Below, in pieces: positions 1-64,000 of a stretch of DNA of 64,000 bases. This DNA is from Amyelois transitella (lineage: Eukaryota > Arthropoda > Insecta > Lepidoptera > Pyralidae). The notes below the pieces were generated by a model. That model did no database searches. It saw nothing but the letters and a program-made list of their open reading frames with translations, and was not told the origin of the DNA. The position numbers and the translations under genes were made by a program. The stretch covers positions 9,052,001 through 9,116,000 of the forward strand of contig NC_083520.1 of assembly GCF_032362555.1 (NCBI RefSeq). Reading direction: 5' to 3'. Position 1 is the first letter of the stretch; every line of letters begins with the position of its first letter.

Positions 1-157
1 GAACTTGTCCTGATTGGCCTGGGTCTTGGATGTTTATCTATATAAGTATTTATTATAAAATATAGTATCGTTGAGTTATTATCTCGTAACACAAGTCTCG
101 AAATTACTTCGAGGCTAACTCAATCTGTGTAATTACACAAATTTGTCCCGTATATAT
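1..157 (+). repeat. tRNA-derived SINE, 5'-truncated by the window edge
   Basis: The first ~155 bases match the body and tail of the tRNA-headed SINE seen complete at 42393-42645: a GATTGGCCTGGGTCTTGGAT block, a TTATTATAAAATATAGTATC block, the GAGTTA...TAACTC segment and a TTTGTCCCGTATAT tail. The tRNA-like head lies outside the window. Confidence 0.8.
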
Positions 158-397
158 TTATTTATTTTTAATTTAATTTTTCCTTGATTATTAGATAAAC
201 AACTCACTCTGCTTGAGAAATGATAAGCATTTATAGGCAAATTCCTGCCAACTAATCTATGAATCAGTGGTGGTGCTTCAAATATATTTGTTTTGATTGG
301 ATAGGATTATTTGTTATTGATTACTTAAAGTAGTGAATACACTATAATTTTGTAGTGTAGTTTTTAGCACTTTAAATCAAATCAATTTATGATTATC

Positions 398-466
398 ATG
401 GCAAGTGGAAAGATAAAGTAGTCTCTGCCCGAAAAAGCCTCCCGAAAAAGATGTGATTCTATGTAT
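398..466 (-). repeat. Interspersed family B, partial decayed copy
   Basis: The block TGGCAAGTGGAAAG...GTAGTCTCTGCC is the reverse complement of the family-B core seen at 25316-25472 and 27431-27660. Only the central part is recognisable. Confidence 0.6.
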
Positions 467-1270
467 AGTCACCCTCATATTTTTTTTTCAAATAAAAAAG
501 AAAATTAAGGCAAAGTTTGGCCTATCAGTCTTTATGCAACTGTTAGTACTGTCTACCCCGTAAGGGATAAAGACTAATGTATGTATGTATTTAGAATCAA
601 TACGAGCGCTGCAATAGTAGAAGCTACGACAGAGTAAAGAAATTATAATTTAAAACTGAAACACCCCATCTCTTTCCCATGGCGATATCCATTTTTCAAA
701 AGGCGACTAAAGGATAGGCGTATTCGTCTAGTGCAGCTTTTACTATGATTTTGCACTTTTCAAAGGCGACTAAAGGATTCATCTAGTTAATCTGTTTACT
801 ACCTATTCTTGGTTTTAATTGTACCTAATCTGTCTCCTCCGCAAGGAATTAAGACGTGAGTGACGCGTAGGCCCCTGTAGTGTCGGCTTTGTCTGAAAGC
901 GATAATCTGTACCACTTTCTTATCTGATGGTCACTGATAATGCGGTGACGAAGCGTTGCGTTTAAAAAAGGAAAGCATGACAGAATTCTGTTAGTACAGA
1001 GAGGGCTATTAAACTTAATTATACTGCGAATTAATAAACAGTAAGTTTTTTTTTAATATTCCGATATAACTACACTAGTTAGTACCTACGGACAATGTAT
1101 TTAATAATTCATGGGATAAGTCCGCCATTGCAAGTGATTTGTTTCTTTTATAACTATGTATTTCTATGTAATTGTACAAACGTGTATTTTTGTGGGCAAA
1201 ATATTTAGTAAGGATTCCCGAAAGTCCTATAGGAAGGTAAAAGAATAGAATTTTAAGTAGGTAAAGTTAC

Positions 1271-1529
1271 ACATACATACATATATGGTCACGTCTATAT
1301 CCCTTGTGGGGTAGACAGAGCCAACTGTCTTGAAAATACTGATAGGCCACGCTCAGCTATTTGGCTTAATGATAGAATTGAGATTCAAATAGTGACAGGT
1401 ACAGCCCATCGCCTAAATAAAGAATTCCAAGTTTGTAAGCCTATCCCGTAGTCGCCTTTTACGACATCTATGGGAAATAGATGGAGTGGTTCTATTCTTT
1501 TTTGTACTGGTGCCGGGAACCACACGGCA
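1271..1529 (-). repeat. Interspersed SINE-like family A, near full length
   Basis: This ~260-bp element is the commonest repeat of the window. In its own orientation it starts GCCGTGTGGTTCCCGGCACC, runs through an ATGTCGTAAAAGGCGACTAA block and a CTGTCACTATTTGAATCTCA block, and ends GGGATATAGACGTGA followed by (TATG)n. Here it lies reversed, with the CATA-rich end at 1271 and the CCGGGAACCACACGGC end at 1529. Its length, fixed head and microsatellite tail suggest a SINE, but I cannot place its RNA ancestor. Further fragments not listed separately lie near 530-590, 655-790, 19055-19140, 19680-19790, 34790-34880, 49950-50080 and 50550-50680. Confidence 0.8.
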
Positions 1530-2908
1530 AAGTTATAAATGAAACCTATCAATAATAGCCAGCCAAAAAGTTATCTAAGGCCACAACCAATAAGTATGTT
1601 GAATTGTTTTGTAGTTTCTATCTGAAACTGCAGATTTAGATTAGGAAGTTCGATTTTTTACTGTTTTATCCCTGATGTATTTTAGTTTAAACCTATTTTT
1701 GGAGTGACAACTGGTTCCCATAAAGACAATGATATAAAAAAGTAACTGCTCTGAGTTCCCGAAATGATAATCACGTTTACTTGAAATAAAAGTGTGACAA
1801 AGGTGTATGACAAAAAAAAATTAAATCTGCGAAAAATATAATGATAGTAATCATAAAATCAGGAATATAAGATTTCTATTTCTATATAGAGTGAAAATAT
1901 TCTCGTACCAATCCTTTTGGAAAAGATGTTTTTAATATTTATATCCTTTCAGGCTGTCCGTTTTTCTCTGTGTCACTAGGTATTTGAATGAACGCGACTT
2001 TTTAGTCTTCTCAAGACTTTTGGCGTTTGGTTTGCGCCAATTAGTTACCTGTGCGCAATTTCCATAGTGAAAGAAAAAAAAATCTTCCCGCTTTTTTCCA
2101 ACGCTGATCGAATACACATCTTCTTATCGTGTCCAGAGTTTTATTTAGATAAAAATAAAGGACTAGTTGACCTCATCGGTTGGCGGCAGGGCCAATATAT
2201 CATGCAATGGAGACGTATGTGGATTTATGATTTTTATTAAAATTTATTAAAAAAAAAAGTACCTAACATGACTATGTTAATCAGAAAGGACAATGTTATT
2301 GTTTCGCAGAAATTCCCTATGTTTATGGAATGATAAATTCTGGCAGTTGTGCAAACATTCTTTGTCCATGCAACGCAGGGTCACTAAACATGTAGCGTGC
2401 GTTAGGACTCAGTATGCTTTCGTCATGATATTGTTACGTTACTGAAAAAAAAGTTAACTAGTGGACATTTTGTAGATATTTATTCCTAGTAAATTAATTA
2501 GAGATTTATTTTTGTGATTCATTTACGCATTTACCCAAAATAAGTGTACCTACCTATTTAAATTACCTATTTAATTTAAAAAAAACGCAAAATCATTTTT
2601 GTGATTAATTTATTACAGCGACGGGACTGTAAAATTTGTCAGAGTTATACTAATAACAAGTAAACTCTTGCTGTGAATGTAGTAAAAAAAGCCTTTAGGA
2701 CAAAAGCAGTGACTGCTCTAGGTTTGATGTTAGCTGTACTCATAAACTTTTAAAAATAACAATGTAAACAGACAGCATTTATTTGCGATCTATGAAAATT
2801 AAAAAAAAATACAAAAATAATAATAAAAACAAACTAGAAACATAATGTTTTTAGCTAAACCAAGATGTGTCCATAAATCCATTGATCCGAAATAATCGAT
2901 CTTCCCAG

Positions 2909-5900
2909 ATGAGTCAAATCCTGGTGCTGATGTCCTGCCTAGTGGCGTGTGTGCTGGGCCACGGCCGAGTTCTCCAGCCCCCCTCCAGGGCTTCGGCCTG
3001 GAGGTTTGGCTTCCCCACCGCCCCCAACTATGACGACGACGGCTTAAACTGCGGAGGGTTCGCAAATCAGTGGTCCGGGAACGGGGGCAGGTATGGCTTA
3101 ATTGTTTTTTATCGTAAACCGAGTATCGAAGAAACATAATGTATTGGAAGAGGCATCTCTCTTCCCCGATACAATTAACTTGGGGATTTTTAAGGCAAGA
3201 GTGAATAGGCACTATTTGAGCCTGGGTGCACCACCTTATGCCTCATCTTGCTTACCACCAGGCAGATTGAGGTCAAAATCACTCAAATCAATTATAAAAA
3301 GGGTATCCCCTAGTAGAAGGGGTAGGCGGAACCCTTCAGTGGAGGATGCAACCGCGAATACGCAGGGATGAGAGAGAGAATTGGAGGAAGCTGTCTGAAT
3401 TTAATGAAATAGAAAGATTTTCCTCTTTCTGATATCATTTCGTTTTCCCAGATCTAATAGTAGATTCCTTCAGCCGCTAAACCATTCTTATAATATACTT
3501 ATCATTTACACGAATATTCATAATCATTCATAACGCATAACAGAACCCGCTAAAGATAACATGTACCTTAGTTAAACCGATATAATAATAGCTATGTTTT
3601 TTCCAGATGCGGTATCTGTGGTGATCCTTACGAAGCGCCAATCCCCCGTCCCCACGAACTTGGCGGGAAGTATGGAGACGGCGTGATCGTCGCTAGTTAC
3701 CTGCCCGGGTCCCTGTTCACCGCCACCGTGGAGCTCACAGCCTACCACAGGGGCTTCTGGGAATTCAAACTCTGCCCCGACCCTGGCATTGACGACCAAG
3801 AATGCTTTGACAGTTTCGTATTAGAATTAGAAGACGGGGGCACCAAATTTTATCCAAATCGAGGAAGCTCAAAATATAGCGTCAATTACAGATTACCCCC
3901 CGGATTGAGCTGTGATCATTGCGTCTTACAATGGAGGTATACAGCTGGGAATAATTGGGGAATATGCGCGAATGGAACTCAGGGTTTGGGGTGCGGAAAC
4001 CAAGAGCAATTCGGCGCGTGTTCAGATATTTCCATCGTCAGTTCTAGAAGCTTCGAAGACAATGTGCTGAGAGAGGATTATCAGGATGTCCCGTATCCGT
4101 TGATGAGTTTCTTGAAAAATGGGTACTTTGATGCTAAGCAAGGTGAGGAAGATTTGGAAAGAGACTGAGCTGTAAATAATTGCTTCATTAGGGTTATTTT
4201 ACCATAGGGACTTGTCTGACGCCTCGACTTACTTCAACATTTTATCAGGGGCGTTGTTCAGGTCCTCATTCTAACAAATTTGATCCGCAGATATGTACAG
4301 ATATTTTCACAGGGTAGAAAAATTCACATAGGGAGTACTAGAAAGACCGCAACTTTATATCAGGAAAACTAAATCGTTTTATGCTCTAACAATTAGTACC
4401 CTGTAACCTATGAAATGCACGACACATCGATAATTCTTACTTCTTACAGTAAAAATTGCTTACAAGAGAAGATAAGGAAAGTAGAGGTAATTGTAAATCT
4501 GGTATAGGTATAATCCATACCGAAGTAAAAATACTTATAAATATGTATAAGTATTTTTTTATAAATAAAAGGCCTTATTATATTTACCAAGTTAGTAGGA
4601 ATACTTATATTATAAATAAGTTTCGCCAGTAGTCACGTCCTAGTCTAAAAATAAATATTTTTATATATTAACATTTGGGTTTTATTAATTAAGTACAATG
4701 CTGACTATCACACAGGGATTGGCGACGCTCCTGAGTTAGCTAAATTAGTGCTCACATAGTCGTTAAATAGCTAAATCCGTAATCAGGGAGAATTTTGAGT
4801 GATATGAAATGTAAGCCCTAATTTTCAAAGCCACTTCACATGATGAGTCCTTAGTTCCTCATCCCTGACAAGCACTTGCTTCCTTACCCCTGACCAGCCT
4901 TCTAACGATACCATCAAATATACCTTTCGGTTGTGAAAAAGGAATAGCTCTTTCTTATCGTTATAATAGATATACCTTTTTTACGGGAGGTTAAAGATGC
5001 AACAAGGTTCTTTGACATTGTATGCAGATCTGTTTTACGGCTGTGGTTAACCGCAAATTTACTATAAAATAAAAATCATTTCACTTTGTTCGCCAATAAT
5101 ATATTCATTTTGGAACCTCGCCAACGATTGGTATAGGATTTTGATGGATTGACTCATCATACATTACATACATCGAAGGAGTCATACACGTGTAAGCTAT
5201 TCTTGATTTGAGTGACTCACAAAAATTATAAAGGTCCTACTACCATTCTATAGGCATGATGCAGGACCAACCATATGAATAATTTACGTTAAAAAGATGG
5301 TGCGTGACGACCATGTGCCGTGTGGTTCCCGGCACCATTACAAAAAAGAATAGAAACACTCCATCTCTTTCCCACGGATGTCGTAAAAGGCGAGTAAGGG
5401 ATAGGCTTATAAACTTGGGATTCCTCTTTTAGGAGATGAGATAGCAACCTGTCACTATTTGAATCTCAATTATATCACTAAGCCAAACAGCTGAGCATGG
5501 CCTATCAGTCTTTTCAAGACTGGTGGCTCTGGTTATCCCGCTAGGGATATAGACGTGATCACATGTATGTATGTATGTAAACGACGGTGTAGCGGGAGCG
5601 ATGTTTTGAGCTCGACCGCCAAAATATTTTTTTTCCGCTAGGCGTGTCTAATCTGACGCTGAGTTTAATATTCTTTATTTATATGTTTTATCTATCTATA
5701 TAGATTTTATGAACATTAAAAAATATGTTTTACATAGATATATTTTTTATTCTATTCCTTGTTAGCACCTTACCTCAATCGCGATAAACCTTTAAAAATA
5801 ATACCATTAGGTGGCTTAAAAGAGACTAACACAAAATTCAATAAGGATTTTAAGTTAAGCACTTATTAGCAACAATTATTCATTGTTTTACTCTACAACA

Positions 5901-6207
5901 TTCGCAGTAGATATTATTTTTTATATTTTTTAACGTGGGATATACATAGATACTTACCTATCACCATAACTAACAGCATAACTCTAAAAATAGACACTAA
6001 CAATTATGAATGCTTTAAAATCTGTTACAAAATTTTTACCTAACAGGCGTCCTGCAACTTCTGAGAGGACTGTACGAGTATCCGCGGCAAAAGTCAGAGG
6101 CGAAAACTAGACATGTCAAAGCTAAGCGAAGGAAAAAGAAGAATAAGAAGAAAACCAAGCCACATAAATGGAAAAAGGTTACAAATAAAAAAATTGTTGT
6201 AAGGTAG
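2909..6207 (+). CDS. AA15-family lytic polysaccharide monooxygenase (secreted, three exons)
   Basis: Exons are 2909-3090, 3607-4142 and 6047-6207 and give 292 aa. AA15 enzymes are copper-dependent oxidases that cut chitin or cellulose outside the cell. Residues 1-17 form a signal peptide (MSQILVLMSCLVACVLG). Cleavage would leave His18 as the N-terminal copper-brace histidine (HGRVLQPPSR), the family hallmark, with His108 in AYHRGFWEFKL as the second copper ligand. Many cysteine motifs (CGGF, RCGICGDP, CDHC, GACSDI) fit the disulfide-rich fold. Start choice: the Met at 2867 is in frame, but only the Met at 2909 yields a clean signal peptide. The third exon is my inference. A strong donor (CAAG/GTGAGG at 4142) joins in frame to a CTAACAG acceptor at 6046 and adds 53 residues rich in Lys/Arg. 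If intron 2 is retained, the protein ends in the acidic GEEDLERD at 4168. Confidence 0.9.
3091..3606 (+). other. Intron 1 of the AA15 gene
   Basis: A phase-2 GT-AG intron that splits an Arg codon (AG/A). Positions about 3190-3300 carry a decayed interspersed repeat also seen near 20240-20310 and 46810-46910 (CATCTTGCTTACC...CAGG core). Confidence 0.75.
4564..4569 (+). terminator. Candidate poly(A) signal for a short AA15 transcript
   Basis: AATAAA lies about 395 bp after the TGA at 4166-4168 and inside intron 2 of the three-exon model. It could end a transcript that keeps the acidic C-terminus. In AT-rich DNA the motif also occurs by chance. Confidence 0.35.
5317..5579 (+). repeat. Interspersed family A, full length, in AA15 intron 2
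   Basis: Forward copy from GCCGTGTGGTTCCCGGCACC to the (ATGT)n tail. It supports reading 4143-6046 as intronic. Confidence 0.85.
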
Positions 6208-6579
6208 TAATTTAGGTATCGATAAGATTTATATCACTGCCCAAGGTAGAATAGGCAGTAGTCCTATAAGGCTCGACTGGCTGGCTGGCGCGTTGGTCCC
6301 AACACTAAAGTATGGGAGTGAAATTTGGGCCTGCACGATAGTGATCTTCGACATAGGACTGCTAAGGGATGGCCGACGTAGGAGGGCGACTAAAGGACGA
6401 ACAAACTATGACATCCTCTTGGTGTTAGATTCTGTCCTCACCTCCTGGAGAAAAAAACTGGAGGTCCGCTAGTGACTACAATCTCGGGAGTCAGTACGAC
6501 AGGTTTTTAACTAGCTTTAACTTTTTGGCTAATTTATTACTATGCTTGACAGTGATAGTAATATTTTTTTTTATTTCTA

Positions 6580-6855
6580 TATATACATACATATAATCAC
6601 GTCTATATCACTTGCGGGGCAGACAGAGCCAACAGTCTTGTACAGACTGATAGGCCACGCTCAGCTATTTGGCTTTAAGAAGAAACCTGTCACGATTTGA
6701 ATTGAGATTCAAATAGTGACAGGTTGCTAGCCCATCGCCTAAAAGAAGAATCCCAAGTTTATAAGCCTACCCCTTAGTCGCCTTTTACGACATCCATGGG
6801 AGAGAGATGGAGTGGTCCTATTCTTTTTTCTATTGGTGCCGGGAACCACACGGCA
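6580..6855 (-). repeat. Interspersed family A, full length with an internal fold-back
   Basis: Reversed copy. Relative to other copies it has an extra arm at 6684-6702 that is the inverse of 6707-6725, creating a 19-bp hairpin with a TGAG loop and one mismatch. Confidence 0.85.
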
Positions 6856-9315
6856 TACTTTACATACTATTGGGCTTCAAACGTTTCAAAGCTCTGCAGC
6901 AGACTACCTTATTTTTGACCTGGTATTTACACAACTACATGATCACTTTATTGCTGCCTGATCAACTCTATCAGGAATTCTATATCATACAAAAGTGTGG
7001 TGTTATTTTGTTCTGCGGTAAACCGCATATTTCTTTTAATTCTCTAGATATTTTTTCATTCGCAGATGCTGTATTCAAAGTTCTGATCAGACGAAGTTCA
7101 AAATACCAAAGAAGAGAAAGCGTGTTTCCGATAGATGACAGTCTTCGTACATTAAGACTTCAGAGATCTGATTAGATAACTTATTATTCAGACGTTCATG
7201 AAATTCAGTAAGAACATTTGACGAGTGGCAACACTCAAGAAAACGCTTCATAGCATAAAACTCTTTACACGACTGCGCATGAAAGGTGTACAATTTATAG
7301 GGTGCAGTGTTGTTTGCATGTGTAAGTTTATTTACTACGACATACAATCAAAACCTTGGACAAAATAACCTAAAACAGCAACCTTATTTTAAAAATAATG
7401 GAAAACAAATCACAAAATAAAACAATTATTTCTAATTCACTGTTTTTATTTACACAATAAATATAACCAGGTGAGGTTGAACAACGATTCTATACAACTG
7501 GTAAAATGTCGTAGCTAACTTCATTAAATTCAACGCCTTGGCCCGGGTTTCGAAATTTGACTTCTATTTTGTTCGAGTTAAGGTCGAATCTCGAAAAATA
7601 GGGACTATCAAAAGTGAACTCTTACTGATACTAAGTCTTAGTTCAATCCAAGTTTGCAAAATTCATTTATATGGCCCTATCATTCAAATTTCAATGCATT
7701 ATCACGTTCCGTGCCTTAATTGTTGTAACAATAATTTACTTATCATTTTTTAACCATAATGAGGGGTTAAGTTAAGAATATAATGCGTTTCGTCATGTGG
7801 AGAAAAAGTCAGCCACGACACCAAAACCTTAGTCTCTTGACAAAAATCTAGTTTCTAACAAGCGTAACAAAAAACAGCCAATCAACCAATAGTTACCCAT
7901 TAAAGAACAGATTACGCAACGTATATAAACTTTTTATTTTGTCATTGAAATAATTATGACACTATGAAAGTATTGTCATCGGCAGAAGTTCAATATCAGA
8001 AAGAAATGTTTTACACAAAGATTATTTGTAAAACGTACCTTAACGATATGTTTTAATACACGTTGCTAGAACCTGCGGTCAACACGAAATATTATTTTAA
8101 AGTAATAGTAAGACTTAAAGAAGTAAGATTTAAACCAAAAGGCAGGAATTGCAATAGACTTGAACGAAACTAATTAGAAAGTGAAGGCTATGAACTTGGC
8201 GATTCTTCGAGCTAAGCTTTCGCGTTACATTATTACGTGGATAAGTAGGAAATGTGTCTATGTATGTATATATTAAATATACAGGTCACTTTATGTTAAC
8301 ATGAACGAAGCCACACACGTTAGTAAAGTAAATATTTAATTAAAGAGAAGAGACATTAAAAATTAGTTCTTTATAAATACTTTTACTTCTATGTTTCTTG
8401 CTCAAATATTTTTATTAGGTGCAGTTAAATTTCTATTGAATCCGTTCCAATCCTGCCTTTTCGTATAAAATCCCACTTCTGAAGAAATTCCTCTAAATCA
8501 TACAGAAATTAACCAGTAAACAGGTCATCCATCTCACTCTAAGTGAACCACTTAAAAAGAGACGGGAACTAATCTAACAGCTATATACAAAACAGTTACA
8601 AAATTATAGTAAAAAAGCAAAATGCTTTTACAAAACTCTTAAATTATTCACACCCATGTTTTTACATTAAATATTGCCTTTTTATAATTACTCCTTGTAA
8701 CACACAAAAGATTTTGCAAAGTATATTGTCTATAGATTTTGTTGAGATATTCCTACAACTGTAAACTAATATTTTATTGTTTATTAACTGTTAATTTTAT
8801 TTAATAATAATTTGGATTAAAGCCATAACAAGCACTTTACTGCTACTAACAAATTAAATATCAAACGTAATATTTGTGCAAACAGAGTGACAACAAATAA
8901 GAAAGTTAAGTGAACCCGCAATAAGGTAACAAAACAAATGTTTATGCAAAAAAAAGTAGTAATTAATTGTCTTCGCAAAAAAGTTTCACTTTTTAATAAA
9001 AATTATTGGATTGACTTCATTTTGACTCTTTCATGAAATTGAAAAGAAATCACACGTTGAAAAAAAAAGGCAAAACATCATATGACTTTAATTATGACTA
9101 CTAATTATTGCTTTAAACTATGAAATTTCAGTCTATTGTTAATACTAGTTAAACCGGTAATTTTGAACTGCAATTTTATTTAGTATATAGCACACACATA
9201 TATATGTATATGTAATATATAACTTAACAATTTAAAACACAGCCCCATCTAACCATCTAATTTAGCGAACTAAAGTATAAAAATCTGAGCTTAGAATTTG
9301 TAGGATATTAACATA

Positions 9316-9410
9316 TGTATTTATTTAGTCACATATATGTCCCTTGCGGGGTAGACAAAGCCAACAGCCTTGAAAAGACAGGCCACATTCAGCTGTTTGG
9401 CTTAATGCGT
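9316..9410 (-). repeat. Interspersed family A, partial
   Basis: Only the CATA-end third is present (CCCTTGCGGGGTAGACA...GCTGTTTGGCTTAATG). Another copy follows in the opposite orientation at 9540. Confidence 0.8.
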
Positions 9411-9539
9411 ATTAGAGTCGGAGAACGCGTTTCAGAGTCTTACAACAGTCACAGCGAAGGAGTAAGAGAAAAAGCTAGCACGATGAAGAGCAGTAGTTAA
9501 GAGTTATTAGAAGAACGCAAGACTCGTCATTATTTTGTT

Positions 9540-9790
9540 ACCGGCACCAATAAAAAAAAACGGACCACTCCTTAACTTTTCCATAGATATCGTAAAAGGC
9601 GACTAAGGGAAGGCTTATAAACTTAATATACTTCTTTTAGCCGATGGGTTAGCAACTTGTCACTATTTGAATCTCAATTCAATCATCAAGCCGAAAAGCT
9701 GAACGTGGCCTATCAGTCCTTTCAAGACAGTTGGCTCTGTCTTCCCCGTATGGGATATAGACGTGACTATATGTATGTACGCACGTATTC
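9540..9790 (+). repeat. Interspersed family A, near full length
   Basis: Runs from ACCGGCACCAATA to the GTATGTAC tail, with a 5' end shorter than the consensus by about ten bases. Confidence 0.8.
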
Positions 9791-10959
9791 GGTGTGGGAT
9801 TAAGACGTGATTGTTAGCAACTAACATGGTAACACTTACACGTGCAGATTAGCTTTGTCACCCGACCGCCGGTATTATTCACCGCTTAGACAGTATTGTC
9901 CTTTTCTATGATATTAAAGTATAATTTAGTTCATAATTATACTAATATCCCACAAATCCATCAAAAAATGCAAACAACAGCGTGTTACCACTCTATATTA
10001 ATTTAATTTCAATTAATTTTATTAATTTATTTTCTCACTGGTCACTACTACATTTTCCAAAAACGTTATGACTTAATCAGTAAATGCTTTATTAGTTATT
10101 AAGAAAAAAAAAACAGCTCTTATTTTAAATTCTACTTCAAATTTGTGTAGTTCACTATGTTTTTAATAGATTTAAAATTATTCATTATAGCTCCGGTATT
10201 AACATTCTTTTTTTTTTTCGAAATTACAGAATTATCGTATAAACGTGATTTTTAATCAATACGTTCCAAGATTTATCCCTATCTATGAATTTTATCATTA
10301 TGCCATCTCATTCTAACTTATGGAAGAACCCTCCGGACAGAACGAGACAGATGCAAGGTACGAGTATACGCGAATTACTAAATCATTTGAAAATTTCATC
10401 AAACTATCTACACACTAATTTCTAGGTAGTATGAATATTTTCATTTAATGATATTTAAAATCTGGAACAAATATTTTCAATTTATATAACCGATCAAATA
10501 GTACCCATCAAAAATATACAAACATTTAGAACGTTTTAAAATATTATATATACCGTTAATATGAATAGAAGGTCGGCACAAATTACAGACATAATATTTT
10601 AAGGGTAACAGAATAGGCATAGAACAGATTTTCTTCAACAATTTATTACATAAAATTTGTAAGTATATTAGTTACTTCATCTTCTTGACAGGTTAATCAT
10701 ATTATTAATTAACAATTACAATTTTAAGACGAGCAAAGCGACAGGCGGAATCTAGTATATACACACAGTTATTCATTATAAACCTTAAAATATTCGTGTA
10801 TAATTCGTGCGGCCCTTATTTGAATAGACGAATTATGGTAACAATATTTTTCATTGCGCTTTGAAAGCGGAATATAACTAAATGGTGAAGCCAATTAAGC
10901 TTCGATCAACTATAAACTAGATTCACACAGAGTAAAATAAAACAAAACACGTCTACACT

Positions 10960-11110
10960 TTTATACGTCATTTCACTGATATGTGCCATTCAAACATGGA
11001 TCTAAATGTATTGCAATAAAGCACACAGTACTTAAATATAAATTTCTAATTTATAAGAGTATAAAAATTTAAGAATTGTGTGCTTCATTGTTATATAATT
11101 TTAAGATCCA
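10960..11110. repeat. Inverted-repeat element (MITE-like)
   Basis: The arm at about 10960-11040 (CACTTTTATACGTCATTT...GGATCT...GCAATAAAGCACAC) is echoed in reverse at 11060-11110 (TTAAGAATTGTGTGCTTCAT...TTTTAAGATCCAT). A single related arm recurs at about 42680-42800. Termini and target duplications are not resolved. Confidence 0.45.
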
Positions 11111-11542
11111 TTTTCAAATGGACGGCGAATTTTTTGTTCGAGACAGTCTATAGATACAACATTGATGCAATAAAGTTTATAACATTGATATATTGAACAG
11201 GTAGGTAGATAATGAGAAGTTCTCTAGTGACAATTTAAAAACAAAGTAGTAACCATTTTTCTCGCTAGATGGCGTTGAGTTTAGGCAAGCAATAATATAA
11301 TTTTACAGTTATTCAGTACTAAGTCCGACCAACGTCATGTTTTTGAAGAATATGTTTAAATTAATGTATCTTTATAGATTTTGATGACGAAAGAGAAACA
11401 ATTTACAAAAAAATATATATATTTTGACAGTTCAATACAATATGACATGTCACATTGAAATCATAGACATTTTAGCTGTGACCAAAATAAAGGGCTTTTA
11501 TAAAAAAAAACATAAACAAAAAGACAATTTCATCTGGCGATA

Positions 11543-12214
11543 ACCAGTTATATCTAGTTCTATCCGCACACCAGGCTAGCTTTAGTTAAATGAAATTGCA
11601 GACACACATCTAGAACGTTCTATTCATATATGTTGAAATTTAAGGGCGCCGCATTTACCTTAGGTTCACAATTAAGCGAAACAAAAGACATTGTGAACCT
11701 AGTCTAGAAATAACCGGATCAAACCAGTCCTATCTACATCCTGGGAAGTTTTGAATTTGACTTGCAGAAATAAGAATTGGAAACACATATGTATGTATAT
11801 AACTTTAACCATAACCAAACCAGTTTGATCCAGTTATAACTGCATACTGAAAGACTCGTCAGAGCTGCTGAAATTTGGCCATATTAATTCGACCTCAGCT
11901 TCAATGCGAAATTGGAGACATTTTAAAACCATAATCATATTCAAACCAGTTTAATCCAGTTATATCCGCATAATGAGAAAGTAGGGTGCTGTTCTATGGG
12001 GTATAGGGTATGTTCTCAATTTCGCTCAAATAATTCATCTTCAGATAACAGAAATCACCTCGCTGAATCTCTACACTCTTTAAATTGCTACAATTTGGTT
12101 TAACTATCAGGCCTCACCTTGTAAGTTGTGTGGAATCGCGGTAACATTGAAAACCTAAAATCTAGAAACAACCGGATCCGAACCAGTTTAATCCAGTTCT
12201 ATCCGCATGCTGGA
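11543..12214 (-). repeat. Degenerate tandem array sharing sequence with the end of the nmd coding region
   Basis: A core AACCAGTTTRATCCAGTT followed by MTATCCGCAT occurs about five times: 11543-11575, 11712-11744, 11815-11853, 11942-11980, and 12181-12214, where it encodes the last residues and stop of nmd. CTAGAAAYAACCGGATC precedes the copies at 11712 and 12181. Spacing is irregular (about 100-240 bp) and the copies are diverged. The array therefore begins inside the last coding exon and continues into the 3' UTR or downstream DNA. Confidence 0.7.
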
Positions 12215-13372
12215 AGGGAGCGCGCCGCACTGTATCTTGGACTCCTTGAGTTTGCTGAGCGACAGGCGAAGGTCGTCCATAGTGATAGGCCGGACGGCGT
12301 CCACGAATTCATCGTCAGATTCAGATTCGTTAGATTTCGATGTGGGTTTTGAGGCCTGGAAATAAATGCGGAAATTATTGTATTATTCGAATCACCACAC
12401 CAATCAGCCGTGTGGCTCCCGGCACCAATAGAAAAAAGTATAGGACCTCTCCATCTCTTTCCCATGGATGTCGTAAAAGGCGTCTAAGGAATAGGCTTAT
12501 AAACTTGAGATTCTTCTTTTACTCCATCATTAAACCAAACAGCTGAACGTGGTTTATCAGTCTATTCAAGACTGTTAGCTCTGTTATTATACATATGTAT
12601 GTTTATATAAATACACATGTATACACGTACCTGTGGTTCCTGGCACCAGTACAAAAAAGAATAGGGCCTCTCCATCTCTTTCCCGTGAACGTCGTAAAAG
12701 GCGACTAAGGGATAGGCTTACAAACTTGGTGATTCTTTTTTCAGGCGATGAGCTAGACAACCTGTCACTATTTGAATCTCAATTCTATCATTAAGCCAAA
12801 TAAATAGCTGGCTGGCTCTGTCTACCCCCACAAGACGTGACCATATGTATGTACAGACGCACCTTCTCGTGGTCCCTGGCCAGCTCGTCCCTGGCGAGGT
12901 CGCGCACGCGGTACACGGCGGCCTGCCGGCACAGCTCGTGCAGGTCGGAGCCCGAGAAGCCTTCCGTGGCCGCCGCCAGGCGCTTGTAGTCGATCTGGCA
13001 ATTAAATACATACATACATACATACAAACAAACAAACAAACAAACATACAAACATACATACATACATACAAACATACAAACATACATACACGTTCGTTAT
13101 TATGTTCGTTAATAATCATACCCCACTCTATAGAAGGATACATGACACGGTATATTAAAAGCACATGCTTAATCAATTCAAACATATATTTGTCTGAAAA
13201 TGTACATACATACATAAAATCACGCCTCTTTCCCGGAGGTGTAGGCAGAGACTACCTCTTCCTACTTCCTTCTCTTCATCCACATTCATAATTCTCTTCG
13301 TGCAAGCTCGGCGGATTCAGGTACATTTGACCTGACCCTTTACCAGGACGTCCTTAATTGATAATTTACTGT

Positions 13373-13437
<65 letters not shown>

Positions 13438-16400
13438 TTTTATACATTTGTCCTGCAAAACTGCTTACGCGGTTTGACTGCAGGTAATAGTCTCATTTAT
13501 ACTTATATGTAGGTACTTAAATCATAAACTATCTTATAAGATCAAAAGAATTACAGTAATTCGAGTAAATATTTTTTTAACATATTCTTGAATCGGCATA
13601 AGCGTGGTTCCAGTCTGATATTTTCAGGTAAACTATTAAGAAGATACGGTAAACGTTTTTTTAAAGTTCTATCTCCAAAGTAATTGTTTACTCTGGGGAC
13701 CTTATATTTGCCTGTGGTTACTGACCTAGTGCCACGCCCATGTCTAATCAACGCTAAGCTGAGATCCCGTTTGCCATGGTTATTAACTGCCAAAAGGTAT
13801 TTATGTTTTAAGCTTACTGGTAAGATTTTGCATATTTTAAATAATTTAGTATAATCTCCTTTACAATGATTTTTTGTTTTTCTGTTGACTAATAGTTTTA
13901 AGAATCTGATTTGTAGTGCTTCTAATCTATCGATGTAAGTTTTGAAAGTTAGTCCATAGCAATCAAGAGCGTATCCCAATATAGAATCGACTAAGGCGAA
14001 GTATAAACATTTCAATACTGATGTAGGTACTTTAAAACATAGGTGATAAAATTTTCCTAGTAGTATTCTTAATTTATTACATATATAATCTATATGGGAT
14101 TCCCAGGAAAATTTAGTGTCTATTTTGACACCCAGGTAAGTTACAGAACTGACATTTTCAATAGGTGTACATTTGCAATCTAAATTATTATCATGGAAGC
14201 ATTCGAAACTATGAGCAAATAACGGAGGCGGAGATTCCACGGGGCGGAGATGAGGTGAGTGAATTATAAGCAATTTCGTTTTTTCTGTATTTAAAATGAT
14301 GCCATTATCATGTGACCATTTCACCACCGCGTCTACGTCCCGCTGGACTAAACGGCACGTCTCGGCAAGGTCTGTTCCTGCGCTCAGCGTGCACAGGTCG
14401 TCGGCGAACATGTACGCGGAGCAGTGCTGCAGCGCTCCGCAGAGGCCGTTAACGTGCATCAGGTAACAGACAGGACCACACCCCGACCCCTGCGGGACGC
14501 CGCAATCGACTAATTTTTCGTCACTTAGCGTGTCTCCGACCTTCACTCTATAAGAGCGTCCAGTAAGGTAGTCGCTGAACCATTGGTTCAGCGGCTGTCC
14601 CAATCCGCATTCCTCCATGCCCTTCAAGAGGGTATCCATATCGAGGGTTTCAAATGCCTTCTTAAAGTCATAAAAAACAGCTACAACAATTTTTTTGTTT
14701 TCTAAATGTGTATTAATATCGTCCGTAAATTTAGATAATAGCGTATTTGTACTTTTCTGTTTCTGAAAACCGTGTTGACATTCATTAAGAATATTGTTTT
14801 TTTGTAAATAGGTACCAATTTGATTAACTATACTTTTTTCTATTATTTTGTCTATAGCTGATAATATTGCTATTGGTCTGAAATTGGAATATACCTTTTT
14901 ATTCCCTCTTTTATGGATTGGACGTATTATGGCTTCTTTTAATTTAGTAGGAAATTTTTTATTTTTCACAGACAAGTTTATTAATTTTGCTAAAACAGGG
15001 CTAATCTTATCAACAATTAGTTTCAAATCGGACATGCGTACAAGGTCGCTTCCTGGCGATTTATTTTTATCCATTTTATCTATAATTTTTTTTTAAATAA
15101 TCCATTTAAATTGTACACTTCTTCTTCATGGCTATAGTTCCGGTTGCATCCTCACCACTCTGGAGATGGGGCCGGGGTATGCCTTTGATAATGGATCCTG
15201 GATTGGGTGAATCAGGTTTTTACCGAAACGACTGCCGTTTGAGTTCCGCAACCATCGCAGGGGAACCTAACCCGTATATGATCATTTACTATATGTGAAG
15301 GTTTCCTCACGACGTTTTCCCTCACAGTAAGTACATCGGTTAGTTATCAAATCAATGTACATAACTTCAAATACTAATAAATAAAAAAAAAAGAAATTCG
15401 AATTTGAATTGTAACACTCTTAAAATTCGAATTCAAATTTCTTTTTTTTTTAATTCCGTGTTGCGAGGCACTGACGTCGGGCGCGAGCGGCTCGGCGCGC
15501 AGGATGAGCTGCAGGATGCGCTCGCGCTGCGCGTCGCTGGGCATGGGCACGTGGAACGTGGCCGGCATGCGCCGCTGGATGGCCTTGTCCAGGTCTTGCG
15601 GCCGGTTCGTTGCTCCTGGGGGGATATACAGTGCAATCCATTACCTTTATTGCCCGTTAAAAAAAACCTATAGGGTAGAAACACATTATAAACATAGATA
15701 GATAGATATATAGATAAAACTCTTTATTGCACCATAAGAGTTAAACATACAAAACAGCACAAAGCAGATATAGATGGTCCAAAGACTTATCGCTAAAGCA
15801 ATCTCTTCCAGTCAACCTTATAGGGAGATATACAATACAAATTATCTTTATTGCCCATAAAAAATTATACATATGTAGTAGAAACATACATTATGAATAT
15901 ATTGAGCAAAGGCGGACTTATAGCTAAGCAATCTCTTCCAGCCAACCTTAATAACCAAATAACAGAGAAGACCCATTGAAAATCCTATAAATAATAAAGC
16001 AATAAATAAATATATGTCCGCCTTTTTTTTCTACGTCTAAGAGTACATAATGAAAAAATGTCGATTTTCTAAAGAGGCAATATATAGATAGTTAGACGTT
16101 TTGCTACATGGGCGATTAGCTAGATAGGCAGATTACTCATTTGACGTTCTGCTTTGTTTGACATTTTGCAAATTAGACTTTCTGATCAGGAGGGGGTCGA
16201 ACAACTCCATTAAATTTCTTTCCTATGGATGACATATTGTATGTATATACATATGTATGTTTTAACTAGATTTCACCCGCGGCATCACGCAATTATCTCA
16301 AATCCCACCAGTAATTCCTTCTGAGATGCAAGATACTCTCTCTAACTCCCTCCAAATAGTAAGTAATAGTAATAGTACAAATAATAATAAGTCTTTAACT

Positions 16401-19400
16401 GTGGTCCTTTTAAAAAGGCTCAGGGTCACTCAGCGAGCTAATGAGAGAGAGCCATGCTCGATGTTACTCTGCCAGATCGAATCAGAAATGAGGAGATCCG
16501 TAAACGAACGAAATTAACCGACATAGCAGCTCGAGCCAGCAAGCTGAAGTGGCAATGTGGCAGGGCACATTTCTCGAGGGCCTGATGGCAGATGGCTCCA
16601 AAAAGTCTTCGAGTGAATACCACGTAGTCAAAGGCCGGCCCCCCGCGAGCTGAACCGATGATAAGGTTAAGTCCGCAGGTAAATGTTGGATGCAGGTCGA
16701 CAACAGAGCAAACTGAAGGTCATAATCTTCAGCCTTGGATGTCCTAAGGCTGAAATGATGATGCAGGATACACTAATGTATGAAGACATATGATAGTAAT
16801 CACCCATGATGATGACAGTGCAGCCGGGGTCGGTGATCAGTCCGTCCCACAGAGACATGAACTGCGTTTTCATCATCGCTGTAGCTTCGTGGTCGTGTTG
16901 AGTGCGCGTGCGCAGGAATGACTCGATTTCATCTGAAAATAAGAAAAAAAATTGATTATCACACCATACACATTAAGCAATTGCAGTAGCAATTCACATA
17001 ATCACTTCTTTAGCCCTTGGGAGGTAGACAGGACCAACTGCCTTGAAAGATTTTGAAGACCAGGGTCAGCTGTTGGCCTTCAATTGAAATTGAGATTTAT
17101 CAATTGAATTGAAATTGAGATTCAAATGTAAAACATTTGAAAATCAAAGTAAAGAACTTCAGTGAACTTTTCAATTACTATAACTACATAATATAAAACG
17201 AAGTCGCTTCCCGCTGTCTGTCCGTATGTATGCTCAAATGTTTAAATCTACGCAACGGAATTCTCTTATAGATAGGACAATTCATGAAAAATGTTTTGTT
17301 GCATAACTTATGTTAATACTAGTAGCTGGTTGAACGAGCTTTGCTCGGTTTTTTGTTTTAGTAGAACATGTTTTTTGAAAATTAAATTTAGTATGAATTG
17401 CATACTAATAAAGTATAAATAATGTTCTTCGATCTTTCCGACATAATAATAAAAGAACTATAAACTGTGTCATATTCATTTTATGATATACTTGTCCGCA
17501 AACGATAAAACTATAAATTACATGGCTATTTATTGTTTTGTCATTTTCTACATTGAAGGATGCTAAAGCAAAAGATGCATTTATGTTTCTTATTTTTTTA
17601 TGAAATTCCTCCGAATATGGGTGACGGTTTAAAAAGAGACGTACTAATTCATAAATTTGAGGGCGGGTCTATAGTTACCTATGAAGACGATGCAAGGCTG
17701 CAGTTTGACGGCGAGACTGAACACCGCCGCCGCCAACTTCTGCGTCTCGCCGTACCACTTGTCGGTCAACAACGACACGTCGAGGTTGATGAAGCGAAAG
17801 TTCACTGAACTTAACCGGTACTATAACTACATAATATAAAACGAAGTCGCTTCCCGCTGTCTGTCCGTATGTATGCTCAAATCTTTAAATCTACGCAACG
17901 AAATTCATTAATAGATAGGACGATTCATAGAGAATATTTTGTTACATAACTTATGTTAATACTAGTACCTGGTTGACCGGTGCTCGGTTTTTTGTGTTTG
18001 GTAGAACGTGTTTTTTGAAAATTATATTTAGTATGAATTGCATACTGATAAAATATAAATAATGTTCTTCGATCTATAGTTACCAATGAAGACGATGCAA
18101 GGCTGCAGTTTGACGGCGAGACTGAACACCGCCGCCGCCAACTTCTGCGTCTCGCCGTACCACTTGTCGGTCAACAACGACACGTCGAGGTTGATGAAGC
18201 TCATATTGGCCTCCTTGGCAGTCGCCTTCGCTATCAGGGTTTTGCCGCAACCTGTAATGAAAATGTGCTGTTGAAAATATGCTTCACATTTTCAAATGTG
18301 TGGTTCCCGGCACCAGTACAAAAAAGAATAGGACCACTTCATCTCTTTCCCATGGATGTCGTAAAAGGCGACTAAGGGATAGGATTACAAACTTGGAATT
18401 CTTTTTTAGGCGATGGGTTAGCAACCTGTCACTATTTGAATCTCAATTCTATCATTAAGCCAAATAGCTGAATGTGGCCATTCAGTATTTTCAAGACTGT
18501 TGGCTCTGTCTACCCCGCAAGGGATATAGCCATATGTATGTATGTACATTTTCAAACATCAGAACAAAACACGATTCTGTCTGAATTTTATGGTGAATTA
18601 GGCACAATTGTATTCCGACATCGAGTATTGAATTAGTTGTGTCGTACCTACTATATGTATATGTAAAGAACCTCTCCTTGGCACTTGTATCACCGAAGTA
18701 ACAAAATTTTAAAAAATCTTGGTCGGAAATCAATTTTTGATATATTTTCGACATAATTTGTATTTGTATGGACTCAATTGTCTGAAATAAATAATTTTTA
18801 TTTTTATCATGGAGATTTTACAAACATTACAAACCTAGCTCTCTCTCTCTCAATATAGATACTCGCCCGCGCGAAACCTAACCATACTTCTCCCATGAGG
18901 ATTCTTGACTGACTGACAGGAGCATTAAGGGGAATCCTCTTAATGCTCCTGTCAGTCAGTCACATACACACATATCACTTTAAAAAAATTTTTTAGGTAC
19001 AACGGATACATAAGGTTTTAATTCACGCTTTGTTTGCAAAGAATTCATTACATACACACACTTACACATTATGATCACATCTTTATCCCTTACGGGGTAG
19101 ACAGAGCCAACAGTCTCGCAAAGACTGACCACGTTCAGCTCACGTTCAGTCAATCATTCTGTGACGATTTTTGATCTCAGTTATTCGATCATTGATGTTT
19201 TAAATAATCTGTTTTACGTATCTTGATCAAATTAAGGACGTCCTGGTAAAGGGTCAGGTCAAAAGTACCCGAAACCGCCGAGCTTGCATGAAGAGAGTTA
19301 TGAATGTGGATGAAGCGAAGGAAGTATGCAGAGATCGTGGCAAGTGGAAAGAGGTAGTCTCTGCCTAACCTTCCGGGAAAGAGGCGTGATTTTATGTATG

Positions 19401-22137
19401 CATGTATGTTTTAAATTGGTAAAGGCTACTCAGCGAGTCCGTACCTGGTGGTCCATGCAGCAGCACTCCTTTGGGAGGCTGCGTGAGCCTGCTGTCCGCG
19501 AACAATTCCCGTTTCTGGATCGGCAGAATCACGGTCTCCCTCAACTCCTGAATGAGATTATCCAAGCCGGCAATGTCCTTCCAGTTCACCTAGATAATAA
19601 CTAGCTGTTACATGCGATTATGTCTGTGAAAATTGTGGCCCATCCACCGCAGCATGGCAAGCGCGAAGCCGTTTTTATAACCTTGCGGGTTATACAGAGC
19701 CAACAGTCTTGAAGACAGATAGGACATTCAGCTGTTTGGCATAAAGATAGAATTGAAATTCAAATATTGACAGATTGCTAAGCCTATCAGATTTCATTTT
19801 ATATTTTCTGAAATAGCAACAGCCATTTATTCTATTATCCAGTCTACGTGCCCAAGAAAACAAGCGTTTAACCTTGAAATTAGCATTTGTAAAACAACTC
19901 TTGTCAACTGAATAACATTCTGTAGATAATCTTACAATGTCTACTTTGTAAATTGCTGTACGAGTAATAAGTGTTCTTTACCTGTTGTTCTATAATATAA
20001 ATCACGATTTATACATTTATATAAGACGGAAAGGGCTCATTTACATAAGCAGAATAAACCGCTAAATCTGCCCCGTGGAAAGCCACGTGGCACGCGCGAG
20101 GCTGTTTTTATCGCGCGGAAAATCTTCTGCCGTTTCACTTTATTAAGACGCGAAATGGGGACAATAACGGCGTCGCGCGTGTGATGATACGCAGCCCTTT
20201 TCCATGCCTAAAACTATGAAATATTCAAGACAAGGCATTATTGGAGTTTGCGTGCACCATCTTAGACCAAATCTTGCTTACCTTCAGGCACATCAAGGGC
20301 AAATACAGTCAGATAATGACTACATAGTATAAAACAAAGTCGCTATTTTAGTCTGTTCGTCTGTATGCTTAAATCTTTAAAATTACGCAACGGATTTTGA
20401 TGCGGTTTTTTGTAACAGGTAGAGTGATTCAAGGGGAAGGTTTTTATGTATAATTTTTTCCGAATTTTGCACCCGTTCAAAGCCGGGACGGGTTATCAAT
20501 AAAAAAAAATTATTGAATCAAATGTAAACTTACATTAATCTCATCGGGCACAACTAGTTGCGATGCGATGATCATCTCGTGGTCAGTCAGCTTGTCCAAG
20601 GCCAGGGTGTGCTTCGAGCCGAGCCCCGCTCTGCAAGACACCCTTAACACATGCAACTCCATGTAGTGGCTGTTTTGTTATCATCAATTTGGAAAATATG
20701 GCCAATTGAGATTTTTTTTTTATTAATATTTTTTTTTTCCTTTATTATTTTACGGGCTTTTGTCTATAAGTTACCTATGTCAGTCTGATCAAAGCACATC
20801 ATAAACCAATTATGCGTTAAGTTTTAAGCTATTTATTAAGCTATTTAACGTGTATACATGGAAGGGTTTAAGTTTTATTCAACAGCAACCAATGTTGTGA
20901 AACCAAAAGATATGACATTATTAAGTGATGTTGAAATGTCCCATAGTAATGAATAAAAATGTTGAATTTGAATTTTGTTTTATCCATCTTTCACATTAAA
21001 ACCGCACCAAATAAAATAGTCTTTTTCACAACTAATTGTGAAAGTGAGTTTCCATTTTCAATTACAATATATGTACATATAATATAAACAGGGTAGGACT
21101 TTGATAACTAATAAAAACATAAGTTTCAAAAAAATTCAAAGAAAAATTCAACTTTACGTAGAATGAATACAAGTAGGTAAGTACATCTTAGTCATTTAGC
21201 AAATAGAAAGATTCAAGAACTAGTTAGTTTGCAAGCTATTTTTAAAAGAACTATTATGATTGTTGTTTGAATTAAAATTAAATATATAATTTTGTGACAA
21301 TGAAGTTAAATAAATGTTATGTATTTACATAAAAACATGATTTCATGCATGGTAATCAAACAAAACAGCCACAAAAAGAGTAGGTTATGAAAACAACAAT
21401 AAAAAAGACAATTTGATATTTTCAGTGAACTTATATTGTTGAGTTAGTATCTTGTAATACAAGTTGTGAATACACTTGAGGCTAACTCAATCCGTGTAAA
21501 TTGTCCCATATATTTAGTAATTTATATATTTTGTCATGGTTTGCATAAATAAGCTATTTCCATAATAAGTTTGAAAAATTGATTCCAAAATTATTTTGTG
21601 GTTAAATAGTACTAATTTAGACATATTGTGGTGACACATAGGCGTATTAATATATTGCCATAGCTTCTCTGTTCCTTATATTATGTAGATTGAGGATATG
21701 AAATTATTAATATGCTTTTGACAATAGACACATTAATTTTAGGATATTACTTATATGCTGAAAACTAAGAAGTAATTTTTGAAATTATTGATTTGATACT
21801 GAATATGATGACACATTGCATCAAAACAAAATAATTGAATTTTCCTTAAGTAAATGAATGACAAGGAACTAGCAGGCACAAAATTTACTACAGAATAGCA
21901 GGTTATCAGAATAATTCATATGATGAATTAATTATCCAGGCAAGGTGCACAGATCGATACTCACTTGCGTAACTGTTCGCGTGCTCTTTCTTCTGCCTTC
22001 TTCCGGCTTTTTGATGTCGGATCTATTTGGTTTACGAGCCATTTTATCGAAAAATATGTAACTGCAGACACAAATGCAACACGTATTGCCATTTGGAACA
22101 CATCGTTCCGTGTAAATGCTGAGCCCTCGATCACCAT
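12188..22137 (-). CDS. nmd: Outer mitochondrial/peroxisomal membrane AAA ATPase (ATAD1/Msp1, Drosophila nmd)
   Basis: Exons in transcript order: 22137-21965, 20630-20534, 19589-19445, 18251-18084, 16932-16804, 15615-15476, 12994-12863 and 12355-12188. They sum to 1152 nt and 383 aa, close to mammalian ATAD1 (about 360). The family extracts mislocalised tail-anchored proteins from the mitochondrial outer membrane. Visible parts: an N-terminal membrane segment (about residues 16-34), Walker A GPPGCGKT (136-143), Walker B CIVFIDE (190-196), a GATNRPQDLD stretch with the following RR, and the GFSGSDLHELCRQAA helix of the small AAA lid. The tail carries an acidic insert (SESDDEF) then RPITMDDLRLSLSKLKESK. 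Introns 3 and 4 cut Walker A and Walker B codons. Exons 6 and 7 are very GC-rich in AT-rich surroundings. A LINE lies in intron 6, and a partial copy of exon 4 lies in intron 4. Transcription follows the MFSD6-like gene on the same strand, 2.7 kb apart. Confidence 0.95.
12407..12601 (+). repeat. Interspersed family A, internally deleted, in nmd intron 7
   Basis: Forward copy starting GCCGTGTGGCTCCCGGCACC about 50 bp from the exon 8 acceptor. The CTGTCACTATTTG block is missing. Confidence 0.8.
12631..12852 (+). repeat. Interspersed family A abutting the nmd exon 7 donor
   Basis: Forward copy whose ATATGTATGTA tail ends about ten bases from the exon 7 splice donor (GTGCGT, 12862-12857 on the minus strand). 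Confidence 0.8.
13003..13092. repeat. (CATA)n/(CAAA)n microsatellite next to the nmd exon 7 acceptor
   Basis: A CATACATACATA run with interspersed CAAACAAA units begins about nine bases upstream of the exon 7 acceptor. In the transcript it is (TATG)n/(TTTG)n and occupies the place of the polypyrimidine tract. Confidence 0.9.
13206..13361 (+). repeat. Interspersed family B, interrupted by a LINE
   Basis: Family B runs from ACATAAAATCACGCCTC through AGCTCGGCGG and CCTGACCC to CAGGACGTCCTTAATT. Here it stops at about 13361, just before the poly(T) of the LINE at 13375. Intact copies elsewhere continue with GGATCA or TGATCAAG, so the LINE probably inserted into this repeat. Confidence 0.75.
13375..15096 (-). 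mobile_element. 5'-truncated non-LTR retrotransposon with a 62-nt poly(A) tail
   Basis: Read on the minus strand, an open reverse-transcriptase frame is followed by about 115 bp of 3' UTR and an uninterrupted 62-nt A tract (T at 13375-13436 on the plus strand). There is no endonuclease or ORF1, so the element is 5'-truncated, as usual after target-primed reverse transcription. I could not find a clear target-site duplication. It lies in nmd intron 6 in the same orientation as the gene, so its poly(A) region could act as a cryptic transcript end. Confidence 0.85.
13551..15074 (-). CDS. LINE reverse transcriptase, 507 aa, C-terminal part of ORF2
   Basis: The frame contains the expected RT landmarks in order: KSPGSDLVRMSDLK, NFRPIAILSAIDKIIEK (block 2), HGFQKQKSTNT, VAVFYDFKKAFETLD (motif A, first catalytic Asp), GVPQGSGCGPVCYL (motif B), YMFADDLCTLSAG (motif C with the Asp pair) and VTYLGVKID. 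The thumb and C-terminus follow, with no zinc knuckle seen. No stop or frameshift interrupts 507 codons, which implies a young insertion or one from a recently active family. The pattern fits the Jockey/CR1 group of LINEs, but I cannot fix the clade. The frame has no upstream part, so it is a dead copy and not a host gene. The first Met shown is not a natural start. Confidence 0.9.
   Translation of the reverse strand: MDKNKSPGSDLVRMSDLKLIVDKISPVLAKLINLSVKNKKFPTKLKEAIIRPIHKRGNKKVYSNFRPIAILSAIDKIIEKSIVNQIGTYLQKNNILNECQHGFQKQKSTNTLLSKFTDDINTHLENKKIVVAVFYDFKKAFETLDMDTLLKGMEECGLGQPLNQWFSDYLTGRSYRVKVGDTLSDEKLVDCGVPQGSGCGPVCYLMHVNGLCGALQHCSAYMFADDLCTLSAGTDLAETCRLVQRDVDAVVKWSHDNGIILNTEKTKLLIIHSPHLRPVESPPPLFAHSFECFHDNNLDCKCTPIENVSSVTYLGVKIDTKFSWESHIDYICNKLRILLGKFYHLCFKVPTSVLKCLYFALVDSILGYALDCYGLTFKTYIDRLEALQIRFLKLLVNRKTKNHCKGDYTKLFKICKILPVSLKHKYLLAVNNHGKRDLSLALIRHGRGTRSVTTGKYKVPRVNNYFGDRTLKKRLPYLLNSLPENIRLEPRLCRFKNMLKKYLLELL
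15119..15370. repeat. Interspersed family E, in nmd intron 6
   Basis: Contains GGTTGCATCCTCACCACTCT, GGATCCTGGATTGGGTGA, a GCAGGGGAACCTAA block and a TGAAGGTTTCCTCACGACG end. Related pieces occur at about 26386-26560, 35285-35500 (reversed), 39420-39450, 43108-43170, 45770-45915 and 58590-58670. Confidence 0.65.
15382..15451. repeat. Imperfect inverted repeat near the nmd exon 6 donor
   Basis: About 28-bp arms (A-tract + GAAATTCGAATTTGAATT and its near-inverse) flank a 13-base loop, with two mismatches. The right arm ends about 25 bp from the exon 6 splice donor. Confidence 0.6.
17157..18195 (-). repeat. Tandem duplication within nmd covering part of exon 4 and its downstream intron
   Basis: Unit A (17157-17797) and unit B (17801-18195) align through ACTATAACTACATAATATAA, CGAAGTCGCTTCCCGCTGTC, TACGCAACG, TTAATACTAGTA and TAATGTTCTTCGATCT, then into exon 4. 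Unit A carries about 235 extra bases (17436-17670). Unit B belongs to the real exon 4. Confidence 0.85.
17679..17797 (-). pseudogene. Partial duplicate of nmd exon 4
   Basis: About 119 bp match the 3' two thirds of exon 4, from the FINLDV codons to the donor, almost base for base. The copy keeps the GTAACT splice donor but has lost the 5' part with Walker A (GCGKT) and has no splice acceptor. The last Ile codon differs by one base. It lies in the gene's own orientation inside intron 4, and the near-identity indicates a recent event. Confidence 0.85.
18298..18546 (+). repeat. Interspersed family A, near full length, in nmd intron 3
   Basis: Forward copy, opposite to the gene, about 45 bp from the exon 4 acceptor. 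It lacks the first few bases of the GCCGTGTGG head. Confidence 0.85.
18906..18962. repeat. Perfect 24-bp inverted repeat, 9-base loop
   Basis: Arms 18906-18929 and 18939-18962 are exact inverses beginning TGACTGACTGACAGG and separated by GGGAATCCT. It lies in nmd intron 3 and is not part of a recognised repeat family. Confidence 0.95.
19205..19404 (-). repeat. Interspersed family B, reversed, in nmd intron 3
   Basis: Runs from TTGATCAAATTAAGGACGTC to TCCGGGAAAGAGGCGTGATT, ending in a TATGTATGCATG tail close to exon 3 (acceptor side of intron 2 starts at 19590). Confidence 0.8.
20316..20480 (+). repeat. Helitron-like fragment in nmd intron 2
   Basis: Starts ACTACATAGTATAAAACAAA and shares ACTACGCAACGG-like and TTTTGATGCGGTTTT blocks with the 5' part of the 880-bp element at 45920. 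Only the first ~160 bp are recognisable. Confidence 0.6.
20880..20975 (+). repeat. Interspersed repeat (CAACCAATGTTGTGAAACC family), partial
   Basis: Shares CAACCAATGTTGTGAAACCA, AAAAGATATGACA and TTAAGTGATGTT with longer copies at about 22995-23160 and 30470-30660, all in the same orientation. Confidence 0.65.
21425..21515 (+). repeat. tRNA-derived SINE, tail fragment
   Basis: Matches the GTTGAGTTAGTATCTYGTAA...GAGGCTAACTCAATC part of the SINE at 42393. The head is missing. Confidence 0.6.
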
Positions 22138-24836
22138 GTCGAATAACCAGCAGTTAGATTATTGCAACAGAATTACGGAGCTCTTAATTTTTCACCAATA
22201 CTATTCGATTTTTACTACTTTTCAATATCTATATGAATCTAAAAAAATTCTTCATCTCATCACTATTTTTTTCTTCTGCACTGTCTGTTGCCAACTGTCT
22301 CCAAGAAAAAGGCGCTACATCGATACTTAAAAAGCGCCAGATATAACACCGGTATTAAAAAAAATCCCGAAAAGTAGTACTAAATCTAAAGGTAAATTCT
22401 GAAGAGCAAATAAACCTCTTTTTGTAAGGGCTAAGTTTTTTTCTAATTACCCTTAAATTTGGCAGATATACTGAAAATTGACGCAATGATAATAGACTGT
22501 GCGGGTCAGCATGGCACGGAAATAGTATTAAAACCGCTGCACTATAATGGCACGTGCTACGCCGTTTTATGGCGCCATCCACGGAGCTACTGAGCAAGCG
22601 AACGTTCAACATCGTCAAAAAGTCCCAGATTAAGCACCAAAAGCGCTAAGATATCATTTTTTAAATAGACAAAATGATGGGGTGAAAAGGCATATATCAA
22701 AAGTTTGAATTTTCCTTTTCACCCTATATTTTTGCGTTTAAAATTCAGACTAAGTTTTTAATTAGATTATAGCAATGGATATGAGTTAAATGGATCTATA
22801 TCAATCCCAGATAGAAATGGATGGCATTTAATGTTTTGTGCCATATTTTGCCACAAATGAAAGTATGCTTGGATTGGATTTATTTAATTTTATAGCTACG
22901 AAGTCTCATCGTCTGATCAGACATAAATGTATTACATTAATAATGACTGGTTGTCGGTATGTGATCTACCTACTTTTAGAAGTTGACGAGAAGAAAATGG
23001 TGCAGTACAGTTTGTTACCGCTTCTTCTGTACTGACGCTTTGGACGCGACAGTGCATTTATTTTGAAGAAATTTATTTGACGGCAACCAATGTTGCGAAA
23101 CCAAAAGATGACAATTATTAAGTGATGTTTAAATAACACAAAATAATGAAAATAAAATTGAATTTTAATTTACTATTGTTTATTAATTTCATACTCAAAG
23201 GCCTAACTAATGCTTTGAGCCTCTTTAACGATGATCCAGTTATAATAACAATTCATAGGCGTTTATAAAGAGATGAACTTTGAATTTTTTTTATTAAACG
23301 ATGGACTTGAGTCAAATAATATTTACATTATTGGCTTACAACTCATACGTGACCTTGAAATTCTATGCTTTTTTCTCTGTCTAATCCGTAAGGGGTAAAT
23401 ACGTGACATATGCGTGTTTATTAAAAGAATATGTAGTTGAAAATATTTTTATTTAAATTATAAAATATTACAATAATATATGTGTCTCAGTTACAAATTA
23501 CTGACAACCAATCCAATTAATGATGAAATAGCAGCAATGATTATTTTTTTATATCTTTTCAGACTTTTCGTCAAACAAAAGAGATAACAAATATTCATTT
23601 TAAATAAACTGATCTGAGGTACCTATTTTACAAATACCTGAATTAATACATTTCGTTAACTAATTACAATCGCTAATAATTAGATATACGATTTTATTTA
23701 CAATTATTTTTAAAGTCTTTCTATATTACACATACATCGTAAGTGATCTCTCATAACACTTAAAAATATTAAAATCTAAATATAAAATCAACTAAAAGTT
23801 TAGTACAATATTGAAATTCAATTAACATAGCGAAAAATTCAACAAATTATGTTTAAACATACGACACTTACAGAACTCTGCATTTGGAAAAAAAAGTTAA
23901 ATATATTTTTTTATTGCCACTTAAACTTTATACTGTTGCAATAAAGATTATTTTACATCATCAAGCTGATAAAAACATACGTCTATTAAAAGTTAAGAAT
24001 CATGTGCATAAAATAAAGGCAGAGAATAAATTCAACATAATCAATAGATTTTTTTGTTGATTCACTCGTTTTAATCAGAAGGCAAAGGGTACAAGCCCAT
24101 GCAACCAAGTAATTAGTAAACAATCTCTCTACCAATACATTTGCCATAGACAAATTATGCTAAAGGTTTTATTTTGATTTTTCCCTCGTCAAAGTGTGGT
24201 AAAGCCATACCTACGGCATAGATTTTTCGGTAACTTTTTTTTAAATCCTCTATCTCCTACTACTTAGCAAAAACCTCTTTACTCCCCTCTTTTCTTTCAG
24301 TCATTTATGTATAAAATTCCCTGTAATTATTTAACGCATTGACAAGACTCAAATGGCACATAAAAATCTACAACATTTAAATATAAACTCAATACAAAAT
24401 TACGTCATTAATAAAGAATACAAAAATCAATAACATCAAAAATCTTTGTAAAACAGTCTTATATTTGTTTTTTTTTACACAGACGAAGAGCCACGCCTTC
24501 GTTCTATGCTCTGTGGTCGTATATTAATACAATGGCAAATTATTCATAAATCTGACCATGAATTCAAAAAATTGTAGATTTTACTATATTTTACTGAAGT
24601 CTATAGATTACTCATAAATTTGTGTCTCAGATACAGACCATCCGTCAATCCACCCACATAATTATTTTATATCGCTCGAGAATACTATGTTTTCTTTTCA
24701 TTAACAATATAGCTATACTTCCTAAAGATATGTTCGTATGAATTTGTAAACTAAAAAACTTACGTCATCGACGTAAACCATACATGACAAAGTGGACATG
24801 AGAACTCTCTTTTCCACAGTCGGGTAAATTTGTGTG
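22138..24836. other. Intergenic region between the MFSD6-like gene and nmd
   Basis: AT-rich, with no recognisable gene. It must hold the nmd promoter (right of 22137) and the 3' end of the MFSD6-like transcript (left of 24837). The only clear repeat is the CAACCAATGTTG family copy near 22995-23160. Reading frames at 22355 and 22838 have no domain signal and the second overlaps this repeat. Confidence 0.55.
22995..23160 (+). repeat. Interspersed repeat (CAACCAATGTTGTGAAACC family)
   Basis: Extends from GTGCAGTACAGTTTGTTACC through GACGCTTTGGA and CAACCAATGTTGCGAAACCA to an AT-rich tail. It pairs with 30470-30660. Confidence 0.65.
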
Positions 24837-25624
24837 TTATCTGCTTTCCGTTTTCAGTGGTACCACAGTGTCATTATAGATGGCGTTAGGGCTCTCTTGG
24901 AGCATTTTCTCGCCTTCCTCTGGCGTTGGCGGTAGTTGTTTTGATTCTGTAGGGAAAAGGGGATATTGAGATGTAATAAATGGAGATTTCCTGTCACGTA
25001 GCATGGATAAGCTCCCAGACCTCAAAAAACACCAATAATGTAAGTTACTTATTTTGGTAAACTGTGTTCCATTGGCAAATAAAGATATTTTATTATTTTA
25101 TTTATTTAATACAACCCGGAAAATTGACAGTAGATTGATGATATCCATTACGTTCTCATTGCTAACTATGATTTTGTTTGATTTTAGTCCCTTTTTTTTG
25201 GCAAATAATGTGTCACTTTTTTTTTCAGCATCTTAAGTTTAAAGACATTCAAACTATCGTCACATACCTACGCATAACCGGCGCATGGCCGCCCAGGTTT
25301 ATGGTATACATAGATACATAAAATCACGCCTTTCCCGGAGGGATAGGCAGAGACTACCTTTCCACTTGCCACGATCTCTGCATACTTCCTTCGCTTCATC
25401 TACATTCATAACTCTCTTCATGCAAGCTCGGCGGTTTCGGGTACTTTTGACCTGACCCTATACCAGGACGATGATGTGATAATGATAATACGATCTTTTT
25501 AACCATGATCACGTTTGTAACCAATATCAACTTATCTACTTTGTGTTTTTTTGTATGTTTTACTCTTATGGTGCAATAAAGAGTTTATCTATCTATTTAT
25601 CTATCTTTCTATTTATCTATCTAT

Positions 25625-25656
<32 letters not shown>

Positions 25657-25677
25657 TTATCTTTCTATTTAGCTATC

Positions 25678-25708
<31 letters not shown>

Positions 25709-25954
25709 CTATTTATCCATCTTTCTATCTATCTATTTATCCATCTTTCTATCTATCTAGCTATCTATTTTATCTATTTATCTATCTATCTATTTATCCA
25801 TCTATCTATCTATTTATCTATCTATCTATTTATCCATCTATCTATCTATCTATTTATCTATCTATCTATTTATCTATCTATCTATTTATCCATCTATCTA
25901 TCTATCTATCTATCTACCTATCTATTTATCTATCTATCTATTTATCCATCTATC

Positions 25955-25985
<31 letters not shown>

Positions 25986-27400
25986 CTATTTATCCATCTA
26001 TCTATCTATCTATTTATCTATCTATCTACCTATCAACTGACCGCGTTCCCGCCCGTCCAGCCACGCGAACAGCCCGGCGTGCAGCAGCGCGCCGGCCGCC
26101 GCCGCGCCCGCCAGCGCGCGGAACGAGCCGCGGCCCCCTGCGCGCGAGTACAGCTGACCGCCCACCAGGGATCCTAGGGCGAATCCTGCAGTAGCATATT
26201 ATCATGTTGAACTTTTTCACATTGAAATGTGGCTTAAGTGGTTTGGTTCTGTAATGTGCTTATATTTAAAGATTATTTTTTTTTAGAAAAATATATAGGA
26301 CTTGACGTCCTATATATTTTCTTAATAATTGAAAAAAGCTACTATCTAATCTAACTATCATGCCATCCTTGGCGACGGCCAGGGATGGTATAATAATTAA
26401 CTGAGGATACTGAAAACATTTAGGCAACTGGATATGCAACCGTGATCCAATACGAATAAGGTTCCTTTGCAAAAGAAAGAAGTCGTTTCGTGTAAGAACC
26501 TGACTTATCCAATCCAGGACCATGGCTTAAGGTGCAGTGAATACCTCCAGACACAGGCGGCAATAAGCTTTTGTTGAGAAGCGCCTGGGGGGATAAGCAT
26601 CTGAGGGGATAAGCGCCCGGGGGGGACAAGCAACTGAGGGGGGACAAGCGTTTGGGGGAGGTATAAGCGTCTGGGGGAGGGATAAGCGTATGGGGGAGGG
26701 ATAAGCTTCTGGGGGAGGAATTAGCGTCTGGGGGAGGGATAAGCGTCTGGAAGAAGGATAAGCGTCTGTGGGAAGCGTAAGCGTTTGAGGGAGGAATAAG
26801 CGTCTGGGGGAGGAATAAGCGTCTGGGGGAGGAATAAGCGTCTGGGGGAGGAAAAAGCGTCTGGGGGAGGGATAAGCGTCTACGGGAGGGATAAGGGTCT
26901 GGGAGAGGGATAAGCGTCTGTGGGAGGGTAAGCGTCAGTGGGAGGGAAAAGCGTCTGGGGGAGGGATAAGCGTCTGGGGGAGGGATAAGCGTCTGGGGGA
27001 GGCACAGCGTGTGGGGGAGGAATAAGCGTCTAGGGGAGGGATAAGCCTCCGTGGGAGGGTAAGCGTTTGAGGGAGGGATGAGAGTCTGGGAGAGGGAAAA
27101 GCGTCTGGGGGAGGGATAAGCATCTGAGGGAGGAACAAGCGTCTGGGTGAGGGATAAGCGTCTGGGGGGAAAACGTGTTTGGAGCGGAAATAGGATAGAG
27201 TTGCCACTGTATTATCTGTAACCTATTCCCTCCAAATACGGTATAAAACGCGATATAACTGCAGACAGACCGACGCCGTCGTCCATGCCGGCGACGATGC
27301 CCTGCACGGTGGCGGAGTACCCGTCGGGCGCCACGTGCGCCGCGTACCCCACTATCGTGGAGTAGCACAGCGCGTACGTCGGCCCTTGCATTATTGACTG

Positions 27401-27434
<34 letters not shown>

Positions 27435-30400
27435 CATACATACATAAAATCACGCCTCTTTCCCGGAGGGGTAGGCAGAGACTACCTCTTTCCACTTGCC
27501 ACGATCTCTGCATACTTCCTTCGCTTCATCCACATTCATAACTCTCTTCATACAAGCTCGGCGGTTTCGGGTACATTTGACCTGACCCTTTACCAGGACG
27601 TCCTTAATTTGATCAAGATACGTTCGTCTTCCCACTCCGACCTTTTCCTCCACACTCTCCTTGTATATCTGCTTAGTCAACCATGTCATGTTATATATAT
27701 ATATAATCATGGCTATATACCTTGGGGGGTACACAGAGCCAACAGTCTTGAAAAGACTGATAGGCCACGTTTAGCTGTTTGGCTTAATGATAGAATTGAG
27801 GTTTAAATAGTGACAGGTTGCTAGCCCATCGCCTAAAACAATCCCAAGTTTATAAGCCTATCCCTTAGTCGCCTTTGACGACATCCATAGGAACGAGATG
27901 TAGTGGTCCTATTCTTTTTTTTTATTGGTGCCGGGAACCACACGGCACATATATATATATATATATATATATATAGTAAAATAATAATATAAAAAATTAC
28001 TTGCACTATACATACTACACATTAACAGCACTACCATTTCTTTAAGTCACGTCTGAGATAGACTTAGGCGCAGAAAAGCGCAATCTACCGTCGTAAAAAA
28101 ACTCAATTACGACCTTATTACAAGAATATTAAACTCAAAATCCGAAAATGACTCCTACCCTCTCGCTCATAATAACGTTTAATTCAGATCACAAGTTTAA
28201 ATGACGCACTCTCATCTTGATAATAATGTACCAAGTTTTTATTGACTTAATTATTTCTGAACTCTTTTTTTAATATAATAATAACTTACCTCGATGAACA
28301 CCAAATGCCAAGGGTTCTGTATGATCGATATAAGTGCCATGCGGACTCCGTAACAGAACAGTGAAAACGTTAGCGTGGTTCCGTACCCCCATCGTTTGAT
28401 AATTTTACCTGAAATCATATTATTAATACATACAAACACAAGAATTAGATTTTGGTATCCCACCGCTGCCCCCAATTTGAAAACAAAATTATATATTTTT
28501 TGAAAAACTAAAACCTGCATGAAATTTCATTATATCGTCTTAAACTAGCTACTTAAAAAATTGTGGGAATTGTTTTATAGTTCATTTATACCTATTTACA
28601 AAAAAAAAAGGTGTTAAAAGAAATAAGGAAATATCAATATATAATTAGTATTTACAAACAATATCTTTTGCGTTTTGCACTAGGATATAAGCTAGATTTT
28701 TACCCGAGTAATAGAAAAACAGCAGTTCCCCGATGAAACTCTGGCCAGCGACCACAACGCCCTCTATAAGCTTGATTTTAGCCGTGTGGCCTGTTTCATC
28801 TGCTAGATCTTCTAGAAACCTGCGAACAAAACAAAATCCCAGAGTAAGAGAAGGAAGGTCAGATTACTATTAACGAGATAAAGGAGACCAAAACCTATTA
28901 ACAGGGTCAGGGAGATCAGATGACGCTTTTCTCCATTAACCTCTAGATCGTGGTCACAAACAGATCCAGAATCCAGAGTCTTCATAGAAAGCCACAACCC
29001 ACACAAATATTAAGAACAAGCCAGTTTTCAAACTCACCAAAACATATAATAAATGATGAAACTGTCGAAGGTTCCAGCGACCACAGCGAATGTTATAAAC
29101 AATAGTACCCTCGGTATCTTGAGGACGTCCAATAGAGCCTTGCCAGAATCTTCTGGACTTGTTAGCGATGGTAACTGAAAATAAAAACTCGTATTTATAG
29201 ACTACAATAATAATAGGTATTATTACGGTGTAAGCTTATATTAGGAACCCTTTAAAAGGAAATGACAAGGAAAGAAATATTATGTGATTATGTGAGAGCT
29301 TGCAAATGAAAATAAAAATAAGTGAACGCCATCCATAGACTTGCTAGTATTCCCGCGCAGTTTGAAAAACGAACGCAGAAAGCAAGATTTAGTGAGCGCT
29401 CGACACTTAAACGTCAGTGGCCGCTTAGCCACCATGAAGGCCGGTGTGAAATCCTACATCTGACCAAGTGTCAACAAGCCAGCAATAATGCAGTCAATAT
29501 CCTGTTAAGTATCGTGACCTTATAAGAAAATTGAAATAAAAAAAATCCCTGTGGCGACATCTCTACGCCACAAGTTGCAAAAATAAAATCACGCGACGCT
29601 ATCAGTCAAAAACAGCGAAAAACCTAAATCGTGCAAGCAAAGATTTCACGATTGAAGCAATATATACAACCTCCGACACAACATCGTTGGAGCCGCGGTT
29701 CCCCAGGCATTACACCTAGCCTGGCGGAAGATCTTCCCTTTGGTGGAGGTTGAGCCGAATCATCGCTCTCGCTACACCCCTACTATACAGACTGATATTT
29801 CCTGCCGCTATTTAAATAACGAACACAGAACGCAATATTTAGGTACCTATAGATAGTGAGAGCTCGACACAGGCCATATTCGCGATACCTAGTTGCCACT
29901 ATAAAGACACGATTAAGTTTCAACCGGCCAGTATTATCGCGGTTAATACGCAGGGTTTTGAACATCGGACATTTGCAAATCGAAATTAAAAAAAAAACTG
30001 GTCGCGTCCTACACAGTCTTAGTAATCCCGCGCAAATTTAAAAAACGAAAACAAATAAAGCATGGTAGATTGTAGTTGAGTGATTACTTACAGTAAGTGC
30101 TCGACAGCTGAACAAATCTACGATTGTAGCCACTATAGCCACGATGAATGCCGGTGTGAAATCCTTCACATCTCCACGTGACCAAGCGTCGACCAACCAG
30201 CCTCCTAGTAATGCAGTAACCCCGTATCCCGCGGTGCCCCAAGCCCTTTGAGCCCCGTATTTTGAACCGCGTTCTGGGCCTGTAAGTAAATGAACATGTT
30301 GGAAGTATTTAAAAAAAGTTTTTTTTTTACTTAGTGTCATCTCTCCTAGTGTGCCTTCTACATATATTGTGATCTTGCTCTCAAGACCTGAACAGGCGGT

Positions 30401-33400
30401 AACCACTTACAATGTATTCTTTCATCTACATTTCCATTCTAAGCTTGGATTGTGACGTTGACGTTTTTTAAGAAAATGCTGCAGTGCAGTTTGTTACCGC
30501 TACTTCTGCACGGACGCTTTGGAAGCGGCAGTAAACCTAAGTTTAAAGTAATTTATTTGACGTCAACCAATGTTGTGAAACTAAAAGATATGACAAATAT
30601 TAAGTGATGTTCGAAATGTCCCATTTGATCAACAAAAAAAAAATAATTTGATTTTTTTTTAATTTTGATTAAAGCTTTTATATTTTGACATGAAAAATTT
30701 TGCATCTACAACTGCGTTCATAACCTCCCTGGTGACAATGACAACACCGCAGTTGTATATACATATTCTGTTAACAGTCCACTCGAGTTCAACTATATTT
30801 TTTATATAAACGAGGCAAACAACCGACATTATACATACAGGCGTTTTTCAAAGACAAAGACTTAGTTGAATGCTTAACTCACCCAAAACATCAAAGCAGA
30901 CCGCATCTCCAATGCAGTTGGCAACATTGAACGCGACGGTACCCACACACATAAGTACGACAAACGCCCAGAAAGTTGCAGTCATATAGAAATTGCTACT
31001 TTCTACCGTCTCAACCTCACTCACACTTGATAAACTATCGATCATTGAAACATTCTGTTTCCAATACGTCGAATTCTTCAGATCATCTTTCAAAACGTTA
31101 TTCGAACTACTCTTAACTTCTCTCTTATGCCTAATCTCAGTCGATTCATCGAAACATAACAAATTGCAGTCTTTTATCGGAACACACGTTATCTGTCCCT
31201 CTCTTACGTCATCGAAATTCATGTGTAGGAGGGAGCACGAGTTATTGCTCACAGCCTCGCCAATATAAACTGTGTTGACGAATGTGGTATTCGAAAGATA
31301 AAATTCGAATTTTTCATCGTCATCTTTGGAGCAATTCCATTGGCAGGAATATTTTTCTAAAAGAGTATTGTTGTCGTATTTCTTTACGTATATGGTGTCA
31401 TTGAGGTTGTATATGTATTGCAATAGGGGTTGTTCTGGTGGCTCGGAGCTCGGCAGGAACCAGAGGCAGCAATAGGATCCAGTCATGATCGTGATCAGTA
31501 GCATGAATACTAGTTTTCTGTGGGTCTGGAAAAGGATATGAAGGATTTTTATAAGTAAAAATTACATACATACACATAGTCACGTATATATCCCTTGCGG
31601 GGTAGACAGAGCCAACAGTCTAGAAAAAGTGAAAGGCCACGGAACCACACGGCATATGTTTGAATGTGTATATTTGTATGTATTGCATACATATTAGACA
31701 AGCAGAGCGGATTCTCCAACCACAAGTATTAATACTTAAATGGAGATCCCATTCAAAAATGGGATACTGTAAAGGAGTTAAACATATAAACTTTCTTCTC
31801 ACCGGCCAGAAGTCCACAACGTATCCGAAGAGGGGCTTCGCCGCCGCCCACAGCAGGGGCAGCACCGCTGTCACCAGCCCCATGACGGCTGGAGAAATGC
31901 CCAATTGTTTGCCGAACACGTTCATTTGAGGCAGAAGGGGGCCGAGCGCTGGAGCCAATGGAAACAAGGAAGATGTTAGGTACATACATACATACATATA
32001 GTCACGTCTATATCCCTTACGGGGCAGACAGAGCCAACAGTCCCGAAAAGACTGAATGGCCACGTTCAGCTGCTCGGCTTAATGATGGTATTGATATCCA
32101 AATAGTGACAGGTTGCTAGCCCATCGCCTAAAAAAGGATCGCAATTTTATAAGCCTATTCCTTAGTCTTAGTAGTGTCGCCTTTTACGACATCCATGGGA
32201 AAGACATGGAGTGGTCCTATTCTCTTTTGTATTGGTGCCGGGAACCACACGGCACTAGGTGTTAGGTAGAACAAAATACGAGTTCGTGCTTTTACAGCCA
32301 TGGATTCAAGGCTCTTCGAAATTAAGTTACATGTTAGTATTTTTGTCCATACGCTTCCTACGGACAATAGGTAATTGTTTCTGAAGCGATAAGGGTAAAT
32401 TTTTATAAAAGGTAATTACTCTATACTCGTAGAAGGTGCAGCACGGTCGATAGAAGGAGTACATACATACAGACATATGTTCACGTCTATATCCCTTGCG
32501 GGGTAGACAGAGCCAACAGTCTTGAAAAGACTGATAGGCCACGTTCAGCTGTTTGGCTTCATGATAGAATTGAGATTCAAATAGTGACAACCTGTCGCCT
32601 AAAAGAAGAATCCCAAGTTCATAAGCCTATTCCTTAGTCGCCTTTTACAACATTAATGGGAAAGTAATGGAGTGGTACTATTCTATGGGGTCCGGTAACC
32701 ATACATCATAATTCCTAATAATGTATTGCTCGTAGGTTATCAGTTACCATCACGTACACATCCTAATCACTGTCCCGAGGTACATAAAAACTCTTTAGTA
32801 GATACATAAAAACTCCTTAGTACATAAATACTCCTTAGTACATAAATAGGCATCATAAGAACATAATACTCCTTAAATAAAATGAGATTTGAATCTGAAA
32901 GCCCATTTATACTTTACGCACTCAACTTCGAATCCACTATTCACCAACATACCATTAAGAAGATTAAAGGCCATTTGATAACATAAAATTGCAGGTGTTA
33001 GTTTGTTAATTGCTTTATATATCGTGTAGGTATGATATCGCCATAGCAAATGTTTTTAACGGTTTTCATAAAACGCGTGTTTAATGTAAATGTTTCAAAA
33101 AAGGCTAATAAACTTGGGATTCTTCTTTTAGCCGATGGGCTAGCAACCTGTCACTATTTGAATCTCAATCTATACTAATATTATAAAGCTGAAGAATTTG
33201 TTTGTTTAAACGCGCTTATCTCAGGAACTACTGGTTCGAATTGAAAAATTCTTTTTGTGTTGAATATACCATTTATAGAGGCAGGCTTTAGGCTATATAA
33301 CATCACGCTGCAACTATTGGAAGCGAAGAAATATTGAAGAATGTGAAAAAAACGAGGAAAAATATTCATCCTTAAGGGCTTCAATGACGCCTATAATAAC

Positions 33401-36400
33401 TATTCCACGCGGACGAAATCGCGGGCACAGCTAGTTCTATTATTAAGCTATACAGTTGAACGTAACGTGGTTTTAAAGTCTTCAAGACTGTTGGCTCTGT
33501 CTATCCTACAAGGGATATAGAAGTGACTATATGCATGTATGTGGGTTTTTTTTGGACTATGTGAACATAGTTTGCCTGAGGAGTGCGCGTGCTTATAAAG
33601 GGTCTCCGGGTGGTGAAGAGGGCGCCACAGGGGATGACCCTGTCCTGAGTAAACTCAGGAACTACTGGTTCTACTAACTACTGGATTCTACGCGCTAAAG
33701 CGCGTTCAAACAAACTTCAGCTTTATAATATTAGTTTAGATGAGCCAATCGGAGGGCAAAAACTGATGTATCAAATATTTTGACCGTGGCAATAATAACG
33801 ACGTGTGCGAGGAAGTTCAGATCATTGCCAAGGCCCCCAATTTGGAGCCGACTACACCGACTTCCGACCATTTATGTGGTGAATTGACGACCATTAAAAC
33901 ATATAGGTACATATATCGTGATGCCCGATTCTGTTTTGGCACATTGCATCTAGCAACACAAAATGTATTTCAAGATTCAGTTTGGTTATTGGTAAAATTA
34001 TTTTATAGCGCCGTGTGGTTCCCGGCACTAATAGAAAAATAATAGGACCACTCCATCTCTCTCTCATGGATGTCGTAAAAGACGACTAAGGGGTAGGCTT
34101 ATAAACTTGGGATTATTCTTTTAGGCAATGGGCTAGCAACCTGTCACTATTTGAATCTCAATTTTATCTTAAAGCCAAATAGCTGAACGTGGCCTATGTC
34201 TTTACAAGACTGTTGGCTCTGTCTACCCCGCAAGGGATATAGACGTGATTATATGTATGTATGTATGCCAAATTATTTTCACTCCATCTTTTGGTCATAA
34301 CACAACTATTGAAGAACAACATACATACATTATAACCTCTCATTATCCCTTGTGGGGTAGACTGAGCTGACTGAATTGAAAAGACTAAAAGGCCACATTC
34401 ATGCCTTTATGATGGCATTAATATTCAAAGTGCTATATTGAGTGCATTTACAGATAATAAAGTCATAAAAAAAAACTGAGAAACGCCAATTAATTTACAC
34501 GAAGCAATCGAGTGACAACAGCCATTATCTCAGTCAGATACAGACAGATAAAATATAATCTTAGTATGGTTATAACTGTCGTAGACAAAGCAAATTGTGT
34601 TCATTATGTTCCTTACAGTCTGTTCATAAAATATAAATAGATGTATTGTGGCTCAATTAAAATTATCTTATCTTTTCATCTGTTGGGAAACATTATGTAT
34701 ACTTGGCACTAATTGTAATTATAATCCTAATAATGATAAATGGAAAAGTTTTCGAAAACAAATTGTTTTGAGTAACTTGCTGAAGTAACATACATACACT
34801 ACATCTTTATCCCTTACGGGGTAGACAGGGGTAACAGCCTAGGAAAGACTGAAATGCCACATTTAGCTTTAGGAATGCGCATACCACACACATGTTCTTA
34901 CACTTATCATTAAGAGATTATTTACCCATCAACTAGATAAATAAACAATAATAACATAATAATAAATAAATATTTTTTTCTTAACAAATAAGGTGACAAA
35001 AACAGGGTAAAAAAGGTTGCAGGTTCTATTATTAAGATAACTGCTATAAAAAGTAGTTCAATAGTTTTATCAACTTATATCTATAAAATCGCTATATATA
35101 AGACTGCCCTTTACAGGGATAGGACATTATGCAATTTAATATGTAATATATTTGTTTGATTTTATAAATCACTCTTTTGTTCCTTGTTATCTTATACTAG
35201 CAATACCCTTTTTTTTAATTAGCGAATAAGTTGGTAAAATATCAATCCTGTTGAGCTATGCAATTTAAAAAAAATAATATGGACTTACTTGACTAACGTG
35301 AGGGAAAATATTGTGATGAAACCTGCATATTGAAGCAACTGGATGTGTTACCATGAGCTATTCAAAACAGGTAAGGTAGCCCTGCAATGTTGAGTCGCTT
35401 CGTGTAAGAACCAGACTCACCCAATCCAGGGTTCATGGTCAATATTTAAACCCCGGATTTCTCTCCAGAGTGGTGACAATGCAACCAGGACTTAAACCAA
35501 GAAAAAGAAGACTGTGAGCTAGTGTTCAACTTCTTAAAATTCCTCACCCTAAAATAGATAAACAAGAAAACTATATTTTTAAGATGAATTTCAAGTCTGT
35601 AAAGAACATTTTTTAGCAACTCATAGAAGTACCTATTAGTTACATCAATTTCTATTTTAATCTCAATTCTATCATAAGTGCATACAGCTCAATGTGGCAT
35701 TCCAGTGTTTTCAAGACAGTTGGCACTGTCTACCCCGCAAGGGTGTACTATATGTATATGTTACAGTTAAAACTAGTTCTAACTAGGGAAAACGCGTTCT
35801 ATCTAAAAACTAATTTTAACTGTAACATATATATGTATTCATAGAAATACATATTTTAATTAATTACAAAAATTTATTCTACTCTGGGCCCTTGTTAACT
35901 GTACTAGTGAAAGTGCAAGTAGTTATTCTAGTCTTTTATTTCTATTTTATTCTGCTTTACACATTGTTTTATTTCCTCGTTGGAATTAATTACTAATTTC
36001 TTTTTTTTTATTAGCATGGAGATTTTGTCCTGGTTGCACCCTAGCAAGGGAGAGTATTGCCACAATCTAATAGATATTTGAAGTTGGAACCAAGACAGAA
36101 ATAGCATTTCTAGTAAGATTTTTTATATTTAATTTTAGCCTTGATTGAAACAGTAAAAAAATAATACTTAGGAGAGCAAATGTCCAAAGTTTCAAAAAAT
36201 GCTTTTAAAGTGTTTGTTTTGGTAAAACATGATAAGTATTTATTGAATAATTAACCTTAGTGGAAAATTTAAAATTAGGTTAAAGAAATATATGAGATGG
36301 TATTTAAACCTTATACCCCACTATCAAACAAAGAAAACTTACCAGCGAAGAAGAAAAAGAAGTGGACCTTAATGGGTATTAAACCTCTGTTTATTTTGAA

Positions 36401-36406
36401 CTTCAT
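24837..36406 (-). CDS. MFSD6: MFSD6-like major facilitator superfamily membrane protein
   Basis: Exons in transcript order: 36406-36343, 31948-31803, 31525-30883, 30279-30092, 29174-29038, 28819-28704, 28408-28290, 27397-27271, 26185-26042 and 24946-24837. The total is 1794 nt and 597 aa, and every phase joins. MFSD6 proteins are multi-pass relatives of sugar/proton symporters whose substrate is not firmly known. Features: an N-terminal [20 protein letters not shown] first helix, an MFS loop motif [12 protein letters not shown] (about 65-75), a long extracellular loop (about residues 95-245) with seven Asn-glycosylation sequons, several cysteines and an RHKR site, the conserved [13 protein letters not shown] and GIVAGMDDG segments, and a Pro/Glu-rich cytosolic tail. 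The loop insertion after helix 3 and the GMDDG motif favour MFSD6 over MFSD8/10-type relatives. Exons 8-9 are very GC-rich. Confidence 0.88.
25316..25472 (+). repeat. Interspersed family B, in MFSD6-like intron 9
   Basis: Complete copy from ACATAAAATCACGCCT to ACCAGGACG, with GCAAGCTCGGCGGTTTCGGG in the middle. Confidence 0.85.
25590..26036. repeat. Long (TCTA)n microsatellite against an exon donor
   Basis: About 445 bp of TCTA units with periodic TTTA and TCCA variants, forming a higher-order pattern. In the sense of the host gene it is (GATA)n and begins about six bases after the exon 9 splice donor GTCAGT. Confidence 0.97.
26288..26320. repeat. Short perfect inverted repeat
   Basis: Arms AAAATATATAGGA and TCCTATATATTTT surround the 7-base loop CTTGACG in intron 8 of the MFSD6-like gene. 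Confidence 0.85.
26580..27172. repeat. 19-bp G-rich minisatellite in MFSD6-like intron 8
   Basis: About 30 units of consensus ATAAGCGTCTGGGGGAGGG, diverging towards the 26580 end. Each unit holds a G5 and a G3 tract on the plus strand, so two neighbouring units supply four G tracts. The host gene is transcribed from the minus strand, so the G-rich strand is the template and the RNA is C-rich. Confidence 0.95.
27431..27660 (+). repeat. Interspersed family B, longest copy
   Basis: Begins ACATACATAAAATCACGCCT after a TA dinucleotide run and continues past CAGGACGTCCTTAATTTG into TCAAGATACGTTCGTCTTCC. It shows the element extends well beyond the usual GTCCTTAATT end. Confidence 0.85.
27691..27947 (-). 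repeat. Interspersed family A, full length
   Basis: Reversed copy in intron 7 of the MFSD6-like gene, followed by an (AT)n run at about 27949-27975. Confidence 0.9.
29328..29505 (-). pseudogene. Decayed duplicate of MFSD6-like exon 4 (distal copy)
   Basis: Aligns with exon 4 and about 60 bp of its downstream intron: CCCGCGCA...AAAAACGAA, GCTCGACA, AGCCACNATGAA, GCCGGTGTGAAATCC, ACATCT, GACCAAG and AATGCAGT occur in the same order and orientation. Small deletions break the reading frame, so it cannot encode the exon peptide. Confidence 0.8.
29560..29785 (+). repeat. Interspersed family D
   Basis: Shares ATCACGCGACGCT, GCCGCGGTTCCCCAGG, CACCTAGCCTGGCGGAAGAT and CTTCCCTTTGGTGG with an inverted copy at 49497-49690 and a shorter one at 41640-41705. 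It separates the two decayed exon 4 duplicates. Confidence 0.75.
29787..29905 (-). pseudogene. Decayed duplicate of MFSD6-like exon 4 (proximal copy)
   Basis: The second copy has the intron part (CCGC...TTAAATAACGAACACAGAACG) and only the 3' end of the exon part (AGAGCTCGACA...GTTGCCACTATAAAGACACGAT). It then diverges. It is more decayed than the distal copy. Confidence 0.65.
30470..30660 (+). repeat. Interspersed repeat (CAACCAATGTTGTGAAACC family), longest copy
   Basis: Runs from AAGAAAATGCTGCAGTGCAG through GACGCTTTGGAAGCGGCAGT to AAGTGATGTTCGAAATGTCC and an A-rich tail, in intron 3 of the MFSD6-like gene. Confidence 0.7.
31566..31655 (-). repeat. Interspersed family A with a large internal deletion
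   Basis: Both termini are present (CATACACATAGTCACGT and GGAACCACACGGCAT) but the central ~170 bp are missing. Confidence 0.8.
31981..32254 (-). repeat. Interspersed family A, full length
   Basis: Reversed copy in intron 1 of the MFSD6-like gene, starting about 33 bp before the exon 2 acceptor. Confidence 0.9.
32461..32708 (-). repeat. Interspersed family A, near full length
   Basis: Reversed copy in the same intron, about 200 bp from the previous one, with a decayed GGTAACCATACATC end. Confidence 0.85.
33108..33545 (+). repeat. Interspersed family A split by a Helitron
   Basis: The 33108-33168 and 33435-33545 parts join to a normal family-A sequence (…AATCTCAA / TTCTATTATTAAG…). The head of the repeat is truncated. 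Confidence 0.85.
33169..33434 (+). mobile_element. Non-autonomous Helitron (Lep1 type), 266 bp
   Basis: Starts TCTATACTAATATTATAAAG and ends GCGGGCACAGCTAG. It is flanked by A (33168) and T (33435), the expected Helitron insertion pattern without target duplication. It interrupts a family-A repeat. Confidence 0.92.
33655..33743 (-). mobile_element. Truncated Lep1-type Helitron, 5' end only
   Basis: The reverse complement carries CTAATATTATAAAGCTGAAG, TTTGAACGCGCT and a decayed CTCAGGAACTACTGGTTC region. No CTAG end is present. Confidence 0.7.
34010..34267 (+). repeat. Interspersed family A, full length
   Basis: Forward copy from GCCGTGTGGTTCCCGGCACT to the (ATGT)n tail. Confidence 0.9.
34321..34450 (-). 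repeat. Interspersed family A, partial
   Basis: CATACATTATAACCTCTCATTATCCCTTGTGG... through CACATTCA. It is strongly diverged. Confidence 0.6.
35285..35500 (-). repeat. Interspersed family E, reversed
   Basis: Contains ACGTGAGGGAAAATATTGTG, GTGTAAGAACCAGACTCACC, CAATCCAGGGTTCATGG and CTCTCCAGAGTGGTGA, the inverse of 15119-15370. Confidence 0.65.
35655..35760 (+). repeat. Interspersed family A, 3' fragment
   Basis: Tail half only (TCTCAATTCTATCAT... to GGGTGTACTATATG). It runs directly into the left arm of the inverted repeat at 35756. Confidence 0.7.
35756..35830. repeat. 23-bp inverted repeat with a 29-base loop
   Basis: Arms 35756-35778 and 35808-35830 (ATATGTTACAGTTAAAACTA... and its inverse) differ at one position. 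The left arm overlaps the end of a family-A fragment. Confidence 0.9.
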
Positions 36407-36894
36407 TTTGCTGCAATATTAAATTTATAGGTACCTAAAAACAATTATTACAGACTACTATCACGGACTCGAAGTTCATTGACCGACAGCACACATATTC
36501 GCAAATCACAATCACAACTGCTTCGGCCTGAATAAAATTAAATAATCGAGGCTACATGTTTAGTAGCGTAAGCTCATAAAACTGCTATTTTTATTTACAT
36601 TACAACAGTCAATATTGTCAAACAAGTGTCAAACTTAACCTGAACAGTCAGCTTCACCTTAGTCATATTGATTTGACTTTGACTGACGTTTTTGAATCCA
36701 TTGGTCCCCACAATTTTTCCTTTTTTACCCCAATTTTTTGAAATTACTCCACGCTTGATATTCTATTAATCAATGTCATTGTAACTTGTCACGTGGGGAA
36801 AACATTGTAAACACTTGTAAATACTACGGAAATAACCTCAAAATATTTATAATCATTATTAATATTATAATATATATAAAACAGTGTTATTATA
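36407..36894. promoter_or_regulatory. Shared (bidirectional) promoter region of the MFSD6-like gene and NOM1
   Basis: Only 488 bp separate the two divergent start codons, so both 5' UTRs and core promoters must fit here. A TATATATAAAA run lies about 25 bp before the NOM1 ATG, too close to be its TATA box unless the 5' UTR is tiny. No CpG-like enrichment is visible. Core elements are not identified. Confidence 0.6.
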
Positions 36895-39800
36895 ATGAAG
36901 AATAAAAAAAGATCACCGCCAGTTTCCCTTGTTAGCTCAAGGAAAGTCTTGCGTAAACAAAAACGGCAGGAGAAGAAGATACACAGAAAGGAGCACTACT
37001 TAAAGAAATCTTTGCCTGAGACGACTAAATATGAACCAGGAAAGTTCGTCAAAAGGCCGATAGATGCCATTGATATTGAAACTGAAGTAAAGGTAATCCT
37101 TCTCGAAATAATTTAAAAGTTCTTCCTTGATTCTTCCTCTTTGTTTTCTAACCAAAAACTGTTTCAAGAATGTACATGTATAGGTGATAATCATCACATC
37201 ACAACCTTCTTTTGTCCTCCGCACCTTCTGCAACACTCTTACGCATCTATTGTAAATTGTTTAATTCAAATTAACCTATTTTACAATGGGACCAATACAA
37301 TCATGTTGTGTATTTAGAAAATAAAACTTACATATGAAAGTTACCCTTTTCAGAAGAAGAAGCCAAAGCTGCAACCATCAGTCCAAGATGTTCTTACCAG
37401 ACAGATACAGAAGGAAAAGAGTGAGACGGAGAAATTGAAATCACAAATGGAGAAACAGAGAAAGAAGATGCTAATACAAGCCAACGAGGATGAAGACAAA
37501 GTCATAAAGAAACTGGAAAAACAGCTGGGCCTCAATAAAACTAAGAATAAGAACAATTTCTTTTCTGATGATGGACTGGACTGTATCCTTTTTAAATACT
37601 CAAACATCACATCTCTAGTATTCTTCCAAGAGACAGAGCTTACAGTCATAAGGCTAGCAACCTGTCACTATTTGAATCTTAATTCTATAATTAAATGCTG
37701 CAGCTGAATGTGGCCTATCAGTATTTTTAAGACTGTTGGGACATGTCTACTACACTATATTTATAAACGTGATTATATGTATGTAAATTAACTTTATGGA
37801 TATTGCCACTTATTTGTTGTCTCTTGTGAAACATGACTCACCCAAGCCACCAAGCCAGGATCTATGGTCAAGTCAAGGGGGTACCCGGGACTATAGCCAG
37901 ATGGAAAAAGACCATAAACTGTCAACGGGGAAATCTTTTCATGCCTAATATTAATTATAAATTACATTTCAAACTTAACTCTTATTATCAGACGTCTTAG
38001 AAATCTGTGACAGAGCTACGTCTGAGCAGATAGTAGCTGCTGAGAAGCACCTCGCCAGCGTCCAAAACGAATCAGACTTTGAGGAAGATCTGGCCGTGGT
38101 CACTGGAAAGAAACCTAAGGAAACTAAAGATGATGAAGAAAATGATGAAAGTGATGTTAATGAAGAGAAAAGTGATGATGAACAAGACAGTGATGACTTA
38201 TCAGGTAGCGATGATGAAGATGATAATTCTGAAATGTCAGAAGATGGTGAACAGTCAGATGAAGAAGAAATTTCCGAGGATGAACCGGAAGGTAAATTTT
38301 GTAATGTCTTTTATATTCTTAAGAGATATTTTAAGAAGTTGTGTTGGATCACCACATATATTCTAAAAGTGACCAAAAGGTTACAAATATTTTACAATGC
38401 TTTGTGTAAAAATAGTCTTTCAAAAGATTTCAAATTTAAATATTTCTGATTGTATGTAAAAGATTGCTCTTGTAAGTAAAATTAAGTCCTCATTTACCGT
38501 GTGTACAAGTGATCGTGTATGTATGAATAACTAGGTGTTAAGAGTCTGCTTTATCACCAATTAATAAAGTACTTACTGTAAAAAGATGTGAGCTTTTTAC
38601 AGTAAATACGTTTTTTTATAAGATCTTTATTTTGTTAAAGTAATTAAAACTATTCTTTTTTTGTTTACAGAAGTGCCTACTAAATCACAGAAATCACAAA
38701 ACCCAAAATTAAAAAAAGAGGGTAAAGAAGTAGAAAACAAATTAAATGGTAAATCAACAAAAACAGAAAAACCTAGCAAGAAGGAAAGAGTTATTTCTGA
38801 AAATGATTTACACAATGTATTTAGTGAAGATGAAGTGTCACATTTGTCTGGTGACGATGATTTGGACGGATTCTCGGGTGATGAATATGATGATGATGAA
38901 ACAAAACAGGAATCAGAGGAGAGTAAAGAAAAACCTGATGTTTGGGAGGATATTTACGGACGGAAGAGGGACAAAGAGGGCAATATTATAAAGGTAAAAG
39001 AAATTCAATCAGTTTCTCTTAGATACTTCATACAGCGGTCTTGACAAACATACCTTGGTCAATGAGGCGCGATTTTTTGTATGTTCGTATGTGTATTGCA
39101 TCATACCCTGCCCGCGCAAAAAACTAACGCTGTTTCGCTTTTTATTATGACGTAAAACGGGACAGCGACAGTTTTTTCGCACGGTAAAAACAGTTTTTTT
39201 TTATTGTAATATAGGCAAACTCACACTTAGTAAGTGTGTTATTGAAGATTACGTATTTTTTTGTACTAATTCATATTTATTTGTTTTTAATTGCAGGAAG
39301 AGAAAGGCATTTACATACCACCACATTTGAGGAACAAAGACACGACATCAGATAAGGATATGGTGCAACTTAAGAGACAGGTCAAAAGTGAGTACCTATA
39401 TTTTTTATATTTATAAAATCGTCGCGACTCCCGTCTGACCACCGGGTTTTTCACAGATACTAAAAAGCGAGAGGAGCATTTTATTCTGTCGAGTTACTAA
39501 CTCGACTATTAATTTATTACTATAACTACACTCGATAATTTTATTTTTCTTTCCTTAACACAATTCCTGAACTATACTTTGGGTGTAGTTAAGTCTGTGT
39601 GATCATGTAACGGAAGCAGGTAGCTACTCGTATAGTCAATGGCGCAACTCAGTGCACGTGGCGCTCACTCAGTTGTTGATAGAGACGACTGTGTGTCTGT
39701 ATGTAACTCTGGACCGACTGAACATCTATACTAATATTATAAAGCTGAAGAGTTTGTTTGTTTGTTTGAACGTGCTAATCTCAGGAACTACTGGTTCGAA

Positions 39801-42800
39801 TTGAAAAATTATTTTTGTCTTGAATAGAACATTTTTCGAGGAAGGCTTTAGGCTATCTACGTCTGGCTAGGCTATAACATCACGCTGCAACTATTAGGAG
39901 CTAAGAGATAATGGAAAATGTGAAAAAACGGGGAAAATTATTCATCCTTGAGGGCTTCAATGATGCCCAAAATCACTATTCCACGCGGACGAAGTAGCGG
40001 GCACAGCTAGTTATCCATATATAAATTCCAGGCGTGCTGAACAAGCTGACAGGCAAAAACTTGCACTGGGCTTGCTTATATTCGGAGAACAGCCGTCACT
40101 CAGTGAACACGGCGCTCACTCAGTTGTGGGTAGAGGCGACTGTGTGTCTGTCTGTAACTCTGGACCGGCTGAACATTATCCATATATAAATTCCAGGCGT
40201 GCTGAACAAGCTGACAGGCACAAACCTGCACTGGGCCTGCACCACAATAGAGAGGCTATATTCGGAGAACAGCCGTCACTCAGTGAACACGGCGCTCACT
40301 CAGTTGTGGGTGGAGGCGACTGTGTGTCTGTCTGTAACTCCGGACCGGTTGGTGGCCGAACATGCCGCGTTGGTTGAGGTCTTACATGCCAACGTTGGGA
40401 ATGAAATAGGTGAGTGGAATAAAAGTTTGATATAATCGTAATTTTTTTTGCACCATTTTTTTTTTATTGCAAAGCAAATTCACGTTTATGTTTTTACTGA
40501 TATTTTAAATGTCAAAGTTTGTCTATTAAGATTTGTCGGCTTAAGTTCTGAACCGATTTTTATGAAATTTTAAATGTGGGTAGTTCAATACACAAGGTTT
40601 GTTTTTCTTATCTAAGGATTTTAGTGAAATATTCAAATAGACTTTGTTTTTTTTTAACATACATACATATGATTAAGTCTATATCCCTTGCGGGGTAGAC
40701 AGAGCCTACAGTCTAGGACAGATTGATAGGCAACATTCAGCTGTTTGGCTTAATGATAGAATTGATCAATGGAGATACAAATAGTGACAGTTGCTAGCCC
40801 ATCCCCCTAAAAGAAGAATCTCAAGTTTATAAACCTATACCTAAGTCGTATTTTACGATATCCATGGGAACGAGATGGAGTGGTCCTATTATTTTTTTAT
40901 TGGAACCAAATACATATATGTATGCTTTTTTATAATTTATAAATATATATATGTATTATTTTTATTTACAGGGGCTCATTTTCTCCAAGAACTGTCAAAG
41001 AAATTCGATGTAATGATGCTTCATCCACAACCCCAAGAAGACAAGAGACTGGACAATCTAGTGTCCTGTTTAGCTCACCTTTATTGTTTCAAGGTAATTT
41101 TACATTATATATTAAGTTATTGAGTTGTTTACGTCCGAGATTTAGGTATAGGATTATCTCTGTCGCATGTATGCCGTGTCGTAAGAGATGATTGAAGAAA
41201 AAAGCACTTTCAACTAATGCAACAACTATAATCCAAGGTTTTTGAAAATATCTTCCTATTGCTATTGGAATCTCATGTCTATCATTAAGTCAATCAGCTG
41301 AACATGGCTTTTCAGTTTTTTGATGACTGTTTTCTCTGTCTACCCCGCAAGGGATATAGACGTGATATAATAAGTATGTATGTATATTTTTAAGGTGTGG
41401 GTAGAGTCATCATCCAAATTATTAAGTTTGTTTCGGTTTGACGTTACCTTTAGAAAGGAGCCTGGGGTGTACGGGGACTGATATGCCTATCAGTCTTGTA
41501 AAGACTGATAGACCACATTCAGCTTAAAAGAAAAATCCCAAGTTTATAAGCCTATCCTTTAGTTGCTTTTTACATCATCCATGGGAAAGAGATGGAGCGG
41601 TCCTATTTTTTTTTTGGTGGCGGGAACCACACGGCACCTCAAGCATCACACCTAGCCTATCGGAAGATCATCCCTTTGTTCCGTTCGAGTCCGAACCATC
41701 GCCACCGCTACAAAAATTGCCCCTTCAATTTCAGATATACCACGCGTCTCTTCTGTACGACATTCTCGACAGACTGCTAGAAGAACTGACGGAGAAGAAT
41801 ATAGAGTGTGTTGTGGTAGCGCTGAGAGTGGTGGGCGGGGTGCTGCGGAGGGAGGAGCCCCTCGCGCTGAAGGGCTTCATACAGCGCACTCAGACCCGGG
41901 TGACGAAACTGAGCGAGGAAGCTGTTGCTGGGTAAGTAACTATCGTATTATAAATATAATAAATAAATATATACGGGACAAATTACACTGATTGAGTTAG
42001 CCTCGAAGTAAGTTCGAGACTTGTGTTACGAGATACTAACTCAACGATACTATATTTTATAATAAATACTTAGGTATATAGATAAACATCCAAGACCCAG
42101 GCCAATCAGAGAAAGTTCTTTTCTCATCATGCCATGGCCGGGATTCGAACCCGGGACCTCCGGTGTCACAGACAAGCGTTCTACCGCTGCGCCACAGAGG
42201 CCGTCAAATCAATTATGACGAGTGACAGTACTAAAAAAAATACATTTTGCAACAATTATAAAGGAAGAAAACAAGGATAGTATCATGCGTCTCTCTCGAA
42301 GAGATTCTTAACTGCTTATTTGTGATGAGGAAGCAGAAAGGAAGCCGTTTGAAAATTAATCTTAATATTAATTACAATATAGCACACAATATGACGGCCT
42401 CTGTGACGCAGCGGTAGTACACTTGTCTGTGTCACCGGAGGTCCCGGGTTCGAATCCCGGTCAGGGCGTGATGAGAAAAGAACTTTCTCTGATTGGCCTG
42501 GGTCTTGGATGTTTATCTATATAAGTATTTATTATAAAATATAGTATCGTTGAGTTAGTATCTCGTAACACAAGTCTCGAACTTACTTCGAGACTAACTC
42601 AATCTGTGTAATTTGTCCTGTTTATATTTGTTTATTTAAAAAAAAAGAAAAAAAAAATAGTTATTTTTTCTCATTCACAATTATATTTAAGAATTGTATG
42701 CTTTATTGCAAAACGTTAAGATCCATTTTTGATAGGTTATATATATATATAAGGTATATGTAAAATGACGTATAAAAGTGTCTCAATAATCCGAGTTGTT

Positions 42801-45800
42801 TTGTAAAAACCATAAATGGAGATTTTTCCTAAAACCTCAAGAAAATTTATGATTCATTAATTTTTTAAACAAACTCTTTGATTCACAGATCTCGAATAAA
42901 GTTCCTTCTTGAAGTTCTGATGGCCGTTAAGAACAACAACTTGACCAAAATACCCAACTACGACCCGTCATACGTGGAACATTTGCGAAAACTCTCCCGC
43001 GGTATCGTACGCCGGGGTAATTACGTCACGCCCTTGAATATTAGATTGGAAGACTTGTTGAAAGGTAAGATTTGTCTTCCTCCTATTTTGGGTCATATGT
43101 TCTCTGGAGTTCTCCGAGTTGCGACTCCCCTCTGACCTCCGCAGCTTTGCAGGAGAACCTGTATTGGATCATACATAAAATCACGCCTCTTTTCCGGAGG
43201 GGTAGGCAGAGTCTACCTCTTGCCACTTGCCACGATCTCGGCATACTTCCTTCGCTTCATCCACATTCATAACTCTCTTCATGCAGGCTCGGCGGTTTCG
43301 CGTACTTTTGACCTGACCCTTTACCAGGACGTCCTTAATTGGATCATGGTTAAATACAACTATTAATTAGTTGTCCTACCATACAGAAATGGACATCCTA
43401 GGATTAAAGAGAGTGGCATTAGAAAAAAAAATTTTTTTAACTATGTTTTGGTTGGTTGGTGATAAAAGCAACATAGTAACTATCACTGTCAACATCGACC
43501 AATCAGAAGGCCGTGTGCCGTTTTAAAATTAACAGCTCGTCTGTAATTGGTCGAACCGTTTAGAACCTTACAAATGGACATGATGAAAGGCAGGGGATAT
43601 AGATGTGATTAAAGGTTATGTTATATTATGTTACAATATATACGTGTACAAATCGATTTTCAAATGAAATGATGAAAATGATTATACATACGTGAAATCT
43701 ATATTATTATCCATATATTTTCAGCGGACGAACGCGGAAAATGGTGGGTAGTCGGTTCAGCGTGGGAGGGCAATCAAGTGAGGCAGGAAGAGAAGAATGT
43801 GAAGTTGCCGCCCACCACGGACCAGAAGTTGTTGGAATTGGCGCGAAAACAAAGAATGAATACGGACGTCAGGAGGAGCATATTCTGTGTTATTATGGGT
43901 GCTGAGGTGAGTAATATATCTCGATTAATAAGAATTAAATACAGTAAAATTAAATTTAAAGCTTAATAAAAAGAATGTGGAGCTACCGCCCACCAAGGAC
44001 CAGAAGTTGTAAAAATTGGCGCGAAAACAGGGAATGAATACGGACGTCAGGAGAAGCATATGTTTGTGTGTGTGTGTGTTTTATTTTTTTTTATAATATA
44101 AAACGTTTTAACACGTCAAGTTCTTATGAAAAGCCATTCACTGTCATCTGAATTATACAAAATGTATTATTTCTCAGTCACACACAGTCTGTGAAAGTTT
44201 TATATGTGGTCTTATCGACGTAGTATCCTAAATACAATCTTGAAAAATGAAATAATTAATAAATATATACGGGACAAATTACACAGATTGAGTTAGCCTC
44301 GAAGTAAGTTGGAGACTTGTGTTACGAGATACTAACTCAACGATACTATATTTTATAATAAATACTATACATATATTAACATCCCAGACCCAGGCCAATC
44401 AGAAAAAGTTATTTTCTCATCATGCCCTGGCCGGGATTCGAACCCAGGACCTCCGGTGTCACAGACAAGCGTACTACGAGTACCGCTGCGCCACAGAGGG
44501 CGTTAAAATAAACAAATTATTCCAAAACATTAACAGCCATTTTTTATATATCTTCATAATGACGTTTAAAAGTGAGGACGATTTTTATAAAATCTTACTC
44601 TCATCTGTATCATTGTATTACATTGTATACATATACATACATTCATACATAAAATCACGCCTCTTTCCCGGAGGGGTAGGCAGAGACTACCTCCTTCCAC
44701 TTGCCACTCTTCCACTTAAATATATATATATACACCTATATATATATATATTACAGACACTTTGACTCAAACTATATAATTATATAGTTTTAATCGAAGT
44801 GTGATCGTAGTTTTTATCTGTTAATTTTTTTGCCAGGATTACATGGACGCGTTCGAGAAACTTCAGCATTTGGGCCTGAGAGGTCAGCAGGAGAGGGAAA
44901 TCATTCACGTTTTATTAGCGTGCTGTCTTCAAGAGAAATCATACAATCCGTATTACGCTGTGCTTGCGCAGAAACTGTGCGACACCGATAGAAAATACCA
45001 GGTATGTTATATATCTTATTTTCAACCTATTTACACATATATACTTCATGCATATAATCTCGTCTTTATCCATTACGGGGTGGTCAGAGCTGACAGTCAG
45101 ACAGCTGTATGGCCTAATGATGGAATTGAGATTCAAATAGTGACAAATTTTAGCTAGCTCGTCGCCTAAAAGATGAAAGATTGAGTTAGTTTATTTAGAA
45201 ATTGAGTTACAAAAAAATTCCATGGTTGACTACCTACAATTTGCACAGGAAGAATAGCAGCTGACACACACTATATTTTTTACTTCGCTACAAGACCTTG
45301 CATTAATGAATGTATTTATTTATTTCTGGAGGCAACTATTTTTATTATAATTTAAATATTTATTTATTTAACAGGCAAAGCCAGCTGGCATATATATGCA
45401 TATGTATGCTATAATTTGTTTGGTTAGCAAAAATCAGCAGATTTTTATTGTGAAATATTTTTATTTTATTTTCCTAAAATATAGTGCCTTTCATTTTATT
45501 ATTTCTCTCCTCTTCTGTCTTATTTAGTGTATACAGTATATTCCTGAACGTCTTCGTCTATACTTCATACAATTTGTCTTAAAATAAACTGATTTTGTTC
45601 ACAGCTATCGCTACAGTTCTCTGTATGGGACAAGATCAAAGAGCTGGAGAATCTGGACAAGCAGAACGCCACAAACCTGGCTATGTTGCTCGTTCACCTC
45701 ATCATGGGGAAAGGGTTACCTCTCTCTGTCCTGAAGGTAATGATCATCATTCTTCTTACTCCTGCCGATGATCTCGGTTACATCATCACCTCTCTGGTGA

Positions 45801-47400
45801 ACCCGAGGCGCGACATTAGATCATGACCTTGGATAAGTTCAGGTCTTCACACGAAGCGACTCCCGTCTGACTTCCTTAACCTTTGCAGGGGAACCTAATA
45901 CATGTTGGATCATGTTATATCACTACATAGTATAAAACAAAGTCGCCCATTTTGTCTGTAGTCCCTTCGTATGCATAAAACTTTAAAACTACGCAACGGA
46001 TTTTGATGCGGTTTTCACTAATAGAAAGAGTATTTTCTCCGACAGGTTTTTATATATAATTGAAATACATTGAAACTATATTAGCTGAGTTATAGCGATT
46101 TATGTCCAAGAAGTCAGAAAAAAAATCTAATTGAAGATTGCATTTGTGCGTGCGCCGCTTATACCGTTGGATACAAGTAAGAACAATGTATAGCAAAAAC
46201 ATTGGTCTTTATTACTTCTACAAAAAAGTCCGCGATGACATATATCCAGCTTTTTTATTTAAGTCACAAAAACTACTTTTCTGTATTAAAAAAACATTTA
46301 CTTCGTTGGGTGATGTTTAACTGGTGATATAACCAATAATACATATATCCTTATCAAAAAAAGTAAGTTCATCATCACGAGCATTTAATTTAGATTATTT
46401 TTGCAGTTTACAGTGTGTTATTTAGACATATAGTTTAAGAGATATCACGATATTAGTATTGCGGCACGGTACGGGCCGGCCGCGGCGGCGGGGGCAGCGT
46501 CCCTATAAAAACGGTACATAAAAAATAAATAATATTAAAAAGTAGGTACTACGACTTTGATCTATACATATAAGACAAAAAAAATCTGTACATTACTTAA
46601 ATATTTTTTCCAAAAACTGATAGGGGGGGCGATCAAAGAAGAGTCACAGAAACCAAAAAACATTTTAATATTTTAAACGCGGTTAAGGGAAAGAGAAGTT
46701 ATTGTGAATTGAAAATTAGTATCCAATATGTGTTGGTGCGTTGACTGTATTTGTCGAAGTAGCGGGATACACGCAAACGAAGTTGCGCGGGTCAGCTAGT
46801 TCATGATAAATTTGAGTGCGTTTGACCTCAATCTCCCTTATGGTAAGTAAGATGAGGCCTAAGGTGTACACGCAAGCTAAATTAGTGCCTATTCACTCTT
46901 GCCTTGAAAATCATCTCTAAAGACGCTGTCTTACTCGATCGTAATTATCTTATGAATGGTTTAATTTGAACCATGTACAAAATTTGTTACCTTTTCAAAG
47001 CAGATTAGGGGTCGTGGTGATTAAATGGTCTCCCCGTAACGATTTTAATAATAATAAAATATTATATACAATGTTTAATTTGATTATTTCTTTTTCGTTG
47101 CAGGTAGTTCAGTTCTCAGACTTGAATAAAACTATTGTAAAGTTCATGAGGCAGATCCTTTTAGCTATTATAATGAACGAGAATCTAGAATCTTCCTTAG
47201 AAGTCTTCTACAGGATATCCAAACCGCCGAAACTCCACATGTTCAGAGAAAGCCTCAAATTGTTCATTCAACATTTCTTGTTGAGAAACACTGGTAAAAA
47301 AACGGAAGTTTTAAGCGAAGAAGAAATGGCAACACTGAAGGAAAGAGCCCTGGAGGTCGATAAAATATTGACGATGCACGAATCTAAATTAAGATTTTAG
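36895..47400 (+). CDS. NOM1: Nucleolar MIF4G-domain protein NOM1 (Sgd1 homologue)
   Basis: Thirteen exons: 36895-37092, 37354-37582, 37992-38291, 38671-38993, 39297-39387, 40197-40409, 40972-41093, 41735-41931, 42889-43064, 43725-43906, 44837-45001, 45605-45736 and 47104-47400. They sum to 2625 nt and 874 aa; human NOM1 is about 860. The family acts in the nucleolus in 18S rRNA/pre-40S maturation and binds an eIF4A-like helicase. Order: a basic N-terminus (LRKQKRQEKK), a Lys-rich helix, acidic stretches rich in Asp/Glu/Ser (exons 3-4), the KGIYIPPHLR motif, the MIF4G repeat (about 375-600), the WWVVGSAW linker, RKQRMNTDVRRSIFCVIM, and the MA3 domain (about 675-790; LQHLGLRGQQEREIIHVLL). Intron 2 has minor-spliceosome signals. 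Decayed copies of exons 6 and 10 lie in neighbouring introns. Start: the first Met, with no longer frame upstream. Confidence 0.95.
37583..37991 (+). other. U12-type intron (NOM1 intron 2)
   Basis: The donor reads T/GTATCCTTTTT, matching the minor-spliceosome consensus RTATCCTTT. AAACTTAACT at 37971-37980 matches the U12 branch site (TTCCTTAACT type) and ends 11 bases before the exon. A GT-AG intron of phase 1, with a family-A fragment at 37650-37785. Confidence 0.88.
37650..37785 (+). repeat. Interspersed family A, 3' fragment, inside the U12-type intron
   Basis: From AGGCTAGCAACCTGTCACTA to TTATATGTATG. Confidence 0.8.
39650..39724 (+). pseudogene. Partial duplicate of NOM1 exon 6 (copy 0)
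   Basis: About 75 bp match exon 6 from ACTCAGTG to GGACCGACTGAACA with several substitutions, including a stop-creating change (TTGTTGATAG against TTGTGGGTAG). A Helitron follows directly. Confidence 0.85.
39725..40010 (+). mobile_element. Non-autonomous Helitron (Lep1 type), 286 bp
   Basis: Starts TCTATACTAATATTATAAAG and ends GCGGGCACAGCTAG, between A at 39724 and T at 40011. Removing it restores GAACATTATCCATATATAAA, which is exactly the junction sequence at 40171-40190 of the next tandem unit. Confidence 0.95.
40011..40175 (+). pseudogene. Partial duplicate of NOM1 exon 6 (copy 1), 165-bp unit
   Basis: Contains 21 bp of the intron 5 end with the same TTCCAG acceptor, then the first ~140 bases of exon 6 with a 15-nt in-frame deletion (loss of codons around TTIER). 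The frame stays open for about 45 codons and then leaves the exon after LDRL, running to a stop (ATATAA). There is no obvious splice donor at its end. Confidence 0.9.
40659..40912 (-). repeat. Interspersed family A in NOM1 intron 6
   Basis: Reversed copy from the CATACATACATATGATT tail to TTTTTATTGGAACC, with the GTGTGGTTCCC head partly lost. Confidence 0.85.
41265..41385 (+). repeat. Interspersed family A, 3' half
   Basis: GGAATCTCATGTCTATCATT... to GTATGTATGTAT in NOM1 intron 7. Confidence 0.75.
41484..41636 (-). repeat. Interspersed family A, 5' half, reversed
   Basis: Begins GATATGCCTATCAGTCTTGT and ends GGGAACCACACGGCA about 100 bp from the exon 8 acceptor. A family-D piece follows at 41640-41705. 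Confidence 0.8.
41957..42205 (-). repeat. tRNA-derived SINE, full length, reversed
   Basis: The head on the minus strand is tRNA-like, with an A box (GTGGCGCAGCGGTAG) and a B box (GGGTTCGAATCCC). It is followed by a ~170-bp body ending TTTGTCCCGTATATATTTAT. The head forms a plausible T-arm stem (GGGTTCGAATCCC is self-complementary). It lies in NOM1 intron 8. Confidence 0.92.
42393..42645 (+). repeat. tRNA-derived SINE, full length, forward
   Basis: Same family and intron as 41957-42205 but in the opposite orientation. The head is GACGGCCTCTGTGACGCAGC and the tail ends in an A-rich run. Confidence 0.92.
43171..43350 (+). repeat. Interspersed family B in NOM1 intron 9
   Basis: ATACATAAAATCACGCCTCT through CCAGGACGTCCTTAATTGGA, directly after a family-E fragment (43108-43170). 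Confidence 0.85.
43970..44063 (+). pseudogene. Partial duplicate of NOM1 exon 10
   Basis: About 95 bp match 43790-43886 of exon 10 (AAGAATGTGRAGYTRCCGCC, GACCAGAAGTTGT, ATGAATACGGACGTCAGG). The frame is broken by a TAA where the exon has TTGGAA (KLLELARK region). It starts about 64 bp after the real donor. Confidence 0.9.
44256..44505 (-). repeat. tRNA-derived SINE, full length, reversed
   Basis: Third complete copy, in NOM1 intron 10. The tRNA-like head carries a small duplication (TACTACGAGTAC) near the A box. Confidence 0.9.
44641..44712 (+). repeat. Interspersed family B, 5' fragment
   Basis: ACATAAAATCACGCCTCTTT to ACTTGCCACTCTTCC, then a TA-rich run. Confidence 0.8.
45035..45180 (-). 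repeat. Interspersed family A, partial
   Basis: Diverged reversed copy in NOM1 intron 11 (GGGGTGGTCAGAGC...AATTGAGATTCAAATAGTGA...CGTCGCCTAAAAG). Confidence 0.7.
45920..46799 (+). mobile_element. Non-autonomous Helitron, about 880 bp
   Basis: Begins TCACTACATAGTATAAAACA after an A and ends GCGCGGGTCAGCTAG before a T, the Helitron end pattern. There is a GC-rich patch at about 46470-46495. No helicase or Rep frame is present; the reading frame at 46138-46320 shows no match I recognise. Related 5' fragments lie in nmd introns 2 and 4. Confidence 0.72.
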
Positions 47401-49496
47401 TGTTTTTGTGTATAGTTATTATAAATATATTTTTATAAGAGTTTTAATGTGTTTTTTATACCTTTTTTATTATTAGCTAGACTTTTACTTGGGACTTCTT
47501 TGTTTGGTCCAAAAAAAAAGAAGTCTATGTTGCGCGAAGATTCAGTATATTTTGAGATTTTCAGCCCAGTAGTTCTGGGTTTATTCGTGACAAACACATT
47601 ATCTTTCCTCTTTATAATTTAAAAATACGGATGGAGTATTTATATCCGTGTGTACCCCCTTCCTTTATAATATAATTGTCATTATATTATATGAAAATTT
47701 GTTATAGTTTTCGTTGAGTTTCGTTAAAAAAACAAAAGACATTTTGCTGCTGGTTTTATGAACTCCTATTTGTAGAGAAATAATATTCATACACCCAATT
47801 TTACTAATTTTAATTTAATGTCTTCCTCATAAAACCAGGAGAAAGACACAAATAAATAATAATAGCAAACTATACTGCTTCACTTTTAAAATTATGTTTT
47901 AAATACTTGCCTCTAGTAATAATATGATAATTAAGATCACATCGTAAAATTGGAAATGCGTCACATTGTAACCGGTGCATTTGTCGATAACTCAAGTGTA
48001 ATCTTATCTTTATCGTCGAACTAATTATATGGGGTCGCGAGCCATTAAATGTTCAAACCTTAGATACGGAGTGAATTTATGTAAATAGTTTTTTTTTTTT
48101 AATTACTTTCTATGCTTCCTTTGCTAGGGGGTCTGTTCACGAACATTGATAATGCTTATGGCATCTCTTTTCTCCCTTTCTTCTAATCAGTGGTTAATCC
48201 AAAAGATAGAGAGAGAGGTAAGATAAAATATTAAGCCCTGGCAATGATCATGAAACTATGCGGGTGGTTGAAGAGAATTAAGAGGTGTATTTCTTCCCGC
48301 GTAAATTGTAAAAGTTAATCAAGGAAAATGACGGGAAAATGTTATTGGTGATAGGTTAGCAATCTGCTACAACTCTGAATTTTCAGCCATCATTTTTGTG
48401 CCATTTGACTCTGTCGACCGCGTTAGGGATAAAGACAAAAAAGGAAAGAAACATAGTTTGTAAATAAAGTGGCATGTTGTCCACGAAGTAAGTAGTTGCC
48501 ATCGCCACATATTTTTAAGACTAGAATCTACAAAGCAGTGTGTCACTACGGCTTCATGGCGCTGTATACATATAATGCAGGTATTTTATAAAGAATATAT
48601 GGAAAAACTATAAATAATATACAACACATTCCTAGACCATCAATAAAAAAAAACAAGACGCCCCTATACCGCTCCAGTATAACAATCTGTCAAATCTTTT
48701 TTTTTTTCTAAACCTGTTCTTTCTATGAATTATAACAAAAAGCGTCAAAGAGCGAGGTGGAAATCATTGAAGGAAGCCTATGTTCAACAGTGGACGTCCT
48801 ACGGCTGATATGATTATGACTATAGAGAAATAGAGAACCAAAAAGAATCTCGTTAATTTTCTTCCCTGCGAAATCTTCTATAAAAAAATTTCAAACCTTA
48901 ACTGAGCGATTTGGACTGTGCATTGTTATTTCTGTCAGTCAATGTATGCTTAAATACGTAAATAAAACATAACATGCTAAAAACTATTCAGCAATCGCTT
49001 AGACGATTATGATAACTAAACCCCGAAAATAAAAGTTAAATATAGCATTTACCCCTCGGTTTATAATATCAGACATAATTCACAAACAACGGGTCCCTAA
49101 AATTAGGGGTACAATTATGTGAAACAATTAATTTATGTGAACTTGGCTATTTATAATAACGAGCTTGTTAATTTGACAACGCTTTCGTATCTGTAAGTAG
49201 GTTTAGGGCGATAAGGAATAAGAGGCAAGCGGTATATTACGTAAGTAAAATTTTAAGCATAGCAAATCAGCAAATTGTTTGCATAACCCTGCTTGTTGCT
49301 TAGCCGTAAAAATCAGGAATGCGAAAAAATGTCTCATGCTTTCTTAGCTACACCCAAGGAGATTGAACCTATTGATTTTGTTAAATTGTACGGTACTTTT
49401 TCTTCTACTTACTATGTAGGTTTATCTTTTCAAAATGTTCCGAGACAGCGAAGAATACGACAAAATATATTCTTAAAAGTTATCATCCTGTAATAG

Positions 49497-49690
49497 GAGC
49501 GATGATTCGGCTCGACCGCCACTAAAGGGAAGATCTTCCGCCAGGCTAGGTGTTAATCCTGGGGAACCGCGGCTCGGATAGCATACCTACCTATATCCGT
49601 GAAAACTTTGCTTCCGCGATTTAGACTTTTCGCTGTTTTTTAACTGAAAGCGTCGCGTGATTGGTGTCCGCTACGCTTATGCCTTGCGCC
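49497..49690 (-). repeat. Interspersed family D, reversed
   Basis: GGAGCGATGATTCGGCTCGA through GAAGCGTCGCGTGAT-like sequence, the inverse of 29560-29785. Confidence 0.75.
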
Positions 49691-50794
49691 ACGATATTCA
49701 GTCCGAATGCAATCTACTCCTAAGCAGGAATTAATTAAAAAAGCTGTATTATCACGATGTTTATGTTTCCTATAATTTCCACTAAATGCGGTTGTTCATT
49801 TGGAACACAGCGTGGGGTGCACAGTTTTAGAATAGTGATCAAATATAATACGTAACTGTAAGAATATGAAACCGTAAATAAGTACTTTCACCAATCTATT
49901 TAGTTACTTCCTTGTTTAGATTACGTTAAGACTTATATAAATTCTCAAAGAAAGGCATAAAGCTCGCAATCTGTCACCATTTGAAATAAATATCAATTTC
50001 ATCATTAAGCCGTAAACGTGGCCTTTCACTTTTCACAACAGTTGAGCTCTGTCCACCCCGTATAGGATAAAGATGTACACATACATATGGTCACGTCTAT
50101 ATCCCTTGCAGGGTAGACAGAGCCAACAGTCTTGAAAAGACTGAATGGCCACGTTCAGCTATTTGATAAAGATGTGATTATATGTAAGCATGTTAGAAAG
50201 ACCTACCTACTTTTTTGATAACACTTCAAATTATATTTGGATACTAGGTTTGGTAACGAAGAAAAACATGCCGTGCCAGCTAAATCTCTTCCCGTTCAGA
50301 TTCAGAGAAAGTTGATCAAGGACTTTGGATAGGTTGACTGGAAGAGATCTCTTTATGGGAGAAGTCCGCCATCGCTAATGATTTGTTTAATTTTAACACT
50401 TTGTACTATTTTCTTGTTACTGTGTAAATTTCTATGCAATAAAGATATTACAAACTTTTTATTAAAAAAAAATACAACTAAAACGTAGACTAAGGAGAAA
50501 TTTAGAACAGGGGCACTACTTTACGATTATATTACCTCTTCTTTACACGATGGCCTGTCACAATCCGTATCTCAATTCCACCATGAGGCCAACCAGTTAA
50601 ACGAGACCTTGTGGTCTTGTGTCTAATGACTATTGGCTCTGTCTACCCTAAATCCCTTAAAGGTATAACGTCGTGATATGAATTAAAAATTTGTTGTAAA
50701 ATGTAATAAGAGCTATGAATAAAAAGAAGAAAAAATGTTTTCCTGGCTTTTAGTGCAATCGCCAGAGAAGAACGAAGATTCATTCATTCGTTCA

Positions 50795-51026
50795 AATCAC
50801 GTCTATATCCCTTGTTGGGCAGATAGAGCCAGCAGCCTTGAAAGACTGGTAGGCCACGTTCAGATGTTAGGCTTCACGATAGAATTGAGATTCAAAATCC
50901 TGACAGGTTGCTAGCCCATTGTCTAAAAGAAGAATCCCAAGTTTAACCTGTGTCTTAGTCGACTTTTACGACATCCATGGGAAGTGGTCCTCTTCTTTTT
51001 CTATTGGTGCCGGGAACCACGCCGCT
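50795..51026 (-). repeat. Interspersed family A, ending inside a hairpin
   Basis: Reversed copy whose GGTGCCGGGAACCAC head passes into the left arm of the perfect hairpin at 51011-51054 instead of the usual ACGGCA end. Confidence 0.8.
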
Positions 51027-51099
51027 TATTCTTAAATAAGCGGCGTGGTTCCCGAACACATTTTCATTTTATTTCTCTTAAGAAATAAAATGAAAATGT
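51011..51099. repeat. Two adjacent perfect hairpins with identical CTTA loops
   Basis: Hairpin 1: arms 51011-51030 and 51035-51054 (20 bp), loop CTTA. Hairpin 2: arms 51058-51076 and 51081-51099 (19 bp), loop CTTA. Hairpin 1 uses the end of a family-A repeat as one arm. Confidence 0.97.
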
Positions 51100-51273
51100 T
51101 TTCCGTTGACGTAAGAGAGGACAAAAGAGGGAAACGAGATGGAGGCTCCGCTTTCTATAGCTCGAGAAAAAAAATCCGATTAATGAAGTGGTAGGTACCT
51201 AATATATTAAGTAGGTTACGTACAATACTGCATCGATCATTCTACACGCCACTTATGTAAATAAAACAATGTA

Positions 51274-54200
51274 CCGTAAAATGTGGCAACATTACCATAT
51301 TTTTAGAAAGAAATCTATGTACTTTTTTGTCTATTAGACGCAAAGATATGAAACTTTTTCTAAACACTTATTATGCCTTTGTCTGACGTTTTTTGCTGTT
51401 TATATTACACAAAACTAACTAATTTAAGCTGTAGCCGTAAATTAAGAACGTGGGTAAAATTGACACATTTTTGGTAACTTTACCTATGCATTGTATTCCG
51501 TTATTATTGCGTACAAAATAATTCCCTAGGCAAAGATGACAATAAATTCGGCCGAGTTATTTAAACTAAACCAGAAAAGAAGAAAAATATGTTAAAAAGT
51601 GGTAACACTATCAACAGGTAAAGTTGCCAAAGGATTCATTGCAGTTTACATACAAATATGATTTGACTCATAGGGCTGTCAAAAAACGGGAACAAGTAAA
51701 CATTTTTTTCTGCAATATAATTAGATATATTAGATACATAAGATTATTATTTTGAAAAAGGGGAAAGCAATACGTATGTAAATGAAAAACAACAAAAATA
51801 CTTTTGTTTCTTTATTGTTAAATTAAAAGTGAATATAAAAATTGCACATTTTTGTACTTCTTAAGTACAAAAATTAATAGTAAAACAGTCTTAATCTCTT
51901 TTACTTATAAATTAATAAAGACTTTCTGAAAAATTAACTTCAACATAAAATTCAAAATTGTGACAAATGGCCTTAAAAAAATTAATCTTAAAAACTATAG
52001 GGTTCGAAGATTAAATGGCACGACTTACAGAGGACAAAACCAATTAAAATTTAATCAAAATAAATATTATCTTCCTCGTTCATAAGAACATATTTTTCAG
52101 GATATTCTGATATTTGTAATAATTGAACAGATTTTACTATAGAATCTTCTGGCAGATAATTATCTTCATCCGCTTTTTTAGGCATAACAAACAGAATACC
52201 ATCCTTCATGCGTGTTATTTTATAGTACGAAACTGAATATTTTTTTTCATGTCTATTAACATGCTTGATTATGCCGACGAAATACTTCCATTTTCGTGAA
52301 TAATATCTTGCTAAGATTGTGTCTCCTTCAGCCCAGCTAACTCCATCATTCTCGATCTTTTTCTGTACTTTTATCTTTTTCTCTTCTGATTCACCCACTT
52401 TTGTCTTTAAAAATTCATTTTTATTTATATAATTCTTAGTCTCAGTATCATTTTGTGTGATTTTCTTTTTTGTATATTTCTGTTGTCCTGTCTCAAAGCC
52501 ATTTTCTATTTCTTTCTGTTTCTCTGTGGGATCATTAAAATTTTTTGCATTCTTCTCTTTTTCTTTCTTAGTTTCACTCTCTGTTTCTTTCTCTGTGTAA
52601 TCATTGCCTGTCATTTCTTTTTTCTTTTTTGTGTCTTTTTGTTCTTCTTCCGCAGTTTCATTTTCTGTGTTATCTTGTTTCTCTTGTTTATCCTCTAAGT
52701 TTGCTGTCTCTTTTTCTGTGTTTATTTGATCTTCTTCATCATTATTTTGTTTTTCTAGATCTGTCTCAATTTTATTCTGCTTTATTTGATATTTATCTGT
52801 GTCATTATTGTTTTCCATGTATTCTATTTTTGCAATTTCATCAAATATTCTGCATTCAATTATGTCTATTCTTTTTTTTACATCATAATCAGTCTCATCA
52901 TCTAAATCTTCTAAGTCATATATTTCTATTTCACTGTGAACACTATATTCTGAATCTTCTGTGGTGGTCGACCCAATGTGCTTGCATTTTTTTGCCGGTT
53001 TTGTATTTTGTAAGTTTTTTTCTTTTAAAGAGCGCTTTCGTCGCTTAATTTGGTCTATAGTTGCTTCGTCTAATTCAATTGAATGTTCATCATGTGAAAT
53101 ATCATCTCCGCTTAAATTTCCACAAATTTTTACTTGGATAGCCGATAGTTTCCCACTGAACTCATCAATTTTTGTATCAAGTGTTTTTTCTTTGGATTTT
53201 ATCTGGGTTTTACGTGTCATTCTAGCATCAGGTATATATCCTTCTTCAGATACTATTAGGTCTAAGTCTTCTTTAGTTTTTGCTTCTTTTTCTAATCTAT
53301 TTTTCTTTTGTTTTTTGTTGTCCGTTTCAACTTGATTAAGCTCTGATGTAGTGATTGATTTTCCTGGCTGGACATTTAACTTTTTGTTTCTCCCTCTTTT
53401 TATTTCATTTGGTTTTCTGTTTTCTTTCAAATAATCAAGTAATGTTTGATCCACAGAAAAAATGGTCTCATCTGGAAGACATTCGGGAATTTTCTTATAC
53501 ACTTGTTGAGGATTGAATGGAACAATACCTGTCGCTCTAAATCCACTCACAACATTTTCTTTCTTTGTCATGTTAACTTCATCCATCACCTTTGCAAGTA
53601 GAGGTGGAAAATGAGACTTATTAAGCCCTGCTTGCTTCGGATTTTCTATCTTGTAAGTAGTTAAAATTTTTCGCCAAACCTTTTTCAAGGGGCCAAAGAA
53701 CGCTACATCCAGCGGTTGAGTCAGATGAGTCGAATTTGGTGGCAGAAGGACAAATCGAATATTATATTTTTCACACAATTCTATGACTTCCGAATTGATG
53801 TGGCTGGAAAGGTTATCGCCAATCACGACCTTTGGACCTTCTAGTTTTCGTGCCCAAGGCACAATTATGGTGTTAAACCAGTCAAGAAACGTTGTTGAAT
53901 CGAACCAACCACTTTTGGTTCGATTAAACCGCGCATTTTCAGGTCCTCCTTCGACCCATTGACACCACAAGCTCTCCGCTTTATATACAACGTATGGAGG
54001 CATCACTGATCCGTTGGCTGTACCTGCAAACATGACTGATATACAGCCCTTAGAACTGTTCATTACGCGTTCCGGATATTTAGTACCACGACGAAAAATA
54101 CATTTAGCAGAGCCGGGGTCGTCGGAGAAATTTGTCTCATCATAATTCACAATGTGCGTCGGAGGCACGTTTTCCAATACAGACTTTATATTATTGAAAA

Positions 54201-55650
54201 ACTGCTGAAATTCTGACAGAGTTTTTTCTGCTCTGGCCCTTTTGATGTTCTGCACTGCTCTCAGACTTAGTTTGTCGCGGTAGCGCTCAATAAAATTTTT
54301 TACCCACCATTCACCGGGCATTTTATCATGAAAAATATCGCTCCTATTATTTTTCTTTAAGTATTCATGGACCAGAATTCGGAGATCAAGTTGCGTCAGC
54401 GGAGCTCCGTAATCTGAGGCCACAATAAGAACTTTCACAAAGTTCAGTTCTTCTTCTGGCGATAACTTGAAGGGTGGCCCTGGTTTGTCGGAATGTTTCT
54501 TTTTTACTTTTTTTTCAATAGTTCTTCTTGGTATGCTAAAGGTTTTTTCGGCTTCGTAAGAAGTCATTCTTTTTGTTTCTACCATCTCAATAGCCAAGGC
54601 CATCATCTCATCGGTGTAATTTTTATAGGGCCTAGCCCCAAGCTTTTTTCTGTCTCTTTTTTTGGGGGGCATTCTGAAACAAAAAGATACTTACCAGATA
54701 AGCACACATAAGCATAAAGCATTCACAAAATCCCCGAAAAGCCTGAGGTCAAGAAACAAAAAATAAATAAAAATACACATAATAAGAGCATTTTTTCATT
54801 TAAAATTACTTTGTACTAATAGTTTTCCATCATTGTTTTGTTTTGTTTTTTGGGTGTGTTAGTGGCCAACACTGGTATCAGATTTTTTAGGCTGCCTAAT
54901 ACAATAATGACAGCCGGGACCAATGGCTTATACGAGCCTTCCGAAGCTCGGAGGAACTCAAGAAATTTGTATGCCACTTGTGGGCACCCACCCATGTGCA
55001 GACCACGCCCGGTGTCGCTTAATTTGCGAATGCGCACTCCCGTCGGGCCACCGAGCTCCTCATGAAAATAATCGAAGTTATTCAAGCACTTTTATGCGTT
55101 AGTAGCGCAGGATATTCATGTTATACACATACCTATATAAAAACAAAACATTCACACGTATCAAACAAAGCACGCATACATAGGTACATGAAATACCTAA
55201 TTTATGCCAACCCTAGCTGTAGGTAAAGTTACCACAAAGCAGTCGGTGTCAACTTTACCTAACCTCAAACAACATTACCTCTACCGATATTTCAATGAAA
55301 AAGAAAAGTAGCGATTAAACAATTAATCAGATGCAATCCCGACCATTTCCTACATGCAATATCAAAATAATACTCACCTCTTACAATTATTCTACGTTCT
55401 GAAGACACAATTTGACAAAAATTGTTGGACGACGCTTTCCCACGCCTTGACAATGAACAGCCATATTGAAATAATCGTCAGTGTTGCCAGTAAGAAAATT
55501 ATAAAAAATGTTTCCCTACGCTATTGAAAAAATACTACTATTTAAACTCCGTTTATTTAATTGCAATTTTTTAAGATAGGCAACTATAAGTAAAATACCT
55601 ACAATATGGAAATCTTGCCACGGGTTTGGTAATGTTGCCACATTTTACGG
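51274..55650 (-). mobile_element. Complete pogo-superfamily (Tc1/mariner-like) DNA transposon, 4377 bp
   Basis: Terminal inverted repeats of 24 bp are perfect: CCGTAAAATGTGGCAACATT + ACCA at 51274, and its inverse ending at 55650. TA dinucleotides flank both sides (51272-51273 and 55651-55652), the target duplication expected for this superfamily. Subterminal GGTAAAGTTRCCA motifs recur at 51471-51486 (inverted), 51617-51629, 55221-55234 and 55249-55260 (inverted). The transposase frame is intact, so the copy looks recent and potentially autonomous. Confidence 0.95.
52051..54672 (-). CDS. Pogo-type transposase, 873 aa, intact
   Basis: It cuts and pastes the surrounding element. Residues 15-60 are a pipsqueak-type helix-turn-helix (YTDEMMALAIEMV...YEAEKTFSIPRRTI) and 65-150 a second DNA-binding helical domain of the CENP-B/Tc5 kind. 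The DDE_1 catalytic core holds Asp178 (NYDETNF), Asp286 (VIGDNLSSH) and Asp322 (TQPLDVAFF), a DDD triad typical of pogo. Residues about 425-775 form an unusually long Lys/Glu/Asn-rich low-complexity tail. The last ~95 residues (GDTILARYYSRKWKYFVGII...) look like a small beta-barrel of Tudor-like type, which is inference only. Typical pogo transposases are about 500-600 aa, so the tail is the unusual part. No stop or frameshift is present. Confidence 0.93.
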   Translation of the reverse strand: MPPKKRDRKKLGARPYKNYTDEMMALAIEMVETKRMTSYEAEKTFSIPRRTIEKKVKKKHSDKPGPPFKLSPEEELNFVKVLIVASDYGAPLTQLDLRILVHEYLKKNNRSDIFHDKMPGEWWVKNFIERYRDKLSLRAVQNIKRARAEKTLSEFQQFFNNIKSVLENVPPTHIVNYDETNFSDDPGSAKCIFRRGTKYPERVMNSSKGCISVMFAGTANGSVMPPYVVYKAESLWCQWVEGGPENARFNRTKSGWFDSTTFLDWFNTIIVPWARKLEGPKVVIGDNLSSHINSEVIELCEKYNIRFVLLPPNSTHLTQPLDVAFFGPLKKVWRKILTTYKIENPKQAGLNKSHFPPLLAKVMDEVNMTKKENVVSGFRATGIVPFNPQQVYKKIPECLPDETIFSVDQTLLDYLKENRKPNEIKRGRNKKLNVQPGKSITTSELNQVETDNKKQKKNRLEKEAKTKEDLDLIVSEEGYIPDARMTRKTQIKSKEKTLDTKIDEFSGKLSAIQVKICGNLSGDDISHDEHSIELDEATIDQIKRRKRSLKEKNLQNTKPAKKCKHIGSTTTEDSEYSVHSEIEIYDLEDLDDETDYDVKKRIDIIECRIFDEIAKIEYMENNNDTDKYQIKQNKIETDLEKQNNDEEDQINTEKETANLEDKQEKQDNTENETAEEEQKDTKKKKEMTGNDYTEKETESETKKEKEKNAKNFNDPTEKQKEIENGFETGQQKYTKKKITQNDTETKNYINKNEFLKTKVGESEEKKIKVQKKIENDGVSWAEGDTILARYYSRKWKYFVGIIKHVNRHEKKYSVSYYKITRMKDGILFVMPKKADEDNYLPEDSIVKSVQLLQISEYPEKYVLMNEEDNIYFD

Positions 55651-55652
55651 TA

Positions 55653-57172
55653 AATCATACAAGCCTGTAAGAAATAATACGGATAACACAAAACAAGCAA
55701 ACCTATCTGTTGCTAAGTTGTCTTATCAGTCCATATGTCTGCACTACATATTTATCAATGGCGGACTACACCTTTTGATAAGTGATAAGAATGGTGTGCA
55801 TTATGATTATTGGGTTTCAGAAGACTCGCTGTCTTGCCAGCCGGCAATCTTTGCATTTCTCATACACTTATCTTGCCCCGTTAATATTTTAGTTTTTCAC
55901 ACTGCTAAGGAATGTTTAAAGTTCATTGTAGATATGATTTTTGTAGTTCTATAGCTCAATAAATTGTACATACATGTAATTTAGATATAATTAAATGCAA
56001 AAGATCGTAAGTTTATTTGTTACAACTTAATCAAGCCAAAACTAAAGACTGAATTTTTATGAAACTAATGTAGAACATGTTGGCTACATAGTTAGTCATA
56101 AAATGCATTTCTGTCTATAAATTTAGGTAGTAACTAAGTCAATATACTTATCTGAGAGATTATCATATATCATACACAATGAACAATGATGATAAGTAAT
56201 AAGGTACAACCTACAAATTGTTTGTACCTCGCAGAGAAATCAAATTTTACCGCGCTGTCATAACGTGTGTACACAACGCCTCCATGCGGTATTAAAATGA
56301 ATTTGTCAGAAACGCACTTCCGCTACATTTTTTTAAAAGTAAGCCCGTTTTGAATTTTTTTTCTTTTACTATTTTATGATAAATGTAATTCATGAAATAA
56401 ACAAATGATTTTTTAATATTTTCTTTGATTGAATAGGTAAATATTCGTTGTCACATAATTTTTTTTCGACTATATTCAAAATTCGCGCTTTGTAACTTTG
56501 ACAAGTGGATCCGACTGCGCCACCTAGTGACGAAAATTAGTAACGTCAATGAACAAAGAGAGCTAGCTAGCCACTGTAGAAATTAAGGTTGTGTTTTATC
56601 TCTGTCAGTTGTTGAAGGATAGCGTAAGAGTGAATGAGATGCAAGAATTATACTTTCGGCCATCATAACCATTTTTCTTTTCTTGTGCAACTGTTTCTCT
56701 TCGCTTCGGTTTCGGTCGTGTTCTAGTCTAGTGCAAACGCAAGGATGGGCGCCATTCGTGCGATATAATTTTCCTTTTCTCGTGAAGCGAAACTGTGCGC
56801 GTCCACTGCCGGGTGTGTAGCTATGCTATAGTGAATCTGGTGTTCGGTGCTTTCGGTCTGGCTGTGCGGTGCCGACGTGCTAGGAGCTGAGCTCGGAAGC
56901 CTGGGCTTGGCGTGCGGTGGTGCAGGCTCGGTATGGGTACAAGCTGAAGGGACGGCCGCGGCCTCCGGTGTTAGGCCGCTCGCGCTTCGCCACCGGCCCG
57001 ATGAGCGGGGCACGTTCTGCGCGGCGGAGGTTATTTTATGGGTATTTGCGTGAGTTGTCGGCGCCGCGAGCGGAAGGCACCCGAGAAAAGGTCGGTGCCG
57101 AGCGCGGGCAGGCCCGCTAAGGGCACTGCGGCGGCTGAATTGCTGCCGCGGCACATTGATCATCTGCCAGCC
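55653..57172 (+). promoter_or_regulatory. PTEN upstream region: AT-rich intergenic DNA passing into a GC-rich 5' UTR
   Basis: From 55653 to about 56560 the DNA is AT-rich with no gene. From about 56800 to 57180 it becomes GC- and CpG-rich, unlike all other intergenic DNA here, which fits a promoter-proximal 5' UTR. Upstream ATGs are present; one at about 56744 opens a seven-codon frame (MGAIRAI). An initiator-like TCAGTT occurs near 56606. The transcription start itself is not determined. Confidence 0.6.
57038..57172 (+). other. Possible N-terminal extension of PTEN with an acylation motif
   Basis: The PTEN frame stays open upstream to an ATG at 57038, adding 45 codons that start MGICVSCRRRERK. 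Gly2 with Ser6 fits the N-myristoyltransferase pattern MGxxxS; Cys4 and Cys7 are possible palmitoylation sites, followed by a basic cluster. The ATG context is weak (T at -3, G at +4). The stretch contains GTGAGT at 57050, which could instead be a splice donor, with a CTGCCAG acceptor just before 57171. Confidence 0.4.
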
Positions 57173-57278
57173 ATGGCCAACTCCATATCCAACATCAAGA
57201 TGACCAACCCAATCAAGAATATGGTCAGCCGGCAACGGATACGATATATCAAGGACGGATTTAACCTGGACTTAGCCT
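57173..57278 (+). CDS. PTEN: PTEN phosphatase, first coding exon only
   Basis: PTEN removes the 3-phosphate of PIP3 and opposes PI3K/insulin growth signalling. This exon encodes MANSISNIKMTNPIKNMVSR... and the PIP2-binding module, with the conserved RYIKDGFNLDL motif that precedes the phosphatase domain. The exon ends after one base of a Tyr codon (A-Y), the same position and phase as the end of exon 1 in vertebrate PTEN. Start: ATG 57173 has a strong context (GCCATGG). A second in-frame Met at 57200 corresponds better to the vertebrate start. The donor is GTATCCTTTT. The phosphatase (HCxxGxxR) and C2 exons lie beyond the window, so the gene is partial. Confidence 0.9.
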
Positions 57279-59143
57279 GTATCCTTTTCGTGTTTCTGTG
57301 TTGTTTCTGTGGGTGTTTAGTGATACGGTTCGAAATCGATGTCGATGGGTGAGTTTTTCCTTCATAAAACCTGATAAAGAAGTCCTTGAAGCATCATTAT
57401 GTCCTTTGGCCACTAGGTACCTCTCCATCACATCCAAGTTACCTTGGAATGAGTGTGACAACCTGCTTTGACCATCCTTTTAGTTTGTCAAGGGCATTCA
57501 ATTTATAACCTAAAAATTACAAAACTGAAATTTATAGAAATAGGAATAGTTTTCTGTTATAAATCTTCAAATACATAATTTTGAAAAGTTGATAGTAGAT
57601 ATCAATGGCTTTAACATTCAGTGCAATTAGACTATCTGACAACTCTTACTAGGTGTACAAGGTCTTAAGAAAGAAGTGTTAATTATGAGTTAATTGATTA
57701 ACTACAACTTGATTAATGTTACGTTTTCACATATAATCAATCATAATATGTGAAACTAACACAATATTGGTGTTACAATTGTTCAGTGTTTTAGAAATCT
57801 TGCATAGCAACAGCACATAACCTATAACTACACATACTCTGCTTACAAGTGTTAGCTCACACAACTAACTGATATCAAAGTACCTATATGGTTGCATACA
57901 CTTAATAAATTCTATTATCTATCAATTTTTCAATGATATTTAGATTCCAATATTGAATCAAGCTTCAAACTTGCATTCTACTGAAAAATTGCATTCAGTA
58001 TTTCCTTACCATTCGTTGGTAACATTTGGCTTTTGTTTGTCATGTGCGGAGAAACAATGAATGTTTGGTGCTAAACAAGCAGATTTATCAAGGTTATTGT
58101 TACTTTGACAATATGTAGGTGAAATAATCAATGGATTTATTTTTAATAAAAATAAGGTACACATTACATAAAATTGTAGTCCAAGTTTATTTCAATAAAT
58201 AAATATACTTACATGGAAAATATATTACATAGTGTGTGACTGTAAAATCTTGACTATGTTATTTCACAACACAGGATGTAAAGTAAATTAATTGAATGCA
58301 TGTCTATAGCGAATCCTGAAGTTTTAAATCTCAGAGCTGACAGTTGGGAATATGTTTTGTTGAAAATTGTGATATGGTGGGAAGTATTTGGAAGCTAGGT
58401 AGCATTTTTATGAGATTTATCTGAATAATTATACATTTTTAAACTGTTTTAAAAATGTCACCATCAACTAGCTACAACTGAGTAGCTTTTTCTTTTTTTC
58501 AAAGTACTGAGTTCTTATTAATATCATCATACGCTATTTAAATTTCAAAGATTTGTATCATAATTGCTTTATATTCCGTATCTTTTACACTCCTGGTGGT
58601 TACATCTTCCCTTCTCTGGAGATGTGCACAGGATACACCCTTTGCCATGACTCCGGATTGGGTCCATCCATGTCTATTAGACAGCGATAAATATATGTCA
58701 ACCACATTTAATTTTTATCAATAAAAATTTGCTTTATAATGTTGCAAATTGTTCATAAAAAACATATACGCGCAGAGATGTTTGATCTTTTTATCTTTTG
58801 TATATATTTTAATTATATTTGCCAACAATCCTAATACTAATTCTTACAGTCTTGTATCTCCCTATATATGAATATGCTATACTTTGAACTATTGTATTAG
58901 CAAATGGACCTGTAAGTTAAAATTCTTTATATTAAAAAATGATTGACAGTGTCACTAGATCAATACCAAACCCATAAAATGATAATTAGAGAATGATTGG
59001 CTGCTTATAAGCATCATGAGAAAAAAAAATTCAGTTCAATGATACTAGGTATAATTATACAGTAACATCCTTGGCACAGGCACATTCTCAAGGACTTGCC
59101 TCTGTCTACCCTGTAATGGCTACAGACATGATTATATGTATGA

Positions 59144-59348
59144 CTAGAAGCCGCCCGCGACTTCGTCCGCATGGAATCCCTATCAATCCCGCGGGAACTC
59201 TGGGATAAAAAGTAGCCTATGTGTTATTCTGGGTCTTCAGCTACCTACATACCAAATTTCATGGTAATCGGTTCAGTAGTTTTTGCGTGAAAGAGTAACA
59301 AACATCCATACATCCATACAAACTTTCGCCTTTATAATAGTAGTAGGA
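59144..59348 (-). mobile_element. Short non-autonomous Helitron, 205 bp, reversed
   Basis: On the minus strand it starts TCCTACTACTATTATAAAGG after an A and ends GCGGGCGGCTTCTAG before a T. The internal CATGCGGACGAAGTCGCGGG resembles the Lep1 3' end. Confidence 0.75.
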
Positions 59349-60912
59349 TTTTATGAATAGTACCAAGTTAAAGCAAAGATAATTCAGATTAAGATAACCA
59401 ATATAAGATGAACTTAAAACAGTATGGCAAAGTGCTTCAATAAGGTTCAGGGTAGAATGGATGTTTGTTAGATGCTCATATTAAACTTTAAATAGCTTAT
59501 GTTTACAAGTGACAGATCTCATTGATTCTTTGAACTGTGGTCACAGGTAAACCATGTCCTTTTTTAGACACAGATAAAATTAGGATAAACAGCAGATAAC
59601 CAGAATATAATCTTATACATCTGAATCATATGTAATTGTTATACAAGATGAAAGTACTTCCCTTAGTCACCTTATAAAATTCCAATATTAAAGAGATCAG
59701 CTTCTATTCTCATGTGCCTAAACAACATTTTGACACTAAACTTTCTGTTTCAATCAAGAAATACTCAAATATGTTCATAAACAATTACTTTGTGCTGTAT
59801 TAATTTCTGGGGATAACAAATTTGGCAGTCTTATAAGGTCATTCACCCAACTAAGTACATAAGTAAAATAGGAATAACATATGTATAATGTCCTATCAGC
59901 TTGATAGCATTTTTATGTATTGTCACAATTTATTGTTATGTGAATTGTCTGAGGAATCTCAAGATAATTTATGCTAGCTGTGCCCTGGGTCTTTATTTCT
60001 TTAATGAGTTAGATAAGATAAGTAAATATCATTATTTTAGGCCATTTCTTTTTTGTTTTCATTGTGACACAATTAGTCAAATACCAAAAATAGTTACAAT
60101 AGTTCTAATAATAATAAGTTATAGCCGTGTATAATCCAGCAGGATAAACAAACTTTTATATAAAATTCTCTTTTTTTTTTGCCTGCAAAAGTTTTTCACT
60201 TGGGCATTAGTAGTGTGGAAAGATTAAAAAAGTGACATTTTACATACTTGCTTGCAAAACAACACTCTTTGCGCATTAGGGTAAAATATATTGCAAAAAA
60301 AAAGATTTATTAAAAATCATGTCCTGTTAAGTACTTGCGAAACGGTCTTGTAAGGGCCCATGCACACTACGCAATCTGTTGCTGTTTAGATTGAATCAAA
60401 TCTTTATCCCAATATGTAACAATGCAAAGTAATGTTTATTAGGTGTTTGTGTGTATTACATTTTGAGCCAGCAAAATTTACCGTTTGTGGGGTTTTCAGT
60501 TTAAATTGATATACTTTAAGCGCAACATTTTGCAAATAAAGAACTAGATATGTAATTCAGTTCAGTAAGTGCAGTAGCATAAAGTCAATTCGATTATTAA
60601 TCCATCCAGCTAAACATGGGCTTTGAGTTGTTTAAGACAGTTTTCTCTGACCACCTCTGTCATATAGCCCCAATAAGCCATTTCTTTTAAGCTATTACAC
60701 TTGTCTGGTGTAGACGATACGCTGACAAACATCAAATATTTTCGTCGATTTCTACAATGCCAGTGACAGATTAGGCCAAGTCGGCCTTCTTACGCTGAGG
60801 TTGTGTGACCTCGAAATCTGTGCATCTTGCTGACTGCATCTAGTCGCCGCAAAAAAACCTAGTGTGCACTAGCCTTTAAGCTGAAACTAATTTTGTGGTC
60901 ACTCATCTAATG

Positions 60913-60979
60913 ATGAGATTGCTGCATTCATTAAATGAAATGCAAATAGCATTTCATTTAATGAATGCAGCAATCTCAT
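60913..60979. repeat. Perfect 31-bp inverted repeat, 5-base loop
   Basis: Arms 60913-60943 and 60949-60979 are exact inverses (ATGAGATTGCTGCATTCATT...) around AAATA. It is in PTEN intron 1, with no matching repeat family elsewhere in the window. Confidence 0.97.
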
Positions 60980-62617
60980 AATCACTACATATAATAATAA
61001 TTTGCAGTTTTTTTTTTTTAATTACCAAACAGTTTATTTCAAAATTGTAAATAATGCTTTTTTATTTTAATATGAAAAAGAAAGGCTATTTCTGTATGTA
61101 GTGTTCAGTGGCAATTATTAGAACTATTGTAACAATTGTTTGTATTTGACTGTTTGTGCCAAAACAAAAAAAAGGAATTCTAACCTAACCTATGTATAGC
61201 TGCTATATTTTAAAATTGGTTCAGTAAACGTAACAAAAATATATATCTCACTTTATATATCTAATTTTGGCTTTCACATTGTTTTCACAAATTCTACACA
61301 GAAATAGAATCCCTAGTCTTTAAAGTTAAAAAAAGAATAAGCTATATGAGTTCTTTACTGTTTTTGGAAAGTTAAGGACAATACATATATCTACTATTTT
61401 TTTAATGTTCTTTTATATTTCGCCTGCATGCATTGTTGTAAAAATCATTTATCACTGCCAGAAACGAGGTGAATGTCTGGTTAAAAATAACAAAGGAAAT
61501 TATTCTAAAACATATTTTTTTACATAAATAAAAATTTCTAAGGGTCATTGAACTGCAATTGTACAAAAAGTTTTTATTCACACAGCGGGCGTTGCAGTAC
61601 AATAAAAAATCTGCATTATTAACAATGCCATAAACTGGCAAGTTAAATAAAAAAAAAGTTTTCAACGTCAATTGTTTCGAATGCAGACAAGGTGATGATC
61701 AAACCTGATTTTATTCAAATGCAGTACGGTTCAAAATTAAATGTAGTTGTACAAAGACTTTTACCGTCGGCTGTACTTGTCACGCGTATTGTACAAATAG
61801 CGGTGTTGCCGTGTAGTCATGCTATGATGGATACTTTTTGTTGCTAAGGGGGTTTTATTCGTAAGTTTCGACGAATGATTGCGAGGAACGGGTTACGTAT
61901 GAAAATTGGAAAGTTCACAATATCTGAAATTAAAAAATAATCTTGAAGTACTAAACTAAAAAAACAGCATCGCTTTTTAAAATTTTATTTCATTTGAAAA
62001 GATCTTGTCATATATTGGTTTAGTCCAACCTTACTATATGCACGTGCGAAGTTATCTTGATTTTTTTAAAGATCCATCCAGTAGAAACAGAAGTGTATAG
62101 CACCACTTTCTCATCATCCAGACGTGGGTAAGTCAGGTTATTACGCGGAACGAAGTGACTAGTCTGACCTCTGTGACTCAGTTAGGGGCAAACTGATCCT
62201 CGTTCAATCATGCATTATGGTTGCACTAGGATATTAGGATTGCAAGCTAGTTTAGAAATTCGTACGTTTTCAAGCGACTCATAAGACATCCGGTGGCTGG
62301 GCAGGTCAAGAGTGGTTCTATTCTATAGTTGTGGGAGCAATCTCTGCAACTTCAAGCAAACGCAGGTGCAATATTTTAGTTAATTCCAAATTCGGGGTTC
62401 TAATTTCAAATATGAGCGTAATATTTTCGCCCGAGAGCGGCGCGCCCGCGCCAAGGTCGCTGAGATGTAGTGAAATTAACTTACGACTCTACCGCGCATA
62501 GCAACAATGCCTGATTTACATAACTGAGCCTCTCAGCGACTCTCTTAATTAACTTTTAGCAAGCGCATGGGCCTAGGAGGAGTATCTTTGTTGACTGCGG
62601 AAATTTTGCGAAATTTG

Positions 62618-62657
62618 AGGTATGCGTGAATAAACTAAAATTTATTCACGCATACCT
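62618..62657. repeat. Perfect 17-bp inverted repeat, 6-base loop
   Basis: AGGTATGCGTGAATAAA and its inverse flank CTAAAA. Weaker complementarity continues outward (AAATTTTG / AAAATTTT). Confidence 0.93.
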
Positions 62658-64000
62658 ACTACCTAAAATTTTCAAAAGACCAAAAGCACAAAAGAACTTA
62701 GAATTAGTGCATGAACATTGCACATGCAATGTATGAATGCCATAAAAAATGATATAAAGTATCCACAAAAAAACTGTTTTCTCTCAAACATTTTTCTATA
62801 ACTAATGTGTAGGGAGAGTTATACCATACGCGAACACATATTTCATCAAATAAAAAAAAGACAAAAGCACTATGGCAAATAATTGACAGACTGAACGCAG
62901 TTAAATCAAAGAGCACCGTTAGTTCGCGTGCATTTTTATTTCATTAGTTTTTGCATTAAAATGCTTATATTGTTATTAAAAGAAGGGAAATGTGCAATGA
63001 ATTTATTGTTTTATAATTTTTTTCATTTTCATCTTAGCTTTATCTATTAGGACAACTAAGTACAAACTTAATAATTACTTACCTCTTACTTGCCTAAAAC
63101 TAATTTCTAATAGGTACTCCTCTTTTTGCGTTAAAGAGAAATAAATTCCCCAAAGAAATTGTCTATCGGAGATAGAATTGGTGGATTCTAATTACGGCAA
63201 TGAATGGTTGAAATTAAGTTAATATTATTCGTCAGCACACGAAATGGCACAGATTAATAATCCACATCCCACAGGAGCGAAATATTATGATTTTGTAACT
63301 TAATTAAAATCTAATCTCGACTTTGGGCCCTTTGCGTTCGTGTTTACTCATTCCACTGTAAATTTTATTTACCTTCAGTAATTTTATTCATTGTATTATT
63401 ATATCGAGGAGTATTCCTACTCATGTTTTTCTGATTTTGAGTATCTCGTTTTATTTTGAGTTGATCGTAAAAAGAAAATGATATTACCTATTTGTTTCAG
63501 AAAAAATGTTTCGGTACCTACCTACATAGATGCAATCACCTCTTTATCATATTAAAAAGTAACAAAGGCATTACTTCTGAATGTCTATTCAATATCTGCC
63601 AATAGTTTTGAGTTTTTTCGTTACAGACATACAAATCTTTTATCTTTATTATAAGTGAGGATTTACAGAATAATAAAAGGAAGTTTTCATTTCGTACATG
63701 CACCATCGTTAAAGTATTGATTTTATCCACACAAAGGTTCATTCATAATGGGTATTTCTTAAATCAGTCCCAGAAAACTAAAAAAAGTTTTCATTTTTAT
63801 GTGGTCTTGCGATGTAGACGTATATTATAGTATACCAAATGTGTATTTTTGGCTAACACCCACGTCCCTTCTTTGAAATTATGTTTATTATCCTCAGCAG
63901 AATTATTACCAAGTTCAGGTTGAATTGGATCAGCATTATTTGTGCTGTGAGCCTGTCACGTGCAGATGTTAACCGTACAATCGGACGCCTTGAACGAGGA

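Follow-up and report, generated by a model that had tools for sequence, protein, structure and literature searches.

Exon fragments lying in introns of nmd, an MFSD6-like gene and NOM1 in 64,000 nucleotides of Amyelois transitella DNA (the window, meaning the whole stretch analysed) very probably derive from ordinary tandem duplications, local and ~100–400 bp long, with one breakpoint exonic and the other intronic. Wherever the flanks are readable, the duplicated unit spans one exon-intron boundary and the copy lies on the intron side, so that a half-exon retaining no more than one of its native splice sites is stranded in the intron and the gene stays intact. The same-strand partial copies described in the initial annotation for nmd exon 4 (one), an exon of the MFSD6-like gene (two), NOM1 exon 6 (two) and NOM1 exon 10 (one) were found again where it had placed them and are beyond chance, each on the strand of its parent exon and adjoining it. 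They are not, as had been thought, copies of single exons: the units of nmd, MFSD6-like and NOM1 exon 6 also hold intron. For NOM1 exon 10, where no intron part is recognisable, a boundary-spanning unit is assumed.

Anatomy of the copies

In nmd the unit and its parts are as follows.
18084..18251, minus strand: functional nmd/ATAD1 exon 4 with Walker A motif GCGKT (spliced frame and Pfam AAA)
17668..17795, minus strand: partial copy of exon 4 plus donor, without acceptor and without Walker A
17155..17435, minus strand: copy of the unit's intronic part (original 17798–18075; alignment)
17436..17667, minus strand: 232-bp segment present in the second unit only, AGA/AGA at its bounds

The spliced nmd reading frame is open over 383 aa, and the best solved relative is the outer mitochondrial transmembrane helix translocase (E = 2.6e-110). 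Exon 4 (18200–18073) and its copy (17795–17668) align with 127 of 128 positions identical, the sole difference being synonymous (ATT/ATA), and the intron parts (18075–17798 vs. 17435–17155) with 251 identical positions, 26 mismatches and 5 gap columns. The pair is thus a mosaic (1 difference in 118 exon sites vs. 26 in 284 intron sites; Fisher P = 0.0015). Such similarity of the exon parts is more than a dead copy should show next to an intron that has diverged by 9%, unless conversion or selection has been at work, and the uneven divergence suggests that gene conversion homogenised them. The range of decay supports the earlier reading that the events differ in age, but the mosaic and the diverged intron mean that the nmd pair is not simply the youngest. 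The 232-bp segment probably reflects a deletion from the first unit, judging from the AGA/AGA bounds. About 85 nt of the intron copy are the tail of a dispersed repeat, which prompted us to consider whether the intron similarity arose from separate insertions of a transposable element; this origin was rejected because no off-locus match to the ~280-nt intron segment exceeded 89 nt in a 264-kb pool and because the AGA ends are deletion-like.

The MFSD6-like gene carries two copies of one exon.
30092..30280, minus strand: functional exon (exon 4 of the initial annotation), Pfam MFS_1_like at E = 2.3e-7, donor GTAAGT
29326..29545, minus strand: copy B, exon part 29391–29502, donor lost, intron flank duplicated too
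29776..29994, minus strand: copy A, the most decayed, exon part 29855–29916, donor lost

Copy B (29502–29391) matches the exon (30229–30092) at 96 positions, with 15 mismatches and 28 gap columns, a score reached by none of 400 shuffles (E = 1.1e-12 in the scan described below). Copy A (29916–29855) resembles the real exon only weakly (44 identical positions and 12 mismatches, with 7 gap columns; the score is reached by 5 of 400 shuffles) and is absent from the BLAST scan listings. Its whole region, however, aligns to copy B (29326–29545) with 150 identical positions, 46 mismatches and 47 gap columns, which none of 400 shuffles equals. An interspersed repeat (29587–29768) sits between the two copies.

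In NOM1, exons 6 and 10 are affected.
40197..40409, plus strand: functional exon 6 (the concatenated NOM1 exons contain MIF4G and MA3)
40011..40175, plus strand: exon 6 copy 2, 21 nt of intron and the 5' part of the exon, without donor
39647..39724, plus strand: exon 6 copy 1, exon fragment only (alignment)
39725..40010, plus strand: interspersed element at the junction of copies 1 and 2, ends TC..CTAG between A and T
43724..43906, plus strand: functional exon 10 (MIF4G and MA3 as for exon 6)
43971..44069, plus strand: partial copy of exon 10 with an in-frame stop, then a GT run, without donor

Copy 2 of exon 6 has an acceptor and 21 nt of intron identical to the original, and over 40011–40171 it shares 154 positions with 40176–40351, with 7 mismatches and an in-frame gap of 15 nt. 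Five of its codon changes are synonymous and two are not; coding selection on this copy, considered on that ratio, was not significant by a rough estimate. Copy 1 is identical to copy 2 at 70 of 78 positions and to the real exon at 61 of 70. The element between them, which we take from the hallmarks of its ends to be Helitron-like, has a sister copy at ~33169–33434. Its empty site (GAACA|TTATCC) is visible at the junction of copy 2 and the real exon, and since this site is the junction sequence itself, the element was inserted after the duplication. For exon 10 (43793–43890) and its copy (43971–44069), 87 positions are identical, with 11 mismatches and 1 gap; three codon changes are synonymous and seven are not, the last two of these being due to the 1-nt shift.

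The initial annotation counted four events; all four are present, but a fifth, older array at the last exon of nmd had been overlooked.
11552..12240, minus strand: old tandem array over the end of the last nmd exon with the stop codon and the 3' UTR

It consists of local direct repeats of 47–53 nt at 79–81% identity, plus wider gapped alignments. A possible sixth array, weak and intronic, lies upstream of nmd exon 6 (15619–15950) and partly overlaps dispersed sequence.

Scans within the window

When 32 exons from four genes (their limits partly approximate) were compared with their 3-kb flanks, four had matches at E ≤ 1e-5, every one on the same strand; at this threshold neither inverted copies nor matches to reversed flanks, used as the control, were found for any of the 32. 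Weaker matches (E 0.002–0.05) comprised NOM1 exons 3 and 4 with each other, three for the last nmd exon and one inverted match of 18 nt. In masked sequence of window and controls, direct arrays exceed inverted ones by 13 to 3 (P = 0.021, with pairs grouped into arrays by hand).

All five arrays of the window touch an exon, which random placement in the genic 12–47.4 kb would give with P = 0.008. According to a detection simulation, exon copies stay visible ~1.6 times longer because the parent exon is conserved, and this bias may not explain all of the exon contact.

Background elsewhere in the genome

The alternatives offered in the initial annotation were a local duplication-prone process and a genome-wide feature, and the controls favour the latter: 20 other 10-kb stretches hold eight direct arrays in unique sequence, and two exon cases were found elsewhere. 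A kinase exon on contig C17 (L043) has a 75% copy ~0.4 kb downstream that includes donor and intron, and an exon on contig C4 (L021) has a copy 22 nt downstream that ends in a donor; both match the window copies in anatomy. Recent events are also seen, namely a 112-bp tandem duplication with perfectly matching copies and 2 bp of microhomology (L023) and a 132-bp one whose copies differ at two adjacent bases (L025). Counting duplicated exons by overlaps of Pfam models in a kinase search was dropped, as the L043 copy has no separate row there.

It is improbable that something about the 27-kb block makes tandem duplication more frequent there. The point estimates are about twofold (arrays) and threefold (exons) higher here, but neither difference is significant: 5 arrays in 50.1 kb compare with 8 in 165 kb of unmasked control sequence (P = 0.165), and strong partial copies occur for 4 of 32 exons here compared with 2 of 54 in the controls, which comprise exons and coding-like segments (Fisher P = 0.19), or with 1 of 34 (P = 0.19 too). 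It should be noted that these comparisons have low power, that there are only two control exon cases, of which L021 was known to hold an array before it joined the exon set, and that coding status in the codon-score control set is predicted only. Moreover, the interval was chosen for holding the copies, and the six neighbouring 10-kb stretches hold just two arrays (L010, L013). At this power the data are compatible with a mild local excess of duplications; a local hotspot is not supported, and the cluster looks like one with no special local process behind it.

Origin of the fragments

The best explanation of the fragments is a background of 100–400 bp tandem duplication filtered by purifying selection. 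In the proposed sequence of events, a tandem duplication of ~100–400 bp would begin in an exon and end in the adjoining intron, or the reverse. A normal exon would then be completed by one of the resulting units, and the other half-exon would remain in the intron with a single splice site, for which reason it would not be spliced in, would be harmless and would decay. Duplications confined to an exon, or including an entire one, would be removed by purifying selection, which would be why only partial copies are seen, and exon-bearing copies would be over-represented partly through their longer recognisability.

The copies are very unlikely to serve as functional exons, whether alternative or mutually exclusive, giving for instance an nmd form without Walker A or a NOM1 twin acceptor. 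The nmd copy, with one synonymous difference in 118 sites and an intact donor, has by eye a candidate in-frame acceptor (TTCAG) just upstream, and NOM1 copy 2 keeps the frame, with five of seven changes synonymous, an in-frame 15-nt gap and an identical acceptor. However, no copy has both native splice sites, which mutually exclusive exons should have together with an open frame in matching phase; the candidate nmd acceptor lacks a pyrimidine tract; a TAA at 40187–40189 interrupts any reading from NOM1 copy 2 into exon 6 proper; a stop codon lies in the NOM1 exon 10 copy, and gaps are numerous in the MFSD6-like copies; and identity between paralogous exons is also produced by gene conversion. 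Equally improbable is an assembly error in which alternative haplotypes were joined in tandem. The nmd pair, with 99% exon identity, 91% intron identity and one large indel, is allele-like, but an intron divergence of 9% is high for alleles and counts against such a join, the remaining copies differ by 4–35%, two arrays have an interspersed repeat between copies, and the window is without any N. That a transposable element such as a Helitron captured exon sequence and left pieces of it nearby is the least credible, since, despite the Helitron-like element between NOM1 copies 1 and 2 and the repeat between the MFSD6-like copies, such capture predicts dispersed fragments inside element ends, the NOM1 element is younger than the duplication, and both NOM1 exon 6 copies, the nmd exon copy and the NOM1 exon 10 copy have no other matches in the 264-kb pool.

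Relation to known systems

Remnants of boundary-spanning duplications, as we read these fragments, resemble the products of tandem exon duplication as treated in PMC9013439, in that local same-strand copies of exons lie in introns, many of them unannotated. The surveys in question seek potentially spliced exons, whereas here each copy is incomplete and keeps one native splice site at the most. A 2002 survey (ref. 22 of PMC9013439, as quoted there) puts tandem exon duplication at about 10% of animal genes, and the same text gives the share of exonic nucleotides with a homolog of at least 80% identity as 2% in human, 0.08% in fly and 0.06% in worm. The corresponding value here is 371 of 6416 nt (5.8%), from a window picked for its copies and with methods that differ from those of that paper; none of the strong matches of control exons reaches 80% (75% and 67%).

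Internal gene duplication with intron gain (Gao and Lynch, 2009, as cited in PMC4974935; PMC2891723) likewise involves short intragenic tandem duplications, some of which cross exon-intron boundaries. Unlike there, no new intron is seen in the present genes, where the parent exon persists and its copy remains intronic. In mutually exclusive exons with competing structures, too, an exon and part of the adjacent intron are duplicated (PMC6071210); in contrast to those, complete-exon copies are absent here.

Implications

The findings suggest that introns can accumulate clusters of exon fragments without any special local process, because boundary-spanning duplications are harmless by geometry and are made visible by exons. 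For annotators the fragments are a caution, in that they should not be labelled alternative exons. It is conceivable, though rather unlikely, that this lineage has an unusually high frequency of short tandem duplications and that several percent of coding exons carry boundary-spanning half-exon fossils in the adjacent intron, some copies (nmd) being maintained through gene conversion with the functional exon. If several percent of exons genome-wide were so marked, the fragments could measure the lineage's short tandem duplication and gene conversion, and if the duplications are frequent in the lineage, they would record neutral duplication genome-wide in datable form and keep twin splice sites in constant supply.

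Genes, Exon Copies and Other Features of the Window

The gene names nmd, MFSD6-like and NOM1 of the initial annotation are consistent with reading frame, domain and structure matches (window at C16:9052001-9116000; assembly of 327 Mb, 33 contigs): nmd is an ATAD1/Msp1-type AAA ATPase with an open spliced frame of 383 aa (Pfam AAA; best solved relative E = 2.6e-110), NOM1 has MIF4G and MA3 domains (Pfam), and one exon of the middle, MFSD6-like gene lies above the Pfam cut-off for MFS_1_like. The six exon copies described there were all found at their positions by pairwise alignment. When 32 exons of four genes were scanned against their flanks, strong copies (E ≤ 1e-5) were obtained for four, namely nmd exon 4, the MFSD6-like exon 4, NOM1 exon 6 and NOM1 exon 10, every one on the same strand; with the flanks read backwards as control, none of the 32 exons gave a strong copy at this threshold. 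Weaker matches in the same scan (E 0.002–0.05) were three for the last nmd exon, those of NOM1 exons 3 and 4 with one another, and an inverted one of 18 nt. The most doubtful of the copies is MFSD6-like copy A (29776-29994), because it was absent from the BLAST scans and its score against the real exon was equalled by 5 of 400 shuffles; the score of its region against copy B (29326-29545) was equalled by 0 of 400. A fifth array of direct repeats, absent from the initial annotation, repeats the end of the last coding exon of nmd and the 3' UTR, and a possible sixth, weak and in part made up of dispersed sequence, lies in nmd intron 5 (15619-15950). The window further contains:

13554-15092, minus strand: long open frame inside an nmd intron (sequence reading), which we take to be reverse-transcriptase-like
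18298-18546 and many other places: repeat of about 250 bp with CCCTTGCGGGGTAGACAGAGCC, very common in the window and present on many contigs
25586-26034: 4-bp microsatellite, about 112 copies, in or close to the MFSD6-like gene
26606-27168: 19-bp minisatellite, about 30 copies, likewise in or close to the MFSD6-like gene
39725-40010 and about 33169-33434: two copies of an interspersed element, the first located among the exon copies in NOM1 intron 5; ends TC..CTAG, flanked by A and T, without target duplication; presumably Helitron-like by its hallmarks
52054-54690, minus strand: uninterrupted 879-aa frame with DDE_1 and HTH_psq domains (Pfam), a transposase

Anatomy of the Duplicated Units

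The copies had been taken for those of single exons, which needs correction: in the nmd, MFSD6-like and NOM1 exon 6 alignments the units also hold intron. The nmd unit (18200 to about 17798) begins in the interior of exon 4, crosses the donor and ends in the intron, and its copy starts 2 nt further on. The second unit has 232 bp of its own with AGA at either boundary, the pattern expected of a deletion in the first unit. The MFSD6-like units have intron past the exon in common; the donor is gone in both copies, and an interspersed repeat separates them. The NOM1 exon 6 unit spans the acceptor, taking in 21 nt of intron and the 5' portion of the exon, and its copies (copy 1, 39647-39724; copy 2, 40011-40175) lie upstream of the parent. 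The recognisable part of the NOM1 exon 10 copy is exon sequence only, continuing into a GT run. Both native splice sites together were found in none of the copies of these four exons.

NOM1 exon 6 copies 1 and 2 are separated by the element of 39725-40010, located precisely at the A/T of the junction GAACA/TTATCC. Since this junction is uninterrupted where copy 2 meets the real exon, the element was inserted later than the NOM1 exon 6 duplications.

The nmd pair differs at 1 of 118 exon sites (synonymous) versus 26 of 284 intron sites (Fisher P = 0.0015), and two runs free of mismatches, 115 and 64 sites long, exceed the even-spread expectation (longest, P = 0.002; both together, P = 0.0003). 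If the parent was conserved and the copy neutral, about 5–7 exon differences would be expected (P 0.009–0.03, depending on the assumed factor; P = 0.03 when the last 21 intron sites are omitted). The copy may instead be under selection, but this is less likely given that it has neither the acceptor nor the Walker A part. In our view the mosaic would be best accounted for by gene conversion between the tandem exons, and the earlier ranking of ages by identity is therefore unsafe for nmd, where exon and intron divergence form a mosaic.

Background Rate of Arrays

Arrays were counted after masking of simple and dispersed repeats (50.1 kb unmasked in the window, 165 kb in controls), the controls being 20 other 10-kb stretches, 6 adjacent and 14 at blindly picked round positions on contigs C1-C7; overlapping or chained pairs (e.g., three in L013) were merged by hand into one array. 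Direct arrays numbered 5 in the window and 8 in the controls (L010, L013, L016, L021, L022, L023, L025, L027; two in adjacent stretches; excess in the window, P = 0.165), and inverted pairs 1 and 2, respectively. In window and controls together direct outnumber inverted 13:3 (P = 0.021). Two control arrays are fresh, with 98.5% (L025) and 100% identity (L023); the latter, a perfect tandem duplication of 112 bp with 2-bp microhomology (5105-5330), is a recent instance of the background process. In stretch L013, to the right of the window, a presumably PTEN-like exon is accompanied by several diverged direct repeats, 80-110 nt in length, at 3826-5344.

Exons as Controls

From a kinase-domain search (at least 145 matches; 130 of 534 candidates scored) 34 exons, none with internal stops, were taken with flanks of 900 bp (20 exons) or 600 bp (14), L036 being picked knowingly for overlapping rows. 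A strong same-strand partial copy was found for one of the 34 (L043, 75% over 96 nt, donor and intron alignable too); weak matches were a direct one of 25 nt in L032 (E = 0.03) and an inverted one of 36 nt in L055 (E = 0.009). With 600-bp flanks the MFSD6-like match of the window went undetected, and the 14 short-flank exons are therefore a slightly weaker test.

The second set was drawn from the control stretches and comprised 20 coding-like segments, their coding status predicted and a few flanks shortened by stretch ends. Codon score had first selected 22, of which 18 stayed in the set, 2 were dropped (one reverse-transcriptase-like, one doubtful) and 2 were swapped for overlapping frames there. 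One L021 segment, which we take to be HECT-ligase-exon-like and for which a Pfam search gave no match, is followed after 22 nt by a 67% copy with a donor at its end, its array having been known before inclusion; a different L021 segment gave a weak 32-nt match (E = 0.005). Exons or coding-like segments with strong copies thus number 4/32 in the window versus 2/54 in the controls (Fisher P = 0.19), or 1/34 in the kinase set alone (P = 0.19).

Why Exons Stand Out

All five window arrays contact an exon (P = 0.008 under random placement in the genic part). Visibility would account for part of this enrichment: an exon copy should be detectable longer because its parent hardly changes, whereas two intron copies both diverge. 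In simulations the detectable time was about 1.6-fold longer for exon copies (0.27 vs. 0.17 with 100-bp units, 0.30 vs. 0.19 with 150-bp units; 25 trials per point). The remaining excess may be chance among five arrays or a real preference.

A tandem duplication with one end in an exon and the other in the next intron would yield a complete exon and an intron-side half-exon with a single splice site. Duplication within an exon, or of an entire one, would in most cases harm the protein. Among the exon cases, six in all (four in the window, L021, L043), the copy is downstream of the parent in five and upstream in one, NOM1 exon 6. As predicted, the downstream copies would fit donor-spanning units, with a presumed boundary for NOM1 exon 10, and the upstream one an acceptor-spanning unit. 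It is from this anatomy that we infer boundary duplication combined with selection.

PMC9013439 gives the proportion of exonic nucleotides with a homolog of at least 80% identity inside the extended gene as about 2% in human and 0.08% in fly, and cites a 2002 survey in which about 10% of animal genes had tandemly duplicated exons. The window reaches 5.8% (371/6416 nt), but was chosen for its copies. Since the control exons, in addition, had no strong match at ≥80% identity, an unusual rate in this species is not claimed. Titles and abstract openings of the papers listed contain no report of the pattern in moths, which does not prove its absence.

The initial annotation had offered either a local duplication-prone process or a genome-wide feature. 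The local process finds no support in the array and exon comparisons (P = 0.165 and P = 0.19), whereas the eight control arrays and the L043 and L021 exons speak for the genome-wide one. Most likely, the exon copies are the visible remnants of an ordinary, genome-wide background of short tandem duplication.
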